This document shows positions 1-64,000 of a stretch of 64,000 nt of DNA, one piece after another (within the stretch, counting starts at the first letter, position 1; every line of letters begins with the position of its first letter). The notes below the pieces were generated by a model that ran no database searches, was not told where the DNA came from, and saw only the letters and a list, made by a program, of their open reading frames with translations. Source of the stretch: a virus; the IMG/VR virus record IMGVR_UViG_3300025099_003636, positions 35,620-99,619 of that record. The stretch is one strand, 5' to 3'. The translations under genes were made by a program, and so were the position numbers.

Positions 1-37
1 GAGTTAATAATAGAAAGGGGGTTAGTTAGTTGAAAGA

Positions 38-1351
38 CTATAGGTTATATAAAAAGTCTTTTTCTTCTTGTGACAATGAGTCCATACCACTTTTATTTAT
101 TTTATCTAGAATTGTGTCCATGTCAAATGACGTTTCATCTGTAGGTGGTAAATCTGGAGATGGTTCTACAATTTCACCTGTCGCATCTTCATAATCCTCA
201 TCTTTTAATTGTTTTTTTATATCCCCAACTATTTTTGCTACCATATCTTTACCTCTTTGTGAGCCAGATAAAATTTCTTTTGCCAAACCAATAAATGGTT
301 CTGGTTCCAAAGAAACTATATTATAATATAGGTAGTTTTTTATCCTACCATAATCTTCACTAGTTAATAACTCTTCTGGATAAGACTCTAAAAATTTTTC
401 CCAAATAACCGGACCTAATCTTAAATCCCATACTTCTGCTGGTAAAGTATCTTCAGAACCAATAACCTCTTCTGCAAACTCTGGGTCAGAAGGAAGTCCA
501 TGCATTGATACGTATTCCATAACACCTTTCCATAGTTCATGCACTAGGATTGGAAACATAATTCCTTTGGCTCTAATTGTTGGTGGGTCGGTTTGTAAGT
601 CAACCTCCTCTCTTCCTCCAGCCATTGAATCTGCCCCACTTCCAACAAGACCTTCCATATCCGGCATAATCCAATACATTAAATCGTTTACGGACATAAT
701 TAAAGAATATAGATTAACTAAATCCGGGTCAATTTCATTTAAAGTTTCATTAACTAAATGATACATATAGTGAGCTTTTTTAGCGGACCCCTGTATTAAA
801 GAATTAATTAACCTTCTTTTTTGTTTTTCTAAATCTAACTTTGCTAACCTCTCAGCTGCTTCCTTATCCTCGACATCTGGTTGGTCGAATTTTAATTCTT
901 TCTTTTTCTTTTCTTGTGGTTTTTTTTGCATCCCTTCTAGAGTTGGTTTTTCTAGTTTTGCATCAAATTGTAAATCACCCTCTGGTATTGCCATTTGGTC
1001 AACTACTAATGAAACCGCTAAATCCTCTAGTTTTTGTTTATTTTGTGCCTCTATTGCCATTGTTCTTTGTACTGCACTCATTAACATGGGTTGTAAAGAC
1101 ATGGCTGTTTGTGGATTTATCTCTTCCAAACCAGTAGCTTCTTTAACTTTATCTATAACATCTTTAAATCTTTTAGATGCTATTATTTCTTCAAAATTGT
1201 TTTGGTCATTTTCTTTTCCTGGGAAAGACTGGTGTGCACCTAATGGGTGTTTTCTAGACCTTAATTTACTTTCAATGTCAGGTGACATTCTTTCCGGTCT
1301 ACCACTATAATCAATCGGTGGTGCTTCATTTAATTTAGTTTTTTTAGACAT
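38..1351 (-). CDS. Putative virion protein with short N-terminal tag and C-terminal helical motif
   Basis: 437 residues, function not recognised. The N-terminus MSKKTKLNEA has an L-N-E|A site at residue 9, like the tag family in this window. Residues about 140-200 are rich in Lys and Glu and probably helical. A hydrophobic, aromatic stretch containing VHELWKGVMEY lies in the middle, but it is not a complete HExxH zinc motif. The last 25 residues (DTILDKINKSG, then SLSQEEKDFL) resemble the C-terminal helix motif of Bacteroidota rhomboid-like proteins (DUF6576 type). It is the last gene seen of a minus-strand block, 3 bp after the next tagged gene. A structural role is inferred from tag and context only. 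Confidence 0.75.
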   Translation of the reverse strand: MSKKTKLNEAPPIDYSGRPERMSPDIESKLRSRKHPLGAHQSFPGKENDQNNFEEIIASKRFKDVIDKVKEATGLEEINPQTAMSLQPMLMSAVQRTMAIEAQNKQKLEDLAVSLVVDQMAIPEGDLQFDAKLEKPTLEGMQKKPQEKKKKELKFDQPDVEDKEAAERLAKLDLEKQKRRLINSLIQGSAKKAHYMYHLVNETLNEIDPDLVNLYSLIMSVNDLMYWIMPDMEGLVGSGADSMAGGREEVDLQTDPPTIRAKGIMFPILVHELWKGVMEYVSMHGLPSDPEFAEEVIGSEDTLPAEVWDLRLGPVIWEKFLESYPEELLTSEDYGRIKNYLYYNIVSLEPEPFIGLAKEILSGSQRGKDMVAKIVGDIKKQLKDEDYEDATGEIVEPSPDLPPTDETSFDMDTILDKINKSGMDSLSQEEKDFLYNL

Positions 1352-1354
1352 ACC

Positions 1355-2416
1355 TTATTCTTCTGTTATGTTATCAAAAGTTAACCAATCAGGTAATTTG
1401 TTTTTTCTTGCCTTAGGTTTTGGTTTAGTGCTTGGATTAGGTACTTTGAAGGGTCCTCTTCTCTTTTTTTCACCTGGTTTTGTTGTTGGAGGTGCAATTG
1501 TTGGTGCTTCTAATGGTGAATTTTCATCCAAGTTTTCCTCACCAACGATATTCCCATCTAACTGCACTTCACCAGATTCTTTTATAATAAGTTCTATTAC
1601 TTTATTTGGTGATTTTAAATACCCTTTGATGTCTCCTTTGATGTTTTCTACAACAATCTTCATCGGTGGGTTCATTTCCTTGGTTAATTCGTTAACCATA
1701 TTAAAAGCCTTTTTCTGTTTGTCTAACTTATTTTTAGATGTTTTATTTTGTGTTTCTTTTACTGTTTTAATAAAATTAGCTTTTGTTATCTCCGCTGGTT
1801 GATTATTCTCAACTAGGGATATAATCCAATTTTCTAGAATTTCACCTTCAGTTAGTTTATTAGGTAAATCATCAACATTTTTTGTTGTTGTGTAATCCTC
1901 TATTTGTTTAAGTGTCATTTCTTTTGCGGCTTTTAGAACAGCGTTATCGTCTCTACCGTCACCACAATCTTTATAGTTACTTTTTTTACAAGCGTGAACT
2001 AATTTATAAAAATTGTATTGGGATTGGGATACCGCTTCTTCACTCATCTCCGTATCATCACCAGAATTTATTAAAGTTTTTTCTTCACCATCAGAATATT
2101 TAAATTTTGTTATAGGTTCGCCATCTTTTGTAACTTCTACCTCATCAGGTTTTTCTTCTTCATTAGTAGTTACGGTCACTGAACCATCGTCATTAGGTGT
2201 AACAGTACCATCAACAGTTAAACCACCAGATTCCTGTTTCATTTTATCTACTTCTGATTTGGTGTAGGTGGTCTTTTTTACTGTGGCTGTTTCAGCTTCC
2301 TTTAATATTTTTTTACTTAATACTTGTAATTGTTTGTCTGAAAATAAAGATAGGGTTCTATGTGTGAACCCTTCGTTGATTAATTTTGTAATTAATTTTT
2401 TTCTATTTTTTGGCAT
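1355..2416 (-). CDS. Tagged putative virion protein, Lys/Glu/Thr-rich
   Basis: 353 residues from the ATG that reads MPKNRKK; a TTG six codons upstream is also in frame. The first 45 residues hold two candidate cleavage sites, I-N-E|G near residue 15 and L-K-E|A near residue 42. Then come a charged, Thr-rich region, a helical middle and a Pro/Lys-rich C-terminal linker ending in a short acidic tail. It overlaps the upstream gene by 14 bp in another frame, which suggests translational coupling. No enzymatic motif is visible. Packaging in the capsid is inferred. Confidence 0.75.
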   Translation of the reverse strand: MPKNRKKLITKLINEGFTHRTLSLFSDKQLQVLSKKILKEAETATVKKTTYTKSEVDKMKQESGGLTVDGTVTPNDDGSVTVTTNEEEKPDEVEVTKDGEPITKFKYSDGEEKTLINSGDDTEMSEEAVSQSQYNFYKLVHACKKSNYKDCGDGRDDNAVLKAAKEMTLKQIEDYTTTKNVDDLPNKLTEGEILENWIISLVENNQPAEITKANFIKTVKETQNKTSKNKLDKQKKAFNMVNELTKEMNPPMKIVVENIKGDIKGYLKSPNKVIELIIKESGEVQLDGNIVGEENLDENSPLEAPTIAPPTTKPGEKKRRGPFKVPNPSTKPKPKARKNKLPDWLTFDNITEE

Positions 2417-2810
2417 GTTCAAAAAGTTTATCAAATTTTAATATTATATCTCTTGAATATAATTTATCTTTTACATTTTCTAGACTATCTCCATAATGAA
2501 AGACGAGTCTTTCTTCGTCGTCATCATACTCATCATCATAACTTTCCCAGCCTAAAGCTATTACGTTGTCTAAAGCATGCTCCATTCCAAAGTAGTCAGA
2601 GTTCTGAACCAAGTCTAATTTTACACTAGTTCCTTCTAAAATCCCAACTTTTTTTATATACTCCATTTCTGGGGGTCCTGGTTTTCCATGAGCTGGCGTA
2701 GAATCCCAATCCTCACCCCATAATTCGTCTGAGTCTTGACCAAATATAAATTCGTAAATATTTTCTTGTTTATAGTTAGGTCCTAATTCGTTAACGAATA
2801 TAAGTTTCAT
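2403..2810 (-). CDS. Small acidic hypothetical protein
   Basis: 135 residues, not recognised. The first residues MKLIFVNE end in V-N-E and may be a minimal form of the tag. The protein is acidic, with a Tyr/Asp/Glu run near residue 95 and several Trp and Pro residues, and looks soluble and globular. Its start shares one base with the stop of the upstream gene (TAATG), and its end overlaps the downstream gene by 14 bp, so all three are probably one transcript. Confidence 0.7.
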   Translation of the reverse strand: MKLIFVNELGPNYKQENIYEFIFGQDSDELWGEDWDSTPAHGKPGPPEMEYIKKVGILEGTSVKLDLVQNSDYFGMEHALDNVIALGWESYDDEYDDDEERLVFHYGDSLENVKDKLYSRDIILKFDKLFEHAKK

Positions 2811-3931
2811 TATTTTATACTACCGTCTTTATTAATAAAAATATTTCTATCGTCTGATAATATAACTATTTCACCTTTTTTTGTTAAACCTTTAAGTTTA
2901 GAATATTTATTTTCATTCAAATATTTTTTAACACTTAATTCCTGTTCAATACTTCTAGATAATTTTTTTATACTTCCATTGATTTTATTTTTACTAATCT
3001 TTTCTTGTATATATTCTTTTGGTGTTTGTTTTTTAACATAGGATTCTAATATTTGTGATACTCTACCTTTAAGTGATTCCATAGCTAATTCTTCCTCTCC
3101 CTCCATTTCATCTTCATCAAAATCTAAATCTTCTGTACCCATATCAAGTTCCTCATCATCCATAGCTAATTCTTCATCACCAATTTCTTCATCACCATAT
3201 ACAGCTTCATCTTCCTCAAATCTAGATAGTACATCATCTCTATCTTCACCATCTAAATTATCTAAATCAACTGCTGAAATGACTGAATTCAAAACATATT
3301 TTATATCTGCACTACCCAATTCTTCTCCAGCATCTCTTAATTTCTGACCTAATTTACCAGTTAACTTTTGGATTGGCTTCATGAATCCTTCCATTTCCTC
3401 TTCAGTTTCTTCATCACCCATTTCAACTTCTTCGTCATCAAGGGCTAATTCCTCATCATCCATAGCTAATTCTTCATCTTCACCGAAATCTAAATCTTCT
3501 TCATCACCCAGTTCATCAGCTGTAACATCAACTTCAGCTTCAGGTGTTTTTAAAACAAATTTATTTTCTGTATCAGCTTGTTCATATAGTGGTGTAGCTT
3601 CACCATTATTAAATTCTTCATTTAATGGTTTAAAAATTAGATTCATTCTTTTTAAAGCTGCTCCATAACTTTTAAACCTATTTCTTTTTTTGTTGTGAAT
3701 ACCATCAATATAATCTAACTCTGATTCATTGATTCCTCTTTTTAAGTAATAACCGTCTTTTTCTTGTATTATAGCGTACGTATTACCATCACTAGCTTTT
3801 TTACTAAATGATAATGTCTGGGTATGGTAAGCAGTGTTTTTTTCTGTTTCACCGTAAGTCGCGATTTCCATGATTCTATTAATCTTGTCTTGACCTGTTA
3901 ATTTTTCACTTCCGATTGGTTTTAATGCCAT
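2810..3931 (-). CDS. Acidic repeat protein, possible scaffold or core protein
   Basis: 373 residues. Residues 1-110 look globular. Two blocks, about 135-185 and 235-285, are almost entirely Asp and Glu and contain repeats of the type DEELAMDDEEL. Between them lies a helical segment, and the last 90 residues are basic. Alternating acidic and basic regions, with virion-like neighbours, recall prohead core proteins such as T4 gp22, but no homology can be shown from the sequence. The repeats are also visible in the DNA as recurring strings encoding Glu-Leu-Ala-Met-Asp-Asp. Confidence 0.7.
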   Translation of the reverse strand: MALKPIGSEKLTGQDKINRIMEIATYGETEKNTAYHTQTLSFSKKASDGNTYAIIQEKDGYYLKRGINESELDYIDGIHNKKRNRFKSYGAALKRMNLIFKPLNEEFNNGEATPLYEQADTENKFVLKTPEAEVDVTADELGDEEDLDFGEDEELAMDDEELALDDEEVEMGDEETEEEMEGFMKPIQKLTGKLGQKLRDAGEELGSADIKYVLNSVISAVDLDNLDGEDRDDVLSRFEEDEAVYGDEEIGDEELAMDDEELDMGTEDLDFDEDEMEGEEELAMESLKGRVSQILESYVKKQTPKEYIQEKISKNKINGSIKKLSRSIEQELSVKKYLNENKYSKLKGLTKKGEIVILSDDRNIFINKDGSIK

Positions 3932-3959
3932 TTTAATTATTTTTTATAATTTATTATTT

Positions 3960-4319
3960 TTAACTATTTAATCCTTCACCTCCTATTATTGTCGGAGCGT
4001 ACATTGGAGCTCCTTGGTATGTCTGTACTGATGGTGCGGTTGTACCTGTCATATGTGTGGAACAAGAACAATCGTAACATAAAAAATATACCCCAACAGG
4101 TAAAGCTGATATGTGTCTAGGTTCTATAACTAAATCAAGTTTTGCTCCTATAGCACCTAAAGTATATACCACACCTTTGTACGTAAAATTACTAGTAGCC
4201 GCACTTGCGAATATAGCACTGCATTTATAGTTTACGTATGTGGTGTCTTTACCATTCCATAATGTATCTGCCCCTATAGGTGTCGTTGGTATCGAGTTTC
4301 CTCCGTAGTTTCCAGCCAT
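3960..4319 (-). CDS. Hypothetical Gly/Thr-rich protein, possibly a capsid decoration or fibre protein
   Basis: 119 residues, not recognised. It is rich in Gly, Thr, Ser, Ala and Tyr, which suits a beta-sandwich virion surface protein. It has a CYDCSC cysteine cluster near residue 82. There is no signal peptide, tag or transmembrane segment. It sits between the acidic repeat protein and the nucleotidyltransferase on the minus strand. Confidence 0.6.
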   Translation of the reverse strand: MAGNYGGNSIPTTPIGADTLWNGKDTTYVNYKCSAIFASAATSNFTYKGVVYTLGAIGAKLDLVIEPRHISALPVGVYFLCYDCSCSTHMTGTTAPSVQTYQGAPMYAPTIIGGEGLNS

Positions 4320-4348
4320 AACTAAATATTCTTTTTTTATAAATAGTC

Positions 4349-5095
4349 CTAAGTATCAGAAACGGAAGTTTCTAATGTAAGACTTTTATCTATTAATTTA
4401 TTTTTTATATCGTTTAATTTCCCTAAGTAACCATTTCTTCTTAAAAATTTAAAACTTAGGTTCTCATATGAGTATTCTCCTTTATCTTTCAGTCCAGCTC
4501 CTCTATACTTTTTTAGTTTCTTTTTTATCTCATCAATCGCTGTTAATAATGATTCTTCTTCTGCTCTTTCTACGTTATCTTCTATGTGGTCTATAGTATC
4601 CATCCATTGTTTAGATTTACTTAAAATTTTATGAGAATCTAAAACAACTTCTTCTAACTCAGGTTCTACAATCCACTCATCAAACATAACTGAATAAACT
4701 CCACTAGCAAAATGTGGTTCATCTTTATCTTGCACATAAATTTCTACCTCAAACCCTTTAACTTCTATATCCCTTAAAGAATTCCAAATAATTCTACGAC
4801 TATCCAAATACTTTTTTAAGAGTGATTCTTTGTCACCACCAAAATCTAATAGTAAGTGTAAATCAACATCAGAAAACTCTGACCAGTTAAAATTGGATAA
4901 GGAACCGGTTAAAGTTATATCTTCTATGTCCATGTCAACATCAACAAAATTACTAAAGTCTTCTACTATAGCTAATAAAGAATCTCTAATTTCAGGTTTC
5001 ATTTTGTAGGTATTTCCATCCCAAAACCAAATCTGCGAATTTAATTCGTCATTGACTTGAAAACTTTTAAGAATATTTTTTTGGTTGTTTGCCAT
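4349..5095 (-). CDS. Nucleotidyltransferase of the Pol-beta superfamily
   Basis: 248 residues. Residues 12-50 match a leader common to phage nucleotidyltransferases (F-x-V-x-D-E-L-N-x-x-I-W, then K-P-E-I-R-D-S-L). Residues 64-65 (GS) and the carboxylates D76 and D78 in SDVDLHL form the G-S-x(n)-D-x-D core that binds Mg-NTP in this superfamily. A likely third acidic residue lies in the strand FEVEIYV. The substrate is unknown; members transfer nucleotides to RNA, proteins or small molecules. The C-terminal 80 residues are a charged helical bundle. Confidence 0.75.
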   Translation of the reverse strand: MANNQKNILKSFQVNDELNSQIWFWDGNTYKMKPEIRDSLLAIVEDFSNFVDVDMDIEDITLTGSLSNFNWSEFSDVDLHLLLDFGGDKESLLKKYLDSRRIIWNSLRDIEVKGFEVEIYVQDKDEPHFASGVYSVMFDEWIVEPELEEVVLDSHKILSKSKQWMDTIDHIEDNVERAEEESLLTAIDEIKKKLKKYRGAGLKDKGEYSYENLSFKFLRRNGYLGKLNDIKNKLIDKSLTLETSVSDT

Positions 5096-5120
5096 ACTAA
5101 TAAATATATGGACTTTATTA

Positions 5121-5366
5121 CTATGACAATTTTTTATATTTATAACTTCTAGATATATTTTTAGAAAAATAACTGCCTTGACTTTCAGACATTCTCATTT
5201 TTGTAAAAATCTTAATCGGTACTTTTTCATATGAATATGCCCCACCTTTTGCAAACTCAACAATCAGTTCATTAGTTTCTGTATTGTATTTTGTTTTTCC
5301 TAGATTAGTGGAGTCATACTCATTTATGATAAACTTACCTTCTATTTTTTCAGATTTTATTGCCAT
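5121..5366 (-). CDS. KTSC domain protein
   Basis: 81 residues made up almost wholly of one KTSC domain. A strand with Y-N-x-E-x-x-x-L-x-V-E-F is followed by G-G-x-Y-x-Y-x-x-V-P, and the C-terminus has G-S-Y-F-S-K-N-I. KTSC domains are common in phages and bacteria; some are fused to lysyl-tRNA synthetases or to DNA-processing proteins. The biochemical role is unknown. The start shares a base with the stop of the glutaredoxin gene upstream (TAATG). Confidence 0.75.
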   Translation of the reverse strand: MAIKSEKIEGKFIINEYDSTNLGKTKYNTETNELIVEFAKGGAYSYEKVPIKIFTKMRMSESQGSYFSKNISRSYKYKKLS

Positions 5367-5809
5367 TATTGTTGTGGTACTGGTGCTGGTGTAGGTCTTG
5401 GGTGAGGAGGAGGTGTAACATTAGGTGTCGCTACACTATCTACTTTTTGTTGTAATGTCTGTAATGTTTGATTTGTTTGATTAAGTAGTAATGTTATATT
5501 TTTAACAGCATTATTTACTTGTTCTATTTTTTCATCAATAGACAATCTTTTCATTGGGTTTTCCTTAAAGTGATTAATTCTAGCGATTAACTCTTCTGAA
5601 GTTCTAAAATCTCTGTTAGGTAACCAAGTCTCTTCTTGACACACGATTGTTGGTGTCATTCCAATCCCTGTAACTCTAATTATTTCATTCCAGTCCCCGA
5701 TATTTTCTGAAGTAATTATTTCTTCAAAACTAATCTCTGCTTTTTTTAAGTCATCTTTAATTTTATTACAATAATGACATGTTGGGTTTGTATATATTTT
5801 AATTTTCAT
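5366..5809 (-). CDS. Glutaredoxin-like protein with coiled-coil and proline-rich tail
   Basis: 147 residues. Residues 1-80 are a glutaredoxin/thioredoxin fold with a CHYC active site (C11 and C14) and a cis-proline loop MTPT. Residues about 85-120 are a predicted coiled coil rich in Asn, Gln and Leu, and the last 20 residues are a Pro-rich tail. The tail is unusual for a glutaredoxin and may anchor it to a partner. In phages such proteins usually supply electrons to ribonucleotide reductase; no reductase gene is seen in this window. Confidence 0.8.
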   Translation of the reverse strand: MKIKIYTNPTCHYCNKIKDDLKKAEISFEEIITSENIGDWNEIIRVTGIGMTPTIVCQEETWLPNRDFRTSEELIARINHFKENPMKRLSIDEKIEQVNNAVKNITLLLNQTNQTLQTLQQKVDSVATPNVTPPPHPRPTPAPVPQQ

Positions 5810-5841
5810 ATTATATTTTTTTTTAATACTAATAATTTATA

Positions 5842-5877
5842 TTGTGATTGGGAAGTATATTTTCCTCCCAATCACAA
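5842..5877 (-). terminator. Hairpin terminator after dnaK
   Basis: A 12-bp perfect inverted repeat (TTGTGATTGGGA and TCCCAATCACAA) with a 12-nt loop lies 7 bp after the dnaK stop. The tail is A/T-rich but has no pure U-run. Confidence 0.6.
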
Positions 5878-5883
5878 ATTATT

Positions 5884-7749
5884 TTACTTAACTTCTTCGA
5901 ATTCAACGTCTGTGGCATCAGCTTTTGTTGTGTTATCAGTTTCTGGTACTTCAGTTTCTTGGTAAAGTTTAGTGCTTATCTCTTGCCAAGTACTATTAAG
6001 TTTTTCTGTTAAATCCTCAACTCCTTCCATATCTTCAGACTCAATAACTTCTTTAAGTTCTTTAATATTATTTTCTAGTCTAGATTTGTCCGTATCATCT
6101 AATTTATCTCCAAACTCTTCTATTTGTTTTTCTGTTTGGAATATTAGTGCGTCGGCTTCATTTAACTTATTAATTTTTTCTAACTTTTCGTTATCATCTT
6201 TGGCGTTAAGTTCAGCTTCTTTTTTCATTCTATCAATTTCATCTTCGGATAAACTACTTCCAGACTCAATTTTAATATTTTGTTGTTTACCAGTTCCTTT
6301 GTCCACAGCTTTAACATCGATTATACCATTAGCATCAATGTCAAATGTAACCTCAATTTGTGGTATACCTCTTTGAGCTGGTGGGATATCTGTTAGTTGA
6401 AATCTACCTAGTGTTCTATTGTCGTTGGACATAGGTCTTTCGCCTTGTAGTACATGTATGTCAACAGCTGGTTGATTATTTACCGCGGTTGAGAATACTT
6501 GACTTTTTGATGTTGGGATTGTTGTGTTGGCGTCTATTAATTTTGTCATAACTTGGCCCATGGTTTCAATACCTAAAGAAAGTGGTGTTACATCTAACAA
6601 TAAAACGTCATTTACATCACCAGCTAAAACACCACCTTGTATTGCTGCACCCATCGCTACAACTTCATCTGGATTCACCCCTTTAGATGGTTTTTTATTA
6701 AATAATTTTTCTACAGCCTCTTGTACCGCTGGGATTCTAGTAGAACCACCTACTAATAAAATTTCATCAATATCAGATGCTTTTAATTTTGCGTCTTTTA
6801 AAGCTTTTCTACATGGTGTTAAACTTTTTTTAACTAAATCACTAACCATAGATTCAAATTTTGCTCTAGATAAATTACGTACTAGATGTTTTGGTCCTGT
6901 ATTGTCTGCGGTAATATAAGGTAGATTAATTTCTGTTGTATTTGAGTTTGATAGTTCTACTTTTGCTTTTTCTGCGGCCTCTCTTAGTCTTTGTAATGCT
7001 GCAGCATCTTTAGATAAATCCATATTATTTTCAGTTTTAAATTCGTCTACCAACCAATCTATAATTTTTTCATCAAAATTGTCACCACCTAAATGTGTGT
7101 CACCATTCGTAGATTTTACTTCAAATACCCCGTCACCAAGTTCTAATATAGAAACATCAAATGTACCACCACCAAGGTCGTATACCGCAACAGTCATATC
7201 CTTATTTTGTTTATCCATACCGTAAGCAAGTGCTGCAGCTGTAGGTTCATTAATAATCCTTAACACATTTAATCCAGATATTTCTCCAGCTTCTTTTGTT
7301 GCATTTCTTTGTTCATCATTAAAATAAGCTGGTACAGTAATTACCGCATCTGTAACTTTTTCCCCAAGATAGTCTTCCGCTGTTTTTTTCAAATTCTGTA
7401 ATACTACAGCTGAAATTTCTTGTGGTACATATTTTTTATCATTTACAGTTATGTTTACTGTGTCTTTTACACCTTTAACTACTGAATAAGGCATCTTTTT
7501 TGCCTCTTTACTAATTTCACTAAACTTACTACCAATAAATCTTTTTACTGAATAGATAGTATTTTCAGGATTTGTAACTGCTTGTCTTTTTGCGGGGTCA
7601 CCTACACTTCTGTCCCCCTCTTTAAACGATACAATAGAAGGTGTGGTTCTTTTTCCTTCTGCATTTACAATTATTTCTGGGTTTCCACCCTCAACCACGG
7701 AAACACACGAATTTGTTGTTCCTAAATCGATTCCAATTACTTTTGCCAT
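5884..7749 (-). CDS. dnaK: Hsp70 chaperone DnaK
   Basis: 621 residues, essentially full length (E. coli DnaK has 638). The N-terminal ATPase begins with [11 protein letters not shown] and contains the phosphate motifs [11 protein letters not shown] and [10 protein letters not shown]. The interdomain linker is [16 protein letters not shown]. The substrate-binding beta domain, the helical lid and the C-terminal EEVK, as in bacterial DnaK, are all present. All catalytic elements seen look intact, so it is probably active. No dnaJ or grpE lies in the window, so it would need host cochaperones. It ends in its own hairpin terminator and is transcribed divergently from the clpC-like gene. Complete DnaK genes are rare in phages; acquisition from a Bacteroidota host is inferred. 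Confidence 0.95.
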
Positions 7750-7837
7750 TTTTAATTTTGTTTTTAATTTATTGTCTTTTTAATTATAAGACATTTATTA
7801 TTATTTGTCACCCCCAAAAAAGATTTTTTTATATTGT

Positions 7838-7868
7838 TTTGGTTGTTTATTTATTTTTATTACTTTTG
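7838..7868 (+). promoter_or_regulatory. Bacteroidota-type promoter for the clpC operon
   Basis: The -33 box TTTG at 7838-7841 and the -7 box TACTTTTG at 7861-7868 are 19 bp apart, which fits TTTG-N19-TAnnTTTG. It predicts a leader of about 120 nt before the clpC-like gene. Confidence 0.7.
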
Positions 7869-7911
7869 TAGTACAAATACTATACCATTAGTATGTTTTT
7901 AAATAATTTAT

Positions 7912-7962
7912 GTCATAATGTCAATACCTACTGACATACTGTCAGTTATTGATATTTATGAC
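7912..7962 (+). promoter_or_regulatory. Nested inverted repeat in the clpC leader
   Basis: The outer arms GTCATAATGTCAATA (7912-7926) and its near-complement at 7947-7962 enclose a perfect inner repeat, CTGACA-TAC-TGTCAG (7931-7945). It lies in the 5' leader between promoter and clpC start. It could be an operator or an RNA hairpin. It is not the CIRCE sequence. Confidence 0.55.
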
Positions 7963-7990
7963 TTTTTATATTAACTTTAAATAAAAAAAT

Positions 7991-10033
7991 ATGATAGAAT
8001 TTAGAGATTCAGATGCAGTTGAAGATGATTTCGGTGGTCCTAACCAACCGAATAAAGATATTCCTAATAGTAGTACCCCTATATTAGATAACTTTTCTAG
8101 AGATTTAACCACTTTAGCTTCTGAAGGGAAGTTGGACCCGGTTATCGGTAGAACAGATGAAGTAAAACGTTTAGTACAAATATTATCTAGGAGAAAGAAA
8201 AATAACCCCGTGCTTATTGGGGAACCTGGAGTAGGTAAAACTTCGGTAGTTGAGATGTTAGCTACCATGATTAATTCTGGTAATTGTCCCCGTACTTTGG
8301 TGGGTAAAAGAATTGTGTTACTAGAATTGTCGTCTTTGGTGGCTGGAACTAAGTATCGTGGTCAGTTTGAGGAAAGGATGAAAGCCATAATAGATGAATT
8401 ACGAGAAAATAAAGATGTTATTATTTTTATAGATGAAATACATACTGTTATAGGTACTGGTAATTCTTCTGGTAATTTGGACGCTGCGAACATTTTTAAA
8501 CCACCATTGGCTAGAGGAGAAGTTCAGTGTATTGGTGCTACAACACTAGATGAGTATAGAGAAAAAATAGAAAAAGACGGTGCACTAGAAAGAAGATTCC
8601 AAAAAGTTATAATAGAACCACCATCTGTTGCTGATACTGTAGAAATTTTAAATAACATAAAACATGTCTATGAAAATCACCACAATGTACTTTATGATGA
8701 TGAAATTGTTGATTTATGTGTTAAGTTAGCTGACAGGTATATAAGTGATAGGGCATTTCCAGATAAAGCTATAGACATTATGGATGAAGTGGGTGCTACT
8801 GTACAGATTGATGTTAAAACACCTAAGTCAATCACTAAACTTAAATTAGATATAGAAGAAGTTAAGTTGGAAAAGATTAATGTGGTAAAATCTCAAATGT
8901 ACGAAAAAGCTGCTGACCTTAGGGACGTGGAACGTAAATTAAAAACTAAATTAGATACGGTAACAAATAAGTGGGAAGAAAAACAATCTAGTAATAAAAT
9001 AACTATAACTAGTTCTGATGTTATGTCGGTAGTTTCTAGAATAACCAGAATACCTTTAAGTAGGATGAATCAAAACCAAAAAAAGAATTTATTAAATCTA
9101 GATAAACAACTCAAAAAATATGTTATTGGTCAGGATAAAGCAATAGAAACAATAGTTAAATCTATTAGAAGAAATTCTGTTGGTATTAAGGAGTTGAATA
9201 AGCCTGTTGGTTCTTTTATTTGTTTAGGTCCTACTGGTGTTGGTAAAACTCATATAGCCAAAAAATTAGCTGAACTAATGTTTGGGTCTGAAGAATCTTT
9301 AATTCGTGTGGATATGTCTGAATTCCAAGAAAAACATTCTTTATCTAGACTGATAGGTTCTCCTCCAGGTTATGTGGGGTACAATGAAGGTGGCCAATTT
9401 ACAGAAAAAGTAAGACAGAAACCTTATTCTTTAATTCTATTTGATGAAATAGAAAAAGGTCATAAAGACATTTTCAATGTATTATTGCAGATATTAGATG
9501 ATGGTTACGTTACAGACGCTTCTGGTAGAAAGATTAATTTTAGAAATACTTTAATAATGATGACTTCCAATATTGGAGTTAAGCAATCTCAGGACTTTGG
9601 TGGTGGTTTAGGTTTTGTTACCAAAGCAACCCAACAAACTGATAAAGAACGAGTTAGGAGTATTATATCTAAAACATTAAAAGACACTTTTAATCCAGAA
9701 TTTTTAAATAGATTAGATGATATTATATTTTTTGAGTCTTTAGAGGGTGAGAGCATTAAAAAGATTGTACGACTGGAGCTGGCTCTTTTATTAGAAAGAT
9801 TAAAAGAAAAAAAATACTTAGTTAAGTTTGGTCGTAGTGTTGTAGAACATATTAGTGAAATTGGTTATGATAGTAAGTTTGGTGCTAGACCATTAAAAAG
9901 AGCTATACAATCAGAGGTGGAAGATTATATATCAGAAGAAATTCTAAAAGGTTCAATACTAGAAGATATACCATATAGTATTGCTTATAATAAAGTTACT
10001 GAGAAGTTTAAATTAACAGAAAAAGATAAATAG
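7991..10033 (+). CDS. clpC: ClpC-type AAA+ unfoldase lacking the N domain
   Basis: 680 residues with two AAA+ modules. D1 has Walker A GEPGVGKT near residue 80 and Walker B IIFIDEIH. A short ClpC-type M domain follows (near residues 285-330, with VVKSQMYEKAADLRD). D2 has Walker A GPTGVGKT near residue 412 and Walker B LILFDEIEKGHKD. Near residue 540, GGGLGF occupies the place of the ClpP-docking loop of ClpC. The protein begins with the linker that normally follows the Clp N domain, so only that adaptor-binding domain is missing. This suggests a protease-coupled unfoldase that uses host ClpP and has altered substrate choice. ClpB is less likely because the long M domain is absent. Confidence 0.85.
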   Translation: MIEFRDSDAVEDDFGGPNQPNKDIPNSSTPILDNFSRDLTTLASEGKLDPVIGRTDEVKRLVQILSRRKKNNPVLIGEPGVGKTSVVEMLATMINSGNCPRTLVGKRIVLLELSSLVAGTKYRGQFEERMKAIIDELRENKDVIIFIDEIHTVIGTGNSSGNLDAANIFKPPLARGEVQCIGATTLDEYREKIEKDGALERRFQKVIIEPPSVADTVEILNNIKHVYENHHNVLYDDEIVDLCVKLADRYISDRAFPDKAIDIMDEVGATVQIDVKTPKSITKLKLDIEEVKLEKINVVKSQMYEKAADLRDVERKLKTKLDTVTNKWEEKQSSNKITITSSDVMSVVSRITRIPLSRMNQNQKKNLLNLDKQLKKYVIGQDKAIETIVKSIRRNSVGIKELNKPVGSFICLGPTGVGKTHIAKKLAELMFGSEESLIRVDMSEFQEKHSLSRLIGSPPGYVGYNEGGQFTEKVRQKPYSLILFDEIEKGHKDIFNVLLQILDDGYVTDASGRKINFRNTLIMMTSNIGVKQSQDFGGGLGFVTKATQQTDKERVRSIISKTLKDTFNPEFLNRLDDIIFFESLEGESIKKIVRLELALLLERLKEKKYLVKFGRSVVEHISEIGYDSKFGARPLKRAIQSEVEDYISEEILKGSILEDIPYSIAYNKVTEKFKLTEKDK

Positions 10034-10050
10034 TATGATATTTATTAACA

Positions 10051-11151
10051 ATGAAACTAATAATAACACAAAGACAATCTAATCTTCTTATTAAAGAAGC
10101 CATGGGGGTACCCAAACCTATAGAGTTTTGGGTTGACTCTATGTCTTCCTTGGTTAGAGATGGTTTATTAATGTTAGTTTCTTCTGACGACACATCTATT
10201 GATTTTACCGGGGATGAGGTTCAAGAAAAAGTTACTTCTTTAGGGTGGAACACTTCTAATGAAAGTTTTACTAAGTTTCCATTAGCTGAACCTAATTTAA
10301 AGTTAGACTTAGTTATTGTTCCTGATGAAGATGTTAAAATAGGTGATGACTATATAAATAACGCTTCTTTTGATACTGCTGATATGGATATCAAAGAAGC
10401 TACTTTTGATGATGGTGTTACAAGACCTTTATTAGTTGGTGGTACTATTACTCTAGAACTAACTATACCGCAATCTTCATATGATAATGTAAGTTTTGTT
10501 GAATTATTTGATTCAGAAATAAAACCTTATGTTGAGGCTGTTCTATTCCATGAATTAACTCATGTTTATGAATTTTATAACAGATTACTGAATTCTTCCC
10601 TAGACCCTAGTTTCGAGAATATGAGTAGTACAACATCTATGTTAAATAAAATGGGGTTAGTTGATGATTGGGATGAATTAATGTTTTTAGTTTACTTGCA
10701 TTTATCTTTTGAATTAAATGCTCGTGTTTCTGAGGTTTATGGTTTAATTAGAAATAAAAATATAAAGTCTAAAGAAGAGTTTATAGAATTTTTAAAGACT
10801 TCCAGAGCTTTTTCTTACGCTAAAAGATTAAGAAATTTCAAAGCTGATAACTATTATAGTGATTTTGAAGTCCCTCAAGAAACCATAGATAGAGTTAGAG
10901 AGTATGATGGAAAAGAAACACCAATAGATGAAATTAAAGAAATCGTTTTACAACAATTAATTGATAACTGGGTTGTATCTTATAAGAATTTATTAAATGA
11001 TTTTTCAGACGATGAAAATCTATCTATACCCACTTTACCACCAAAGGTAACTTCTTCACCTCAAAAATTTCTTAAGTTCTGGGAGAAAAGATTTAATTCA
11101 GCTGGTGAAGATTCTATCAGAAAAATATCCAAACTTTATTCCTTAATTTAA
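10051..11151 (+). CDS. Tagged zinc-metalloprotease-like protein
   Basis: 366 residues. The N-terminus ends in L-I-K-E|A at residue 16, a tag like those of the putative virion proteins here. The zincin motif HELTH lies at 167-171 (FHELTHVYEFY), preceded by a hydrophobic helix. A third zinc ligand is not certain; E219 or a nearby residue in the helix with FELNARVSEVY is a candidate. The C-terminal third is helical and charged. It lies 17 bp after clpC, probably in the same operon. If the tag targets it to the head, it could be a protease delivered with the DNA. Activity is inferred from the motif only. Confidence 0.7.
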   Translation: MKLIITQRQSNLLIKEAMGVPKPIEFWVDSMSSLVRDGLLMLVSSDDTSIDFTGDEVQEKVTSLGWNTSNESFTKFPLAEPNLKLDLVIVPDEDVKIGDDYINNASFDTADMDIKEATFDDGVTRPLLVGGTITLELTIPQSSYDNVSFVELFDSEIKPYVEAVLFHELTHVYEFYNRLLNSSLDPSFENMSSTTSMLNKMGLVDDWDELMFLVYLHLSFELNARVSEVYGLIRNKNIKSKEEFIEFLKTSRAFSYAKRLRNFKADNYYSDFEVPQETIDRVREYDGKETPIDEIKEIVLQQLIDNWVVSYKNLLNDFSDDENLSIPTLPPKVTSSPQKFLKFWEKRFNSAGEDSIRKISKLYSLI

Positions 11152-11160
11152 TCACTTTCG

Positions 11161-11192
11161 TTTGGTTGCGTAATATTTTTTTCTTATCTTTG
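11161..11192 (+). promoter_or_regulatory. Promoter giving a leaderless sprT-like transcript
   Basis: TTTG at 11161-11164, 20 bp, then TATCTTTG at 11185-11192. The ATG starts 4 bp further on, so transcription should begin at or next to the start codon. Confidence 0.75.
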
Positions 11193-11196
11193 TAGT

Positions 11197-11697
11197 ATGA
11201 AATTAGAAAAAGCAAGAAATATAGCCCTTAGATTGATGAGAAAACACGGCCTCAATGATTACACTTTTAAGTGGGACAGAGCAGTTCGTAGATTTGGTTG
11301 TCATAATGGTAGATTAAAAACCCTCTCACTTTCTAGACCTATGACTCAACATGAAACTAACGAAAAAAGAGTAATCAATACCATTCTTCATGAAATTGCA
11401 CATGGATTAGATTATAAAAACAGAGGATATTCAAATCATGATGCCGAGTGGAAAAGAGTAGCTAGGTCTATAGGTTGTAGTGGTGAAAGATGTAGTAGTG
11501 GTTCTGGAGTAGACAAATCTCAATTTATGAAGTGGGTGGCTAGTTGTCCTAGTTGTGAAAAAGACGTTTATTACGCAAGAAAAACAAAAGTAGATAAAGC
11601 ATGTGGTAGTTGTTGTAAAAAACATAACAACAACAAATACACATCAAAGTATAAATTTAACTGGGAATTAAATCCTAAAGTTGTAAAATATAGATAA
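11197..11697 (+). CDS. SprT-like metalloprotease with zinc ribbon
   Basis: 166 residues. The catalytic motif HEIAH lies at 65-69, with a probable third ligand H81 in NHDAEW, as in SprT/Spartan proteases. A C-terminal four-cysteine zinc ribbon (CPSC, then CGSC) spans about residues 114-138. In eukaryotes this family cuts proteins crosslinked to DNA; bacterial and phage members are less well known. It has its own promoter, and its stop shares a base with the start of the next gene (TAATG). Confidence 0.85.
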   Translation: MKLEKARNIALRLMRKHGLNDYTFKWDRAVRRFGCHNGRLKTLSLSRPMTQHETNEKRVINTILHEIAHGLDYKNRGYSNHDAEWKRVARSIGCSGERCSSGSGVDKSQFMKWVASCPSCEKDVYYARKTKVDKACGSCCKKHNNNKYTSKYKFNWELNPKVVKYR

Positions 11698-12227
11698 TGG
11701 AAAAATTAAAATACAAAATAAAAAATGGACCAAGGGTAGAATCGGTAAATGAGTTTACCCTTAGTGATAACACTAAAGTAGCCATGTTTCAGGGATTTAG
11801 AGGTTCTTACCCTGACTTAGACTTTATTGTAAAATATAAAGAACCAACAAATAGGTTAAGGACCCCTTCCCACACACATTGGATTGTAGACTTATTAGTT
11901 AAAGCAGAATTTAACAAAGAACTGGTTAGAGACTTCGTTCAGAAGTATTTGGACTTATACGATGTAATGACTCCTTTTGAAACCCAGGAAAGTCGTAACA
12001 ACTACGAACTACAGTATGTGGGAGAGTCTCTAACGGACTTTCAAGGCATAGATGGTTGTGGGTATCTAAGTGTGGAGTTTCTATCTAGTATCTTAGAGTT
12101 ATTCATTTTATGTGAAAAAAGGTCGGACGATGCATTTATGTTTAAAGGTTTATTACAATTAGTAATTGACTTCTGTGATGGTAAAAGAGATTACTATCAA
12201 GTAGTAGGTTACTCTAAAAGAGTTTAA
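11697..12227 (+). CDS. Hypothetical protein
   Basis: 176 residues, not recognised. It looks like a soluble alpha/beta protein with conserved-looking HTHWIVDLLVK and a GCGYLSVEFL segment. It has no tag, signal peptide or transmembrane helix. It is coupled by a 1-bp overlap to the SprT-like gene and is followed after 1 bp by the peptidase gene, so the three form a tight operon. Confidence 0.7.
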   Translation: MEKLKYKIKNGPRVESVNEFTLSDNTKVAMFQGFRGSYPDLDFIVKYKEPTNRLRTPSHTHWIVDLLVKAEFNKELVRDFVQKYLDLYDVMTPFETQESRNNYELQYVGESLTDFQGIDGCGYLSVEFLSSILELFILCEKRSDDAFMFKGLLQLVIDFCDGKRDYYQVVGYSKRV

Positions 12228-12228
12228 T

Positions 12229-13035
12229 ATGAAAGAAAAATTAAAAGAATTATTATCAATACCAACTAAGACTTGGGAGGAGGAAAGATTAATCAAATAT
12301 CTTATAGGTCATTTCGAAGAAAAGGGTTATAAATATGAAAAAGATGATTTAGGTAATCTGTATGTAACAAAAGGTATTTCCGATTATTTTCCTTTAGTTC
12401 TTGCACACACTGACAGTGTACACGACATTGAGGAGATGGAAGTCAGGGAAGAGTATTTGCCTAACTCACAAGGTGAAAGTAAATTAGCTCTTAAGGCTTA
12501 CACAAAAGAAGATGGTTTACCTACAGGGATAGGTGGTGATGATAAAGCTGGAGTTTTTATATGTTTACAATTACTGGAAAAGTTTGATGTGATTAAAGCT
12601 TTTTTTCCAGTTGCTGAAGAGACTGGATGTCATGGAAGTAGAGGTGCTAATGAAGAGTTTTTTAAGGATGTTGGTTACGCGATACAATTTGACTCTACTG
12701 AAAATGATACCATGTCTCTTTCCTTAATGGGCGTTAAATTATTCGAAGAGAAATCTGAATTTTTTAATAAAACTCGTAACGTAATTTTAGAGCATGGTTT
12801 TACTGAGTGGAGACATCACCCATATACTGACACTATGATTTTAAAAGAAAAGTTTAATTTTGCTTGTTTAAATTTTGCTGCGGGTTATTATAATTACCAC
12901 ACAAGTAATGAATATGTGGTTGTAGAAGACGTAATAAACTCTATAAAATTAGGAGAAAATGTCATAAAAAAATTAGGTAATTATTTTTATGAATTTAAAC
13001 CGGTTCAAGAAAAGTCTAGTTCTTGGTGGGGGTAA
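12229..13035 (+). CDS. M20/PepT-like metallopeptidase
   Basis: 268 residues, shorter than typical peptidase T (about 400) and apparently lacking most of the dimerisation domain. The metal-binding landmarks are all present: H60-T-D62, G-G-D-D-K-A-G with D104/D105, the catalytic pair E130-E131 in AEETGCHGS, D154 in QFDSTE, and a C-terminal YNYHTSNEYV histidine. The family removes amino acids from small peptides in the cytosol. It could recycle peptides released by the ClpC and tmRNA system encoded beside it, but that is inference. Its 3' end overlaps the convergent gene by 20 bp. Confidence 0.8.
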   Translation: MKEKLKELLSIPTKTWEEERLIKYLIGHFEEKGYKYEKDDLGNLYVTKGISDYFPLVLAHTDSVHDIEEMEVREEYLPNSQGESKLALKAYTKEDGLPTGIGGDDKAGVFICLQLLEKFDVIKAFFPVAEETGCHGSRGANEEFFKDVGYAIQFDSTENDTMSLSLMGVKLFEEKSEFFNKTRNVILEHGFTEWRHHPYTDTMILKEKFNFACLNFAAGYYNYHTSNEYVVVEDVINSIKLGENVIKKLGNYFYEFKPVQEKSSSWWG

Positions 13036-13588
13036 TAAGTGACTCCAACCAATCCGCAACAGGATTATAAATAAAAGTTTCTGAATTGTTAAATATTTGC
13101 CTAAAGTCTTCATACTCAGCATGATTCCTTCTTGGGTTTGATTTATACTCTATCGTAGGATATAAACCTATTTTTTCCACTTCCATAACCATATTTCTAA
13201 TAGTATCTTCTAGTTGTCTTACTTGTAATTTTTTCCAAATACCATCATAATTAAGTTCTGGAGATGTTCTATGTATTTGGTCTAGTATTATTGTTTTCCA
13301 ATTATTATCTAAATAATTTATTAAATAAAAATCTTTTTTTTCTTTTATTTTTTCTAAACTCAAAGTTAACTCTTGTTCTTTTATAGGTAATTTAATACTT
13401 ATATTTTCTAACACATTTAGTGTTTTTGGGTTCCAACTGGAGTCTTTATTAACAAAATGTAACATTGTAGCTGTTTTCTTATCAACCTCTAATATATTAC
13501 TTATATTTGTTATTTGAATTAAAGTATCATCACTAGAATTTTCTATTATTCTATCTACCCTATCTAATATTTTAGTTAATTCACTCAC
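13016..13588 (-). CDS. Hypothetical protein
   Basis: 190 residues, not recognised. The first 60 residues contain ILDRVDRII and a possible helix pair with VDKKTATMLHFVNKD. The rest is mixed alpha/beta and ends in a Trp-rich helix. It is the only minus-strand gene between the clpC operon and the tmRNA, and converges on the peptidase gene. Confidence 0.65.
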   Translation of the reverse strand: MSELTKILDRVDRIIENSSDDTLIQITNISNILEVDKKTATMLHFVNKDSSWNPKTLNVLENISIKLPIKEQELTLSLEKIKEKKDFYLINYLDNNWKTIILDQIHRTSPELNYDGIWKKLQVRQLEDTIRNMVMEVEKIGLYPTIEYKSNPRRNHAEYEDFRQIFNNSETFIYNPVADWLESLITPTKN

Positions 13589-13610
13589 TTTATCTTTTTA
13601 TTATAAATAT

Positions 13611-13641
13611 TTTGTTTTGTACAATAATTTACATATATTTG
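13611..13641 (+). promoter_or_regulatory. Promoter for the small ORF and tmRNA
   Basis: TTTG at 13611-13614, 19 bp, then TATATTTG at 13634-13641. It would drive the 62-residue ORF and, since no gap follows that ORF, also the tmRNA. Confidence 0.65.
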
Positions 13642-13666
13642 TACTATATATAAATAAATAAATATT

Positions 13667-13855
13667 ATGCCAAAATCGAGAAATAGAAAAAACCACAGTA
13701 AGAAAGTTGCTGCTAGAAATCAAAGACTTAAACAAGAACAAAATGCTCTTAGTAAACAAATGGAATTAATGAAAGAAGAGTATATCAAAAAAATGGCTGA
13801 AGAAGCTAAAGAAAAAGAAGTCGATGCGGGTGAAGTACCTTTAACATTGGGTTAA
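13667..13855 (+). CDS. Small charged helical protein upstream of tmRNA
   Basis: 62 residues. The first 20 are strongly basic (Lys, Arg, Asn, His) and could bind nucleic acid. The remainder is a charged helix with Glu and Lys. Its stop codon is 5 bp from the 5' end of the tmRNA, so both must come from one transcript that is then cut at the mature tmRNA end. A role in tmRNA expression is possible but unsupported. Confidence 0.6.
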   Translation: MPKSRNRKNHSKKVAARNQRLKQEQNALSKQMELMKEEYIKKMAEEAKEKEVDAGEVPLTLG

Positions 13856-13860
13856 CATAT

Positions 13861-14271
13861 GGGGGTGACTGGAATTGATTGGCATCAGTCGATTAGTGTC
13901 AGCACGTCAAGCCTGAATTAAGCTTGTAAAACTGATTCATTTTTTTAACTGGCAAAACAATTGCTAAGTTGGTGACTTTAGGACTTGTCCGTGAGGAGTC
14001 AACAGTGGCTGTAGCGTAACTAAGTTACGACATAGCTCCATCTCTTCTAAAGAATTTAAGATTTGTGTCTTTAGTTTTTGGGGTGTCAAATAGACAAATC
14101 GAACCCGGTAACGTTTTCCACCGGTATGATGTATAGGGGGACTTGGGACTGATTTGAAGGTTGTTTATTCTATAGAATTAAGTCCGACAACAAAAGAATA
14201 AACTAAACGTGTAGGATAGACGTTAGTAGAAGATGAACAAGACGTGGGTTCGAAACCCACCACCTCCACCA
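13861..14271 (+). ncRNA. ssrA: Transfer-messenger RNA (tmRNA)
   Basis: 411 nt in one piece. The 5' end GGGGGTGACT and the 3' end CACCTCC-ACCA form a 7-bp acceptor stem with one G-U pair, with CCA encoded. The T arm GTGGG-TTCGAAA-CCCAC is perfect. The tag reading frame ends at GTG-GCT-GTA-GCG-TAA (14005-14019), giving a C-terminus TVAVA. The bases GTC at 13987-13989 resemble those just before the E. coli resume codon, so a tag near REESTVAVA is likely, but the resume point is not certain. tmRNA rescues stalled ribosomes and marks the product for ClpXP- or ClpC-type proteases. It needs SmpB, which is not seen here. Confidence 0.93.
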
Positions 14272-14276
14272 AAAAG

Positions 14277-14303
14277 AAAAGGACCATTAGGTCCTTTTTT
14301 TAT
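14277..14303 (+). terminator. Intrinsic terminator after tmRNA
   Basis: A 9-bp stem AAAAGGACC/GGTCCTTTT with an ATTA loop is followed by a U-run. It ends next to the stop of the convergent gene and could work in both directions. Confidence 0.85.
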
Positions 14304-15511
14304 TTTAATAATTTTGCTAACCCTATTGGTTCTTTTCTTAATACACTTATTAAACCTTCATTAATTGTATTAACTATTGTACCTTCAGAATCAATATCAA
14401 AAGGTATGTTATTTATATATTTTTTGATACCATTTATATATTTTTTAGGTATACTACCTCCTAGGTTAGTTGAAATTCTCTTTCTTATGACGTTTGGACT
14501 AAATTGTATGTTGAAGTCGTCGAATAAAGGTGCTGACATTGATGCTCCACTAAAAAATCCTAAGTACTCACCACCTGGACTTTTCATTAACATATCACTT
14601 TTTTTCCTGTCACCTTTAGATGCGGAACTTAAAGAATAACCTCTATATTCTAATATTGTTAATGCTTTTGCTAAATCTTCAATATAACTAGAATCAACGT
14701 CTTCACCATAAAAACCTTTTTCTGTACTTATTCTAAAATCTGGATATGTTTGGTTTAAACTGGCTATAACTTCTAAAGCTCTTTCGTATATTGCATCATA
14801 TGTCCTATCAAATTTAGCTTTACTTGTAGCATACCCTTTTATTATCTGTGTACCTTTTATACATCTACCAATATCACCACAATCGTCAGTCACACAAAAA
14901 CAAAATTCATTTTCTAGTTCAACTTCTTTTTCAAATTCACATCTAGACTTTACTGTAGCTTCTGAATTATAGTTAACAGCATCTGGGTCCATACAACCCT
15001 TTATTTCTTCAATTGGTGCGACAACACCTTTATCATCAGCAACACAACCACAGTTACTATCACTCCACCTTACAAGTTCACCCCCACTTTTTCTTTCAGA
15101 ACACTTTTTAACCTCATCATCATAATCTGAACCTAACTTTTTTTTACATTTTTCTTTAGCTGATTTTGGTTTTACTACGTTATTATCACAAGCTGTTTTT
15201 AATTTTTCAACATAAGAACTAATGTCAGTATCGAACCAAACAGATTTTTTTATAATATCGACTAAAGTGTTGTAAATTTCACATAGGTCTTCAGCTACTT
15301 TAGGTCCCTTAGAAGCTTCACCAATTTTTTTTATTGCCTTATTAATAGTATCTCCCTTAGAAAAATGATTACCTTTCTCATTAAGTTTTAAATGTTTACC
15401 AATATTATTATATGGGGCATTTTTATTTACTCCCGCAATGTTTTCGGTTTTGGTTAATAAAAAATCTTTATTACCTTTACAACATTCTAAATTTCCTAAC
15501 TTTTCAGCCAT
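14300..15511 (-). CDS. Cysteine-rich putative virion protein with a GCMDPxAxNYN motif
   Basis: 403 residues. Residues 1-130 are basic and helical with several cysteines. Near residue 170, GCMDPDAVNYN followed by a Cys matches the GC[TM]D-x-x-A-x-N-Y-[ND] element frequent in large secreted Bacteroidota proteins. A Cys-rich FCFCVTDDCGDIGRC segment follows, then a globular C-terminal domain of about 190 residues. The C-terminus (TINEGLISVL) resembles that of the next gene. It lies 1 bp after the 761-residue protein. Export or a virion-surface role is inferred. Confidence 0.65.
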   Translation of the reverse strand: MAEKLGNLECCKGNKDFLLTKTENIAGVNKNAPYNNIGKHLKLNEKGNHFSKGDTINKAIKKIGEASKGPKVAEDLCEIYNTLVDIIKKSVWFDTDISSYVEKLKTACDNNVVKPKSAKEKCKKKLGSDYDDEVKKCSERKSGGELVRWSDSNCGCVADDKGVVAPIEEIKGCMDPDAVNYNSEATVKSRCEFEKEVELENEFCFCVTDDCGDIGRCIKGTQIIKGYATSKAKFDRTYDAIYERALEVIASLNQTYPDFRISTEKGFYGEDVDSSYIEDLAKALTILEYRGYSLSSASKGDRKKSDMLMKSPGGEYLGFFSGASMSAPLFDDFNIQFSPNVIRKRISTNLGGSIPKKYINGIKKYINNIPFDIDSEGTIVNTINEGLISVLRKEPIGLAKLLK

Positions 15512-15512
15512 T

Positions 15513-17798
15513 TTATTTGTTCTTTAAAATATTTATTAACCCTTCTGTTATATTTGGTAATGGATTTCTGCTAGTGTCACTTTCTTTATTCATTCCTTTT
15601 ATTTTATTTTTTACACCTTCTATACCACCGTCTTGGAATGCTTCATATAATTCATTTACTATGTTTGTGAAGTCGTCTTTTAACTCTTGTACTTTTGCTC
15701 CACTTCTTTTACCTATATCTGGATTATTTTCATCTGTGGTAAAATAAGGTTTTTCACATTTATTAGAAGGAATCCCATAACATTGTCCTTTATTAAACTC
15801 TTCTGATGATAGACCATCTAACCAGGTTTGAAAATCCTCAGCAGCCCAGTCATTATCTTCGGTTCCGTATGGTGAATATGTTTTGTACTTAGTAATTCTT
15901 TCTAGATTATCAGCACTAATTAACGCGTTAGGTTTATATCTAGAGTAAACCAATTCTTCATTTTCATTATATCTTTTTGGTGCGTATTGTGGCCAAAATT
16001 CTACTAACGCATCTGTAACATCAAGTAAATCATCATCAGCTGCTTCAGAACCAATTAACCATTCTTTATCAGCAACAACATCAAACACATCTTGTCTGGT
16101 GGTAAACACCCAATTAAGGAGTGTTGAAACACCTGGGAGAACTTTAGCGTTCATTAAACTTAAATTATCCATTAATTTTTCGTCACCAAGTCTATTATAA
16201 AAATAAGTTACTTGTGACATAGCAAGTACAGAAGGTACTTTTTTTATCACAGCTATAATAGAATTATCAGCTACACCTGTAAAAAGTTTTAATGCACCTA
16301 CATCAGGTACGTTATCATAAGACATATCATCTATGACGGTTTGTAAAAATTCCTCTCGTTTATTATTTGGGATTTCGTCTATACTTGTTGCTGCTTGACC
16401 GGACCCGTCTTTATTGTTGTACTTTCCAATGTAATCATTAAGGTTATTTAACTCATTTAAATCTCTAAATAACATCCACCCTTGTAGGTATCCATATAGT
16501 TTTTTTGCAAAAGCTTCTGCTTCCGTATCTGATAAACCACCTCTATCAAAAACAATTTGTTTATTTCCTTTAAATTTTTGATAAAATTTTTCAGTTAAAC
16601 CAGCTATAGATTTTTGACTAGCTGTTAGTTCTTGGAATTTTTGTACTATAAAATCTAATAGTAAACCTAAACTAACTGCACCAATTGTATAATACCACCC
16701 TTTTGCGGTTTTTGGTATTATTTTAAGTAGTGTACCACCTACAGTTACAGATTTTAATTTTTGTCTCAACGCAGTAACTAACTCATCCGTGGCATTTCTT
16801 TCTCCCCCTAACAAAAATTTAAGTTCCTTATCTGTTATTGTACCATTTTTAACTTGTCTACGTAATTGTCCTGTAGAATGCTTCTGGAGTAGTTCTATTA
16901 TCTCCTTTTGTTGGTCTGACCTTAATAATATACCAATAATGTCATCCATCACTTGAGGCGGAATCACTCTTTGTCTTGCAATTGACTGTGCTACTTGTGC
17001 TACCAAATCCTCCACACTCATCGGTAACCTGACTTGTGTTTGTTGGCTCGCTAATATTTTTAATTCATCTAATAATTTAGATAATGAAGGGTTATCTAAA
17101 TTATTCATCCAATCTCTTAGTGCTTTTTGTTTTACACCATTACTACCAGTAAAGGCTTTTTTAAATAAAAGGTCTTTTATTCCTTTTGTCCACTGCATTA
17201 CTAATGTATCGTCGGTTATGCCTTGTAATGCATTAGTAGGTGTGGTTGGTCCAGTATCAGTTTTTGTTTTTACGTCATCAGTTTTTACATTTACGTCATC
17301 AGTTTTTACTTTTGTCTTCTCTGATGTTTCTTTTGCAACCTTTTTTTCCAGAGCTTTAAGTTCAGCTCCAAGTGATACTCTGAAAGATGAACCATCTGCT
17401 AATCTTTCCGGTAGTTTAGCTATAAGTTCGTCTAGTTTAGCACCTTTTAACTTACCCGAAGTAACACTCTCCAGTATTCTTTTTAATATGCTCGCATTAA
17501 AACTGACACCACTATCAGCTACAATCTTTTGAGTTCCTTTAATTGTTTGTGTGTTAACATCTTTAGCTAATCTTCTAAATATGTTGTCTATTTTTTTACT
17601 GGATGTCCTACTCAATAATTGTGATATTCTATTAGATAGTTGTTCGGCCGCTTCTTTTGATAGGTTTTTACCAAAAATTTTGCTTAGATATTCGGTGAAC
17701 TCTCTTGATAATTGTTCATTTAGTGGTGTGTCTATTCTTGGTTTAAGCCCCATTATTTGACGAGCTCTATCTATTTCTGTTATAAGTGTATTAATCAT
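15513..17798 (-). CDS. Large tagged putative internal virion protein
   Basis: 761 residues. Residues 1-28 are a style-D tag (DRARQIMGL, then PLNE|Q, site after residue 28). Residues 30-170 are helical and Lys-rich, with a repeated VKTDD motif near 165-185 as a linker. A glycine-containing hydrophobic helix (WYYTIGAVSLGLLLDFIV, near 370) could enter a membrane. The rest is a long mixed domain with many aromatic residues. The end NITEGLINIL matches the end of the following protein. Candidate internal head or ejected protein; no enzyme motif seen. Confidence 0.75.
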   Translation of the reverse strand: MINTLITEIDRARQIMGLKPRIDTPLNEQLSREFTEYLSKIFGKNLSKEAAEQLSNRISQLLSRTSSKKIDNIFRRLAKDVNTQTIKGTQKIVADSGVSFNASILKRILESVTSGKLKGAKLDELIAKLPERLADGSSFRVSLGAELKALEKKVAKETSEKTKVKTDDVNVKTDDVKTKTDTGPTTPTNALQGITDDTLVMQWTKGIKDLLFKKAFTGSNGVKQKALRDWMNNLDNPSLSKLLDELKILASQQTQVRLPMSVEDLVAQVAQSIARQRVIPPQVMDDIIGILLRSDQQKEIIELLQKHSTGQLRRQVKNGTITDKELKFLLGGERNATDELVTALRQKLKSVTVGGTLLKIIPKTAKGWYYTIGAVSLGLLLDFIVQKFQELTASQKSIAGLTEKFYQKFKGNKQIVFDRGGLSDTEAEAFAKKLYGYLQGWMLFRDLNELNNLNDYIGKYNNKDGSGQAATSIDEIPNNKREEFLQTVIDDMSYDNVPDVGALKLFTGVADNSIIAVIKKVPSVLAMSQVTYFYNRLGDEKLMDNLSLMNAKVLPGVSTLLNWVFTTRQDVFDVVADKEWLIGSEAADDDLLDVTDALVEFWPQYAPKRYNENEELVYSRYKPNALISADNLERITKYKTYSPYGTEDNDWAAEDFQTWLDGLSSEEFNKGQCYGIPSNKCEKPYFTTDENNPDIGKRSGAKVQELKDDFTNIVNELYEAFQDGGIEGVKNKIKGMNKESDTSRNPLPNITEGLINILKNK

Positions 17799-17808
17799 AA
17801 TTATTTTT

Positions 17809-18261
17809 TTACCACAAAGGGTTAGCTTTCCCTCTACTTGTTTGGTAGGAGTCTGCCCATTTACTATTTATTATTTGGTTTGCCATTCCTCTAGTTATTC
17901 CTGTTTCCCATACTCCAAGTGATGCTGTACCAGCTCCTGCACCATCATCTGATTCTCCAGACTCTGTTCCCGCATCTTGTTCCATAAATTCACCTGGTGC
18001 ATAACTATCTTCTGGTCCGTCACTATAAAAGTCATACGCTGAATTTTCTTTAGAGTAGTTGGTTTCTGGTTCAGTAAATCCTTCCCCCTCTAATTCTGGT
18101 TCAGAACCTAAAGCTCCTTTACTTGTAAAACTATACTCACTTGCACCATCTGTATCGGCATAACCACCTTGTAGACCGGACATAATATCTTCATTTAATG
18201 GGTTACCATCAAACATTATTTCCTTAACTCTATCTATATTTTCTTGTAACGAATCACACAT
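17809..18261 (-). CDS. Small acidic tagged protein
   Basis: 150 residues with a style-D tag (ENIDRVKEIM, then PLNE|D, site after residue 24). The body is low-complexity, rich in Gly, Ser, Glu, Tyr and Asp, and probably disordered. The last 30 residues (GITRGMANQII to the end) look folded. Composition recalls small internal capsid proteins. It lies just upstream of the 761-residue tagged gene. Confidence 0.7.
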   Translation of the reverse strand: MCDSLQENIDRVKEIMFDGNPLNEDIMSGLQGGYADTDGASEYSFTSKGALGSEPELEGEGFTEPETNYSKENSAYDFYSDGPEDSYAPGEFMEQDAGTESGESDDGAGAGTASLGVWETGITRGMANQIINSKWADSYQTSRGKANPLW

Positions 18262-18285
18262 ATGTATACTATATAAATATAAATA

Positions 18286-18312
18286 CCGAAAAAGGTGGAA
18301 TAATCCACCTTT
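18286..18312 (-). terminator. Intrinsic terminator
   Basis: Minus strand: a 9-bp stem AAAGGTGGA/TCCACCTTT with a 4-nt loop, followed by TT and more pyrimidines. It lies just after the stop of the 93-residue ORF. Confidence 0.75.
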
Positions 18313-18315
18313 AAA

Positions 18316-18597
18316 TCAATAATTCAACACCTGTCTATTTTGGTTTACATATATAGATAAACCTTCTTTAAGTTGTGATTCATCTATGTCGTTTTTTAAT
18401 GTGATAATTTCCATTCCTTCATCACCCTCATCAAACCATTCTCTTTCGTTAAAAAGGTCACACACCACTTCTAACTCTTCCATAGGTATTTCTAATTCAT
18501 GTTCACCACACATGTCATCTTCACATAGTGTGAATTCCACAAATATTGTTGCTCTATCATTATATATAAAGTGGGAGTGTATTTCTTCAATAACCAT
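18316..18597 (-). CDS. Hypothetical acidic protein
   Basis: 93 residues, not recognised. It looks like a small alpha/beta domain with strands HSHFIYNDRATIFVEFTL, an acidic helix and a C-terminal strand. It has no tag or signal. It lies between two tagged genes and is followed by a terminator. Confidence 0.65.
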   Translation of the reverse strand: MVIEEIHSHFIYNDRATIFVEFTLCEDDMCGEHELEIPMEELEVVCDLFNEREWFDEGDEGMEIITLKNDIDESQLKEGLSIYVNQNRQVLNY

Positions 18598-18639
18598 AAT
18601 ATCTTTTTTAGATTAAATATATGGTATTAAAGAAAAGTC

Positions 18640-19053
18640 TTACAGTCTACGTGATTTTAACCAAAATATTTCTCTACCTGCTCTAGTTTCTAAGGCTCTT
18701 AATTTTTGTTTAGATTTTTTTAAATCTAATTCTGGGGATTTTTCTAAATCACCCATCAAAAATGATGTAAACTCTAAAACATCAGCATTTAACTCTTCTA
18801 CGTATTGTACTCTATCTTGTAATTGTTCTATTTGGTCTTGTTGTAAAGCAACAATTTCTTCAGGTGATAAAAGTTTTTCTAACTCATCTTCAATGCCTTC
18901 AATATCATCTTCAGCATCATAAATGTCATTATCAGTATTAATCATATTAGCTTGGTCCAAAACTCTAAGAACCTCATCATCAGCAGTTTCTTGTTCAAGT
19001 ATATTTTTAAGTACTTTGGTTAACTGTTCTTCAGAAATTTTAATTTTTTTCAT
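18640..19053 (-). CDS. Tagged acidic helical protein
   Basis: 137 residues. The style-A tag occupies residues 1-20 (ISEEQLTKVLKNILE|Q). The rest is strongly acidic with heptad-like Leu spacing (ALQQDQIEQLQDRVQYVEEL), probably a coiled coil, and ends in a short basic segment. It resembles a prohead internal or core protein in form; function is not known. Confidence 0.7.
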   Translation of the reverse strand: MKKIKISEEQLTKVLKNILEQETADDEVLRVLDQANMINTDNDIYDAEDDIEGIEDELEKLLSPEEIVALQQDQIEQLQDRVQYVEELNADVLEFTSFLMGDLEKSPELDLKKSKQKLRALETRAGREIFWLKSRRL

Positions 19054-19088
19054 TTTTTGTTTTTATTATAAATATATCCTAATATTTA

Positions 19089-19120
19089 TTTGGTTGAGTG
19101 GTAAAAATTTTTTATTTTTG
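19089..19120 (+). promoter_or_regulatory. Promoter with start codon 4 bp downstream
   Basis: TTTG at 19089-19092, 20 bp, then TATTTTTG at 19113-19120. A GTG start follows at 19125, at the same 4-bp spacing as other leaderless starts in the window. Confidence 0.65.
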
Positions 19121-19124
19121 TTGT

Positions 19125-19286
19125 GTGAAAGAAAAACTTAAAAAATACAAGTTAGTTGGTGTTAGTCTGTCGGACCACGAAAAATCTGTTAAAGTAGGCA
19201 AACTTAAACAGAAGGGTTTAGCAGAAGACGCTTACTGGAGTATGGGAAAATCATATTACTGGATAAAAAGAGGTAATAAAATATAA
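19125..19286 (+). CDS. Small hypothetical basic protein
   Basis: 53 residues from GTG (MKEKLKKYKLVG). That start is chosen because the promoter -7 box lies immediately upstream; a longer in-frame reading would begin before the transcription start. It is Lys-rich with a C-terminal aromatic AYWSMGKSYYWIKRG segment. Not recognised. Confidence 0.55.
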   Translation: MKEKLKKYKLVGVSLSDHEKSVKVGKLKQKGLAEDAYWSMGKSYYWIKRGNKI

Positions 19287-19299
19287 AATAAATACTATT

Positions 19300-19494
19300 A
19301 TGGGACATTGGGAAGACTTTTGGTGGGAAACCAGCCAATCTATAAAAGAAAAAGGTTTAGAAAAAGAATTTGATGCTCAATTAAAGAAAATGAGTAGTCA
19401 AGATAAACATAAATATAAAGATACACGTTCTAGGTGGTCTTATGCTTTAAATAAAGTACTTCAAAATAACGATAAAAAAATAAAATCTAGTTAA
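19300..19494 (+). CDS. Small hypothetical protein
   Basis: 64 residues, hydrophilic, with Trp residues at the N-terminus (GHWEDFWWETSQS) and a Lys-rich helical remainder. It lies 13 bp after the preceding small gene, in the same transcript, and is followed directly by a strong terminator. Not recognised. Confidence 0.6.
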   Translation: MGHWEDFWWETSQSIKEKGLEKEFDAQLKKMSSQDKHKYKDTRSRWSYALNKVLQNNDKKIKSS

Positions 19495-19495
19495 T

Positions 19496-19526
19496 AAAAA
19501 AACCCTGACCGTCGTCAGGGTTTTTG
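19496..19526 (+). terminator. Intrinsic terminator
   Basis: CCCTGAC (19503-19509) and GTCAGGG (19514-19520) are extended by A:T pairs and followed by TTTTT. Confidence 0.85.
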
Positions 19527-19631
19527 CAACTCTTAAATAATTTAAACTCCGTAATTAGTTTCCATCTTTTGGTTGCGGGAAAAAACTTTCACTAATTTGC
19601 AACCGGTTTAATTATTTAACCTTTTGTCTTG

Positions 19632-20057
19632 TTAGAATTTGTACGATAAACCAAGATTGAAAGTGCCCTCTCTTTCTCCGTTTTCATCTTCTTTTAATCC
19701 CATACTATAGTTTGGTTCAACATTAAGACCTTTCCATACATTATAAGAATAACCAACACCAACAGTTAAGTTGTCCATTGTTTCTTCTGTAGGAGCTTGA
19801 ACAGACACGTATGTGTTTGCGTTCCAGTTGTATCTCCCCCAAAGGTCATAGTTATCGTCACCTTCTGCATCTACACCATTTTTTAGTAAACCTACTGTCC
19901 AAGTATCATTTAACGCATAACCAAAACCAATGTTTTGTGTTATTTTGTCCATAGTTTCCTCTTGGTCACCATCGTAAGTTGTTACTACCATAAAATTTTG
20001 TGCTGAAGCAAGTAATGTTGATAATGCTATAGCGGATGTTAAAAATATTTTTTTCAT
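19632..20057 (-). CDS. Outer-membrane beta-barrel protein
   Basis: 141 residues. A signal peptide covers residues 1-19 (MKKIFLTSAIALSTLLASA, cut before or after Q). The mature part of about 121 residues alternates polar and aromatic residues in strands such as IGFGYAL, WTVGLLKNG, YDLWGRYNW, TYVSVQAP, LTVGVGYSYN and TFNLGLSYKF. It ends in Phe, the terminal residue typical of barrels folded by the BAM complex. About eight short strands are plausible. A phage-encoded barrel could modify the host surface, for example to block superinfection; this is inference. A possible -7 box TATTTTTG lies on the minus strand at 20111-20118. Confidence 0.75.
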   Translation of the reverse strand: MKKIFLTSAIALSTLLASAQNFMVVTTYDGDQEETMDKITQNIGFGYALNDTWTVGLLKNGVDAEGDDNYDLWGRYNWNANTYVSVQAPTEETMDNLTVGVGYSYNVWKGLNVEPNYSMGLKEDENGEREGTFNLGLSYKF

Positions 20058-20138
20058 TTTTTAATTTTCTTTTTTAACTTTTATATTTTCGAATTGTTTA
20101 TATAGATGCTCAAAAATACACATCCTTATTTTTACTTT

Positions 20139-20363
20139 TTATTTCTTAGTAAAAAATGATGCTAGTAATACCAATACTACTAAACCAACGAACCCACCAT
20201 TTCCTAAAGAATTGATAAGGCTAGTCAAGTTAGCTACAACATCCATGTTGAAAATAGCACCACCTGTCAATACAAACCAAAGAATTGATACTGGAATAAC
20301 GGCCATTAATATTGAGCCTAATCCACCAAAAAATCCTGTGATATATTTGATTACTGAATCCAT
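20139..20363 (-). CDS. Small membrane protein with two transmembrane segments
   Basis: 74 residues. Hydrophobic segments lie at about 10-34 (GFFGGLGSILMAVIPVSIL) and 53-71 (GFVGLVVLVLLASFF), with a C-terminal FTKK. The size and hairpin topology fit a small holin or similar inner-membrane phage protein, but no family can be named. It lies just upstream of the outer-membrane barrel on the same strand. Confidence 0.6.
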   Translation of the reverse strand: MDSVIKYITGFFGGLGSILMAVIPVSILWFVLTGGAIFNMDVVANLTSLINSLGNGGFVGLVVLVLLASFFTKK

Positions 20364-20617
20364 AATTTTTTTGTTTTTTTTTAAATGTTTATATCACATA
20401 AGTTCCGGTTAACTTAGTGATGATTATACCTTCTTTAACATATGTTTTTAAAGGTTCTTACAATACATACGTCTTTTAATTAAAAAGTCAATAAAAGTTA
20501 TAAAATCCTGGTTTTTGGTGTAAAAATGGGTATTATTGGTGTCATTAGGTACACATCTTACGATATATCGTACTTGATTTTTAAGGGTATTTAACATATT
20601 TTTATTAAAAATAGCTT
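20364..20617. other. Divergent intergenic region with a 14-bp palindrome
   Basis: 254 bp between the minus-strand membrane protein and a plus-strand tagged gene. It contains the perfect palindrome TACGATATATCGTA (20559-20572), a plausible operator. No ORF or clear consensus promoter was seen. Confidence 0.45.
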
Positions 20618-21601
20618 ATGAAACTAAAAATATTAAAGGAACAGAATAAAAATTATAACTTAAGTGTCTTAGATTTTATAAGACTTTTAGACCCTAGTAA
20701 GACTGGCAAATTTCTCCAAATTTTATTAAACGAATTAAAGTCTTATGATAATTCTATTGCTGTTTCACAAGGTAATGTTTGGGAATTAAGTAATCAGGTT
20801 GAGGTGTCTACTGGTGTTAATGAGGAAATAATAAACTTATTGATTGAGTGTCTGGGTGGTGTGGATATTATTAATGACTTAGAAAAATTTGAGGTGTTGT
20901 GTGAGGAAAATTTAATCACTATTAAAGATATACAAGAATATAAATCTTTAGGTGAGATATCTTTGGCTGTAATAGATGCTGAAGAAAAAAGAAAGGGAAC
21001 TTTGCCAAAAAAAAATATTATTTTAGATAATTCTGAATACCTAGTACTTAAACCTTTAAACATATTTGCTTCTAGAAAATATGGTGCATCCACTAAATGG
21101 TGTACTTCCAGTAAAGAACCTAAAACTTTTTATGATTACTCTAATAAAGGGATACTACTTTATATATTATCAAAAGAAAATAATAAAAAATGGGCTGTAT
21201 ATTATGATTTAAAAGATAAAGAACTGTCTTGGTGGAACTCTAGAGATATCTTAACTGATGGTTATCTGGTGGATTTACCTGAAAAACTAAAAAAGGATGT
21301 GTTAAATTACATTTTAAATGAATCCAACCCAAACAGTCATTATTTCGATAAAGAGACTAAATTACTGTCTGAACAAATTTTAATTGGTGTTGTGGATGAG
21401 GATGGTCAATATAATGAAGTTTTAGCTACCCCAGAACCATTTACTGGTATATGGCGTAATGGTGTTAATGGTCCTACCTGGAATCCAGGTGAATATGCGA
21501 CCACAAGTACTGAAGATAGAATAGATGGTTTGGTTAATAAAACATTAGAGTGTCACTACACCATAAAAGCTTTAAATGAGGGTGGTAAAATTATTAACTA
21601 A
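20618..21601 (+). CDS. Tagged protein with the phage STKWCTS motif
   Basis: 327 residues. The short N-terminal tag MKLKILKE|Q ends at residue 8. The core holds S-T-K-W161-C162-T-S followed by F-Y-D-Y-S-N-K-G-I-L-L-Y-I-L. I recognise this W-C-T/V plus Y-x-x-x-G-x-L-Y arrangement from many large-phage proteins of unknown function. The invariant Cys and Trp could form a catalytic or binding site, but no reaction is known to me. The 3' end overlaps the convergent thioredoxin gene by 8 bp. Confidence 0.7.
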   Translation: MKLKILKEQNKNYNLSVLDFIRLLDPSKTGKFLQILLNELKSYDNSIAVSQGNVWELSNQVEVSTGVNEEIINLLIECLGGVDIINDLEKFEVLCEENLITIKDIQEYKSLGEISLAVIDAEEKRKGTLPKKNIILDNSEYLVLKPLNIFASRKYGASTKWCTSSKEPKTFYDYSNKGILLYILSKENNKKWAVYYDLKDKELSWWNSRDILTDGYLVDLPEKLKKDVLNYILNESNPNSHYFDKETKLLSEQILIGVVDEDGQYNEVLATPEPFTGIWRNGVNGPTWNPGEYATTSTEDRIDGLVNKTLECHYTIKALNEGGKIIN

Positions 21602-21902
21602 TATAATACTTTAACTTTTCTTCGTATATATATCCTGGTTGAACTCCTTGCATAGATTCTTGTACTTCTCCGTTTTTAATAATTGTTACGTTTGGTATCC
21701 CTCTAACTCCATATCTCGCAGCTAAAGATTTCATTTGGTCAACATTAACTTTTAATATATTATTAGGGTATTGCTCTTTTAATTTATCAATCGTTGGTGT
21801 TAACATTCTACACGGTCCACACCACGGAGCCCAAAAATCCACCAAAATAACTTCTTCATTTTTTAGTTTTTCATTAAAAACTTCTTCATTAATTATATCC
21901 AT
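21594..21902 (-). CDS. trxA: Thioredoxin
   Basis: 102 residues, normal thioredoxin length. The active site is WCGPC with C28 and C31, preceded by the VDFWAP strand. The cis-proline loop RGIPN and the C-terminal strand VTIIKNGEV are present. It is a cytosolic dithiol reductant that could reduce ribonucleotide reductase or serve phage proteins. It has no signal peptide. A minus-strand promoter lies about 130 bp upstream. Confidence 0.93.
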   Translation of the reverse strand: MDIINEEVFNEKLKNEEVILVDFWAPWCGPCRMLTPTIDKLKEQYPNNILKVNVDQMKSLAARYGVRGIPNVTIIKNGEVQESMQGVQPGYIYEEKLKYYIS

Positions 21903-21960
21903 TTGTTTTATTTTATATTAAGTATACTAGATTTATTCACATAATAAATAGTCAATAGGT

Positions 21961-21991
21961 TTTGTTATGTCAATAACTTTTATTATCTTTG
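21961..21991 (+). promoter_or_regulatory. Promoter for the CAP protein gene
   Basis: TTTG at 21961-21964, 19 bp, then TATCTTTG at 21984-21991. An ATG 4 bp downstream opens a 4-codon ORF (MKKQ, stop), about 100 bp before the real gene. Confidence 0.7.
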
Positions 21992-22033
21992 TAGTATGAA
22001 AAAACAATAAATAATTCACTTAATTTGTAACTA

Positions 22034-22066
22034 CAAAGATAAATTTTACGTATATAATAATACCAA
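22034..22066 (-). promoter_or_regulatory. Promoter for thioredoxin
   Basis: Minus strand: TTG (22064-22066), 22 bp, TATCTTTG (22034-22041). It faces the CAP gene promoter only about 40 bp away. Confidence 0.6.
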
Positions 22067-22096
22067 CCAAAAGTTTAACCTACTAAATAAAATAAA

Positions 22097-22624
22097 ATGA
22101 AAAATCTACTAACAACACTACTTTTAATACTAACCATAACATCATATGGACAAACTAAATTAGATTCTCTTATATTTGATATGGTGAACGAATATCGTGT
22201 TTCTAACGGATTAACTGCTTGGGTTTGGGACGATAATACTTTTTTAATCGCAGAAAAACACAATGAGTATCAAGTAAAAATATCTGATATTTCACATAAA
22301 GAATTGCAGGATGTTGAAAACCATAAAGAAGTTAGTAGGTTAGCTCATCGTTTTGATTATGTTTTTACAGATTGGATGCGTTGTGGTGAAAATATAGCTG
22401 TTGTTAATACATTAGATTTATCAGTAGAAGAAATTGCGACTACTACATTAGAAATGTGGATTGCTTCACCACCACATAACAGAACACTTTTACAACCAAC
22501 TAAATATGAATATGGTGCTATTAGTTCACATAGTAGTACAAAATGGTCACGTTCTAAGTACTCTCACAGTAATAGTTGGGTTTATGTTACCTTAAATGTT
22601 TATGGGGGGTCTTTACCTAATTAG
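22097..22624 (+). CDS. Secreted CAP-domain (SCP/PR-1) protein
   Basis: 175 residues. The signal peptide is about residues 1-18 (MKNLLTTLLLILTITSYG). The CAP core shows a first helix FDMVNEYRVSNGL, H-N-E-Y, the GENIA box (RCGENIAVV), and a second-helix motif MWIASPPHNRTLL with the paired histidine. The C-terminal strand is WVYVTLNVYGG. Bacterial CAP proteins act in the periplasm or outside the cell; their chemistry is largely unknown. The phage copy may act on the host envelope. It overlaps the convergent 615-residue gene by 8 bp. Confidence 0.85.
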   Translation: MKNLLTTLLLILTITSYGQTKLDSLIFDMVNEYRVSNGLTAWVWDDNTFLIAEKHNEYQVKISDISHKELQDVENHKEVSRLAHRFDYVFTDWMRCGENIAVVNTLDLSVEEIATTTLEMWIASPPHNRTLLQPTKYEYGAISSHSSTKWSRSKYSHSNSWVYVTLNVYGGSLPN

Positions 22625-24464
22625 ACATCCAGTTTGTATTGTAACTTGCCATATTATTGTTTACTACATCGTCAATAAGTGGTCCAGTTGCAATACCTAC
22701 AGCCCATCTTCCACCACCTCCACCACCAGAAAAGTCAGGACACTCCATACCCCCTAGTTTTTTCTTCTTTGGACTTTTATTAATCCGTCTAGTTGTAAAT
22801 TTAAATGGGAATTTTAATCTTGTGGTATATTTCTTACTATATTTTTCTTTAGGTACAAACTTTATTTCCCATTGACGTGTAGGTGAAACAATTTTTACAT
22901 CTTCGAAAGTTCCTGGTTCACCTGGCTTCTCATCAGAGTCACCTTCAGGTGGATAAACCTCAATTCCTAAATCTACCATACAATATTTATACTTATCGTA
23001 GTTTGGACAGTTAAATCTACCTTCATCATCTGGTTTACAGTTTTCTAATGGGTCACCGTAATTATCTCTATCATCTTCATTTGTTGTTGCTGAAGGTCCA
23101 CTTCCTTTTGCCATAGTAAAAGGTGATGGTGGGTTTGGTCCACTTGAACCGTCATTATTATAACCACTACTGTCTATCTGTGGTTCTGGTAATGTTACCC
23201 CTATTTTTGCAAATGCGTTATCAATATAAGTTTCTACTGATTTAGCTCTTGCGTCGGATAGTTTCTGGAATGACCAACTTTTAACCGCTCCTCCATTTCT
23301 AGCCCTACTTGCTGATGTCCAAATTTTGTATGATGTTATTTTATATTCGACTCCAGGATTTTCTTTTAAAGATTTTGCAAGAGTGGCAACCGCACCATTA
23401 ATTTCATTTTTTAAGTCTTGGTGTAATTCTGTACTATTATTAACGAATGGTGTGAACTCTTTATCTTGTACACCCATTAATTGTAACCCTAAATCTATAG
23501 AACAAGATTCGGTAGGTTCTTCTCCTTCTGTCTCTATAGGGTCTAGATTTATAATTTCATCTGGACCTTTAACATTTCTTAAGTTTATTTCAGAAAAGAA
23601 TTTTTTAAGTAATTTAAGGTCTGATAATTTTGCTGCACGTTTTTTATTTCTTTTCATTTCTCTCCATTTCTGAAAATACTCTTTAAACAACAGAAATAAA
23701 CCTCGTTTGTCCTCTTCTGTCATAACCCAACCTTTTTCATTATAAGCTTTATCTTCGTTTTTCCACCTTTTTTTAGATTTCCTATCTAACTTTTTATAAA
23801 AAGCTTTCATAAGTTTAGATGTGGAAGCTCTTAAATCATCAAAATCCTCATCTCTTTGTTCTGTATTTTTTAGTCTGTCATTTTTCCATTTTTCCTCATA
23901 TCTTTTATCACTAGCTATTTTTTGTACAGTCCACTTTTCTAAAGCTGTATCATATTCTTCTTTATTTCTTGCAAACATAACTCGTTCACGCAAGTCTAAA
24001 GCTTCAAATTCCGCTACACCCAAGTCTAATATCCTTAACGCTTCACCCAACAAACTTTTATAATTACTCAAAGCACCATAACCTCTTTGTTCAGGGTCTG
24101 CATTTACTTTTTCTTCAAATTTAGGAATGTAATCTTGTAATAACTTTATATAATCTTCTAGATACGGATTTTGTAATTCTTTTACTCCTGGCAAACCACG
24201 GTATTTATTTTTAATAGAAGGTGCTTGGTCAATACCATAACCATCTTTTAATTTTTGTAACAACTCACTGTCCTCTTTAGACCACTCATCACAACAACCT
24301 GGTGCTGTACTACCGTCAGGCATACCGTTATCGTCTATACAAGGACATTCCTTTTCTCTTTCTATACCCATTACAAAATCGGACTCTTTTTGTTCGAATA
24401 TTAAATGGTTTAGTCCCATTATTTCTCTGTTTCTATTTAATTCTTCTAAAAGCTGTTTTTCCAT
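22617..24464 (-). CDS. Large tagged protein with an OmpA-like domain
   Basis: 615 residues. A style-D tag (LNRNREIMGL, then LIFE|Q, site after residue 24) is followed by a Cys-rich stretch (CPCIDDNGM, then PGCCDEW). Residues about 110-300 are long charged helices. Near residues 335-440 the order strand, then KLSDARAKSVETYI, then a strand and SSGYNNDG, resembles an OmpA/MotB-like peptidoglycan-binding domain. The C-terminal part is basic and ends in a Gly-rich segment (FSGGGGGGRW). A virion protein that contacts peptidoglycan during entry is a plausible reading. Confidence 0.65.
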   Translation of the reverse strand: MEKQLLEELNRNREIMGLNHLIFEQKESDFVMGIEREKECPCIDDNGMPDGSTAPGCCDEWSKEDSELLQKLKDGYGIDQAPSIKNKYRGLPGVKELQNPYLEDYIKLLQDYIPKFEEKVNADPEQRGYGALSNYKSLLGEALRILDLGVAEFEALDLRERVMFARNKEEYDTALEKWTVQKIASDKRYEEKWKNDRLKNTEQRDEDFDDLRASTSKLMKAFYKKLDRKSKKRWKNEDKAYNEKGWVMTEEDKRGLFLLFKEYFQKWREMKRNKKRAAKLSDLKLLKKFFSEINLRNVKGPDEIINLDPIETEGEEPTESCSIDLGLQLMGVQDKEFTPFVNNSTELHQDLKNEINGAVATLAKSLKENPGVEYKITSYKIWTSASRARNGGAVKSWSFQKLSDARAKSVETYIDNAFAKIGVTLPEPQIDSSGYNNDGSSGPNPPSPFTMAKGSGPSATTNEDDRDNYGDPLENCKPDDEGRFNCPNYDKYKYCMVDLGIEVYPPEGDSDEKPGEPGTFEDVKIVSPTRQWEIKFVPKEKYSKKYTTRLKFPFKFTTRRINKSPKKKKLGGMECPDFSGGGGGGRWAVGIATGPLIDDVVNNNMASYNTNWMSN

Positions 24465-24475
24465 TTTTTATTTTT

Positions 24476-24967
24476 TTAATTCCAAAGTATTATTATATCT
24501 TTATCTGTTAGGTCTATTTGTACTGATGTAGGTAATATCGTGTGATACCTCATTTTGTCATCTTTTTCATCCATATAATACCATTTATCTGGGTCATCAC
24601 TCTTAAATCCACCCATATCATCCACTATTATTTCTATACGTTTCTCAGTTTCAACTTTTGTGTAGTCTTCATCGAAAATTTCAATAACCACTTCAAGTTT
24701 TACACTTGTTGTGTATATACTAATATCTTTGATACCCCAACTTCTAATATCCATATCATATCTCCAATTTACTTCACAGTCCATATATGATATATCAAAA
24801 TCTCTACCTTTATATTCAGGGAAATAATCACCCACACCAAATAAGTCTACATCATCTATTTTGGTCGTAAATGAGTTTGGGTCATCAGAAAAATTTCTTT
24901 GTTCTTTTACAATGCTTTCGACAACTTGTGTAAGTTGTGATTCCGATAATTTTATTTTTTTAATCAT
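24476..24967 (-). CDS. Tagged hypothetical protein
   Basis: 163 residues. The style-A tag is residues 1-22 (LSESQLTQVVESIVKE|Q). The body is an acidic beta-rich domain (VNWRYDMDIRSWGIKDISIY, VKLEVVIEIFDED, KRIEIIVDD). It lies immediately upstream of the OmpA-like tagged gene. No function recognised. Confidence 0.7.
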   Translation of the reverse strand: MIKKIKLSESQLTQVVESIVKEQRNFSDDPNSFTTKIDDVDLFGVGDYFPEYKGRDFDISYMDCEVNWRYDMDIRSWGIKDISIYTTSVKLEVVIEIFDEDYTKVETEKRIEIIVDDMGGFKSDDPDKWYYMDEKDDKMRYHTILPTSVQIDLTDKDIIILWN

Positions 24968-24982
24968 ATAATATATTTTATT

Positions 24983-24996
24983 AGCTGCTAGCAGCT
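24983..24996. promoter_or_regulatory. 14-bp perfect palindrome between divergent genes
   Basis: AGCTGCTAGCAGCT lies in the 94-bp gap between a minus-strand tagged gene and a plus-strand membrane gene. It is a candidate operator; no regulator is known. Confidence 0.35.
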
Positions 24997-25061
24997 TTGC
25001 TATATAATAAATATAAGCTATATGACTATAATTTATTATAATTTATTATTATAATTAATTT

Positions 25062-25403
25062 ATGAAAAATTTAATTACTTGCCTAATAATCTTTGTTATT
25101 GCTCAGACAATGGTTTGGTTACAATTAAATGGGCAATTTGTGTGGGATTCTTTTAGGAAATATGAGTGGGTCCTTATATTATTTGGTTTACCGATTAGTT
25201 GGTTATTTTTGGAAGCTACTCGTTATGGGGTGGCTGCTTTTGACGGATTATTATGGCCTCAGAGATTCTTAGCCTTCGCGTGTGGGATTGTGATATTTAG
25301 TTTATGTACTTGGTTATTAAAAGGTGAAGGTATTAATACAAAAACACTCATCTCATTGTGTCTTGCGACATCTTTAGTTTTAATACAAATCTTCTGGAAA
25401 TAA
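25062..25403 (+). CDS. Membrane protein with about four transmembrane segments
   Basis: 113 residues, nearly all hydrophobic: about 3-24, 37-55, 66-87 and 95-112. The region between segments contains RYGVAAFDGLLWPQRFLAF, a pattern I associate with small membrane proteins of large aquatic phages. The function is unknown. It starts the plus-strand pair that ends at 26625. Confidence 0.7.
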   Translation: MKNLITCLIIFVIAQTMVWLQLNGQFVWDSFRKYEWVLILFGLPISWLFLEATRYGVAAFDGLLWPQRFLAFACGIVIFSLCTWLLKGEGINTKTLISLCLATSLVLIQIFWK

Positions 25404-25431
25404 ACTGTAAGTTACTCACTATTTATATATT

Positions 25432-26625
25432 ATGGATACTAACTTTAAAGACATTATTTTAAGTGAAGGTTATGTAGGTAATATGTTAACTAAAGAACTA
25501 CCTAAAGAACTCGATAATACTTTATTTACACTAATGCATATGTTAGGAGGATTCAGTAGTTCAGATGTTATTTCTTTTGCAAGAAATGCAAACTATAGGG
25601 AACGTAGACTACTAAATAAGATGGTTAATGACCTTAATCTTTATGAAAAACCTTTTGATAAAGAAAAAATTAAAAACTCTTCTAGATATCGTGCTCTAAC
25701 AGTATTTCTTAAGGTAATAGGTGATTCTTCTAATATTAATGAACAACACACTATTAGTCACGAATTACCCGAAGATTTAGACAACCAATTATATTTTCTA
25801 TCGTACTACATTGGTGGTTTTACAACCTCTGATGTTGGTCGTTTTGTTAAATCCTCTACTGATAAACAAATTAGAAAGTTAAGACGTTTACTTAACAGGA
25901 TTCCTTCAGACCAATATGAATTAGTTTCATTAGCTGGTATGCACGACTCCATATATGAAAGTCCGGATTATCAAAAACTAATATCTTTAATCTTGGGTAG
26001 ATTAACTGAAGATGTACAGTATGACTGGGAGGGGTATCCCACTACAGACACTAACCCATATTTTACTAGATATGTGACACCTACCCTAAAAAAACAAATA
26101 TTTACTTACTGGGACAAACATGGTATTTGTTATGATTGTTTAAAATATTTTGGTATTGACGTGGAAGACCCTGGTCCTTTTGACGATATTGCTGACATAA
26201 TATACCCTGTGTTGTACATAGAGTATTTGGGTGGTGTGGAAAATACTGAATTTGGGAAACTGGGTTATTCTAGAACTAATGAAGGTGGTTGGGCATACTT
26301 AAAATTTAAAATAGAACCTATTAGATATGATTACCTGTTTGACGAAAGTGAAAGTTTTGGTGAACAAGGTTACTCTTGTTGGGACATTAGAATTCTTATA
26401 GATAAAGATAGTGACTTGGATTTGCCTGTTAACCCTGAATTTATTGACAACGACTATTCACCTTTTATACAAGACTTATTTCCAGAAAGTTCAAGAAATA
26501 AATTATCTTCTTTTAGGAATTACAATGAGGACCAACAGGAAACTATAGAACTATTATGGGAACATTATGTGGATAGTGTTGATTTTACACATACATTCTG
26601 TCAGGTTGAGGTTATTTTAGTTTAA
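25432..26625 (+). CDS. Hypothetical protein with an internal duplication
   Basis: 397 residues. The N-terminus (FKDIILSE|G) is tag-like. Two copies of a helical unit of about 50 residues follow: one from LPKELDNTLFTL (near 22) and one from LPEDLDNQLYFL (near 111). Each has GGF[ST][ST]SDV and an Arg-rich L-N-[KR] helix. The C-terminal half, about 190-397, is a separate acidic, aromatic domain. Not recognised. It meets the minus-strand gene tail to tail with a 4-bp overlap. Confidence 0.7.
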   Translation: MDTNFKDIILSEGYVGNMLTKELPKELDNTLFTLMHMLGGFSSSDVISFARNANYRERRLLNKMVNDLNLYEKPFDKEKIKNSSRYRALTVFLKVIGDSSNINEQHTISHELPEDLDNQLYFLSYYIGGFTTSDVGRFVKSSTDKQIRKLRRLLNRIPSDQYELVSLAGMHDSIYESPDYQKLISLILGRLTEDVQYDWEGYPTTDTNPYFTRYVTPTLKKQIFTYWDKHGICYDCLKYFGIDVEDPGPFDDIADIIYPVLYIEYLGGVENTEFGKLGYSRTNEGGWAYLKFKIEPIRYDYLFDESESFGEQGYSCWDIRILIDKDSDLDLPVNPEFIDNDYSPFIQDLFPESSRNKLSSFRNYNEDQQETIELLWEHYVDSVDFTHTFCQVEVILV

Positions 26626-26864
26626 CGACCTACTTTAGAAAACATTCCTTGAAAAATTTCTTCGATAGCCCCTATTACGGCATATTGGTCTTCACCCCAG
26701 TTAGATTTATGTTTATCTATAATTTTATCTACAACAAATCTTAAATCTTTTTCTAGTAAATCCCATTTATCTGGGCCTTCATTTTGCCACCAGTTATCAT
26801 CTTCGTTAATTTTATTAACAATTTTTTTTAACTGTTCTTCTGATATGATTATTTTTTTTGCCAT
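26622..26864 (-). CDS. Small tagged protein
   Basis: 80 residues. The style-A tag covers residues 1-21 (ISEEQLKKIVNKINE|D). The remaining 59 residues are a small helical domain with Trp residues (WWQNEGPDKWDLLEKDL). Its start overlaps the upstream membrane gene by 16 bp. Confidence 0.65.
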   Translation of the reverse strand: MAKKIIISEEQLKKIVNKINEDDNWWQNEGPDKWDLLEKDLRFVVDKIIDKHKSNWGEDQYAVIGAIEEIFQGMFSKVGR

Positions 26865-27121
26865 TTTTTATAAGGTCTAATATAGTAATGTTTAAAAAAG
26901 GTGTCTATCTTTTCCCACCCTAATTTTTTTCTTAATTTATTTTCCCATATTGTTAAGGGACAAACCAATACTGGTGAAAATATTAAATGTAGAATCCAAG
27001 TATTAACCGGTAACCATACCCAGAAAGGTTCCTTTAATATTAATAAAGGAGCTGAAACTAAAAATCCTATAATACCTAAATGGTGGAATAGGACCAAAAA
27101 GTATAGCATAATTTTTAACAT
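26849..27121 (-). CDS. Small membrane protein resembling DUF2784
   Basis: 90 residues. Hydrophobic segments at about 5-28 and 34-55 are followed by CPLTIWENKLRKKLGW and a basic tail. The C-P-L-T-x-x-E-N-x-L-R element resembles DUF2784 inner-membrane proteins; I am not certain of the family. The start shares a base with the stop of a 37-residue ORF (TAATG). Confidence 0.6.
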   Translation of the reverse strand: MLKIMLYFLVLFHHLGIIGFLVSAPLLILKEPFWVWLPVNTWILHLIFSPVLVCPLTIWENKLRKKLGWEKIDTFFKHYYIRPYKKWQKK

Positions 27122-27234
27122 TATACCAATACTTTTTGTTTTTTACTCTTTTCTTTTTCCTTAGATAGAGATTTTACGGTTTTAATTAATTTTTCTAACC
27201 TATCATTAATTTCACTGTATGTCATCTTTTTCAT
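27121..27234 (-). CDS. Very small Lys-rich helical protein
   Basis: 37 residues (MKKMTYSEINDRLEKLIKTV, then a Lys/Ser/Glu-rich tail). It fills the gap between the giant gene and the membrane protein and couples to the latter through TAATG. Support is its position, coupling and an ATG start only. Confidence 0.5.
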   Translation of the reverse strand: MKKMTYSEINDRLEKLIKTVKSLSKEKEKSKKQKVLV

Positions 27235-27246
27235 ATTTTATTTTAT

Positions 27247-30200
27247 TTAGTAAGGATTTTTCTTAGTATATCCTAATCTCGTAAATGATGTATTAGTTCT
27301 TTCTGTAGTACATTGACCTACATTAACTTGTAATAACAATTCTCTAGTTAAATAAGCTAATGGACTATCCTTATATACGTTAGTTCCTGTAATATTATAT
27401 AATGGATACCAAATTTCGTCAGCTGAACAATCTTGTTTACACACTTCTACAGTTAATGGTCCTGAAGTAGTGTACTCATAAGACCACTCACCTTTTTGTT
27501 TTGTTGTTATTACACTAGAACAACACATCGGTATTGGTGAATATTCTCTTCCTTCACCTTCAAACACAACACCATTTACTTGTTGTCCTGGTTCACACCA
27601 CATAAATCCTGCACAACCACTATTTAAACAACCTTCTAAACTATCGTAGAATACTCCACTTGATGGTTTGGTGTCTTGTGGTATACAAGCTTGTTGAGTT
27701 GAACCGTCCACTGGGTTAACTGATGATGCACATGCATAATAAGTTATTTTACTATCTACATTACAATTCGAACTTGTGTATATACAATCATTAGCCGTGT
27801 AAAAATCTTCACTTTGTCCAGTTTCACATTGTACACAACCCGAATCACTTAATTTATATCTTATACTTTTGTCAACTGATTCACCAACCCCACGAGGTTT
27901 AGTAACCTCTTTTACAATCTCCTCCGATTTTTCAAATAAAGTTTTTGTGGTAGTTATAGCACTAGCTTCAACATCAAAATCACCTCTTGCTAATGTTAGG
28001 TCTTCACCTTTTTTATCTATAAAATCTTCTGATGCTATATGAGCAACCATATGGTTAGGTGAACAATTACAATTTACTTCATCCCAATGCCATCCCCAAG
28101 GACATGGTTGTGTATCACATACACATCTACATGCGGTATAACTCCAGTGATACCCTGGAATACATGATACGTTTGGTTGACATGGTCCATGTGGATTACA
28201 TATAATTTCCGCCCATCCAAGTGGACATTTACATGGATTTGCTGTTGGTGACATTTGTATTTGATGTCCTTGTTTATTAACACAACATTTTTTACATGGA
28301 CCTGGAGGGCAACAAATTGGGTCACAAGCTGCTTCTGTAGGATATTGACCGCTAGAACCTAATACTGGATAACAATGACACAAACTATGGTCACAAATAC
28401 ATGGTTCTTGGTAAATCTTTATAACAGGGTTAGATAAAGGTGTGTTAGGTAAATTAAAGTGAATATTTATTTTCTGCATTACAGTACCAAGAGTATCTGA
28501 CATACTAATGGTGTTTATACCGGCTACATTAATACATTGACCGATAAAGTATGCCCACACGTACATTGGTTGTGGACTAACAACCTCACATTTGAAGTAT
28601 GATATTCTCCATTGTGGGTGTGAACCACCATTAGTACTAACATAACACTGACCTGGTTGTGGACTGGTACCTTCAAAAGATATCTGGTCCAGTGTTGTAT
28701 ATTGTAAGTTATTTGATGAATTTGATATGTGGTTAAGTGCTGTTAGTTTATCAAAGACTCCAGGCCATGGCAAATAATGTACAACAGCGTCACAATTATC
28801 AGCTTGTGAACCCACATCACAATTCCATGTGATAACACATCCTGGTGGGTTTGCTGTTGGTGATTGGTTCTGACAATCTGCTAATGCAGTAACTCCTGTA
28901 TATGTTCCAGTACCGTTTCCTGGGTCTATACACCCAGCTATACTTAATTGTGGATTTATTTGACAGTTGTATGTTACAGGTACTGTTATACCTGAAGCAC
29001 ATGACATTTCACTTGCCATAGCAGCTGGCCATTGTATGTTGTCCGCCCCATAAACTTTTTTTGTTACATTATTAGTAAATTGTATAGGTGTGTTATGTAC
29101 TGGTGTTGGTGCAAACTGTAGTACTGGTGTTTGTAGTAACTCATAAACTCTCGCGTCATTAGTTATACCATATACAATATTAGTGTCAGCATCAATAAAT
29201 AAAGAATCAAAGAAAGTTGTTCCTGTAAGAATTGATGATGGGATTACAGCGTCTTGTATTAAAGTACCAGTAGCTGTAAACTTACCTACTTTTTTAGTGT
29301 TTGTGGTTCCATATAATATTATAAACATGTTATTTGAACTCCCTAAACTTCCAGTATATAGTAAATCTCCAGTACAATGTGTACCACTAGGTAGTGTAAA
29401 TAATGTTGTTAGGATACCAGTATTTGTTGATATGTCTATCGTTTGTACTTTTGTATTTGCACAAAGTAGTTTATCAGTCGCGTAATAGGTAAGTCCTTTA
29501 CCAATACCATATGCCGGTACATTAATAGTTCTATTATATGAAACGGAGAATGGTGACATAACCATGTCATATTCTCTTATTTGTGTACCACCACCTGTTA
29601 CAGTATAAATCCATATTTTATTATGTGTTGCTGCTATATCGTTTGTATCATAAGAATTATCACTAAATAAATGTGTTGCTACATCTGTTTGAACATTGTA
29701 GTGTAGGATACCTTCATCATCACCAACAATTAAAACATCACAAATACCAACACTTGGTCCATCACAACAATCATTTTCACATTGTGATAGGTCTCCTGCG
29801 TGGTAGGTACCTGTATGCCCTGTACCGATAACCTTAATACAATCACAATCTGTACAGGCTGTCGCACATTGTGTGTATGTAGTATAAGGTCCTAATGGGT
29901 CTGTAAAACACGTATATGTTGACGGATTACAATCCCAACAAACTGGTAGTCCACATCCTTGACCAACATAATTACAACAACTATTCCAACCAGCATTAGT
30001 GGTTCCCAGTGTAGTACCGTCACAATTTACTGTAGCTGTTGGGTCGTAGTTGGTGGCTGTTGCATCTGTACACCCTATCGCTAATCCAGTAGGGCATCTT
30101 GTTATTAAACTTTTATTTATTAAATAAACATCATTAAATATATTAACTCTATTTGGTGCGTTATCTGGATATGCTAATGGGTTAACTACTGTTTGTAATC

Positions 30201-32028
30201 CCATAGCTGCTGAATTAAGATTATCCTCAAACCAAGGTCTAGCATCAGCATAAGTTACTAAGGTATTAGGCATCCCACAACTATATAAGAAATTTCGTAT
30301 ACTATCCCAACTTCCCGAAGCAAGGACGTTGGTTGTTCTTGTGCCAAAACCACTTACAGGGCTAGTTATATATTTTTCTATTAATTCAAACCCAGCAAGA
30401 AACATTACGTCAGTAGTTTCTGGTATTACAGTTGTTGTTGTATAATTACCAGTACATAAAGAGAATCCCTGACCCTGTCTCGTTGTAGGTATATTATTGT
30501 CTTGTGGGTATATGTTATATAGTGTGGTTGATATACCGGCATTTACTTGAGCGTTATAGTAATCTTGATTTGTATATGTGTTCTGAGCCTGTGCAAGAGC
30601 TAATAGCTGTGTCAGAGACATAGAAGTTGTAAATCCACCAGCATAACCTTCTGTGGCAGCAACTAAGTTAAACCAATCTACTAGTTGTTGGAAATTCCAA
30701 CCAACATAAGTCCCACTTCCAGGTATAACACCAGGTGAACCCCAACCATTTCCACCATTCCACACTAGTGGGCCATAAGTTACATTAGTAGGGTCACCAA
30801 AGTTGTAAATATGTACTATTAAAGGTACTTTTAAACAAAATCCAGGATTATTTGGGTCTGGACACTGATTTGTAAGATTTGGTGAACACTGAGTACTAAC
30901 GTGATGTGTGTTAAAATTGACTGTTGGTCCATATAAATTATTTACTGCGTCTGGTACGGACCCATAAGTTAATATATCTGCATTTGGTAAGTATGTTGGA
31001 GAAGTTACTAAACAAGAACAGGTAAATACTGTTGTAGTGCTTTCCCCACTACATTTACAACCGGTACCTCTTAATTCTTCTTGGTATACTGGTGATGTAT
31101 TTGTTTGAAATGGGTGTGGGTGAACTGATGTTAATGATGAATGTCCGGTAACAGGTACAACTATTATACCGTCTGTAAAGTCGTTAACTGATTGATTTGA
31201 CATTTTATCATAATACGGGTGAGCTTGAGATATATATTGTGAAAATGTATGTACATCAACATAATTAGTTGTTAATGCTAAGGTTTGACTTTGATTCCAC
31301 CCTTGTGGGTCGTCCCATAAATCAATAGGTGAAACAATTAAATTTCCGTTACTTACAGGTTCATTTAAACCCCTAAAACCACAATAAGGTAATTGTACAT
31401 CATCTGGAAGTATTGGAATTACGTTATTGTCAGGGTATACCCAACCTCCCGAACCAATACTGGAAGGTATAAATACTTCTGTATTTCTACCAGCCCATAA
31501 TAAACTGTGTGGACCACAACACTCTTCCCAAGCACTAGGATTTCCTGTATTTGGCGTTACCACATTTCCAAGTAAACAATTACTACAGTTATTTGTTGTG
31601 CCCGCTGTAAAGTCATTAGCATTCGCTGCTGGTGTTTGCCAAAATGTGACAGCTATTCCATTAGGTGGTGGAGTATATGGGGCTGTAGTGTAAACACAAC
31701 TACCACCACAAGGACTAGTTGGTGGGCAAACAGTACAAGTACCATTGTTGTACATTGTTTCATCTATAATCTCTAATACCTTATAGCATGCTACTTGACC
31801 TTGACCAGCATTAGAAAAAGTATCAGTATATGTAAACCAGTCTCCTACATTTGGGTATATCCCGTGAAGGGGTTGACCTACATCCCAACTTTCATTAGAG
31901 AAGTAACAACATGACCGTAAGTTAGGTGTATCTGGCACACAATTACCATTATTATCTATGTATTTACTGAAGACATAGGTTCTAAAACCTAGTCCGGGTA
32001 CATCAACTTTTATACTATTCCAAGACAT
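27247..32028 (-). CDS. Giant cysteine-rich protein with a propeller-like region (fibre or adhesin candidate)
   Basis: 1593 residues. The N-terminal 700 residues are rich in Asn, Thr, Gly, Pro and Cys, without a signal peptide. Near residue 648, GCTDATATNYDPTAT is the Bacteroidota GCTD-x-x-A-x-N-Y element. Short Cys-rich units follow (CWDCNPSTYTCF, CIKVIGTGHTGTYHAGDLSQC). Residues about 760-970 are repetitive strands (DVLIVGDDEGILHYN, IWIYTV, MFIILYG) like a beta-propeller. A dense Cys block lies near 1240-1340, and more Cys units run to the C-terminus. Length, composition and the neighbouring 2955-residue protein suggest a tail fibre or surface adhesin. Upstream on the same strand is the even larger relative. 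Confidence 0.7.
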   Translation of the reverse strand: MSWNSIKVDVPGLGFRTYVFSKYIDNNGNCVPDTPNLRSCCYFSNESWDVGQPLHGIYPNVGDWFTYTDTFSNAGQGQVACYKVLEIIDETMYNNGTCTVCPPTSPCGGSCVYTTAPYTPPPNGIAVTFWQTPAANANDFTAGTTNNCSNCLLGNVVTPNTGNPSAWEECCGPHSLLWAGRNTEVFIPSSIGSGGWVYPDNNVIPILPDDVQLPYCGFRGLNEPVSNGNLIVSPIDLWDDPQGWNQSQTLALTTNYVDVHTFSQYISQAHPYYDKMSNQSVNDFTDGIIVVPVTGHSSLTSVHPHPFQTNTSPVYQEELRGTGCKCSGESTTTVFTCSCLVTSPTYLPNADILTYGSVPDAVNNLYGPTVNFNTHHVSTQCSPNLTNQCPDPNNPGFCLKVPLIVHIYNFGDPTNVTYGPLVWNGGNGWGSPGVIPGSGTYVGWNFQQLVDWFNLVAATEGYAGGFTTSMSLTQLLALAQAQNTYTNQDYYNAQVNAGISTTLYNIYPQDNNIPTTRQGQGFSLCTGNYTTTTVIPETTDVMFLAGFELIEKYITSPVSGFGTRTTNVLASGSWDSIRNFLYSCGMPNTLVTYADARPWFEDNLNSAAMGLQTVVNPLAYPDNAPNRVNIFNDVYLINKSLITRCPTGLAIGCTDATATNYDPTATVNCDGTTLGTTNAGWNSCCNYVGQGCGLPVCWDCNPSTYTCFTDPLGPYTTYTQCATACTDCDCIKVIGTGHTGTYHAGDLSQCENDCCDGPSVGICDVLIVGDDEGILHYNVQTDVATHLFSDNSYDTNDIAATHNKIWIYTVTGGGTQIREYDMVMSPFSVSYNRTINVPAYGIGKGLTYYATDKLLCANTKVQTIDISTNTGILTTLFTLPSGTHCTGDLLYTGSLGSSNNMFIILYGTTNTKKVGKFTATGTLIQDAVIPSSILTGTTFFDSLFIDADTNIVYGITNDARVYELLQTPVLQFAPTPVHNTPIQFTNNVTKKVYGADNIQWPAAMASEMSCASGITVPVTYNCQINPQLSIAGCIDPGNGTGTYTGVTALADCQNQSPTANPPGCVITWNCDVGSQADNCDAVVHYLPWPGVFDKLTALNHISNSSNNLQYTTLDQISFEGTSPQPGQCYVSTNGGSHPQWRISYFKCEVVSPQPMYVWAYFIGQCINVAGINTISMSDTLGTVMQKINIHFNLPNTPLSNPVIKIYQEPCICDHSLCHCYPVLGSSGQYPTEAACDPICCPPGPCKKCCVNKQGHQIQMSPTANPCKCPLGWAEIICNPHGPCQPNVSCIPGYHWSYTACRCVCDTQPCPWGWHWDEVNCNCSPNHMVAHIASEDFIDKKGEDLTLARGDFDVEASAITTTKTLFEKSEEIVKEVTKPRGVGESVDKSIRYKLSDSGCVQCETGQSEDFYTANDCIYTSSNCNVDSKITYYACASSVNPVDGSTQQACIPQDTKPSSGVFYDSLEGCLNSGCAGFMWCEPGQQVNGVVFEGEGREYSPIPMCCSSVITTKQKGEWSYEYTTSGPLTVEVCKQDCSADEIWYPLYNITGTNVYKDSPLAYLTRELLLQVNVGQCTTERTNTSFTRLGYTKKNPY

Positions 32029-32063
32029 TATCTATATATTTGTTTTATTTTTATTTTTATTAA

Positions 32064-35000
32064 TTAACATACGCAACCTTCTCCATATAATCTAAATTCA
32101 CCATTTAATTGTGCAAATCCTACTGTTGCTTGTCCTATCGCAAAATTAAGTTCGTATGGTTGTGTGTTTAACATATTTTCTAAACAACCAGTAAGATTTT
32201 GTAAACTAGGTGATGGATTTGCTGTCCCTCCACCAAGTTGTACACAAACTTCAGGATAGTCAGTAAGTATTTGACCTACAAGTGATGCGTAAGTAGTGTG
32301 TGGTGAAACTATTATTGCCCCAGTTGTTCTATGTACAACACCTATTCCAGTAGGTTTCCACCATTTACCGTTTGGTGATGAACAATAAGTAGATATAATA
32401 TTTCCAGTTAATAATGATTCTGGACTTAAAGTTGTTGTATCCATTTTATAATTTTGTAAATCTTGTTCCTGCATATTGTATCTACCAGTAACCGAATTTA
32501 AATAAACATCGTATGGTGAATATTGATTTTCAGGATTACCAAAAAAGTCTATAATTACATTACCTGGTTGTTGTTTTTGTGCCCATTGCCACATATTAGC
32601 TGGTGGTACACCAGTATTCGCTATATTCACATTAGTACGTGGTTGAAGGTTTAGATATCCACCCGCTCCGTACAGGTATTGTAAATTACCATAAAACTCT
32701 AAAGGTATTTGATTGGCACAATTAGTAGAACTAATTTGATTACACGCCCATTCATAACAAACATCTTCACAATCCTGTAGAGCAGTAGTACCAACAAATG
32801 TACCATAACCACCTCCTGGGTCAACACACCCATTTATTGTACAATCATAACTTTCTTCATCTACATCACAACAAGGTGGTATACAAGATGCGTATGTTGG
32901 GTATTGCCCTCCTGGTCCAGCAACTTCTATACAAGTACAATCAACTACAGTACACTCACACTGGTTACTTACTGAACCAATACCTGGCCATGGATGTGTT
33001 GGTGTGTCCCACGTAATACCCTGGTTAGGGTCAGTATCCAACATCATATTCTGTACGTCAGTTAAAGTCATACCAATAAAGAATGGTGTTAGTGTAGGTT
33101 GTGACCCATTTCCTGAAGTTTGGTACGCATCATTTAAGTAGTTTATCACATCATTCCAATTATTAGCGATTGGTGGTTGAGCTTGTAGTGGGTCGTATAT
33201 ACCAAACGGATTACCTAAATTAGGGGCTTCCAAATGTCTATAAAAATAACCGGTTTGTGGGTCTATGCAAGAGTTCGCTCCCACACCAAAGTTAGTATTC
33301 ATTAACCAATATAAATCTACAAAATCTACAAATGGGAAGTTTGTAAGAGAGTAGTTAAGTGCTGTCAGTGAGTCCATTGGTACACCAGGATTCATTTGAA
33401 TTGTTCCAGCTCCACAATTAGGAGAATCTACACCAATAACTTCTTCCACTCCAGGAATACAATTCCATGAGGTCTCTCCGGTACAATTTATTATACAGTC
33501 ATTCCATGTAGGTTCTATACCGTATGGCACATATAAACAAGTACCTATTGTTTGTGGGAAGACTGGTGGTGTACATTCCCACCCCATTGGTGGTGGTGGA
33601 CAACATAGTGGTTGACACGCTTGTTGTGTTTGGTATGTTCCTCCACCAGAAAATAACTCGTAACAATAACATGGTTCCGAACTACAACAATTGTGAGTTT
33701 CAATAACACAACCAAGACCTGTACCCCCTATTTGAGTATCTATTTTATCACAAACAAGTAATACACTGTCGGATGGATTAAATGACACCCCTGCTGTTGT
33801 CGCTGCCCCAGAAAAGGTTTGCCACGTATTATAGGTTTGACCACCATTTACATTAGGGTGTGATATATTTGAGATGTATTGGTATGGCCAGTAGTCTTGT
33901 GTTCCTGGTGTATTCCAATAACAGTCGGTCCAATTTATTGCTGCCCCTATATTGGCTTGTACTTGTGCCCAAGTTAGTGGGTTAATACCTGGTAAAGTAG
34001 GTGTTGCGATAACAACTTTTGATAAACCGAATTGTGTGTTAGCTGAATTAACTCTCCAGTGTTCTAAAGCGTTAAAGTTGTCATTATACATACCTAAGAA
34101 ATTTCTATCTGTACATATAGGTGTATAAGGGGTACTGTTTTGACAATTCCATGACGTACCGGAATTACAACAAATTAATTGACATTCAGTTTGTGATGTA
34201 TATGTACCACTACCATCTAATAATTCAATACAATTACAAGGTGTGTTAGTACAAATACATTCTGTTTTACCGTATTCAATGTATGAAGAACAAAAAGCCG
34301 AATAAGATTGTATTTGTGCTTCTATAGCTGCTGCTGGCATACCAGCTATCAAACCTAATACAGGACCATCTGGTGCTGGATAAGTTTGTAGGGCTGTAAT
34401 AAAACTTGCCCAACTTGTATAGTTATTTCCTTGTATAGCTGAATTATTTAATGTTATTCCTGTTAATTTCCATAATTGACCACCGTTAGGTCCCTCACAA
34501 CCATCTGTACCAAATGGTGGTGCAGTAGACTCATACTGGTAATTACTAAATGTGTCCGTAGGATTATTAATAGCCATATAGTCATAAGCTATAGCTGTTG
34601 TTGGGTATATTGATGGTATTAATGTTAGTCCGTCACAAGTGTTTGCTTGTGTAGTTGTTTGACAACTCCACGTGGTAGCTGTTGCTCCAGTACAACAAAC
34701 TTCTGTTGCTGCTGTAGAAGATGTGTAAGCCCCGTGTGTTTGTGCTGGAAGAGGTAACTCATCTATACAACCAATTAAACATTCTTGTGAATCACATGTA
34801 CACCATTCCCAATTAACATAAGCGTGTGGTCCTGCATTACTTAATACATCTTGCCAACTACTATTATACGTTAATGGTGGTGATACACTACCTACTTGAT
34901 TTAAAGCATCAATAAATGTTGCCCAAGTGTAGTATTGACTATTTAAACCTAGGATTGAGTGGGATACTGATGTGATTCTAGCCCAATGTCCTGCTGTAGC

Positions 35001-38000
35001 CACACATGGATTATTAGGTAATGGTTGGGTTGCCGATATAGTAGGACTAGGATTAAAGTAATTTCCTGTCATATCCCACCTTAAATTACCAAATTGTGTT
35101 GTATGCCAACTAGGGTTATTTGCGATAGCTGTCAATTGACCGTCAGTATCGGAACTGATTATTCCTGTTGATATTGCGTTTAGACAATTAGCGTTAAATG
35201 TCATTCCATCACCAGTGAAACAATACCAATGTTCTTCACAAGAAGCTGTACAAGCTATTTCAGTTAAGTGTGTTGCTCCAGTATTAGGATATTCTGTACA
35301 ACCAGTAACTGGATTAAGTGGTGGTAGTGCTGGTGTAACTATAGGTGTTGGGAAAGTTACTGTACCACAAGGGTTAGCACATTCCCAAGATTTACAATCT
35401 GCTGTACAAGCTGAATAAGAAGCGTCTGTACCTACAGTTTGGGATAGGGTATTATAATATGTTCCTCCCGTACCTATTTGTGCTATACAACCATTCCAAG
35501 TAGATAACGTACCATACGATTGGTTATATTCTTCACAATTCCATGATGTACATAATCTGTAACAATCACTACTATCTGTAAAAGTACCTCCGGTACCACC
35601 TAATGGATTAGGGTAATATGAACCTGATGGTGCTGATGTTAAACCGTTATGAGCAAACATTTGTGGGTTAGGGAAGTTATAGTCATGACATCCAGAATCA
35701 GTAGAACAACTATATGATAAACAAGGTGTCTCAAAGTTAGGGTTGTTACATTGGTCCCATGTCATAGTACCTACAGCTGATAAAGTACAACCAGTATCTG
35801 TACACGCGTATAGTTGTTGTGGTGGTACACAATTACAACTACAACAATCTAGAATTAAATTAGTACAAGTTTCACAAGAATATGGATGTGTTATTGATTG
35901 ATTCCATAATGTTTCAGCTGAAACACAGCCTACTGTAAGACTAGAGCTTGTTTGTGTTAAGAATGTACCTAAATCTGATTGAAACTGAACTGAGTTAAAT
36001 GGTAAAAAGTCTACATTATACCCCCACCCTTTAGCTGCTAAATGTCCAGTACCTGCAGAGTAGTATGGGTTTGTAACACTTAACATGTGTAGGTCAGCTA
36101 TACCACATAATGCTGGTACTCCTCCTTGAAGCCCTCCTGAACCTGCTGTTCTAGGGTATGTAGTTGCTGAAAATGTCCCATTAGGTATTGGTTGGTCACC
36201 AGGTGTTATTGACGCGACAACTTGTAAAGCAAAAGTTTTTTTAGAATCTTGTTGTCCTTGATTAAAGATGTTTGAACATTCTATTGGGTATACAAAACCT
36301 TGTGTACTTCCACCAGACACTGTTACTGCAGCGTACGTACTTGTCCAAGCTGTATAATCTTCTGTCCATCCAGATGTTGGTTGGTAGTGTGAAACATTAC
36401 TTCCACCAGAAAATGGTGGCATATTACCTATAATACCACTACCACCATGATATCTACCAGCACCATTATCTATATATGCTACACCATCCGCTTCATCAAT
36501 AAAATTAATTATTAAAGTTTTTCCAGTTACTGATGTTGTTGGTGGTAAACCTTTAGTTGTTACATTACCTATACCAAATATACTTTGTGTTCCCGCTACC
36601 ATATTGTCGTACCAATTACTAGCTTGTGCAGTTGTTGCTGCCCATTGTATAACTTGTAAGTTTTGTAAATTATTTAATAAATTAGGTGTTTGTAAACCAT
36701 TCTTAACTGAACCACTATAAACTGAACTACCCCAGTCCAACCAACGTTCATCATCAATAGCAATGTGGTATGTGTTTCCTGTATGTCCTGGTATTGTGTT
36801 TATCCAGGCTACCAAAGAATTGTGTGCGTTTTGAACACAGTTAAGGGTTAAAGAAGAGGTGTCATAAAAAGCGTATATGTTAGTATCTGTACTTACATTA
36901 TTTTGGTCACACCCCCAACCGAAACAAACATCTTTACATAATTGTTCAGTTAGGTAATTATTAACACCAACTACGAAATTACCGGCTTGTTCTACACAAC
37001 CACCTACTTGACATTGGAACCATTTACAGGTCGTGTCTGCCGTACATGCAGCTTCAGTACTAAATGTGTGTGCAGTATTAGGATAAGAGGTACATGGTAT
37101 TGATGGACCACAATCCCAAGAAACACAGGTGGCTGTACATGCACTCTCCGCTGAAAAGGTTTGTCCACTACCAATATGTTCAATACAAGCATTTTGTGTA
37201 AACATAACGTTTTGTGGTGTATAACTACACTGCCATGATGTACAACCTGTTTGACAATCTATAAGGTCTGTAAAAGTACCTCCGGTACCACCTAATGGTG
37301 AGTTATAAGAATCACAACCAAGTGTAGTACAACTCCATGACTGACATGATGCTGTACAAGCTGAATAAGTTTCATAAGTACCACCAGTACTGTTTAATAT
37401 ACATCCTGTAGAAGTACATTCATACATAGGACTACAAACATCTAAACAGTCGGTTTGAGATGAATATGGGAAACTAGTAGATGTAGAAGTTGCTGCTGAT
37501 GTACAACCAGTTGCAACTGTAACTGTCCCTCCTTGAACAAAAGAATTTAAGTCGGTTTGGAATTGTGTAAAAGTATATGTTGGGAATTCTACATTGGTAC
37601 CGAACCCCATTTGGTCTAATCCACCATATCCTGCATCCCAATAAGGATTATTAGTTTCTAATTCTGTTAAGTTTGCGATAGAACATAATCCAGGAACACT
37701 TCCACTTGCTCCACCCGCAGATGACATTCTTGGTGCCGTACCAGCTGACCATAAACCATTTAATGCGTATGGTAGTCCACTACCAGGATTAATGTATTGG
37801 TCCATATTACCACTACTGATGGACGCTAATACTGATAAAGCCATATGTTTGAATACCATTTTTGTACCACTACCCCAGTAGGAATAATTTACTGGTTTGG
37901 TTGGGTACACAAAAGTAGCTACACTACCATTATTAGTTTGTACATCATTCCATATTGTTAACCATCTATTGTAGTCGTTTTGGAATGGTGCTGTTGGTTC

Positions 38001-40931
38001 CATTTGATTTGCAGCAACCGCCGCAAAAGAAGGTGTATCACTGGCTATTCTATCAACATCATAGTATATTCCTGTATTACCTAATTCGTTATATGCCCAA
38101 GCTGGTCCGGAAGGCCAACCATCAGATTCATCAGCAAAAATTACGTTTAATACTGGAACACTATAATCTGGTGATGTAAAACTACCACCCGCGTAAGGTG
38201 GGAACCCTCTAAATGAATATAATCCGGTATTTATACCATTACCAGCAGTACTTACGTTAAATCCAGTAGGGAATGATGATGGGTCCATATTATCAAACCA
38301 ATATGCACCATTAGGTTGTGATTGACCCCAAGCTATAACTTTCAACCATCTAGGAAATGATGAACCACCTAGATTAGCGTTCCAACCACCAGATACCCCA
38401 TTAGGAGAATAAATAGGTATACCTGCTTGAGTTCTTAAACCATATGATGTTGGTTGTTGGAATGGAATCCCTGCCCAACCTAACCATCTTTCATTATTAA
38501 TTGGTGTATGGTAAATTTTACCTGTCCACCCAGGTATTGTGGTGGTCCATTGCATTATGGCATCATGAGCTGTTGTTGTATTAGTAAAGCTCATAGATGT
38601 TGTATCGTAATATACGTATATGTCTGTATTTTGTGCTACACTTTGTTCATTACAAACCCAGGAAATACATGGGGTACTAGCTGTTGCAGCTGTACATGCT
38701 GTTAATGCTGCAGCTTGGGTTGCACCTGTAAATGTACCACCAGTACCGTAGTAAGGTATGTTGAATGGTTCACAAGTAGGGTCATCCCCCACACAAGATA
38801 TTTCATAAGAAAAACAAGATGCTGTACATAAGGCTTGTGTTTCATATGTTCCGCCCGAACCTATTTGTGGTAAACAACCATTGGCTGTACAATTCCAAGT
38901 TTCACAAGGAGATTCTTGACATTGGGTTAGTGAAGTATAAGTAAAGTTTGTTGAGGTTCCTGTTATACACCCGTTTTCACCACAAAGCCAGTATGGTGGT
39001 ATACAAAGTTCGTCACAATCATCCGCTACCGTAAAAGTGCCTGTCTGTCCAGTACCTGCTAATTCTAAACAACCAAAAGTAACACTATTACAAGAGTAAG
39101 ATACACAACTTGCCGTACATGACTCAAGAGTACTAAATTGTCCTGCTGGTACGGTGGTAGATGAATATACTGATTCACAACCATTAATGGTACAATTATA
39201 TGTATAAGAACTTGGATATACACAATCAACGGGTTGTGAAGCACCATTAAACGATAACAGTTGACCCCCAGTACATTCCATGGATGGTGAAGTATTGAAA
39301 TTTGCAGCACCATCTAGATGAAACTTGTCCTGTAACTGAACACCTGCAGCCGTCCAGAAATAATATTGTACATCAATACCAAAACTAGTATCAACATTAA
39401 TTGGTGTGTTTTCTACACCAAAGAAATCAAACTCTGGATGTGTAACTGCAGCTGAATATCTTTTTGGCATTTCAGGCGTCTGTCCATTGTCGGCTGCACC
39501 TGCCAGTAAGTAGTATAGTGTTGACGATGGTTCTTTAACTATAGCCGCAGACAGAATACCAGATGATGTTCCTACTGGAATTGCACCTGGTGTAGTCTGA
39601 CTTCCCAATTGTTGTAGTCCTGCTGGTAATTGTTGTGCACAAGGTACGGAATTAACAATAAAATTATCTAAATCTACTACATATTTTACAAGTGATTTTC
39701 CTTGAGGCATTCTGTCGTCCCATAACTGAGGTTGGTCTGTGTAATAATTTATGACTGATACTGCTACGGTTGGTTGACCTCCTTGTGATGGGTCAGAAGC
39801 TATAAATGTTAAATCACCCTGTGATTTAACAGTTTGGAATTGGTCCGATATTCCGGTACTTGACGCTCCTTGTAGTAATGGGTAATTTAAATCAATAATT
39901 TTTTGGGCTACAACAGTATAAATTTTGTAGTCTGTTTCACGAGAACAAATCGCCCAACCCAACTCTAAATCTATACCCTGATTGGCTACATAGGCGTCTC
40001 TTGCCGATTGTTCAAGTTGGGCATTAGTTACATCAGTATATGTCCCCGAAGTATTATTATGTGGTGTAGCTCCGTAAGGATTAGCTGGGTTTTCTGAAGA
40101 AAAAATAGTTGGTCCTATGTAATTGTTATCTAATCTTACATAGTAGATATTACCCATTTTGTCATCCACTAAAACTTCGTTATCACTAATATAACCTATA
40201 GAGTGATATATACCCATCTCACCCTCCATAAAATTGGTCCCTAACATAGATTTTCCTAGAGGTACATCTACTTTTTGAGCACTTGCATCATTGGAGAGAC
40301 CAATTAATTGTCCATATTCATCAACTAATCTGTATGTTCTGAATGGTTTTTTTTGGAATGAGGATGGGGTCTCGGAAGTGTATGAATAACTATATTGGTT
40401 TAGTGTTAGTGTTTGATAACCACAATTCGCTCCATTACCAGCAAAATCCATACACACACTACAGGAGTCTCCATTACCAGAATTATATTGCGGTCCTCCA
40501 GGGTTAGGAGCACCTGCACCAAGATGAACCTGGTTTCTACCTTTAATACCAACTGTACATCCAACCGTAAATGTACTATTACCCATACCAATATCAGGAC
40601 TCCTATGAGGTATTGTATCAGCAAAGTACACATTATTATCTGTTACATCATAAGTCCATAACCTACTTAAAGGAGCACCAGACGTTGCAGTGTAACCTAG
40701 AGTTTCGTTACAAGGTAAAGCTGGTGTTCCATTACCACAGACATTTATGCCATCCCAAGTAAAAAGATTTAAGTGCTTAAGGTTGTCAATATATCTTGTT
40801 AGGGTAGCATCAGTATACCTAGGTTCTGTGTTATTAAATCCGAGAGGACCGAAATTTGAGTAGTTATTACCTCCAGGGCCGGTAGATGTTCCACCATTAT
40901 CATTTACTAGAACCCAACATTTATTTGACAT
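32064..40931 (-). CDS. Giant cysteine-repeat protein with two vWA-like domains (adhesin or fibre candidate)
   Basis: 2955 residues. Residues 1-580 are a non-repetitive N-terminal region. Then at least fifteen units follow the pattern W-x-C, a variable stretch, G-C-x(4-8)-G-x-G-G-T-[YF], x(5-8), C-x-x-x-C. Two related domains of about 320-370 residues interrupt them, near 770-1140 (YVYYDTTSMSF) and 1350-1665 (YAFYDTSSLTL). Both also share IYH, ERWL and [FI]-x-[DE]-E-x-D-G and look like von Willebrand A folds. The last 1000 residues are longer repeats with T-C-x-C-I-E/C-x-E segments. There is no signal peptide, so a virion fibre is more likely than a secreted protein. A 31-bp identical DNA repeat occurs at 35577 and 37268. 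Confidence 0.75.
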   Translation of the reverse strand: MSNKCWVLVNDNGGTSTGPGGNNYSNFGPLGFNNTEPRYTDATLTRYIDNLKHLNLFTWDGINVCGNGTPALPCNETLGYTATSGAPLSRLWTYDVTDNNVYFADTIPHRSPDIGMGNSTFTVGCTVGIKGRNQVHLGAGAPNPGGPQYNSGNGDSCSVCMDFAGNGANCGYQTLTLNQYSYSYTSETPSSFQKKPFRTYRLVDEYGQLIGLSNDASAQKVDVPLGKSMLGTNFMEGEMGIYHSIGYISDNEVLVDDKMGNIYYVRLDNNYIGPTIFSSENPANPYGATPHNNTSGTYTDVTNAQLEQSARDAYVANQGIDLELGWAICSRETDYKIYTVVAQKIIDLNYPLLQGASSTGISDQFQTVKSQGDLTFIASDPSQGGQPTVAVSVINYYTDQPQLWDDRMPQGKSLVKYVVDLDNFIVNSVPCAQQLPAGLQQLGSQTTPGAIPVGTSSGILSAAIVKEPSSTLYYLLAGAADNGQTPEMPKRYSAAVTHPEFDFFGVENTPINVDTSFGIDVQYYFWTAAGVQLQDKFHLDGAANFNTSPSMECTGGQLLSFNGASQPVDCVYPSSYTYNCTINGCESVYSSTTVPAGQFSTLESCTASCVSYSCNSVTFGCLELAGTGQTGTFTVADDCDELCIPPYWLCGENGCITGTSTNFTYTSLTQCQESPCETWNCTANGCLPQIGSGGTYETQALCTASCFSYEISCVGDDPTCEPFNIPYYGTGGTFTGATQAAALTACTAATASTPCISWVCNEQSVAQNTDIYVYYDTTSMSFTNTTTAHDAIMQWTTTIPGWTGKIYHTPINNERWLGWAGIPFQQPTSYGLRTQAGIPIYSPNGVSGGWNANLGGSSFPRWLKVIAWGQSQPNGAYWFDNMDPSSFPTGFNVSTAGNGINTGLYSFRGFPPYAGGSFTSPDYSVPVLNVIFADESDGWPSGPAWAYNELGNTGIYYDVDRIASDTPSFAAVAANQMEPTAPFQNDYNRWLTIWNDVQTNNGSVATFVYPTKPVNYSYWGSGTKMVFKHMALSVLASISSGNMDQYINPGSGLPYALNGLWSAGTAPRMSSAGGASGSVPGLCSIANLTELETNNPYWDAGYGGLDQMGFGTNVEFPTYTFTQFQTDLNSFVQGGTVTVATGCTSAATSTSTSFPYSSQTDCLDVCSPMYECTSTGCILNSTGGTYETYSACTASCQSWSCTTLGCDSYNSPLGGTGGTFTDLIDCQTGCTSWQCSYTPQNVMFTQNACIEHIGSGQTFSAESACTATCVSWDCGPSIPCTSYPNTAHTFSTEAACTADTTCKWFQCQVGGCVEQAGNFVVGVNNYLTEQLCKDVCFGWGCDQNNVSTDTNIYAFYDTSSLTLNCVQNAHNSLVAWINTIPGHTGNTYHIAIDDERWLDWGSSVYSGSVKNGLQTPNLLNNLQNLQVIQWAATTAQASNWYDNMVAGTQSIFGIGNVTTKGLPPTTSVTGKTLIINFIDEADGVAYIDNGAGRYHGGSGIIGNMPPFSGGSNVSHYQPTSGWTEDYTAWTSTYAAVTVSGGSTQGFVYPIECSNIFNQGQQDSKKTFALQVVASITPGDQPIPNGTFSATTYPRTAGSGGLQGGVPALCGIADLHMLSVTNPYYSAGTGHLAAKGWGYNVDFLPFNSVQFQSDLGTFLTQTSSSLTVGCVSAETLWNQSITHPYSCETCTNLILDCCSCNCVPPQQLYACTDTGCTLSAVGTMTWDQCNNPNFETPCLSYSCSTDSGCHDYNFPNPQMFAHNGLTSAPSGSYYPNPLGGTGGTFTDSSDCYRLCTSWNCEEYNQSYGTLSTWNGCIAQIGTGGTYYNTLSQTVGTDASYSACTADCKSWECANPCGTVTFPTPIVTPALPPLNPVTGCTEYPNTGATHLTEIACTASCEEHWYCFTGDGMTFNANCLNAISTGIISSDTDGQLTAIANNPSWHTTQFGNLRWDMTGNYFNPSPTISATQPLPNNPCVATAGHWARITSVSHSILGLNSQYYTWATFIDALNQVGSVSPPLTYNSSWQDVLSNAGPHAYVNWEWCTCDSQECLIGCIDELPLPAQTHGAYTSSTAATEVCCTGATATTWSCQTTTQANTCDGLTLIPSIYPTTAIAYDYMAINNPTDTFSNYQYESTAPPFGTDGCEGPNGGQLWKLTGITLNNSAIQGNNYTSWASFITALQTYPAPDGPVLGLIAGMPAAAIEAQIQSYSAFCSSYIEYGKTECICTNTPCNCIELLDGSGTYTSQTECQLICCNSGTSWNCQNSTPYTPICTDRNFLGMYNDNFNALEHWRVNSANTQFGLSKVVIATPTLPGINPLTWAQVQANIGAAINWTDCYWNTPGTQDYWPYQYISNISHPNVNGGQTYNTWQTFSGAATTAGVSFNPSDSVLLVCDKIDTQIGGTGLGCVIETHNCCSSEPCYCYELFSGGGTYQTQQACQPLCCPPPPMGWECTPPVFPQTIGTCLYVPYGIEPTWNDCIINCTGETSWNCIPGVEEVIGVDSPNCGAGTIQMNPGVPMDSLTALNYSLTNFPFVDFVDLYWLMNTNFGVGANSCIDPQTGYFYRHLEAPNLGNPFGIYDPLQAQPPIANNWNDVINYLNDAYQTSGNGSQPTLTPFFIGMTLTDVQNMMLDTDPNQGITWDTPTHPWPGIGSVSNQCECTVVDCTCIEVAGPGGQYPTYASCIPPCCDVDEESYDCTINGCVDPGGGYGTFVGTTALQDCEDVCYEWACNQISSTNCANQIPLEFYGNLQYLYGAGGYLNLQPRTNVNIANTGVPPANMWQWAQKQQPGNVIIDFFGNPENQYSPYDVYLNSVTGRYNMQEQDLQNYKMDTTTLSPESLLTGNIISTYCSSPNGKWWKPTGIGVVHRTTGAIIVSPHTTYASLVGQILTDYPEVCVQLGGGTANPSPSLQNLTGCLENMLNTQPYELNFAIGQATVGFAQLNGEFRLYGEGCVC

Positions 40932-40976
40932 AGTTTATATTTGTTTAAATTTTATAGGATAGTATCCGTTATAAAA

Positions 40977-41013
40977 TAAATATCCCAAACATTGAGTTTA
41001 GGATATTTTACAA
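40977..41013 (-). terminator. Hairpin terminator after the lipoprotein gene
   Basis: Minus strand: AAATATCC pairs with GGATATTT, with TAAAC/GTTTG extending the stem, followed by an A/T-rich tail. Confidence 0.55.
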
Positions 41014-41032
41014 ATCAAACTTTTTCTTTATT

Positions 41033-41740
41033 TTAAATTTCTTCTAGTATTAAGTATAAATAACTGTTCCAAATTATTCCCGCGTGTGAACCTGCTTGTG
41101 TTATTTCTAATTTAAATCCACCATTCCCATCTTCAATAACATCCATATATGTTGTCCAACTTAACCACACACCATTACAAGTTAATGTTCTTAAATCCAT
41201 AGTTAATGTACCCATATTATATGTGTAATTATCAACATACATTGTCATAAAATTAGGAGCGAAATCATAAGCGTGTGCTGGTGAACCAGTACTATTTGTT
41301 GGGTAGACATTAACTGTGAATATGTCGTTTCCTTCTCCATAATAATCATCATTAAAACTTATTGTACTACTGGATAAAATACTATAAGGGTTTGAGGTAT
41401 ATGAATATGATGTGTCAACGTGTGATGAAGTCACTTCACTACAATTAATTTCAAATCCTGATTCTACTATCTTCCAAGTTTTACCGTCACCAATAAATGT
41501 AGTGGAGGTTGTGTTAGTGTTTGTGTTATTTGATACCACGTAATCTGTAGCTAACAATTCTTCTTCAACATTTTGTATTGTAACTGTGTCACCATCAACA
41601 ATAGTTATTGTATCGTTATTGGTATTAACATTTATTTGTGTGTTTGGATTTGGTGGGATAGGTTGTAATAAGTCGTCTTCTTTTTGGCAAGATGTCATTA
41701 CTACTAATAGTGTCGCTAAACTTAAAAGATATTTTTTCAT
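41033..41740 (-). CDS. Surface lipoprotein with Bacteroidota export signal
   Basis: 235 residues. The signal peptide MKKYLLSLATLLVVMTSC ends in a lipobox with Cys18. The mature start CQKEDD fits the lipoprotein export signal C-x-K-[DE]-[DE], which sends Bacteroidota lipoproteins to the cell surface. Residues 25-95 are a Thr/Asn-rich linker. The remaining domain is all-beta with a lipocalin-like look (TWKIVESGFEINC, FTVNVYP, GTLTMDLRTLTC, GFKLEITQAG). It has its own promoter and terminator. A receptor-masking or superinfection-exclusion role is inferred by analogy with lipoproteins such as T5 Llp. Confidence 0.8.
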   Translation of the reverse strand: MKKYLLSLATLLVVMTSCQKEDDLLQPIPPNPNTQINVNTNNDTITIVDGDTVTIQNVEEELLATDYVVSNNTNTNTTSTTFIGDGKTWKIVESGFEINCSEVTSSHVDTSYSYTSNPYSILSSSTISFNDDYYGEGNDIFTVNVYPTNSTGSPAHAYDFAPNFMTMYVDNYTYNMGTLTMDLRTLTCNGVWLSWTTYMDVIEDGNGGFKLEITQAGSHAGIIWNSYLYLILEEI

Positions 41741-41785
41741 AGTATTTAGTGGGTTTTAAAGATTAATTACTTTTTATTTGTAGTA

Positions 41786-41793
41786 CAAAGATA
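41786..41793 (-). promoter_or_regulatory. -7 box for the lipoprotein gene
   Basis: TATCTTTG on the minus strand gives a leader of about 40 nt. No good TTTG -33 box is visible at the usual distance. Confidence 0.5.
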
Positions 41794-41841
41794 ATAAAAA
41801 ATAATTAAATAGAGAAGGAAATATAACTTTTTTTTTAAGTG

Positions 41842-43470
41842 TTAATCGTTATCTAATGCATCTAACATATTAGATATATCATCCTCAGCCCCCATTTCGG
41901 ATTTTTTTCTTTTTTCTAGATTTTTCTTGTAAGTTTCAGTCCGATATTTTTCTGGTACAGCTGTCACATCATCAAATCCTGGGTTTTCAAACATTAAACT
42001 TAACAACATATTATTATCTTTATCACTACCGTCTGACCCAAACCAAGTTAATAATGATTTATTACTTAATATATTGTTAACCCATTCTTTATATCCTTCG
42101 GTACGATATTTTTTTGGTACAATTGTTTTACCTTCCTCAAAAGCATGCCATCCATTTTTTATTGCTTGAGTCATGAGTTCGTTATCCTTAGCACTACCAG
42201 AAGAATTAAAGATAAACTTTATAAAGTCCCATTGTGTTTTTATATTTTCGTCTACTTCAAATTCACCATCAGTGGCTACTTCCTGAAAGAAATTACCAAT
42301 TTTAATGTCAGTTGTATCATCAAGGTCTATTCCCCATAATTTTTCTATTAACTTTTTAGGGCCTCTAATACCACTTTTTGCCATTTCCTCCATTATTTTA
42401 AAATATCCCAACCCCGCAATTACATATGGTGTCGCTGCTTTACCAAATTGTATAAGTTTGCTTTGTTGTTTTGCGGTATACAACCCAGTCTTTGTTAGTG
42501 CTTCAACCATTTCTTTACTTAGTTTTGCTTTAACACCATCAATGGTTATTTCAAGAAATCCTTTTTCAACTGCGTTCTCAACCATTTCTTTAGTAATTTT
42601 TTTACCTCCGATTTCCACAGCTTCTCCAATAAAGTCTTTAGCCACAATATCCTTGAGGTGTGCCTTTACTTCTTTTTCAAGAAATTCTTGTGCGGTTTCT
42701 GTTGTCAAACTTCTTAGTTGGTATTGTTCTAGTAGGGTAAGTCCTTCCCCAGTAATAACTTTTCCCGCTATCTTTTGTGTCCCTCCTTTGGCCCATGATT
42801 TAACAAAAGGAAACTTTTTTACCACAGCAGGAACTCCTGGTAAGATAGTAAGGAATCCGACCAACCCAGCCATTTCCTCATCACCCTCACTATAATAAAG
42901 TGCAGCATCTGTCAGACCTGCAGCCATAGAGATACCTAAAGCTACACCCCATCCTATTCCAGGTATTAATAATGCCCCAATTTCTATTATGGGTAAAACA
43001 CAATGCCACCACTTATCACACCAACCTGGTTCACCCGCTTCATAATGGTTTATTTTCCAGTCTACACCTTGTTTGTTACCTACATTATATTTCCAACTTT
43101 TAGTATGTCCTGGATAAAAATCCTTAATCCCATTTTTATATTGTTTATAAAATTGGTCGTCACTGCAACTTGAGAAGAAAGTACCAATGCTTGTACCACA
43201 TTTCTGTGTTCCCGTAGTCCAGTTTTCCCACTTACCGTCAACAATCTTTTTTGCTACGGAGTCTCTTTTCTTTTTCCAACTCTTAGTATATTGTTGTTCG
43301 TCAGGCCAACGAGCAGAACCTGGACCTTTCATACTCCTTCCATAATCTTTTAATGATGAAATTGACATACCGTCGTAGTAACCACCTTGCACCGTTTGTT
43401 CTATAATAGCCTGCTCTAATATAGTTTCACTTAGTGTTAAATGTAGGGATATTTTAGTTTTCTTGGCCAT
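41842..43470 (-). CDS. Tagged virion protein with hydrophobic pre-toxin-like domain (paralogue 1)
   Basis: 542 residues. The N-terminal tag contains ISLHLTLSETILEQAIIE|Q. Residues about 151-220 begin CDKWWHCVLP and carry ALLIPGIGWGVALGISMAAG, then EGDEEMAGLVGFLTILPGVP: alternating hydrophobic helices and Gly/Pro turns as in the linker domains of polymorphic toxins. A Lys-rich helical region and a C-terminal domain (WDFIKFIFNSSG, then WFGSDGSDKDNN) follow. It is a clear paralogue of the protein at 46889-48349. Its start abuts the stop of the upstream gene. I infer a head protein that enters or crosses the membrane at infection. Confidence 0.75.
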   Translation of the reverse strand: MAKKTKISLHLTLSETILEQAIIEQTVQGGYYDGMSISSLKDYGRSMKGPGSARWPDEQQYTKSWKKKRDSVAKKIVDGKWENWTTGTQKCGTSIGTFFSSCSDDQFYKQYKNGIKDFYPGHTKSWKYNVGNKQGVDWKINHYEAGEPGWCDKWWHCVLPIIEIGALLIPGIGWGVALGISMAAGLTDAALYYSEGDEEMAGLVGFLTILPGVPAVVKKFPFVKSWAKGGTQKIAGKVITGEGLTLLEQYQLRSLTTETAQEFLEKEVKAHLKDIVAKDFIGEAVEIGGKKITKEMVENAVEKGFLEITIDGVKAKLSKEMVEALTKTGLYTAKQQSKLIQFGKAATPYVIAGLGYFKIMEEMAKSGIRGPKKLIEKLWGIDLDDTTDIKIGNFFQEVATDGEFEVDENIKTQWDFIKFIFNSSGSAKDNELMTQAIKNGWHAFEEGKTIVPKKYRTEGYKEWVNNILSNKSLLTWFGSDGSDKDNNMLLSLMFENPGFDDVTAVPEKYRTETYKKNLEKRKKSEMGAEDDISNMLDALDND

Positions 43471-44298
43471 TTAAATTGTTTGAGCTATTGGTGCGGTATC
43501 AAAAACCATGTACTCTCTTCCATTTTCTATCGTCGGTTTTTCTCCTTTATTTCTAAATATCATAACACCATCTCTACCGGATGTATTAAAAATATAATAG
43601 TTTACTGTTTTGGTTGGGTATGGATATAGTCCTCTAGACTGTATTTTCCATTTGTTATCATCTAACATTACAGCATCTACCAAAGGTTTAGCCTGATAAC
43701 CGTGTTCCTCACCACTATTTTTATTTATCATTATTATATCTACCCCTGTTAGTGCATCACTAAACATACCTGGTTCACCAGACCATTCAGCTCCCCAATC
43801 ATCACCATATAATGTTGTTAAATATTCTACAGCTTCACCTTCATTTTTAGAACCTCTATTCCAAGTGTTGTGATTTAAGTCAGCTAATTTTTTAACCATT
43901 GGTGTATCTTTTCCAAATAATATATATCTTTCGTTAGACACCCAATTTAAAAAATCTTTAATTTTAAACTCACATTCTAACCCCTCTTTACTTAACCATA
44001 ATCCGTATTCATCAATTAAGGCTTCTCTCACATTTCTATGAGCGTTAAAAAAATTTAATATTGACCACCCAAAGGTGCTTCCTTGAGCAACTTCGTAACC
44101 AACAACACCACCACTAGACATGTGTTTTTTTGTTGGTCTTTCCCACATATCAGAATACACATCACGTAATGCCTTATTAATAGTTTGTATCATACCTTTT
44201 CTCCAACCACTATTTTTCCCCCAGTATTTAAGATTTTTAGCCCAATTAAGTGAACATCGTGTTTGTTCTACCAATATTTTTTTAATTAGACTTTTCAT
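43471..44298 (-). CDS. Tagged protein with possible PD-(D/E)XK nuclease domain
   Basis: 275 residues. The style-B tag MKSLIKKILVE|Q ends at residue 11. In the C-terminal half a helix with E155 or E158 (NEGEAVEYL) is followed by TGVD187 on a strand, then Q202-A-K204 on the next strand (GYQAKPL). This E, D, QxK order fits a restriction-endonuclease fold. Without structure prediction the call is tentative. The N-terminal half is helical and aromatic. It lies between two membrane-domain proteins with zero spacing on both sides, which suggests a jointly produced set. Confidence 0.6.
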   Translation of the reverse strand: MKSLIKKILVEQTRCSLNWAKNLKYWGKNSGWRKGMIQTINKALRDVYSDMWERPTKKHMSSGGVVGYEVAQGSTFGWSILNFFNAHRNVREALIDEYGLWLSKEGLECEFKIKDFLNWVSNERYILFGKDTPMVKKLADLNHNTWNRGSKNEGEAVEYLTTLYGDDWGAEWSGEPGMFSDALTGVDIIMINKNSGEEHGYQAKPLVDAVMLDDNKWKIQSRGLYPYPTKTVNYYIFNTSGRDGVMIFRNKGEKPTIENGREYMVFDTAPIAQTI

Positions 44299-45150
44299 TT
44301 AGGTTAAATTCTTAGTTTTTTTGTATTTTAATTGAGCGTCAATAAAGGTGTTTATGTTTGGGTACTTTTTCTTGTCGGCTTTTTTATATTTGTTTTGGTA
44401 TTCTTTTTTTTCGTTACTGGTTAACTTTTTAATTTCATCTTTCACCTCACTTTTAACGATTGATTTTGATGTTTTATACGAACTTCCTTTTGCTATACCA
44501 CTAAAAAATTCTTTCATCTGTTTTACCATTACATTACCTGCTTTAGTAAATGCTAAAGGTAATCCAATAAACCCAAATGAAGCTTTATCTACTAGTTTGG
44601 CAAATGAAGGTATTAAACTATCAAGAAAAGAATTAATTTTACTAACATTTTTACTTATAATGCCGTACACTTTTTTAATAAGTCCTTGAACTTTACCACC
44701 CATATTATTTGCTAACTTAAATAAATTATTTGAGGCTACTTTACCACTTGTTGTCATTAGACTAAATATTTTAGATAATTGTTTTCCCACTAATTTATGT
44801 AGTGCTTTAAATGGTGTAGCTATAACTGAACCTACCACCGGTATTACAGCTACAAGGGATAAAGCTCCTAGTACCCATTTTTTTCTAATCATATAAATTA
44901 GAGCGTTAATCGCGTCAAGTGCGTCACCTATACCAGGTATAAATCCAGCGTAATCCAATACAGCTTGTACATCATCTATTACGCCCTCAGTAAGTAAAAG
45001 TTTGCCATTACCATCGTAAATTTCTAAAAGCTGGTTATTTCTATACCCCAACCCTCTACTATATGACATACCTTCAAAAAGTATTCCTTCTTGGTAATTT
45101 AATTCTTCTTGAATTATTTTTAATATTTTATTTTCGTCTGTATTATACAC
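44299..45150 (-). CDS. Tagged protein with an IPGIGD-type hydrophobic domain
   Basis: 283 residues. Candidate tag sites are I-I-Q-E (residue 15) and I-L-F-E|G (residue 26). Residues about 58-120 contain DYAGFIPGIGDALDAINALIY, then a basic turn and LGALSLVAVIPVVGSVIATP. This double hairpin matches the pre-toxin segments of polymorphic toxins (I-P-G-x-G-D, then A-L-S-x-x-A-x-I-P-x-x-G). The rest is basic and helical, with a second hydrophobic helix near 195 and a Lys-rich C-terminus. It overlaps the upstream tagged gene by 8 bp. Confidence 0.7.
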   Translation of the reverse strand: MYNTDENKILKIIQEELNYQEGILFEGMSYSRGLGYRNNQLLEIYDGNGKLLLTEGVIDDVQAVLDYAGFIPGIGDALDAINALIYMIRKKWVLGALSLVAVIPVVGSVIATPFKALHKLVGKQLSKIFSLMTTSGKVASNNLFKLANNMGGKVQGLIKKVYGIISKNVSKINSFLDSLIPSFAKLVDKASFGFIGLPLAFTKAGNVMVKQMKEFFSGIAKGSSYKTSKSIVKSEVKDEIKKLTSNEKKEYQNKYKKADKKKYPNINTFIDAQLKYKKTKNLT

Positions 45151-45361
45151 CCAGTTCTTTTTTAGCTTTGTCTGTTGGTGGTAACCCCAACTTCTTAGTT
45201 AGTTCAGCAATTTTAGTTTTTAATTCTTCGTTATCTGGGTCTTTTGTAAGTTGGTTTATTAGACCCATTAAGTCTTTGTTTTCCACTTCTTTTTCCTGTT
45301 CTTTAATAACCCTACCTACTATTCTTACTAAAGTTTCTTCTGTTAATTTGATTTTTTTCAT
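45143..45361 (-). CDS. Small tagged protein
   Basis: 72 residues. The style-A tag covers residues 1-21 (LTEETLVRIVGRVIKE|Q). The remaining 50 residues are a charged helical segment (LMGLINQLTKDPDNEELKTKI). Removal of the tag would leave an internal-type peptide of about 5-6 kDa. It starts just after the terminator at 45398-45424. Confidence 0.7.
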   Translation of the reverse strand: MKKIKLTEETLVRIVGRVIKEQEKEVENKDLMGLINQLTKDPDNEELKTKIAELTKKLGLPPTDKAKKELGV

Positions 45362-45397
45362 AATAGTATTTTATTATAAATATTAAGTTAAGTGAAT

Positions 45398-45424
45398 AAA
45401 AAAAGGTCCGAAAGGACCTTTTTG
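45398..45424 (-). terminator. Intrinsic terminator
   Basis: A symmetrical hairpin, AAAGGTCC-GAAA-GGACCTTT with T/A runs on both sides. It lies directly after the stop of the gene at 45425. Confidence 0.8.
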
Positions 45425-46009
45425 TTAAATTGTAGTGTTTGGAATTTTCTTAAGTGTTTCTTCACAATCTTTTTGACAACCATATAGTTTCATTCCTATA
45501 GGTACTACGTCGAATGTAGACATATTAGCTAAACTCATTAGAACCTTACCAATCATAGATGTAAATTCTGTTTCAGTGACCTTACCATCCTTAAATATTT
45601 TTTCCATTTCACCATAAATGTAATCAGCTTTTTTAGAGTATTTTCCTAATGCTTTTATAATACAAGTTTTACACTTATCATCAATTTCTGGCATTTGTTG
45701 TTCTATTATGGAATTTTCTCTATGTAACCTTCTCATTCTTTCTATATCCTCTTCTTCGGATAACCCAATCATCCCCATTAAATCTTCAACATCTAGATTT
45801 ATTTCTTCAGAACCATCTACAATATTGTCTTCACCTTTAACTTCAGCTTCAAGTGAAGCTGCTTCACATGGTGACATACTATCTTCTTTATGTGATAAAG
45901 GTTGTGAATAAGAACCACTTGCTGAAGCTGTTGTTGCTTCATACAATTTTCTTATTTCTTTTTTTTCTTCATCTAATAAGATGAATGAGTTTCTTCTTGA
46001 GTATTTCAT
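45425..46009 (-). CDS. Tagged acidic protein
   Basis: 194 residues from ATG (MKYSRRNSF); a TTG six codons upstream is in frame but overlaps the preceding gene. The tag-like segment is LLDEEKKEIRKLYE|A. The middle is acidic, with a second EEEDIERMRRLHRENSI that resembles the style-C tag motif inside the chain. Residues 110-194 are helical with CKTCIIKAL and CQKDC cysteine pairs. No function recognised. Confidence 0.65.
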   Translation of the reverse strand: MKYSRRNSFILLDEEKKEIRKLYEATTASASGSYSQPLSHKEDSMSPCEAASLEAEVKGEDNIVDGSEEINLDVEDLMGMIGLSEEEDIERMRRLHRENSIIEQQMPEIDDKCKTCIIKALGKYSKKADYIYGEMEKIFKDGKVTETEFTSMIGKVLMSLANMSTFDVVPIGMKLYGCQKDCEETLKKIPNTTI

Positions 46010-46013
46010 ATTT

Positions 46014-46844
46014 TTATTCAAAGTCAAAATGACATGGGTCTTTTGGTGCTTTTACATTAGGACCAGTTTCATCAGTTCCAGTTATTATTTGTTGTGCTGT
46101 TTTAAAAGCTTTTTTCTGTAATGCAACTCTTTCAAAGTTTTCTGAATAGTCTCTAAATATTCCCTCAGCACCTCTAATATTTTTATCATTAAAATATTTT
46201 TTACCTTCTTTTTGTACTAATTTAACAACACCTTTAAAGTCCTTTATAAAATCTTTAACTATACCTTTTATTGGTCCCCTTAAAAACTTAGTGTACATTT
46301 CAAGTTTTGCTATATAAGCAGCTAACGATGTTAAACCTTTAAGGCTATCATTTTCGGCTTTTTCCGGCATATATCTCTCATCACAATTTTTACTACTTCT
46401 AATAAAGTAAGCTACTGCTGATATTGCACCATAAACACTATATAACTTATTTAAAACTAATTCATTCATAATTTTTATATAGTCTTTATTACCTTCAGAA
46501 TCTTTTTCTATAGCGTTTACCTCTGCTGCGGTTGGTTCTAATTTATCATAGTAAGCTGGTGGGTTGGCAGTTGCAAGGTCAGTAAGTAGGGTTTGGATTG
46601 AGCCTCCTCTTATCTTTTTTTGTCTTTTCTTTTCACCTCTTTCATCGGTGTCTAGTGCGAACTCATCTTTTTCTTCACCACTATCATCAGTTTTTAATGC
46701 TTTCTTTAAAGCTTTTTTTCTTTTATAAGCTTTTGTACCTGGTAACCAAGATTGTTCACCCATTTCGGAAGCCTTATTTTCTTTCACGATTTGTTGAATC
46801 ATTTTTATAAGTTCTGATTCAGTTAATGTTACTTTTTTTGCCAT
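46014..46844 (-). CDS. Tagged basic helical protein
   Basis: 276 residues. The style-A tag is residues 1-22 (LTESELIKMIQQIVKE|N). A Lys-rich, probably disordered segment covers about 30-80, followed by a helical domain with long amphipathic helices (DYIKIMNELVLNKLYSVYG, KDFIKDFKGVVKLVQKEG). High positive charge suits a DNA-associated internal head protein. Confidence 0.7.
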   Translation of the reverse strand: MAKKVTLTESELIKMIQQIVKENKASEMGEQSWLPGTKAYKRKKALKKALKTDDSGEEKDEFALDTDERGEKKRQKKIRGGSIQTLLTDLATANPPAYYDKLEPTAAEVNAIEKDSEGNKDYIKIMNELVLNKLYSVYGAISAVAYFIRSSKNCDERYMPEKAENDSLKGLTSLAAYIAKLEMYTKFLRGPIKGIVKDFIKDFKGVVKLVQKEGKKYFNDKNIRGAEGIFRDYSENFERVALQKKAFKTAQQIITGTDETGPNVKAPKDPCHFDFE

Positions 46845-46888
46845 AGTTTTGTGTTTTTATATAAATATCTTTAATTAATAAAAAGTTG

Positions 46889-48349
46889 TTAGTCATCTAA
46901 ACTATCTAAGAAATCTTCCAGTGAATCTCCAATATCATTTTCATCATCCACCCAGTCATCACTTTTTTCCAATTTTTCTCTTTCTTCTTTTTTCTTTTTG
47001 TACGTTTCGGTTTGATATTTTTCGGGTATGGATTCGAATTCACTAAATGATGGATTTTCAAATACTAAACTTAATAAAAGATTATTGTCTTGTTCACTAC
47101 CATCCGAACCAAACCATTCTATCAATACTTTATTACTTAATATACTATTAACCCAGTTTTTGTAATCTTTAGTACGATATTTTTTTGGTACTATTGCTTT
47201 ACCCTCTTCATATGGGTTCCACCCATTTTTTATAGCTTGTACCATTAACTCCCCATCTTTTTTATTTCCAGAAGAATTAAATATAAATTTTATAAAGTCC
47301 CACTCTGTTTCTACATCCATAAAAGGTTCTGCGTCAGGGTCTGTTACTTTAAGAAAAAACTTATTTACTTTTTGGGTGGCTTTATCTCTAGGTTCTATCC
47401 CCCATAAATTCCTTATTAAGTCTTTTGGCCCTAGAACACCAGTTTCAGCTACCTTACCATATATTTCTTTGTATGTTAGTCCTGCTCCTATGAATACGGT
47501 TGTTATTGTAGCAAATTCTTTTAACCAAGCTTTTTGTTTTGCGGTAAATTTTTCTATACTTTCTTTTGTTATTTTTTCCGAGATTTCTTTTTGTACATGT
47601 TTTGTTACCGCCTTTTCAATAAATTCTGTACTTTCACCTAAAGCTTTTAACTGGTATCTTTCTAACATATTAAGTGGTTTGTTATTTGAAATCTTTAATG
47701 CTATTTTTTTAGCACCATTCTTACCCCACGATTTAACAAATGGGAATTTCTTCACAACTTTACCTACTCCCGGTAGTAATGTTAAGAATCCCACAAGACC
47801 AGCAGTTTCTTTATCACCTTCATTCCAATAAATCGCTGCGTCAATCATACCTAGACCAATTGATACTGCCCACCCAACATAAGGAATAAATAATGCTGCG
47901 ACTTCTGCAACAGGTAAAATACAATGCCAAGGATTATCACACATTCCCTTTTCACCTTGTTCCACCCATTCAATCCACTGGTCCATAGTCCAATCTCGTT
48001 TATTTAACATTGTACATGGTGGGGAACCTTCATTTTTATATTTATTATAAAAATCTGTATCAGCTTGTGTCCAATCTTCAAATTCCATTCTCACGATTCT
48101 TCTAGCTTGCCTTTTGGCTTTTTCTCTATACTCTTCACACTCGTTCCAGAATTGGTTGAAAGCTTTTTTAACGGCCTCCCTTTGTTTCTTATCAAAATTT
48201 GATTGGATTTGGTAGTTTGGGCTATCTGGATTATAATCTCCACTTAGAATTTTATCTTTTACATAACCTTGTTCTTGTACAGCAATAGTTTTTTCTGTTA
48301 CTAGGTCAATTAATGAAGAATTTAATGATATTTTGGATTTTTTGGTCAT
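46889..48349 (-). CDS. Tagged virion protein with hydrophobic pre-toxin-like domain (paralogue 2)
   Basis: 486 residues. The tag region (ISLNSSLIDLVTEKTIAVQE|Q) resembles that of the paralogue at 41842-43470. From residue 137, CDNPWHCILPVAEVAALFIP is followed by VGWAVSIGLGMIDAAIYWNEGD and AGLVGFLTLLPGVGKVV, in the same order as in paralogue 1. C-terminal matches include WDFIKFIFNSSG and WFGSDGSEQDNN. The regions before and after the shared parts differ, which suggests an old duplication. Ejection or membrane insertion is inferred. Confidence 0.75.
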   Translation of the reverse strand: MTKKSKISLNSSLIDLVTEKTIAVQEQGYVKDKILSGDYNPDSPNYQIQSNFDKKQREAVKKAFNQFWNECEEYREKAKRQARRIVRMEFEDWTQADTDFYNKYKNEGSPPCTMLNKRDWTMDQWIEWVEQGEKGMCDNPWHCILPVAEVAALFIPYVGWAVSIGLGMIDAAIYWNEGDKETAGLVGFLTLLPGVGKVVKKFPFVKSWGKNGAKKIALKISNNKPLNMLERYQLKALGESTEFIEKAVTKHVQKEISEKITKESIEKFTAKQKAWLKEFATITTVFIGAGLTYKEIYGKVAETGVLGPKDLIRNLWGIEPRDKATQKVNKFFLKVTDPDAEPFMDVETEWDFIKFIFNSSGNKKDGELMVQAIKNGWNPYEEGKAIVPKKYRTKDYKNWVNSILSNKVLIEWFGSDGSEQDNNLLLSLVFENPSFSEFESIPEKYQTETYKKKKEEREKLEKSDDWVDDENDIGDSLEDFLDSLDD

Positions 48350-48351
48350 TT

Positions 48352-48684
48352 TTATTTAAATCCACCCAATTTGTATAGTAAATTTTCTAAAGAAGAGTTA
48401 ACTAAGTCTGTTGCACCGTCTTGTGAATAAGAATATATCGCTGTTAAATCATCTACAACATCTTCTTTAGTGTATATTGCTCCTTCCTCCGAGTCTTTAC
48501 TGTATATTGCTCCATCATCTGAGTCTTTACTGTAGTTACCCCCGTATTGTTTTTTTAGATTTTTCCAGTCATCGTCATAAAAATACTCTGGATTACCACC
48601 TGGTGTATCCATACCAGCGTCCTCTTTTATAACTTTTTGGATTATTTTTGTCAATTCCGCTTCTGTTAAACTAATTTTTTTCAT
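48352..48684 (-). CDS. Small tagged protein with a short tandem repeat
   Basis: 110 residues. The style-A tag covers 1-21 (LTEAELTKIIQKVIKE|D). The middle repeats G-A-I-Y-[ST]-K, once as YSKDSDDGAIYSKDSEEG and once more, also visible in the DNA near 48460-48530. It lies 2 bp upstream of paralogue 2 and is probably co-expressed. Confidence 0.65.
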   Translation of the reverse strand: MKKISLTEAELTKIIQKVIKEDAGMDTPGGNPEYFYDDDWKNLKKQYGGNYSKDSDDGAIYSKDSEEGAIYTKEDVVDDLTAIYSYSQDGATDLVNSSLENLLYKLGGFK

Positions 48685-48722
48685 AATAATGTTATTTTAT
48701 AGATAAATACTTAAGTTATGGT

Positions 48723-48752
48723 AAAAAAAAAAGGCCTAGTCAGGCCTTTTTA
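48723..48752 (-). terminator. Intrinsic terminator
   Basis: AAAAAGGCCT-AGTC-AGGCCTTTTT lies between the membrane coiled-coil gene and the tagged gene. Confidence 0.8.
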
Positions 48753-48772
48753 ATAAATAAGTTTGTAGTTGG

Positions 48773-49075
48773 TTATCCTAGTGCATTTTTAGCTAAAGAA
48801 TGATGAGATTTTTCTAATTTATGTAGGTCTGACCATATTTTATCTAATCTTCTGTCTAAATTACTAATATGAAAGTCTTTGTCACTGACCATTTCCCTAT
48901 GAATATGACTAATGTCATCTTCTAGGTCACCTCTCAACCTAATAATTTCATCATCTATGTCCATTCTTGCAACTTCCAAGTCATCGACCCTTCTGTTCAA
49001 CCTTACTACCCCCCAAACCGCACTAATTAAAGATACGACCCCAAGTGTAATTAAAACTGTTAAAAATATTTCCAT
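48773..49075 (-). CDS. Membrane-anchored coiled-coil protein
   Basis: 100 residues from ATG (MEIFLTVLI); a longer reading begins 20 codons upstream but adds an unlikely leader. One transmembrane helix at about 3-22 is followed by a charged coiled coil (VDDLEVARMDIDDEIIRLRGDLEDD and on). The topology suits an inner-membrane anchor, such as an i-spanin-like protein or a phage membrane organiser; the role is unknown. Confidence 0.6.
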   Translation of the reverse strand: MEIFLTVLITLGVVSLISAVWGVVRLNRRVDDLEVARMDIDDEIIRLRGDLEDDISHIHREMVSDKDFHISNLDRRLDKIWSDLHKLEKSHHSLAKNALG

Positions 49076-49186
49076 AATTTTTGATTTTTTATAGTTTATG
49101 TCTCTAAGGACGTTATAAATGTAATTAAAACACATAATTAAATAAATATTTTTTTACTTATTTTTTACTTATTGTATATTTCACAT

Positions 49187-49825
49187 ATGAAAGCAACATA
49201 TATATGGGGATTATGGGATGATGATGAAAAACCACCACTAAAACACCAAAAAAATATTGATTTTAATAAAACTTATTTTACTCCGGAAGTTATTGGTTTG
49301 GATGTTATTAAAAAGTGGGTTACTAAGTGGGAAAACAAAAAATTACTGTATTTTTGGGAAAAAATTCCTCATCCTGTAATAAAAGGAGACTTGGGGCGGT
49401 TACTTCATATCTATTTTACGGGTGGATTTTATTTTGACACTGATTGTCGTATAAATAAACCTTTAAAGTTAAAAAAAGAGGACAAATTAGTTTTATTTAC
49501 AGAAAAATTACTTCCTAGTGTCGATTTTTTAGGTCCTAGAGAGCAAAAATCACCAGAAAGGGTGTTAAGAATAGCTAATTTTGCTTTTGGGTGTACAGTT
49601 ACTAAACATAAATTCTTAAAAGAGGTAATAGAGGAGTCTATAAAACGGTTAGGAACTATTATTTCTCAAAATAATGACAAATTATCCGAGGAGGATATAC
49701 TTTGGTGTTGTGGTCCTGATGTTATAACGTCAGTATATCACGATTCTCATAAAAAATATGGTGACATTTTACTATTAAATTCCACATATATAACCCATTT
49801 TGCTTATGGAGGTTGGAGATTATAG
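49187..49825 (+). CDS. GT32-type glycosyltransferase
   Basis: 212 residues from ATG (MKATYIWG); an upstream TTG in frame is less likely because a TATATTTC box ends 4 bp before this ATG. The D-x-D motif lies in GGFYFDTDCRI, preceded by KGDLGRLLHIYFTGG, the arrangement of sugar transferases with the Gly_transf_sug/GT32 motif. It probably transfers a sugar from a nucleotide donor to a host glycan or a phage component; the acceptor is unknown. Two more such genes lie at 57.7-59.7 kb. Confidence 0.8.
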   Translation: MKATYIWGLWDDDEKPPLKHQKNIDFNKTYFTPEVIGLDVIKKWVTKWENKKLLYFWEKIPHPVIKGDLGRLLHIYFTGGFYFDTDCRINKPLKLKKEDKLVLFTEKLLPSVDFLGPREQKSPERVLRIANFAFGCTVTKHKFLKEVIEESIKRLGTIISQNNDKLSEEDILWCCGPDVITSVYHDSHKKYGDILLLNSTYITHFAYGGWRL

Positions 49826-49876
49826 TGTATTTGGGGTGAAACTGGATTTTTACCGTATATTTACTATTATTAAGTT

Positions 49877-49963
49877 ATGACAACAACAACTGTACTTATA
49901 ATATATTCCTTAATTGCTGCTTTAGTAACTTATAAAATTAATAAAAACGAAAAAAATACTTAA
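49877..49963 (+). CDS. Micro membrane protein (28 residues)
   Basis: One hydrophobic helix (VLIIYSLIAALVTY) is followed by a short Lys/Asn tail. It begins a run of three tiny genes, 2 bp before the next. Support is its ATG, length and topology only. Confidence 0.45.
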   Translation: MTTTTVLIIYSLIAALVTYKINKNEKNT

Positions 49964-49965
49964 AA

Positions 49966-50067
49966 ATGAAAAAATTACGTTATTACTTAGTAAAAGGATT
50001 ATTTTACACATATAAAATGGATAGACAGGCTTTTGGATTTGTTCTCAATAATAGACGTAATAAGTGA
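49966..50067 (+). CDS. Micro basic protein (33 residues)
   Basis: A basic, aromatic peptide (MKKLRYYLVKGLFYTYKMDR and onward). Its stop overlaps the GTG start of the next gene (GTGA), which supports real translation. Confidence 0.45.
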   Translation: MKKLRYYLVKGLFYTYKMDRQAFGFVLNNRRNK

Positions 50068-50261
50068 AAAAATTTATAACTTTTAGTTTAATATGGTATA
50101 GTCAACAATTTGCTATACCATTTTGGGTTGTAGGTCATATACACTTACACTTAAAAACTTATGATGATTGGGTGGAATTAATGTTATCTACCGTTATGCA
50201 TTTATCTGTTATTTCTGGTTTTTGGTTAGACTGGAAAAATTATAAAAAAACTAAAGACTAA
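50064..50261 (+). CDS. Small membrane protein
   Basis: 65 residues from GTG, coupled to the preceding ORF by a 4-bp overlap. It has two hydrophobic stretches (ITFSLIWYSQQFAIPFWVVG and VELMLSTVMHLSVISGFWL) with HIHLHLK between them and a basic end. The three histidines could bind metal. Unknown function. Confidence 0.55.
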   Translation: MKKFITFSLIWYSQQFAIPFWVVGHIHLHLKTYDDWVELMLSTVMHLSVISGFWLDWKNYKKTKD

Positions 50262-50286
50262 TATTGACTACAAACCTATAATAGTT

Positions 50287-50487
50287 ATGGGAAAAGCTGA
50301 TAGATTAATAAATAAAATCTCTGAGTGTCAACGAGAATTAAAAAAGATACAAGATACTTGTAATCACAATTCAAAAGAAATTAAATTCGTAAATTATAAA
50401 GAAGGTGTTAGATGGGTTTGTAAAGATTGTCGAGCTGTATTAGGTTGGCCTTCTAGGGTTGACCTTGACAAATGGTCTAATAAATAA
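50287..50487 (+). CDS. Small zinc-ribbon protein
   Basis: 66 residues. A basic helix is followed by C-N-H-x-x-x(n)-W-V-C-K-D-C, giving C24/H26 or nearby as one half-site and CKDC as the other, then the C-terminal RAVLGWPS. This suits a treble-clef or ribbon nucleic-acid-binding protein. Role unknown. Confidence 0.65.
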   Translation: MGKADRLINKISECQRELKKIQDTCNHNSKEIKFVNYKEGVRWVCKDCRAVLGWPSRVDLDKWSNK

Positions 50488-50532
50488 ACTATGTTAGTTG
50501 GTCTGGGTACCAATTATCCCACTCATCTGGTT

Positions 50533-50721
50533 CTATTCCCATTTTCTTTCGTACTTTTCTCTTTGGTCAACCATAACATATTCTACATTATCATGTTCAC
50601 CACAATGTGGACATCTTAATTTTTCTAAATCACTAGCTTCATTGATTTTCCATTCACCCCTGCATTTCTTATTAGAACATTTGTAAATATATGTATGACG
50701 GATAAACACCTTGTGTCCCAT
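50533..50721 (-). CDS. Small zinc-ribbon protein
   Basis: 62 residues. Two Cys pairs, C-S-N-K-K-C and C-P-H-C-G-E-H, form a rubredoxin-like ribbon between residues about 15 and 42, followed by a charged helix. It converges on the plus-strand zinc-ribbon gene. Function not known. Confidence 0.65.
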   Translation of the reverse strand: MGHKVFIRHTYIYKCSNKKCRGEWKINEASDLEKLRCPHCGEHDNVEYVMVDQREKYERKWE

Positions 50722-50739
50722 TAGTAGTAGTGATTTATA

Positions 50740-51030
50740 TTATTCAACATTTATACTTACTGTCCAACCATTAGTACGTATTTCTATACAAGCCCCCATT
50801 TTACAAATACCGACTACTTGACTTTTATTAAGGCAGTCACATTTTAGGTATTTCTCTTCTGCTGTTGTAAAAGCTCCTTTAGATATCAATTTTTTAACTT
50901 CATTCTTAAAATAACCTAAAGGTCTATTTCTTTTATTACATAAATGATTTTGTATTTCAACAGCCATTTGGTCTAGAGTATCTTTTGAACTATCCCAATG
51001 TAAAATTTTTTCTCCTACTTTGCATCCCAT
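50740..51030 (-). CDS. Hypothetical protein with C-terminal cysteines
   Basis: 96 residues, not recognised. The helical first 55 residues are followed by KCDCLNKSQVVGICKMGACIEI, with four cysteines that may bind a metal. It lies 18 bp upstream of the second zinc-ribbon gene on the same strand. Confidence 0.6.
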   Translation of the reverse strand: MGCKVGEKILHWDSSKDTLDQMAVEIQNHLCNKRNRPLGYFKNEVKKLISKGAFTTAEEKYLKCDCLNKSQVVGICKMGACIEIRTNGWTVSINVE

Positions 51031-51104
51031 AAGTTTTTGTGTTTATTAATAAATATGTAATGTGGGACAAAACGAGATTAAAAATGAACACTTTTATTAT
51101 AAAA

Positions 51105-51131
51105 TAAAAAAGGTCCCAAAAGGACCTTTAA
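51105..51131 (-). terminator. Intrinsic terminator
   Basis: Minus strand: AAAGGTCC/GGACCTTT hairpin with a TTTTG loop and a T-run, just after the stop at 51153. Confidence 0.8.
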
Positions 51132-51152
51132 ATATCAATAATATTTTATGTT

Positions 51153-51503
51153 TTATTTGTGTATGCCTAGTATGTGGTGAGATATATAATCTCTAACGGT
51201 ATTTAGGTTTTCAGCTGCTATCGTTATTTTAGATTCAACCCATTCAGGTAAATCCATGTCGTCTTGAATCATGTCTGAAACTTCTTTTGCGTCATTCATT
51301 AATTCCATAGAATCATGTTTTGCCATTCTACCTTCACCCTTATCTATTTTTAAACCTTTTTCATTTAGGTATTGTTCTACTTCTTCAACTTCACCTTTTT
51401 CAGTCATACTCATACCTACGTTATCTTCATTAATTTGTTGCATTCCATGTAAACCTCTAATCCTATTTTTTTCTTCTTCGTTTAATTTAAATCTATTTTT
51501 CAT
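51153..51503 (-). CDS. Tagged protein (style C)
   Basis: 116 residues. The tag is LNEEEKNRIRGLHGMQQINE|D (site after residue 26), nearly the same as the start of the protein at 63020-63895. The rest is an acidic helical domain (MELMNDAKEVSDMIQDDMDL, VESKITIAAENLNTVRDYI). It is followed by a terminator. Function unknown. Confidence 0.7.
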   Translation of the reverse strand: MKNRFKLNEEEKNRIRGLHGMQQINEDNVGMSMTEKGEVEEVEQYLNEKGLKIDKGEGRMAKHDSMELMNDAKEVSDMIQDDMDLPEWVESKITIAAENLNTVRDYISHHILGIHK

Positions 51504-51533
51504 AATTTATTTTTTTTATAAATATCTATCACA

Positions 51534-52172
51534 TTAGATAAATTGAGCTGGGGTAAGGTTAAGTTCTGTTAGTTTTGAATCGGCAATGTCCTCCACTTCT
51601 ATATCCCCATGGTAATCACTATCCTCAGTTTGTCTATCCACTTCATGTGACCAAGGGTCATTTTTCGCTCTATCTTCCGCATCTTCTTTATTAGACCCAT
51701 AGATATCACACATAATAGTAGAATATTCAGTAACGGTTTCTGTAACTGCAACATCAACTTCATACATCTTACCAGGAACTAATTCAATATCACCTTCTGA
51801 AAACTTTCTATCACTACCCCCATTATGTAGGTAATTCACTACAATAGTATAAAGTAAAAAATGATTAAAGTTTCTAGGTACCAAACCAACAATCTTAAGT
51901 CCTTGTTCTATTCTACCAGCTAATACTGCCATTTCTTTTTGATTATCTGGGGAATTATTAAAAGGGTAACTTGTTGGGTGACCATACCTTTCATAGTAAT
52001 TTAATAAATCTCTACAACCCTGTTTACCACCCACAGTTGTCATGTAAGTAAAAAGTACTCTAAGTTTTTGTTTAAACTTATCAGTCGTTGCATCTAAAGC
52101 ATCACGACCAGATTGTGTTCTACCCATGTCGTCAGTTTGTTCTCTTAATATTTTTTCAATTAAGTCTTTCAT
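51534..52172 (-). CDS. Tagged protein (style B)
   Basis: 212 residues. The tag MKDLIEKILRE|Q ends at residue 11. A helical region (FKQKLRVLFTYMTTVGGKQGC) precedes a beta-rich C-terminal half with PGKMYEVDVAVTETVTEYSTIMCDIYG and an acidic end. No motif recognised. It overlaps the upstream tagged gene by 17 bp. Confidence 0.7.
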   Translation of the reverse strand: MKDLIEKILREQTDDMGRTQSGRDALDATTDKFKQKLRVLFTYMTTVGGKQGCRDLLNYYERYGHPTSYPFNNSPDNQKEMAVLAGRIEQGLKIVGLVPRNFNHFLLYTIVVNYLHNGGSDRKFSEGDIELVPGKMYEVDVAVTETVTEYSTIMCDIYGSNKEDAEDRAKNDPWSHEVDRQTEDSDYHGDIEVEDIADSKLTELNLTPAQFI

Positions 52173-52473
52173 TAATATTATTGTTTTCGAAATCTTGTAA
52201 TTCTGGTAGTTCTACACCAAACTCTTTCCACTCATTATTGTTATTTAACTGAGTCTCTAACTCCTTATAAAGTTCCTCCTCTGTTTTCTTCTGACCATCT
52301 AATCCCTTAGACATCATTATTTCACCAGTTTCAACACTTATAACCTTTACGTCTAATCTACACGTACCATAAAAACAAAATCTACTTCCTTCTACTATAT
52401 ACTTCTTTCCTTGTTCATTAAGAACCCCCATTAACTCTTTCGCTCTAAGTATTTCTTCGTTTAAGATATCCAT
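52156..52473 (-). CDS. Small tagged protein (style D)
   Basis: 105 residues. The tag is LNEEILRAKELMGVLNE|Q (site after residue 20). The mature part contains two Cys (FCFYGTCRLDVKVISV) and a helix. A GC-rich structured stretch lies directly upstream on its strand. Confidence 0.7.
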   Translation of the reverse strand: MDILNEEILRAKELMGVLNEQGKKYIVEGSRFCFYGTCRLDVKVISVETGEIMMSKGLDGQKKTEEELYKELETQLNNNNEWKEFGVELPELQDFENNNINERLN

Positions 52474-52494
52474 ATGTTATAAATATAAGTGACA

Positions 52495-52585
52495 GTATAA
52501 AACGGGTGGTATAAAAGGGACGGGTCCCGGTTCCGCCGGTCCGACGAAGTCGGGTTCGGGTTCCGCCGGGGTGCAGGTGGCCGCT
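52495..52585 (-). ncRNA. GC-rich structured intergenic element
   Basis: A GC-rich stretch in an AT-rich genome, with GGTTCCGCCGG present twice, a GGGAC-GG-GTCCC hairpin and a CCGAC-GAA-GTCGG hairpin. On the minus strand GGGACCCGTCCC is followed by TTTT, terminator-like. It is upstream of the gene at 52156-52473. Its function is unknown. Confidence 0.4.
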
Positions 52586-52678
52586 TTACTCTCCGTCTAA
52601 GCGCTCTATAACCCAAAAGATAAACTTAAAGACTAAATAGATTAATAGGGTTATGGAAAGAAACATTGTAATTGCCAT
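52586..52678 (-). CDS. Micro membrane protein (30 residues)
   Basis: MAITMFLSITLLIYLVFKFI followed by FWVIERLDGE: one transmembrane helix with a charged end. It starts 3 bp after the stop of the upstream gene. Support is ATG, topology and spacing. Confidence 0.5.
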   Translation of the reverse strand: MAITMFLSITLLIYLVFKFIFWVIERLDGE

Positions 52679-52681
52679 AGG

Positions 52682-52957
52682 TTAAGCGGTCTCACAGTTA
52701 TAACTAGATTCAATCCATCGATTCCAACCCTCACGACCATACTTTTCGGTCATATCAAACTCCTTCCACATTAGGTAACTAAAGATGGTTTCGTTAACGG
52801 TAACAATATAATAGTCAATCCCATCAACATTATCCTCCATCACACCAATAATAGTTTTAGCTCTAGGGACTTCATGTTCCTCACTCCATTCATCAGTATC
52901 CCAAATTAATGCATTATAGTAATCTTCGTTGTTAAATATTATATCCATTGTTTTCAT
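52682..52957 (-). CDS. Hypothetical acidic protein
   Basis: 91 residues from ATG (MKTMDIIFNN); an upstream alternative would lie inside the hairpin element. It is acidic and Trp-rich (ALIWDTDEWSEEHEVPRAKTI, then a strand VDGIDYYIVTVNETIF). Not recognised. A branched hairpin structure with a U-run sits directly upstream. Confidence 0.6.
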   Translation of the reverse strand: MKTMDIIFNNEDYYNALIWDTDEWSEEHEVPRAKTIIGVMEDNVDGIDYYIVTVNETIFSYLMWKEFDMTEKYGREGWNRWIESSYNCETA

Positions 52958-52972
52958 AGTAATAAATATAGT

Positions 52973-53101
52973 AAAAAAAAGCACACTATAAAATTATGAA
53001 CCGATTAAATTCCCTAATCGGGTCACCTTCGGTGGGTTGGAGGTATTGTCCCCGGAATCCCTTATATCCTACTTCCAGGGGGTATTAATATTATAAAGTG
53101 C
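52973..53101 (-). promoter_or_regulatory. Branched RNA-like element with terminal U-run, possible leader attenuator
   Basis: The outer arms 52981-52996 and 53086-53101 pair (GCAC with GTGC, then TATAA with TTATA). They enclose three hairpins: CCGATTA/TAATCGG (53001-53021), CACC/GGTG (53024-53034) and CCCCGGAA/TTCC-A-GGGG (53050-53081). On the minus strand a run of eight T follows, 16 nt before the next start codon. Confidence 0.5.
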
Positions 53102-53123
53102 AAAAAAAAGAATATAATAAACC

Positions 53124-53606
53124 CTATAGTTTTTCCCACTTACCATTATTCAATAATTTAAAAGTTCCTATATATACTCTATCCCATTGACTAGGTTCAA
53201 TTAAACTTAAGAATAAATCCTTGTTTTCGTTCTCGTATAAGTGATATGGTTCTCCCAAAATAGGCTGAAAATTATAGGTAGATTTATACACTAAACTTGT
53301 CCAGTTATATTCATTAACTAACCTTTTATATTCATCCTTTAATTCATTCAATCTAGACTGGAAATATTTGTCCGCTTTTATGGAGTCTGATTTATCTACG
53401 TTTATAGGTTCAAACTTTTGTGAACCCACTGTCGTGGGATACTGTTTTAACTTAGCGTCAAACTCACCTGACTCTTCATCATAAACTATATTATCTGGAT
53501 ATTTCTTTTTCATTTTATCTTTATACTCATACCATGATGGATTAGGTAATTCTGAATAGTGGTCCCACAATTCTTTTTCTACTATTTCTGATTCCTTATC
53601 ACTCAT
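53124..53606 (-). CDS. Hypothetical protein
   Basis: 160 residues, not recognised. It is hydrophilic, rich in Lys, Glu, Asp and Tyr (VEKELWDHYSELPNPSWYEY, LNELKDEYKRLVNEYNW), ending in a short beta segment (RVYIGTFKLLNNGKWEKL). No tag or signal. It is isolated between structured noncoding stretches. Confidence 0.6.
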   Translation of the reverse strand: MSDKESEIVEKELWDHYSELPNPSWYEYKDKMKKKYPDNIVYDEESGEFDAKLKQYPTTVGSQKFEPINVDKSDSIKADKYFQSRLNELKDEYKRLVNEYNWTSLVYKSTYNFQPILGEPYHLYENENKDLFLSLIEPSQWDRVYIGTFKLLNNGKWEKL

Positions 53607-54026
53607 ATATAATTATACTATTTTTATACTGTAAAGAATAGCTCAATTTCTGTAAAATTTTTCCTAAAATTTTTTTAGAGGGTATAGCAGCTAAATTAAA
53701 AAATCGCTTATATTTGGGGGAAGGCTCTGACCCCCTTATTGCCGCCGCTCAATACCCATATGTAAGGGGGGATACGGATAGGGGGGGAGCCCCCCAGAAA
53801 TAGGGGGCTAAAGTGGGGGGTATATATACGGGGGCTATATTGGTATTATATGTATACTTCCCTCCCTCCCCTGTAGGGATATTATATATAGGGGTACGCA
53901 TTATTTTTATATTATTATTGGTCCATGTTTTTAGAATGATTCTAAATAAGGATTGGGACTGGATAGTGTGGAATCTTTTTATTATATTTATTTGGCCACT
54001 ACATATTAATTCCTTATCTTTGTAGT
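53607..54026. other. G-rich intergenic region
   Basis: 420 bp. Between about 53714 and 53890 it has many runs of 4-7 G or C, including GGGGG/CCCCC (53716-53735) and GGGGGG-AG-CCCCCC hairpins. A GTG-initiated reading frame at 53813-54025 crosses the next gene's promoter and is not called. Possible structured RNA or replication signal. Confidence 0.45.
53991..54022 (+). promoter_or_regulatory. Promoter giving a leaderless transcript
   Basis: TTTG at 53991-53994, 20 bp, TATCTTTG at 54015-54022, then TAGT and the ATG at 54027. It is almost identical to the promoter at 11161-11192. Confidence 0.75.
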
Positions 54027-54473
54027 ATGAAAAGAATTCCTAAAGACATCCGTAAATATTGTAGAGACCAAAGGTTCGTTTACACTTATAGAAATAACTA
54101 CGAAGAGATTACCATAAACTTCCGTATAACTAACATCGCTGGTGAGTACAATGACAAGAACCCACTTAAGACAAGTAATTGGGAAGACATCAACATAAAC
54201 ATTGTGGTTGATGGTACTGCTAGTAGAATATCAAATGGTTGTATTACTAATACCAGAACTCTTACAGAGTATTTTGATTGGGAGTTAAGATGGAACCCAA
54301 GAAGTCCAAGAACAAAAATTCGTCGTATGATTGGTGGTGGTGCATTTAACTCTTACACTTATGGTTACGGAACAAGTCAGGAAGATAAAGGTCAATTTGA
54401 TTTATTCCTTAAATGTATGAATCTATATAACCACAGAATAAAACTTAAAACAATAAAGTTTGGTAAAGTATAA
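54027..54473 (+). CDS. Hypothetical protein
   Basis: 148 residues, not recognised. It starts with a basic segment (MKRIPKDIRKYCRDQRFVYTY) and is beta-rich in the middle (EITINFRITNIAG, DININIVVDGTASRIS). A Gly/Tyr segment (GGGAFNSYTYGYGTS) follows. It lies alone, with a strong leaderless promoter in front and a terminator behind, the pattern of an early or independently controlled phage gene. Confidence 0.7.
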   Translation: MKRIPKDIRKYCRDQRFVYTYRNNYEEITINFRITNIAGEYNDKNPLKTSNWEDININIVVDGTASRISNGCITNTRTLTEYFDWELRWNPRSPRTKIRRMIGGGAFNSYTYGYGTSQEDKGQFDLFLKCMNLYNHRIKLKTIKFGKV

Positions 54474-54504
54474 CTATCCGAGGCCTTGAGCCCTTTATAA
54501 TAAA

Positions 54505-54540
54505 TCCCCTCTACAGTAATTTTGTAGGGGGTTTTCTTTT
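54505..54540 (+). terminator. Intrinsic terminator
   Basis: CCCCTCTACA pairs with TGTAGGGGG (one T-G pair) and is followed by TTTTCTTTT, 30 bp after the stop of the gene at 54027-54473. Confidence 0.8.
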
Positions 54541-55543
54541 ATCTGGGGTCTTATTTAGAATTAGACTTGATAAGCGTTTTGTTCTTACTAGTATAAGACC
54601 CACCCTCCCACAACCTAAAGGTACAACATTTCTTGGACATGGCCAAATTATTAGGGTGACTTTGTGTCATTGTTGATAAGTGGTACATTAAACCCCCATT
54701 ATGGTACATGGTATTCCCCGGTTATAATCCCGTCTGACAATGTGTCAGGGGTAATTTTGTTAATAACTTTAGGTCGATTTACTTGATTATGTCAGTATGT
54801 CAGTCAGGGTTGAGGGAAGGGTCAGAGACTTTGGAGGCTTTTGAAGGGTAAGTTTAGTTAGAATTTAAAGGACAAAAAGTGAAAAACACCGTACAGAACG
54901 CCCCTATCCAGGATTTTAGTAGGTGTAATAGAGTGGTAATTAGTGGATAAAAGTGGTAAATACACTACGATAGATAGGGTAGTTAAGGGAACAGGTTAAT
55001 TTTAAGGTATGTATAGGACATTTAAATCCTTCTCAGTATACCATATATTCGTTTTAAAAGACTATCTTTTTTAAAACATATACAGAGTCGGGGGTACATG
55101 ACTAAACCCTTCAATGGACACCGTATGGTGTCATTATTTTATGGGTTTATATAGCATATTTTTATATGACATATAGACAGTCAGCGAGTGGTCCATTAAA
55201 TCTGGGACCATATACCTTAATGACGGTATAAAATACTCTTATAGTATAGTATTTTTATAGCATAACCCCTTGCAGGGGTTAAAGTTATAAATCTTTATAT
55301 ATGAGTTATGGATTAAAGGTAATATAATTAGACATATATTAGGTGTGTATACACTTATTTACTATAGTCTTTTACTTACCTTTTACTATGTCATTAACGT
55401 GGTCCCTTATAATGGAAATTTTAGGGGTTATATTATGTGGAAATCTGAATGTTTAAGTGACTGGAACGTAGTGGAGGGAACGATTATCCCTGAACGTGAG
55501 TGAGGGGGAATAAACATGAAGGTTTACAGATGATATAACCTTA
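54541..55543. other. About 1 kb noncoding region with several inverted repeats
   Basis: No ORF of useful length on either strand. It contains CTGACA-ATG-TGTCAG (54734-54748), a related site at 54791-54803, a TGGTCC/GGACCA hairpin (55189-55210) and AACCCCT-TGC-AGGGGTT (55264-55280). Base composition is richer in G than neighbouring genes. It may be a replication origin, a noncoding RNA or an array of regulatory sites. Confidence 0.5.
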
Positions 55544-55786
55544 TTATATAGTACTTAATAAATCCTCTAATTCTATAATGTCTTGAGTCCCTTTGTTATA
55601 TCTTTCAGTATAAACTCTTTTATCTATATATTGTTCATTAAGTTTGATGTTAAGTATGTCTTTGATTTTGTTATACTTGTCTTTTACATCTTTAGTACCC
55701 CACGTGATATGTGCCTCAGTTAAATCTAAACAACTCTTTAGGTATTTTATGTTATTGTCGATGATTGTGATAAGGTCTGTGTTCAT
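55544..55786 (-). CDS. Small hypothetical helical protein
   Basis: 80 residues, hydrophilic and mostly helical (LITIIDNNIKYLKSCLDL, YNKIKDILNIKLNEQYI). It ends in an acidic helix. Not recognised. A near-consensus -7 box TATCTTTA lies on the minus strand at 55831-55838. Confidence 0.6.
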   Translation of the reverse strand: MNTDLITIIDNNIKYLKSCLDLTEAHITWGTKDVKDKYNKIKDILNIKLNEQYIDKRVYTERYNKGTQDIIELEDLLSTI

Positions 55787-55858
55787 ATTATTTCGTTTTA
55801 TAGGGTTAGTATTTCTCTTTATTTGTACTATAAAGATACGAAATTTTTGTGACCTGGC

Positions 55859-56407
55859 CTAATTTTTATTGAATAAGTCTCTGTATATATTACTTATAGT
55901 GTTATATTCCACGGCGTATTCATGGAACTCTATGTCATTGTTAACCATAAGTTCTTTTAGTTCTTTATCTACTCTCTTTGACTCTTCTAAGTCTTGGAAT
56001 CTTCCATCTTTTTGGAAACCGGCATCGTTCCGATGCAATAGTATATTGATATTGTCGTACTTCTTAAATAGGTCTATAACAAAGGTGTCGAAACTATCCC
56101 CGTATAGATTCTCTGGATAACCGTCACCGTACCTTCCCTTATATACCAGACCGAAAAGAATCGGGCTATCTATAATGATGTATTCTACCTGTCCGTATAG
56201 TCTTGAAATGTTCCTATGTTGATTGGCAGTGATGTATAACTGGTCTCTGATTGCACTATGATTCTTTTCCCATGCGATGACCTTCGGAAACTCTGATGTT
56301 AGTTCTACGGACATATTATTACGTTTCATCATGGCATATAGACCGGCGGCTTGGGTTGATTTTCCTATACCTGGTCCTCCGAATAAGTTTATAATTTTTG
56401 TTTTCAT
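55859..56407 (-). CDS. P-loop nucleoside/nucleotide kinase-like protein
   Basis: 182 residues from ATG (MKTKIIN); a TTG two codons upstream is less likely because TAATG coupling places the ATG on the upstream stop. Walker A is GGPGIGKST with K16. YIIIDSPILFG is a Walker B-like strand with D, followed by a possible lid region (KGRYGDGYPENLYGD). It resembles the AAA_28/NadR-type kinases common in phages. The substrate is not known. Confidence 0.75.
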   Translation of the reverse strand: MKTKIINLFGGPGIGKSTQAAGLYAMMKRNNMSVELTSEFPKVIAWEKNHSAIRDQLYITANQHRNISRLYGQVEYIIIDSPILFGLVYKGRYGDGYPENLYGDSFDTFVIDLFKKYDNINILLHRNDAGFQKDGRFQDLEESKRVDKELKELMVNNDIEFHEYAVEYNTISNIYRDLFNKN

Positions 56408-56889
56408 TAACAACAGGTTGCGGCCCCTTGTGCATTAGGGTCTGGTTTGACACAACAACTTGGTTTACTTGGTTTTGGTGTTTCTATACCACATTTGTCT
56501 GGGGCTAGACAATTTGTTTTGGTGGATTTCAATGTATAGATTAGTGGTGATTCTTGTGCTTCTAGTGTGTAGTTACCTATTGTACTTGTTTGGTATTCTA
56601 TTTCTATCTCTAGGTCGACGGCACCTATAATCTTTTCACCCCTTTCTATTATGTCTAATATTTTTCCTGAAGTGATTCTATGGTCAAAATCGTCTGCTGT
56701 CCATACTTGGAATGTTACCCATTGTTGGGTTCTTAGTTCTCCACCACAATCCACGAAATGTTTTATTTTTATACCCATTTCAGTTATGTGGTAATAAGGG
56801 GGGATTAGTGTTCCGTTTTCTAATTTAAATAAGACTGTACCTATAGGTGTAGCACTTTTTAAATTATTTTTAAATTCTTGTAATTTCAT
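56407..56889 (-). CDS. DUF6428-like protein with a C-terminal cysteine tail
   Basis: 160 residues. The start (LQEFKNNLKSA, then FKLENGTLIPPYYHITEMG) and the segment CGGELRTQQWVTFQVW match what I recall of DUF6428 proteins, which are frequent in Bacteroidota; this is from memory. The C-terminal 35 residues are Pro/Cys-rich (KCGIETPKPSKPSCC, then TCC) and may bind a metal. It is coupled to neighbours on both sides by ATGA and TAATG overlaps. Confidence 0.65.
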   Translation of the reverse strand: MKLQEFKNNLKSATPIGTVLFKLENGTLIPPYYHITEMGIKIKHFVDCGGELRTQQWVTFQVWTADDFDHRITSGKILDIIERGEKIIGAVDLEIEIEYQTSTIGNYTLEAQESPLIYTLKSTKTNCLAPDKCGIETPKPSKPSCCVKPDPNAQGAATCC

Positions 56890-57047
56890 TTTGTAATAAT
56901 ATCGTTTTTAGTTAACATCCATTGACATTGATGTGTTCTGTGCCCTCTTTCTTTTAATATGTTTTCTACCTCTTCTTTTTTTGTATTTTCTAATACATTA
57001 TAAACATATGTAATATTTTTATCAAAATCTAATACTATTAATTTCAT
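56886..57047 (-). CDS. Small hypothetical protein (53 residues)
   Basis: MKLIVLDFDKNITYVYNVLE, then a Lys/Glu-rich helix and a His/Cys segment (RGHRTHQCQWML). The stop overlaps the start of the DUF6428-like gene (ATGA), which strongly supports translation. Confidence 0.65.
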   Translation of the reverse strand: MKLIVLDFDKNITYVYNVLENTKKEEVENILKERGHRTHQCQWMLTKNDIITK

Positions 57048-57058
57048 ATCTTACTTTT

Positions 57059-57418
57059 TTATTCCCATATTGTATCACCGTTACCACCTACCCACATTAC
57101 ATGTTCATCACTATATTGTGGTAATAATATACTATCTACCACTTTTTCTATTTTAATTAGGCTATCTAAATGTTTTTCCAAACTATCTAAATTATTGTTT
57201 AGTGTGTCTAACTCTAAATAAAAACTAGGCGGTAGGTAGTTTGATATATGGTTTGCTGGTCTAGGGTCGTTTTTTATCCCTTCACTTACTTTTTTATTGA
57301 ATTCTGAACATCCTGGAACATAAGTTATTAATAAAATAACTATGGTAGTTAAAGTAATCCCTACCCAACCTATAAATGCTCCGGTAGCTGCATCACCATA
57401 TTTTCTACTATCTTTCAT
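57059..57418 (-). CDS. Single-pass membrane protein
   Basis: 119 residues from ATG (MKDSRKYGD), 1 bp after the upstream stop; an ATG nine codons earlier overlaps the preceding gene. One transmembrane helix (IGWVGITLTTIVILLITYVP) at about 14-33 is followed by a Cys, then a charged helical domain with LDTLNNNLDSLEKHLDSLIKI, likely a coiled coil. Unknown function. Confidence 0.6.
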   Translation of the reverse strand: MKDSRKYGDAATGAFIGWVGITLTTIVILLITYVPGCSEFNKKVSEGIKNDPRPANHISNYLPPSFYLELDTLNNNLDSLEKHLDSLIKIEKVVDSILLPQYSDEHVMWVGGNGDTIWE

Positions 57419-57419
57419 A

Positions 57420-57632
57420 TTAAAATAATCTTTTAACTTCTTCATCTATTAATGATAATTGATTTTTTAATTGATTTATTTTATTCTGGTTTTGTACACT
57501 ATATTCTCTACTATTGAGGTCTTTTAAAGTTTCTTCTAAAGGTAGTTTAGGTACGTTATTTATTTCTCTTTCCACAATTTTATATTGTTCTAATAACCAG
57601 TTATATCTTTCCCCTTTTTGTGCTTGATTCAT
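57420..57632 (-). CDS. Small coiled-coil protein
   Basis: 70 residues, entirely charged helices (YNWLLEQYKIVEREINNV, INQLKNQLSLIDEEVKRL). No signal or tag. It lies directly upstream of the membrane protein and may be its partner; this is inferred from position. Confidence 0.6.
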   Translation of the reverse strand: MNQAQKGERYNWLLEQYKIVEREINNVPKLPLEETLKDLNSREYSVQNQNKINQLKNQLSLIDEEVKRLF

Positions 57633-57683
57633 AATTTTATTTTTTATTAATAATAATATAATAACTTTTTATGTAAAAGTATA

Positions 57684-58319
57684 CTATTTTTTACTTTTTG
57701 GTTTGGTGTGTTTTGTTCTCCAACTACCCAACGCAAATGGTTCATGGAGTACAATAGTATCTTCTGTAATTTTATTGTCTAAAAAATACTTATAGTTGAA
57801 TAGGGCTACATCTGTATCTACTATTTCAATCATTTTATCACTCATCATTTTTCCACCACATGCCCAATTTATGTCTTGATAAACACTTAATAGTTCTTGG
57901 ATTACTCTGGAGTTTCTGGTGGTTCCTTGTATTCCACATTCTATTGTTGCTCCTTTATTTATATATCTTCTAACTGCAGCAAAATAAGTTATATTGTTAT
58001 GTAGTTTGTTTAACACAACATCAAAATCTTTTACTATTTTACAATCAGCATCTAAATAAATCCCACCGTAATCTCTTAATAATAGTAATCTAAATCTATC
58101 ACTTATATAAGCGTATTTAAATTTTTCTGGGTCCTTAGAATAACTTTTTATGAATTTATCTTCTTTGTACTTTTCCCATAATTCATTACCCCAGAACTTA
58201 TATATATAACCTAAATTTTCATGTTTATTTTTTATTTCCTTCATGAAATCATAACAAAACTCAGGTATAGGTTTAGGACCTATCCATATTTGGTGTATTA
58301 ATTTAGGTATTTCTGTCAT
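57684..58319 (-). CDS. GT32-type glycosyltransferase
   Basis: 211 residues. It begins IPKLIHQIWIGPKPIP, the classic start of the GT32 (OCH1/TcdB-like) family. The D-x-D motif lies in GGIYLDADCKIV, preceded by DRFRLLLLRDY. HEPFALGSWR closes the domain. It uses a nucleotide sugar and a divalent metal. The start overlaps the stop of the upstream bifunctional transferase by 4 bp. The acceptor could be host surface polysaccharide, phage DNA or phage protein. Confidence 0.88.
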   Translation of the reverse strand: MTEIPKLIHQIWIGPKPIPEFCYDFMKEIKNKHENLGYIYKFWGNELWEKYKEDKFIKSYSKDPEKFKYAYISDRFRLLLLRDYGGIYLDADCKIVKDFDVVLNKLHNNITYFAAVRRYINKGATIECGIQGTTRNSRVIQELLSVYQDINWACGGKMMSDKMIEIVDTDVALFNYKYFLDNKITEDTIVLHEPFALGSWRTKHTKPKSKK

Positions 58320-59698
58320 TTATCCTCTAATTCGATGTCACAAAGTCTAAGTAGGTGAGCTTGGTCCCAAGTGTTGTTGATGTGAAAATTGTAGGTGTAT
58401 AGATGTGGAGCATCAATTAGAGTGTAACTATTTTTTTTAATGAAATAATTTCTAACTGGTGTATCTTCCCCTCTTTTTAGATGTTGATATTTTGGCATCG
58501 ATTCTCTTAAGGCTATCATAGTACCTTCTACACCACCCCAATTACGGGATAAGTATTTTTTATTTGTATTTTTATCTATTATTATCACCTTTCTTAAAAA
58601 ACAACTTTCTTTCTGTGATTCTATTAAAGTATCATACATAAAACTCATCCTTTCTTTATGATGAATATCGTCATCATCCCATTGTAAAATATATTTACCT
58701 TTAGCATTTTCTACACTCAGATTCCTTAAGTGTCCTAGTGTTGGGTATTTTCTACCGCTCACTATAATTAATTTTATTTGTTTTTTACCTTTATCTCTTA
58801 CTCCAACTAAATTTCTAAGTTCTAATAAATTAGGGTTGTGTTTTTCTGTTACAATAACTAACTCTTTATTGATGTACGTTTGATTTAAAAAATTATCTAT
58901 AGAGTTAGTTACTGTTTCTATGTCATTTTGAGATACACATAAACAAGATATTAGGGGGTATGGTTTTTTATATACTTTTTTAGATTGGAATAGGGTCCAG
59001 TAATCATTTACTGTAGTATATCCTTGGTATTTTACTTTTATTACTTTGGTATTCTCCTCTGTTTTAACGTGTGTTATGTCTTTGCCATTTTCGACTATAT
59101 CTAATAACCTAAACTTTATTCCGTTATGTTCTTGGGCACCTACACTAAAGTCTCTAAATATAGTACGGTTAATTGTGTTATTTAATGCTATAGCTAAACA
59201 TCTTGGTCCACTAACACTTAAGATATCTATCCTTTTTATGCCTGAATCTGGGTACAAATTATTTAATACATTATAAACAACTAAATCAATTGCTTTTTTT
59301 AATATTGGGTTATTTTCTTCAGTTGCAATAAAAGAATTGTATATTAGTCCTTGATTCCCTATTGACCTATCTTTAACCAACACTAATTTATCATCTTTAT
59401 TTATAAAGTTATCTATTGGGGTCATACATATATTATCCACGTCACTATACACCCCACCGTTTATATATAAAAAACAATACCTAAATAGGTCTGCTTTAAA
59501 AGCTCCTGGTATTAAACAGTCAAAAGCTTTTATAACATCACTATTAAAGTTTTCTTTTATGAATTCCCTACATTTTATATCATCAAAAAATATATGTTTG
59601 TAGTCTTTATTTAAGGCCCTCCAAGATTCTACAGCACTAGCGATTTGAGTTGGTAGATTAGTGGTGTTATATGTTTGTACTATAATTTTTGGTATCAT
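58316..59698 (-). CDS. Bifunctional glycosyltransferase: GT32-type N-domain plus GT2 C-domain
   Basis: 460 residues. Residues 1-240 are a GT32 domain: PKIIVQTYNT, FKADLFRYCFLYINGG and the D-x-D in GGVYSDVDNI. From about 248, PLISCLCVSQNDIETVTNSI starts a GT2 (GT-A fold) domain with FLNQTYINKELVIVTE and the D-x-D equivalent LQWDDDDIHH near 345, then GTMIALRES. Both catalytic metal sites look intact, so two sugars may be added in sequence. The stop overlaps the start of the next transferase (ATGA). Confidence 0.85.
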   Translation of the reverse strand: MIPKIIVQTYNTTNLPTQIASAVESWRALNKDYKHIFFDDIKCREFIKENFNSDVIKAFDCLIPGAFKADLFRYCFLYINGGVYSDVDNICMTPIDNFINKDDKLVLVKDRSIGNQGLIYNSFIATEENNPILKKAIDLVVYNVLNNLYPDSGIKRIDILSVSGPRCLAIALNNTINRTIFRDFSVGAQEHNGIKFRLLDIVENGKDITHVKTEENTKVIKVKYQGYTTVNDYWTLFQSKKVYKKPYPLISCLCVSQNDIETVTNSIDNFLNQTYINKELVIVTEKHNPNLLELRNLVGVRDKGKKQIKLIIVSGRKYPTLGHLRNLSVENAKGKYILQWDDDDIHHKERMSFMYDTLIESQKESCFLRKVIIIDKNTNKKYLSRNWGGVEGTMIALRESMPKYQHLKRGEDTPVRNYFIKKNSYTLIDAPHLYTYNFHINNTWDQAHLLRLCDIELEDK

Positions 59699-59704
59699 AT
59701 ATTT

Positions 59705-59905
59705 TTATACTAATTCTTCTATTATCCCTATAATCTCTGATATTATTAATAGGACTGCTGCAGAAGCTATGTCTATTGGTAAAAATATATACCCCACTAT
59801 TCTAATTCCTGATTTTAAAAAGCTAATTTGTTGATGTTTCTTTGCATCTGGATATTTCATAGATTTTATTTTTTTAATTTTTTTATACGTCTCTTTCATT
59901 TTCAT
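59705..59905 (-). CDS. Small membrane protein
   Basis: 66 residues. The basic N-terminal 28 residues (KKIKKIKSMKYPDAKKH) precede a long hydrophobic stretch (IVGYIFLPIDIASAAVLLII) that may form one or two helices. It overlaps the ligase stop by about 20 bp; a second ATG two codons in is also possible. Unknown. Confidence 0.55.
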   Translation of the reverse strand: MKMKETYKKIKKIKSMKYPDAKKHQQISFLKSGIRIVGYIFLPIDIASAAVLLIISEIIGIIEELV

Positions 59906-61205
59906 AAATATGTTTTACAACTGGGAATCTAAGTGAGTGACACCCGTCTTGATTTAATGTTTCTTCAAAATACTGTACCGTGATTGTTTTTCCTACCAAA
60001 CTATCTGGATGAAAATCAGGTACATTATACATTCTTCTTTCTTCTTGGTCAAATCCTGACCCAACACCAACATCACAACCCTTATGTTCAATAATAACAT
60101 TACTTAACATTTCTTCTTCAACCTCTAAACCGTCCACAATGATTCTATGTACTGCCACTTCTATACTTTTTACCACATACTCTTCATCAAAGAATTTTTT
60201 AACTTTTAATAAATCGTTAGTTCTTTTACCTTTGTACTCACAATCTTTACGTAACATTAAACCTTCCCAATTATTTTTAGTTGCTAATTCTGCTAGTTCT
60301 TGGAAGTGTTCTTCTGACTTTACTTTCCATTGTTCTAATATATCAACACATTTTGACTGTTTTGCTTTAAAATTATAAACCATAGTAAAACAAGTCAATC
60401 TATCGCTTAGATTTCTTTCACTTTTTTGGTTATCGAACTCTTCTAACATTAAGTAATCAAATACTTTATATTTAGGATTTTTAATAGTGTGGTCTTTTCT
60501 TTTAATCTCTTTCATAATCCCTTGAAAGTCTTCTACACCTTTATCATCAACTATACACACCTCACCATCAAAAACCATATTACACAAATCTAAACTCTCT
60601 ATTTCTTTCTTAAGTACATCCAAAGTATCGAATGTTTTACCTTGTCTAGAGTAAAAACTACATTTACCATTTTCATCCACAAATGCTAAACATCTTACTC
60701 CATCTAACTTTTGGGAGGCGAACCATGTCTGTCTATTAAAGTCAACTTTCTTCTTTTGTTTATCATAAGAATTGGCTAATACCACTTTAAAGGTTGGTAC
60801 ACATCCTGGTATTGCTTTGTTGATTAGGTCCGCTCCCGTTCTTGTCTTTAAGTTTTTATCTAAAATACAGAATACTAAGTCTTTTTGCCATTCTTCCATA
60901 CCATCAATATATCCTTTTACGTATTGGATTGCATCATGTCCTGTGATTGTACGTTTAGTTAACGCGTCCAACAAATAAAACAAATCATTATACCCACCTC
61001 TAGCATCTAATTTTTTATTCTTCTTCACTGTCGCACTTGTTAAATGAAATTGTTTGAAGGGTGAATATGTATATTCTAAAACCTGATTAATCATATAGTC
61101 ATCCTTGTATTCTTTAATAATGTCAATCTTATCATTGGTTGAGTTAGTGGCTTTTAGTTTGTCCACAAATTCTTGTATTCTTTTTAAATCTTTACTCTCG
61201 TTCAT
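59883..61205 (-). CDS. ATP-dependent DNA ligase
   Basis: 440 residues, close to T4-type phage ligases (about 490). The nucleotidyltransferase motif I is SQKLDGVR with the adenylated Lys166. Motif III/IIIa is in the MVFDGEVCIVD and VFDYLMLEEF strands. Motif IV is WEGLMLRKD and motif V LLKVKKF. The OB-fold domain ends with KTITVQYFEET. It seals nicks in DNA during replication and repair using ATP, unlike the NAD-dependent host enzyme. No tag is present, which fits an intracellular enzyme. Confidence 0.92.
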   Translation of the reverse strand: MNESKDLKRIQEFVDKLKATNSTNDKIDIIKEYKDDYMINQVLEYTYSPFKQFHLTSATVKKNKKLDARGGYNDLFYLLDALTKRTITGHDAIQYVKGYIDGMEEWQKDLVFCILDKNLKTRTGADLINKAIPGCVPTFKVVLANSYDKQKKKVDFNRQTWFASQKLDGVRCLAFVDENGKCSFYSRQGKTFDTLDVLKKEIESLDLCNMVFDGEVCIVDDKGVEDFQGIMKEIKRKDHTIKNPKYKVFDYLMLEEFDNQKSERNLSDRLTCFTMVYNFKAKQSKCVDILEQWKVKSEEHFQELAELATKNNWEGLMLRKDCEYKGKRTNDLLKVKKFFDEEYVVKSIEVAVHRIIVDGLEVEEEMLSNVIIEHKGCDVGVGSGFDQEERRMYNVPDFHPDSLVGKTITVQYFEETLNQDGCHSLRFPVVKHIYENERDV

Positions 61206-61208
61206 AAT

Positions 61209-61388
61209 TTATTTTTTATTTTCTAACACTAGCTCATCGTAATTTCTTTCGTGATTTTTTGCTAGTTGTTGCCAAGTTAACAATGACTCTAGTAACTCTC
61301 TTTTACTGTGTCGTTTTAAAGTTTCTTCTATTTCTTTTTCTGTGTAGTTGTTTAAAACACTCACATTAATACTAAATGTTTTTTTCAT
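61209..61388 (-). CDS. Small hypothetical protein
   Basis: 59 residues from ATG (MKKTFSINVS) placed by a 4-bp ATGA overlap with the upstream stop. A short beta strand is followed by charged helices (YTEKEIEETLKRHSKRELLE, LTWQQLAKNHERN). It lies 3 bp before the ligase gene. Not recognised. Confidence 0.65.
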   Translation of the reverse strand: MKKTFSINVSVLNNYTEKEIEETLKRHSKRELLESLLTWQQLAKNHERNYDELVLENKK

Positions 61389-61711
61389 AATATATTTTTT
61401 ATTTTTGTTTCTATTTCTTTTTTTGTTGTAGAGGATTGTACTATTGAAATACATTTTGCTACATCGTCTGTTGATACCCAACCTATGACCGCATCATCCG
61501 TAACCAATGATATAAAATCCCCATCTTTATCAAATACTGCTATTTCTGCGTTCCTAGATTCCCAAAATGGTTTTTTCATTTCATCATCAAAGTCAGCTCC
61601 CAGGTTCTTTTTTTCACAGTAGTTCATAGTTCCCCATTGAACTGAAATCTTGAATCCGTTTTTAAACTTCATTTGAAATCCTTTATTTTGTGTTGTTGTA
61701 AATTTACTCAT
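61385..61711 (-). CDS. Hypothetical protein next to tRNA-Glu
   Basis: 108 residues from ATG (MSKFTTTQ). A longer frame continues upstream into the tRNA, which is not credible. It is a compact alpha/beta protein (FKISVQWGTMNYCEKK, AEIAVFDKDGDFISLVTDDAVIGWV, AKCISIVQSSTTKKE). Not recognised. It lies 14 bp downstream of the tRNA, so both may share a transcript. Confidence 0.65.
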   Translation of the reverse strand: MSKFTTTQNKGFQMKFKNGFKISVQWGTMNYCEKKNLGADFDDEMKKPFWESRNAEIAVFDKDGDFISLVTDDAVIGWVSTDDVAKCISIVQSSTTKKEIETKIKNIL

Positions 61712-61725
61712 AACTTTTATTTTTG

Positions 61726-61797
61726 TACCCCGACGGAGAATCGAACTCCGGTTACCAGGATGAAAACCTGGCGTCCTAACCACTAGACGACCGGGGC
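61726..61797 (-). tRNA. tRNA-Glu (anticodon UUC)
   Basis: The minus strand folds as a full cloverleaf: acceptor GCCCCGG with TCGGGGT (G-U pairs at both ends), D arm GTCTAGTGG, anticodon stem CCAGG/CCTGG with loop TTTTCAT (anticodon TTC), and T arm CGGAG-TTCGATT-CTCCG. The discriminator is A, and CCA is not encoded. It is the only tRNA seen in the window. Confidence 0.93.
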
Positions 61798-61800
61798 TAA

Positions 61801-61998
61801 CTACTCTTTATCTTTTTTAGTTGTTAATATTTGTATTGTATAAGTTTCATCATATACGATACCCACTACTTTTTGGTCCGTGGTAGACTCTACCTTTTCT
61901 ATAGTTTCTTTTAGGTCACTTCTAAAAGGATAATTCTTTTCTGGTTTCCCTTGGAAACTATCTAACCAAAATACTTTTTCTTCACCAGATTCTCCCAT
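61801..61998 (-). CDS. Small acidic hypothetical protein
   Basis: 65 residues (EEKVFWLDSFQGKPEKNYPF, then an acidic helix and a strand KVVGIVYDETYTIQIL). It looks like a small alpha/beta fold. Its stop is 4 bp before the tRNA, and it has a good promoter 35 bp upstream. Not recognised. Confidence 0.6.
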   Translation of the reverse strand: MGESGEEKVFWLDSFQGKPEKNYPFRSDLKETIEKVESTTDQKVVGIVYDETYTIQILTTKKDKE

Positions 61999-62033
61999 TG
62001 TTTTTATATTTTATTTATATCTTTTAAGCACTA

Positions 62034-62064
62034 CAAAGATAATAAAATTATTTTAATTATACAA
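62034..62064 (-). promoter_or_regulatory. Promoter for the 65-residue gene and tRNA-Glu
   Basis: Minus strand: TTG (62062-62064), 20 bp, TATCTTTG (62034-62041). It gives a leader of about 30 nt. Confidence 0.65.
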
Positions 62065-62079
62065 CGATATTTATATATT

Positions 62080-62343
62080 ATGAAGGCATTAATTAAAAAA
62101 ATATTAAATGAGTTTAAAATAGATGAATTATCTAGACACGACTACAAAGATGGTGAAATAGTTATGGAGTATGTTGAGGGTTATGACTACCCTAAATATG
62201 TTTTATACTATGATTCACCACAACAAATAACTATTGATGGCCCTAAAGAAGATGAATATGAAATTATAGCTGAGTTAGATAGTAGGTTCTTTGATGCTGG
62301 TATGGTAAACACCATTATAGATTATTTAAAATCCAGAGAATGA
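62080..62343 (+). CDS. Small tagged protein (style B)
   Basis: 87 residues. The tag MKALIKKILNE|F ends at residue 11. The rest is an acidic alpha/beta domain with many Tyr residues (GEIVMEYVEGYDYPKYVLYYD). Its stop overlaps the start of the zeta-like kinase (ATGA). Confidence 0.65.
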   Translation: MKALIKKILNEFKIDELSRHDYKDGEIVMEYVEGYDYPKYVLYYDSPQQITIDGPKEDEYEIIAELDSRFFDAGMVNTIIDYLKSRE

Positions 62344-62993
62344 AAGGATTAATTAAACAAGTATTAAGTGAAGAACTACTAAAAGAAGAAAAGGTGGTTA
62401 ATTTTAATTCTCCAACAAATAATTTTGTTGTTATAGCTGGAGGACCTGGTGCTGGTAAAAGTTTTATCACTAGAAACTTAATTAATTTAGATAATGTAAA
62501 AGAATTTAATGTAGACCAAGTTAGGGTTATGACAGCAAAAAAACTTTGGGGTGATGACTGGGAGGAAAATATCTCTACTGCTGATGGGTATCAAAAAATA
62601 CTTAATATGACTTACACCACATCTGACCCTAGAAATCTAACAGTTAAATTTCTTAAACAATTCTTAGAACAAGAACGTGACCAACCTGTTAATGTAGTTT
62701 ATGATGCGGGTGGAGGACAAGAACAAGTAATGAAAGATGTACATAAATTAGCAAAAAATAATGGATTTAACACCACCCTAGTTTATGTTAGAACTCCTTT
62801 GGAATTGGCTCAGATAAGAAATCAGGAAAGGCCTAGAAGTCTACCACCAGAAATGGTAGCACAATACCATCAAAAAGTTAAGGATAATATGAGAAATATG
62901 ATACCTGTTTTTGATAATGTATGGACAGTAGACAACAAAGAACTTATAGATTTATCAGATAGACCATCTGAAAATATAGAAAAGTTAAAATAA
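62340..62993 (+). CDS. Tagged zeta-toxin-like P-loop kinase
   Basis: 217 residues. The tag MKGLIKQVLSE|E ends at residue 11, with L-L-K-E|E a second possible site. Walker A is GGPGAGKS with K40. FNVDQVR supplies the catalytic-type Asp after the first strand. NVVYDAGGG and TTLVYVRTPLELAQIRNQER follow the zeta/Hypothetical-kinase order, with Arg residues for the lid. Zeta kinases phosphorylate UDP-N-acetylglucosamine, whereas phage relatives act on unknown targets. The N-terminal tag suggests delivery with the virion. Confidence 0.75.
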   Translation: MKGLIKQVLSEELLKEEKVVNFNSPTNNFVVIAGGPGAGKSFITRNLINLDNVKEFNVDQVRVMTAKKLWGDDWEENISTADGYQKILNMTYTTSDPRNLTVKFLKQFLEQERDQPVNVVYDAGGGQEQVMKDVHKLAKNNGFNTTLVYVRTPLELAQIRNQERPRSLPPEMVAQYHQKVKDNMRNMIPVFDNVWTVDNKELIDLSDRPSENIEKLK

Positions 62994-63019
62994 CTAAGTA
63001 TTTATATTAAAATAATATT

Positions 63020-63895
63020 ATGAAAAACGTACTAACTATATCAGAAGAAGAAAAAAACAGAATTAGAGGGTTACATTTAACAGAATCTAAAAATAACAGA
63101 ATTACCTCCGTATTGAGTGAAGAGGGTATACAGGATATGTTGGACGATGATAATTTAAAATTGTGCTTTATCGTACATTTTGAGAGTGGTGAAGTAGATA
63201 AGATTGAGCTTCCTAGGTCTGGAAATGTAGCTGATGATGCTAATTTTTATGGTAGAGTGATGCGATTGTTGATGCAGGGGATGAGAGGTGATAGACCATT
63301 TATTGATATAGAAGCTGGTACATCTGGTACTGGAAGTCATGACCGTAATAGGGAAGTTATGGAAGAAAGAGTGAATCAAGCGATTGAGTTTCTAATTGAT
63401 GAGGTGTCCAATTTTGTAGGACCTAATAAATTAAAGTACAGTGTTCCCGCAATAATAGATAAAGCTAATATAGATAGAAAGTATAGTAGAATTGAACCTG
63501 GTTCTATAATACCATTAACTGGAGAAGAAGTTCCTACTGACCCTAATGATGATTATTTTAAAGATGCACAATATGTACAAATTTGTATTAATCCAGTTAC
63601 AGAAACACCAAACTACAATAGTTTGGCAGATTTATTTATTAAAGCAACTAAAGATGACAGTTTGGGAACGGATGAAGACGGTGTTTATAGCATTTTACAG
63701 AAAATGAGAGATAAGGAAGACTTTGAAGCGTTTCAAGAGGAGTTAAGAGTGGGAATGTATGAAATGGATTTTTATGAAGTAGTTTGTGATGGTGGGGTAT
63801 GGCCATTTGGTAAGGTTAAAGAACTTCCTAGGGGAGACCATCACGGTATCGATTCAGAATTAAGGAGATTAGGGGTGAAACCTATTCCTTGTTAA
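63020..63895 (+). CDS. Tagged protein (style C)
   Basis: 291 residues. The tag ISEEEKNRIRGLHLTE|S matches that of the protein at 51153-51503. The body begins with an OmpA-like order: LKLCFIVHFESGEVDKIELP, then FIDIEAGTSGTGSHDRNREV and a helix VNQAIEFLIDEV. This resembles a shortened OmpA-type domain, but the match is uncertain. The C-terminal 130 residues are acidic and not recognised. Confidence 0.65.
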   Translation: MKNVLTISEEEKNRIRGLHLTESKNNRITSVLSEEGIQDMLDDDNLKLCFIVHFESGEVDKIELPRSGNVADDANFYGRVMRLLMQGMRGDRPFIDIEAGTSGTGSHDRNREVMEERVNQAIEFLIDEVSNFVGPNKLKYSVPAIIDKANIDRKYSRIEPGSIIPLTGEEVPTDPNDDYFKDAQYVQICINPVTETPNYNSLADLFIKATKDDSLGTDEDGVYSILQKMRDKEDFEAFQEELRVGMYEMDFYEVVCDGGVWPFGKVKELPRGDHHGIDSELRRLGVKPIPC

Positions 63896-64000
63896 ACGGT
63901 TTTAATTATTTCTAATTCTACTTCGGGATAATCTTTCATAGCTTCGGTCACTGACTTAATGTGTTTATCTTTATCTTCCCAAAACTTTACAGACTTACAA
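63892..64000 (-). CDS. Partial gene, C-terminal end
   Basis: The last 35 codons of a minus-strand gene that continues beyond the window (ending AMKDYPEVELEIIKTV). Its stop overlaps the stop of the convergent tagged gene. Too short to identify. Confidence 0.5.
   Translation of the reverse strand, partial: CKSVKFWEDKDKHIKSVTEAMKDYPEVELEIIKTV

Follow-up and report, generated by a model that had tools for sequence, protein, structure and literature searches.

In an uncultured T4-like phage, why should proteins that are otherwise unrelated start with related short helices ending in [LIV]-x-E? The pattern was noticed in a window of 64,000 nt (the whole stretch of DNA analysed here) taken from a virus record of 99.6 kb, and a sequence-only reading had ascribed it to about 26 proteins with tags of four styles, A to D. 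The observation itself is confirmed, and the N-termini of the listed proteins are as that reading had written them. In an unbiased test, the 30-residue ends of proteins without body homology were compared in pairs by ungapped BLOSUM62 score; pairs scoring at least 40 numbered 17 for N-terminal, one for internal and one for C-terminal segments in this record; the corresponding numbers were 22, 0 and 3 in a 210-kb relative, and 18, 2 and 3 for Flavobacterium phage immuto. In some genomes signal peptides contribute to the N-terminal surplus, and a signal-peptide or lipoprotein origin of the tags was rejected because those N-termini cluster apart from them. Clustering of the N-termini recovered the same four styles.

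Membership was assessed with leave-one-out PSSMs scored against 8,985 decoys, a corrected p of ≤0.0011 being the limit of the test. This limit was reached by 17 of the 26 listed proteins (genes 10051, 15513, 18640, 22617, 24476, 26622, 43471, 45143, 45425, 46014, 48352, 51153, 51534, 52156, 62080, 62340 and 63020). Seven others scored more weakly (46889, p 0.011; 1355, 0.027; 17809, 0.028; 25432, 0.06; 44299, 0.08; 41842, 0.11; 38, 0.24) and are retained by an [LIV]-x-E kept in orthologues, by tag swaps or by membership of a tagged paralogue pair; the top-scoring untagged gene (p 0.026) begins with a lipoprotein signal peptide. Two listed proteins were rejected: 2403, with p 1 and a Glu that is missing from a relative, and 20618, with p 0.17, whose Glu is not conserved. 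The corrected tally is about 24 tagged proteins inside the window and a further one outside it, at record position 25489. As had been claimed, the household proteins DnaK, ClpC, thioredoxin and the glycosyltransferases bear no tag in the PSSM test.

Style A, always on the minus strand, is found in genes 18640-19053 (MKKIKISEEQLTKVLKNILE/Q, 18994..19053, the slash marking the predicted bond; I-x-E is kept in five relatives), 24476-24967 (MIKKIKLSESQLTQVVESIVKE/Q, 24902..24967), 26622-26864 (MAKKIIISEEQLKKIVNKINE/D, 26802..26864; LKE/D, displaced by one residue, in a relative), 45143-45361 (MKKIKLTEETLVRIVGRVIKE/Q, 45299..45361), 46014-46844 (MAKKVTLTESELIKMIQQIVKE/N, 46779..46844) and 48352-48684 (MKKISLTEAELTKIIQKVIKE/D, 48622..48684). 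All are supported by PSSM, all except 45143 by clustering, and 24476, 45143 and 46014 also by orthologues. Divergent forms occur on the same strand in gene 41842-43470 (542 aa; MAKKTKISLHLTLSETILEQAIIE/Q, 43399..43470), whose tag scores only p 0.11 when taken by itself and whose leader is resembled by leaders in its paralogue 46889-48349 (MTKKSKISLNSSLIDLVTEKTIAVQE/Q, 48272..48349) and in the relative G002. Style B is carried on the minus strand by 43471-44298 (MKSLIKKILVE/Q, 44266..44298; also supported by orthologues) and 51534-52172 (MKDLIEKILRE/Q, 52140..52172), and on the plus strand by 62080-62343 (MKALIKKILNE/F, 62080..62112), all by clustering and PSSM, and by 62340-62993 (MKGLIKQVLSE/E, 62340..62372; PSSM), a P-loop kinase or zeta-toxin-like NTPase.

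Style C, supported throughout by clustering and PSSM, comprises 51153-51503 (minus strand; MKNRFKLNEEEKNRIRGLHGMQQINE/D, 51426..51503), which has its tag but not its body in common with relatives, 63020-63895 (plus strand; MKNVLTISEEEKNRIRGLHLTE/S, 63020..63085), further supported by relatives, and the style C-like 45425-46009 (minus strand; MKYSRRNSFILLDEEKKEIRKLYE/A, 45938..46009). Style D, on the minus strand, was assigned by clustering and PSSM to 15513-17798 (761 aa; MINTLITEIDRARQIMGLKPRIDTPLNE/Q, 17715..17798; also by relatives), 22617-24464 (MEKQLLEELNRNREIMGLNHLIFE/Q, 24393..24464) and 52156-52473 (MDILNEEILRAKELMGVLNE/Q, 52414..52473); 17809-18261 (MCDSLQENIDRVKEIMFDGNPLNE/D, 18190..18261) was assigned to it by its weaker PSSM score and by style D leaders in four relatives. 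A style E was found by PSSM and orthologues in 10051-11151 (plus strand; MKLIITQRQSNLLIKE/A, 10051..10098) and sits on other bodies in the relatives G010 and G002. The remaining tags are the short, T4-CTS-like one of 25432-26625 (plus strand; MDTNFKDIILSE/G, 25432..25467), with FKDIL.E kept, and, on the minus strand, those of 38-1351 (MSKKTKLNE/APPIDY, 1325..1351), 1355-2416 (MPKNRKKLITKLINE/G, 2372..2416; orthologues), with a second possible site ILKE/A at residues 36-39, and, probably, 44299-45150 (GTG start; MYNTDENKILKIIQEELNYQEGILFE/G, 45073..45150; orthologues). More than one possible cleavage site lies within several tags.

Searches of the tagged bodies with Pfam and PHROGs assigned almost no function. 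Enzyme-like members include a kinase, a lysozyme, a DHH protein and a HAD/5'-nucleotidase; the tagged phage lysozyme was unexpected as cargo. For gene 38, a sequence search of PDB gave no match, and an AlphaFold model built with 13 orthologues was poor (pLDDT 48).

Comparison between phages supports the Glu as the predicted end of the tag. The predicted P1 Glu is invariant in 12 of 13 orthologue families and P3 is hydrophobic in 12 of 13, the departing family retaining the motif one residue off; among other Glu residues 32 of 52 are invariant, a modest difference (p 0.03). Bodies in different phages carry different tags. KLNE/APPIDY of gene 38 is replaced in a distant relative by MKISKNNLDNIINRRILE/APIDY (ending RRILE/APIDY), a swap exactly at the predicted bond. 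Likewise, the homologue of the 44299 body in G010 bears a style C tag, one body in G009 occurs with styles A and D, and style C tags are common to relatives whose bodies differ.

A protease that could cut at this position is encoded in the same record. A search for a gp21-type enzyme identified an S77 prohead protease of the T4 gp21 family at record positions 30112-30585 (PF03420, E 4e-27; PHROG 207 head maturation protease, 5e-46), together with portal and scaffold genes and a gp23-type capsid protein (PHROG 138, E 4e-66). The lack of a prohead protease had been named as an outcome that would count against the sequence-only reading, and this objection falls since the S77 protease is present. 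No relative of this protease was found in GTDB bacterial genomes. In about 29 distinct relatives the predicted processing junction of the capsid protein reads LINE and then A or Q, the same type as in T4 gp23. The predicted ends of tags and capsid propeptide are [LIV]-x-E. The phage also carries a tmRNA.

T4 provides the precedent for capsid-targeting peptides (PMC9026906). Its IPI, IPII, IPIII and Alt, which are cut by gp21, likewise bear a short N-terminal peptide ending in [LI]-x-E on unrelated proteins; the joint presence of tags, S77 protease and gp23 capsid protein, and the modular exchange on bodies, extend the likeness. The present system differs in that P3 may also be V, in having several tag families that look unrelated to T4 MKTYQEFIAE and are often 20-28 residues long, and in its number of carriers, about 24 in an incomplete genome versus about four in T4, with mostly different bodies. 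Compared by eye, styles A-D look unlike the T4 peptide, and no sequence kinship with it was detected for them; 25432 (FKDIL.E) and the kinase and HAD homologues elsewhere (FxxF[LI]xE) do resemble it. Homologues of the 62340 kinase in T4-like phages have leaders of their own ending in [LI]xE, namely MKSFKQFTESTLTE/A in KP27, MKSFKDFTSLDE/A in phi1_146002, MLGNFDSFLSE/N in KVP40 and MKLFETINE/S in PTm1, and the predicted mature N-termini of the kinase are ALITFGGRAYPK in KP27 and NRRQTQGGK in KVP40. A tagged HAD protein bears leaders of the form FxxF[LI]xE in three huge phages and lacks a leader in a fourth; S77-like proteases were found in all phages compared for these leaders, some of the matches being weak. 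In phiKZ, 201phi2-1 and SPN3US, an S77-like protease (gp175 or gp245) also processes many head and ejection proteins after Glu. The phiKZ cleavage motif is S/A-x-E (PMC9026906), which the tags and capsid protein here do not show, and no common short leader on many unrelated proteins is described in those phages. Judged by its capsid protein, Flavobacterium phage vB_FspM_immuto is the nearest cultured relative among flavobacterial phages. It has the protease and several shared leaders (MKKSQLREIIRKEL, MENFDLKKFLVENKLT, MKKQILSEQFRRMQKLAGIITE), several of which lie beside its head genes, but its leader sequences are its own and the styles of the window score only twice there.

Based on the protease, the capsid junction, P1/P3 conservation, tag swaps, T4-style leaders on two body families and a promoter-like element (TATTTAT) that tagged genes have in common with head genes, we consider the tags to be, with a probability of about 0.85, capsid-targeting sequences of the T4 kind cut by the phage's own gp21, in a greatly expanded T4 system. 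The sequence-only reading is thus supported in part. Its core, a T4-type capsid-targeting peptide that a gp21-type protease would remove after [LI]-x-E, holds up well in silico; cutting, packaging and injection are inferred, two of the listed proteins are untagged, and genes 38 and 1355 might belong to the structural core and not to the cargo.

The helices might instead be permanent, uncut docking devices that bring proteins to the virion or to some other structure of the phage, as their conservation past the Glu-proximal residues would allow. This is improbable given that every style conserves [LIV]-x-E where its helix ends, that different leaders join bodies exactly after the Glu, and that the record holds the protease and a capsid protein with an identical junction type. 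An even less likely role, unrelated to the head, would be in translation or turnover (initiation-region mRNA, N-degron or regulator binding). The leaders do lie at the start codon, in a phage with a tmRNA, behind a promoter-like TATTTAT. On the minus strand this element lies at 19068..19074 (21 nt upstream of 18640), 46861..46867 (23 nt, 46014), 48703..48709 (25 nt, 48352), 51518..51524 (21 nt, 51153) and 52479..52485 (12 nt, 52156, in an operon with 51534), and on the plus strand at 10039..10045 (12 nt, 10051), 62068..62074 (12 nt, 62080, in an operon with 62340) and 62999..63005 (21 nt, 63020). It precedes all 10 operon-first tagged genes versus 14 of 46 untagged ones, and 8/8 operon-first tagged genes in G002. 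However, TATTTAT is common to tagged genes and untagged head genes, the styles differ in sequence and have only the protein-level ending in common, and the leaders of homologues from other phages, though unrelated, end in the same way. Chance or low-complexity likeness picked out by a reader could be suspected from the short motifs, the AT-rich genome and the failure of 2 of 26 members, but it is refuted by decoy, internal, C-terminal and reversed-peptide controls, none of which reproduces the pattern.

A more serious alternative accepts targeting to the prohead and cleavage, and holds that most of the tagged proteins are components of the core or head, which remain in the head or aid assembly, and not effectors delivered to the host. 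Genes 38 and 1355, which directly adjoin the terminase in all close relatives, fit this description, and the same protease cuts scaffold and minor core proteins in T4 (PMC9026906). Most tagged proteins, however, are accessory, many having no orthologues in five close relatives, and some are enzyme-like, unlike conserved core parts; we regard this alternative as possible but rather doubtful.

Tags of this kind occur in many other phage contigs, where they appear to follow the T4-like head module. In IMG/VR, the style C core was N-terminal in 15/15 matches, and the style A core lay at most three codons from an ATG in 75 of 119, against 1/18 for a reversed-peptide control; in G041, which has 16 style A matches, nine belong largely to one paralogous family and are not independent counts. 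The S77 protease was found in 24/47 tagged contigs versus 2/18 controls (p 0.003, counts that include near-identical contigs), an association that is not significant among contigs of at least 100 kb. S77 is missing from 23 tagged contigs, and 21 of these also lack gp23; neither gene was found in the style A contigs G026 and G048 (100+ kb) or the large style C contigs G019 and G022. A tblastn search of cultured phages with consensus tags returned nothing, the peptides being too short for such a search, and a style A profile had no match in immuto, PTm1, P19, KP27 and huge phages, which by this in silico comparison use other leaders. No proteomics was found for any phage bearing these tag styles.

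Under the capsid-targeting reading, the N-terminal helix of a tagged protein would dock on the scaffold core during prohead assembly and bring its protein inside; the S77 protease would then cut after the Glu of [LIV]-x-E, destroying the docking helix and freeing the mature protein in the DNA-filled head, from which many such proteins would probably be ejected into the host. Several interchangeable leaders (styles A-E and the short FKDIL.E form) would serve about 24 proteins here. Since the tags probably load proteins into the head beside the DNA, they would mark candidates for delivery into the host. It is an even question whether a large group among uncultured T4-like phages has a general cargo-loading system that can be read from sequence. 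In such a system any protein could be packaged once it is given one of a small set of interchangeable, self-removing leaders at its N-terminus, and each phage would deliver dozens of proteins along with its genome, most of them of unknown function and some of them kinase-, phosphatase- or lysozyme-like enzymes.

Phage proteins injected with the DNA act before phage gene expression and are candidates for counter-defence, and virion proteomics is usually the only way to find them. Should the tag prove to be a packaging signal, the injected or head-packaged proteins of uncultured phages could be listed from sequence alone, and T4 with its handful of internal proteins would no longer be a special case. 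The tags would then also supply a natural set of packaging peptides comparable with that of T4.

About 26 unrelated proteins of the window had been proposed, in a sequence-only reading, to begin with one of four styles (A to D) of a short helical tag ending in [LIV]-x-E. The N-termini of all listed proteins were re-read and, so that motifs would not be picked visually, the first, middle and last 30 residues were compared between all pairs of proteins whose bodies lack homology. Pairs scoring at least 40 numbered 17 for N-termini versus 1 and 1 for middle and C-terminal segments in this record, 22 versus 0 and 3 in its 210-kb relative G002, 6 versus 1 and 2 in contig G005, 18 versus 2 and 3 in phage immuto, and 6 versus 0 and 0 in contig G010. 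Clustering of N-termini reproduced styles A to D, with signal peptides falling in separate clusters, and an additional style E (MKLIITxxQ...L.E) was recognized. In a leave-one-out test with 8,985 decoys, either shuffled or internal segments, 17 of the listed proteins reached the limit of resolution (lowest untagged protein, 0.026), and a paralogue, orthologues or swapped tags back 7 more; genes 2403 and 20618, named like the others by window start coordinate, have no tag and were rejected. Profiles combining this record's tags with three style E peptides from G010 yielded 22 matches in G002 versus 1.0 expected, and 8-10 in each of five other relatives versus 0.4-0.8 expected, a few of these matches (e.g., an MPRPKRK protein) resembling false positives. 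That the tags are real is virtually certain.

Scanning IMG/VR with the style A core returned at least 119 matches; among the matches listed, 75 lay within 3 codons of an ATG and 65 had the complete tag, and the reversed peptide, used as a control, gave 18 matches, one of them N-terminal. The style C core gave 15 matches, every one 8-9 codons downstream of an ATG. Each of the large tagged contigs has between 6 and 16 style A tags, versus none in four control contigs. About nine scattered copies of a tagged, perhaps mobile, paralogous family (MKKIKLTESDLYRIVRKVLLEQEEE...) were observed in the 256-kb contig G041 (L269-L277).

Tags are also exchanged between bodies. Gene 38 (MSKKTKLNE/APPIDYSGRPERM, the slash marking the predicted cut) and its G010 counterpart (MKISKNNLDNIINRRILE/APIDYGDSPERM) are homologous throughout after the Glu and different throughout before it. 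The body of gene 44299 bears a style C leader in G010, genes 11369 and 59325 of contig G009 share a body segment behind a style D tag in one and a style A tag in the other, and the similarity of genes 51153 and 63020 to relatives is confined to the tag region. A segment of the 44299 body (44299-45150, minus strand; PGIGDALDAINALIYMIRKKW) presumably resembles pre-toxin regions of polymorphic toxins, a likeness for which a Pfam search gave no confirmation.

Orthologues could be compared for 13 families. In 12 of them the predicted P1 Glu never varies, versus 32 of 52 other Glu residues of the same stretches (p 0.03), and in 12 the P3 residue is L, I, V, M or F; gene 26622, the exception, keeps hydrophobic-x-E one residue away. 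In the capsid protein, a junction of LINE followed by A or Q precedes a conserved VFPI[IV]RR core in about 29 distinct relatives. The T4 protease gp21 recognizes a comparably short motif and cleaves behind its Glu, and the targeting sequences of the T4 IPs are peptides of 10-19 residues (PMC9026906).

The strongest single argument is that unrelated lineages each equip the same protein with a T4-style leader of their own. Gene 62340 encodes a P-loop kinase (AAA_33 3e-11, Zeta_toxin 1e-8) directly after a style B tag. With its homologue from Aeromonas phage P19 as query, relatives turned up in 251 phage records, most of them of T4-like phages. Their leaders vary, yet [LI]-x-E directly precedes the body: MKSFKQFTESTLTE/ALITF in KP27, MKSFKDFTSLDE/ALITF in phi1_146002 (annotated as a head morphogenesis protein), MNFKEFCQLDE/ALITF in S13, QIDE/ALITF in vB_VmeM-32, FLSE/N in KVP40, MKTFAELQE/G in Melnitz and MKLFETINE/S in Tenacibaculum phage PTm1. 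The P-loop of the PTm1 homologue (L261, 139854-141695) is broken by an apparent intein (GGAGCYPKGTEFFDG...). A second case is a HAD-like protein that carries a tag in four relatives. Its leaders are MIKKFNQFLE/N, FDQFIRE/S and NFELFLNE/N in three phages with sizes of 634-735 kb, and a fourth phage has it without a leader. The gp21-type protease family S77 scores in all eight phages of this comparison, weakly in the four largest.

A prohead protease, which the sequence-only reading expected in the complete genome, is present in the same record. The window covers positions 35,620-99,619 of its 99,619 bases, and the remaining 35.6 kb, also analysed, hold a T4-type head module with terminase, portal (PHROG 213, E 7e-69), a 233-aa S77 protease, an acidic scaffold-like protein and a gp23-type capsid protein (PHROG 138, E 4e-66). 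The named phages nearest in capsid sequence, Flavobacterium phage immuto and Microcystis phage Mel-JY01 among them, match half of the protein at about 41-44% identity. Protease relatives occur on 59 IMG/VR contigs, the largest being G002 (210,568 bases), and none was found in GTDB genomes. For the scaffold-like gene (L003:10404-11810, minus strand), the probable start codon is a GTG further upstream; the protein would then begin MSKTILEKALLEAEQLEETMKSNAKEIL, like those of relatives L055 and L056.

Across contigs, S77 was detected on 24 of 47 tagged contigs versus 2 of 18 controls (p 0.003, optimistic because many contigs are close relatives); the difference loses its significance when contigs of at least 100 kb are taken alone. 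Of the 23 tagged contigs without S77, 21 also lack gp23, one has gp23 close to the contig end and in one gp23 is damaged, so most absences are explained by missing head modules. More distant S77 matches occur on two tagged contigs of 387 and 120 kb.

Other features of the record include a cluster of sugar-nucleotide, glycosyltransferase, NeuA/NeuB-like and epimerase genes at its left end (G000:1-18000, L002), and, in the window, a tmRNA gene (13861-14271, plus strand; predicted tag AKLVTLGLVREESTVAVA) and a tRNA-Glu (61725-61797). Two very large proteins of 1,593 and 2,955 aa (27247-32028 and 32064-40931, minus strand), with poorly conserved N-terminal parts and a gene GC content of 37-39% versus about 31% elsewhere, are likely host-contact proteins.

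Between -35 and -8 of operon-first genes, TATTTAT is the top 7-mer in this record, G002 and G005. Here it stands before all 10 tagged genes that are first in their operon and before 14 of 46 untagged ones (p 6e-5); the counts in G002 are 8 of 8 and 35 of 82 (p 0.002). The element also lies upstream of terminase, portal, protease and tail sheath genes, and some household genes (ClpC, thioredoxin) likewise have it. In this record and G002 its distance to the start codon is 12 or 18-27 nt for head and tail genes as well as tagged ones, and its reverse complement makes up most of the T4 late promoter TATAAATA. A sigma factor gene is present in G002. We infer a late-type promoter, so that tagged proteins would be made during head building.

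No description of these leaders was found in the open-licence papers searched. T4 already provides an example of this kind of system; what is new, to our knowledge, is how many carriers there are, that the tags form several families, how far these have spread and that tags and bodies are exchanged.

By analogy with T4, tagged proteins would be targeted and cut: the helix would dock on the scaffold core, the protein would become enclosed, and gp21 cleavage after [LIV]-x-E would release the cargo. We give a probability of roughly 0.85 to the tags being capsid-targeting and cut by the phage protease. G002 encodes a phage lysozyme (L067:11443-12036, minus strand; Pfam 2.7e-19) with the style E tag MRIVITENQVKLISE/Q, and a tagged peptidoglycan-binding protein lies at L068:2305-3243. 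Ejection would be a further step, and the odds that most carriers are injected are about even; it would fit that some carriers resemble enzymes (kinase, HAD, DHH-like, lysozyme, and 5'-nucleotidase in immuto) and that their presence is patchy.

Follow-up and report, generated by a model that had tools for sequence, protein, structure and literature searches.

Giant proteins with four-cysteine units and inserted domains as candidate surface adhesins of a marine Far-T4-like phage

Introduction

What is the function of two adjacent giant phage proteins that are rich in cysteine and carry no recognizable domain? The question is raised by a window of 64,000 nucleotides (positions 35,620 to 99,619 of IMG/VR record IMGVR_UViG_3300025099_003636), taken from a 99.6-kb virus record in which T4-type terminase, portal, protease and capsid genes are present. 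An initial annotation of the window had described a 2955-residue structural repeat protein, a fibre, at 32064-40931. The open reading frame (ORF) matches exactly and lies on the minus strand, which had been left unstated. A second giant gene follows 35 bp downstream on the same strand, and a lipoprotein gene precedes the pair:

32064..40931, minus strand (40931→32064): P0001, 2955 aa with 141 Cys, starting MSNKCWVLVNDNGG (ORF and translation)
27247..32028, minus strand (32028→27247): P0002, the partner giant of P0001, 1593 aa with 86 Cys
41033..41740, minus strand: lipoprotein (MKKYLLSLATLLVVMTSCQKEDD) bearing a surface-export signal of the Bacteroidota type, 101 bp upstream of P0001 and kept in the related contig G001

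Cysteine makes up 4.8% of P0001 and 5.4% of P0002, compared with an average of 1.1% for the genome minus both giants, and no signal peptide was found in either sequence. P0002 contains cysteine units of the P0001 type together with one K domain (see below). Searches of P0001 against Pfam, PHROG, PDB and INPHARED gave no match, and no fibre, receptor-binding or chaperone domain was detectable in it. A first viral scan with P0001 returned no contig; the relatives discussed here were those obtained through portal, P0002 and V domain queries. A literature search found no description of phage proteins with such cysteine units.

Results

A four-cysteine unit recurs in P0001

A hidden Markov model (HMM) of the unit, with 28 positions and the consensus YDCTTNGCVPQPGTGGTYTTLTACTASC, was built from intact four-Cys stretches. 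It detected 17 units in P0001 at iE<0.01 (18 at <0.1), in agreement with the "at least fifteen" repeats originally counted. Most units scored 8-36 bits, against a maximum of 3.9 bits for shuffled or reversed controls, and CxxxC occurs 19 times in P0001, whereas 500 shuffles averaged 6.7 occurrences and never exceeded 15. The motif first written for the repeat survived only in part: its strict form with G-x-G-G-T-[YF] fits only 3 places, whereas the four-Cys repeat itself is real by the HMM. Nor do the units run through most of the chain, as had been claimed, since they are scattered across aa 578-2725 and occupy ~19% of the residues of P0001, the rest being inserted or flanking domains.

The expectation of a conserved cysteine spacing was confirmed by alignment: across 28 two-unit rows, drawn from four phages, none of the eight Cys varies. 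The distance between Cys2 and Cys3 ranges from ~14 to 42 residues. AlphaFold modeling of the two-unit alignment reached a mean pLDDT of 74 (moderate confidence), with 82-84 for the first unit, and the predicted fold is a hairpin followed by a helix that bears the CxxxC. Comparison of this model with solved structures gave no match at a useful E-value, and a Pfam search of the units found no metal-binding or other significant family match.

Large domains are inserted within the units

The layout of P0001 from its N-terminus is as follows:

39282..40931, minus strand: N-terminal region (aa 1-550), few Cys, conserved start KCWVL-NDNGG
38667..39200, minus strand: Cys array 1 (aa 578-755), with five four-Cys units in tandem by the unit HMM
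37512..38663, minus strand: V1 insert (aa 757-1140), V HMM E 2e-166, and alignment
36924..37508, minus strand: closing half-unit, then Cys array 2 (aa 1142-1336) with five units in tandem
35925..36920, minus strand: V2 insert (aa 1338-1669), V1 paralogue, 34% identity
35238..35927, minus strand: Cys array 3 (aa 1669-1898), unit HMM
32862..35231, minus strand: K region (aa 1901-2690), with four Cys units that each enclose a K-type domain, and intervening units
32757..32849, minus strand: last complete unit (aa 2695-2725), YDCTINGCVDPGGGYG..., unit HMM and alignment
32067..32750, minus strand: C-terminal K-like insert (aa 2728-2955), ending CVC

Judged by eye, the N-terminal region appears beta-rich and propeller-like. 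The inserts, two V domains of ~340-380 aa and at least four K domains of ~130 aa, separate Cys1 (WxC) from Cys2 (GC) in the units that they interrupt. The K HMM matches P0001 at aa 1901-2081, 2087-2256, 2261-2445 and 2489-2689, sequences that had themselves seeded the model, and independent matches lie in G, H and G002. V-like domains are also found in about a dozen other phage giants without Cys units, and V is therefore a mobile phage module. A scan of genome contigs returned no cellular relative of V. An AlphaFold model of the domain (six sequences) gave a beta-alpha-beta start at a mean pLDDT of 32, too poor for a fold search. The proteins that carry V elsewhere (L106-L121) reach 3441 aa; among them YxxYD is invariant, and ER and E are near-invariant.

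The two genes appear to divide one unit

In two relatives, G011 and G021, a single ORF joins P0001-type and P0002-type sequence, with lengths of at least 4905 and at least 5119 aa, lower bounds because both ORFs run off their contig ends. The G011 stretch that aligns with P0002 starts at P0002 aa 721, right after a K-type insert, and the P0001 terminus (…GEGCVC) falls inside the corresponding K-type insert. Because P0001 ends within the insert that precedes P0002 aa 721 in G011, the break between the genes seems to lie within one interrupted Cys unit, whose closing half (…CTDCDCIKVIGTGHTGTYH…) would be encoded in P0002.

Cysteines and unit order are conserved in G001

Both proteins are encoded in the same order in G001 (a 210-kb contig), at 61-62% identity and with a full-length homologue of P0001. 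Identity of P0001 and P0002 to G001 (58-62%) is below that of most neighbours; some other neighbours diverge faster (39-48%). At 134/139 and 84/86 aligned positions, that is 96%, Cys is kept, with an overall identity of 62% (Fisher p=5e-23). Nearly all the differences fall outside the unit arrays, the single one inside an array (aa 713/714) being an alignment shift, and several Cys gained or lost between the homologues come as neighbouring pairs. Because 96% of the Cys are kept at ~61% identity, the alignments indicate that these residues are under strong constraint. The G001 homologue of P0002 (L083:10885-16107) has a HINT domain inserted at aa ~827-954, in a propeller-like region where P0002 is without it.

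Repeated DNA of 31 identical bases had been reported within P0001, together with the proposal that recombination between units could quickly change receptor specificity. The repeat is real, although it is actually 32 bp long and the positions first given were off by 1-2 bases:

35575..35606, minus strand: direct repeat copy, 32 bp identical, encoding PLGGTGGTFTD
37267..37298, minus strand: second copy

In the G001 homologue the corresponding sites differ from each other, and the pair may therefore represent a single small conversion tract. The same homologue gives no support to fast change by unit recombination: at 61% identity, unit number and order are kept, and all of the 14 tested units are closest to their positional orthologue. 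Between the two V domains, about 5 units are present in P0001 and at least 12 in G011/G021. Since unit number is the same in G001 and different in these more distant relatives, the comparison indicates that units are gained and lost over long times, not fast.

Homologous giants occupy a baseplate operon

Related giants of 2456, 2884 and 2967 aa, with 199-242 Cys, were found in G002, G001 and L142 within one conserved operon, in which a gp6-like wedge gene (PHROG baseplate wedge, 5e-20; Pfam Baseplate_J, 5e-9) is followed by three genes, the giant and further large structural genes. The G002 giant is homologous to P0001/P0002-type proteins in the K domain (2e-11) and by blastp matches as low as 1e-19, for which a shuffled control was empty; the tail giant of G001 has a match to the fused homologues at 4.6e-14. 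The giant is the most divergent gene of its operon (37-40% identity vs 45-77%), as expected of a host-contact protein. In G001 the P0001/P0002 locus (~189-203 kb) lies apart from the baseplate module (~54-71 kb), and the gp6-like wedge gene is absent from the 99.6-kb record.

The Cys-repeat scaffold under constraint, with its inserted domains, and its kinship with the giants of the tail module are well supported. A position of P0001 and P0002 on the virion surface, probably on the tail, is moderately supported, the main ground for calling them tail-associated being the homologous giants of the baseplate operon. The original reading as a structural repeat protein thus gains from both the Cys conservation of 96% and these homologues, while the word "fibre" is unproven.

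Phage group and probable host

In a portal tree the window groups with G002, G003, G006, G009 and G011 (100/100). RM378, immuto and Mel-JY01 fall on its side of the tree, and T4 and the cyanophages on the other (100/100); RM378 has a long branch. This placement fits an assignment to the Far-T4-like phages (Rhodothermus phage RM378), a group treated in Roux et al. 2015 (PMC4360716) and linked to marine Bacteroidetes in passages of PMC7198788. According to the searched text of PMC4360716, T4 core host-interaction genes were not found in Far-T4 phages, and the searched text of both papers mentions neither cysteine nor tail fibres. No Cys unit was found in the cultured relatives immuto, Mel-JY01 and RM378.

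The lipoprotein encoded upstream of P0001 carries C-Q-K-E-D-D, which fits the surface-export signal C-X-K-(D/E)2-X of Bacteroidetes lipoproteins (PMC5080379). This signal and the Far-T4 link to marine Bacteroidetes make a Bacteroidota host likely. The lipoprotein might block a receptor, by analogy with Llp of phage T5, which does so.

Redox and protein quality-control genes

The thioredoxin, glutaredoxin and DnaK genes to which the cysteine-rich repeats had been tentatively related were all located in the window:

5366-5809: glutaredoxin
5884-7749: DnaK
21594-21902: thioredoxin, WCGPC, plain cytosolic, no signal peptide

A thioredoxin gene lies within 5-10 kb of the giants in 4/4 phages with the P0001/P0002 locus, and none was found in G002. 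Ordinary roles explain the three genes; G001 also encodes ribonucleotide reductase, the usual partner and client of thioredoxin. These proteins may keep the giants reduced until lysis or take some part in their folding. Glutaredoxin and DnaK belong to a cluster at 5366-14271 that also has genes for a ClpB-like ATPase and a tmRNA (tag AKLVTLGLVREESTVAVA); such a protein-quality set is unusual in phages.

Other observations on the window and its relatives

Unrelated proteins encoded at 10051, 15513-17798, 17809-18261, 22617-24464, 43471, 46014, 48352, 51534, 62340 and 63020 of the window begin with similar short tags (for example LTESELIKMIQQIVKE, LNRNREIMGL and SEEEKNRIRGLHLTES), which may target them to the capsid for packaging in the head. 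Two paralogues (41842-43470 and 46889-48349, minus strand) share a central glycine-rich hydrophobic stretch (LLIPGIGWGVALGISMAAGLTDAALYY), and both, like 44299-45150, diverge fast (42-58% identity to G001). Among the relatives, a gp23-like capsid protein (L002:6668-8470, minus strand) has an unusual Cys-containing stretch (CCDSVTATT...CDANGDIYIEVDLSCPACISC). In the tail module of G002, a 1388-aa protein (L131:581-4747) carries a lone Cys unit (YSCNGGVCIVDSNGIYSSLESCQRAC) near its end (aa 1287-1312), and a small protein (L131:10886-11662) has a dockerin type I domain (PF00404, E 1.1e-6).

Discussion

We propose, with about an even chance of being right, that P0001 and P0002 are virion-surface adhesins, likely placed on tail or baseplate, in a marine Far-T4-like phage whose hosts are probably Bacteroidota. 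Their disulphides, the timing of oxidation, their presence in the virion and their adhesive role are what we infer. The ~28-residue units, each a hairpin and a short helix with four Cys, would form the rigid scaffold of the chain, and the V and K domains, lying between the WxC and GC cysteines, would be held at both ends and displayed sideways, where they would probably bind glycans or proteins of the host surface. The chain, which lacks a signal peptide, would be synthesized in the reducing cytosol, and its Cys pairs would oxidise, giving two disulphides per unit, probably only once lysis frees the particle into seawater. A broader reading, tentative and in our view rather doubtful, is that the two proteins stand for a class of phage attachment machine in which a chain of four-Cys mini-domains serves as a disulphide-locked scaffold that folds or stiffens only once released into the oxidising sea, with the binding domains inside its units; as one unit appears to be split over P0001 and P0002, inter-chain pairing may link the two proteins.

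The location and the chemistry of these proteins could each be read otherwise. P0001 and P0002 might sit on the head or neck, as head fibres or decoration binding debris, polysaccharide or cells. Their genes are indeed apart from the baseplate module, and genes nearby carry short N-terminal tags like those of head-packaged proteins, but the homologous giants of G001, G002 and L142 adjoin baseplate wedge genes, and we hold a head or neck location to be unlikely. The unit cysteines might also bind metal (Zn or Fe-S) instead of forming disulphides, as metal-stabilised folds made in the cytosol. Four Cys per unit and a CxxxC spacing compatible with metal sites, synthesis in a reducing compartment and cytosolic thioredoxin and glutaredoxin encoded in the phage speak for this idea; a Cys2-Cys3 distance that varies from ~14 to 42 is nevertheless unlike usual metal knuckles, several Cys come and go in neighbouring pairs, and no metal-binding Pfam family was matched, which together make metal binding quite improbable.

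We regard it as very unlikely that P0001 is a fibre diversifying fast through recombination among its repeats: the identical 32-bp repeat and the variable unit number among distant relatives would suit such a process, but G001, at 61% identity, has the same unit number and order, with 14/14 units nearest their orthologue and a repeat pair that is not identical. It is scarcely plausible, finally, that the giants act as effectors of the polymorphic-toxin type, whether delivered or processed. The pretoxin HINT or intein-like domain (PF07591, E 1.5e-21) in the G001 homologue of P0002 suggested this; that domain, which stands in mid-chain, is missing from P0002 and was not observed in the fused ORFs, and no C-terminus carries a toxin domain.

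On the adhesin reading, P0001 and P0002 are concrete candidates for the host-contact proteins of the Far-T4 phages, which are reported to be widespread in water and whose host-contact proteins are reported to be unrecognised. They are probably an undescribed disulphide-braced host-attachment protein, a part not identified in this widespread uncultured phage group, and the sequence signature of the Cys unit can be sought in virion proteomes. Should the disulphides prove real, a phage from a reducing cytosol would exploit the oxidising conditions of seawater to brace its adhesin covalently, and the unit would offer a small scaffold into which large domains can be inserted.

We compared the unit and the V domain with known folds. 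The unit resembles Kunitz/BPTI, EGF and cystine-stabilised alpha-beta domains in its short hairpin, helix and terminal CxxxC, and weak matches were obtained to the Kunitz-type anntoxin (E 0.46) and Ixolaris (E 8). It was rejected as a Kunitz/BPTI domain, having four Cys instead of six and ~28 residues, with no PF00014 match at E<=10 for 28 members, and as an EGF-like domain, having four Cys per unit and no EGF family among its matches. The V domain, by eye, recalls von Willebrand factor A (vWA) domains: it has a beta-Asp start (YxxYDxTS), and D-E-S comes after a later strand, an arrangement that brings to mind a metal-ion-dependent adhesion site (MIDAS). No Pfam or PDB profile matched it, and a canonical vWA MIDAS was rejected for it, since DxSxS is missing and the sequence reads D-x-[TS]-S-[MLI], with the Asp invariant in 17 rows.

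At the level of the whole phage, the portal groups with RM378 and the GC content is low (33%), as in Far-T4 phages. Functional parallels for P0001 would be the T4-type long tail fibres (gp34-gp37) and other myovirus tail adhesins. Unlike T4-type fibres, P0001 has no sequence match, chaperone or fibre tip, and is formed of four-Cys units with inserts in place of trimeric beta-fibres. Like them, it is long and modular and lacks a signal peptide. Its homologues lie near baseplate genes and are more divergent than their operon neighbours, and P0001 and P0002 themselves are encoded elsewhere. We have filed P0001 and P0002 as a variant of the phage adhesins that stands outside any known domain family.
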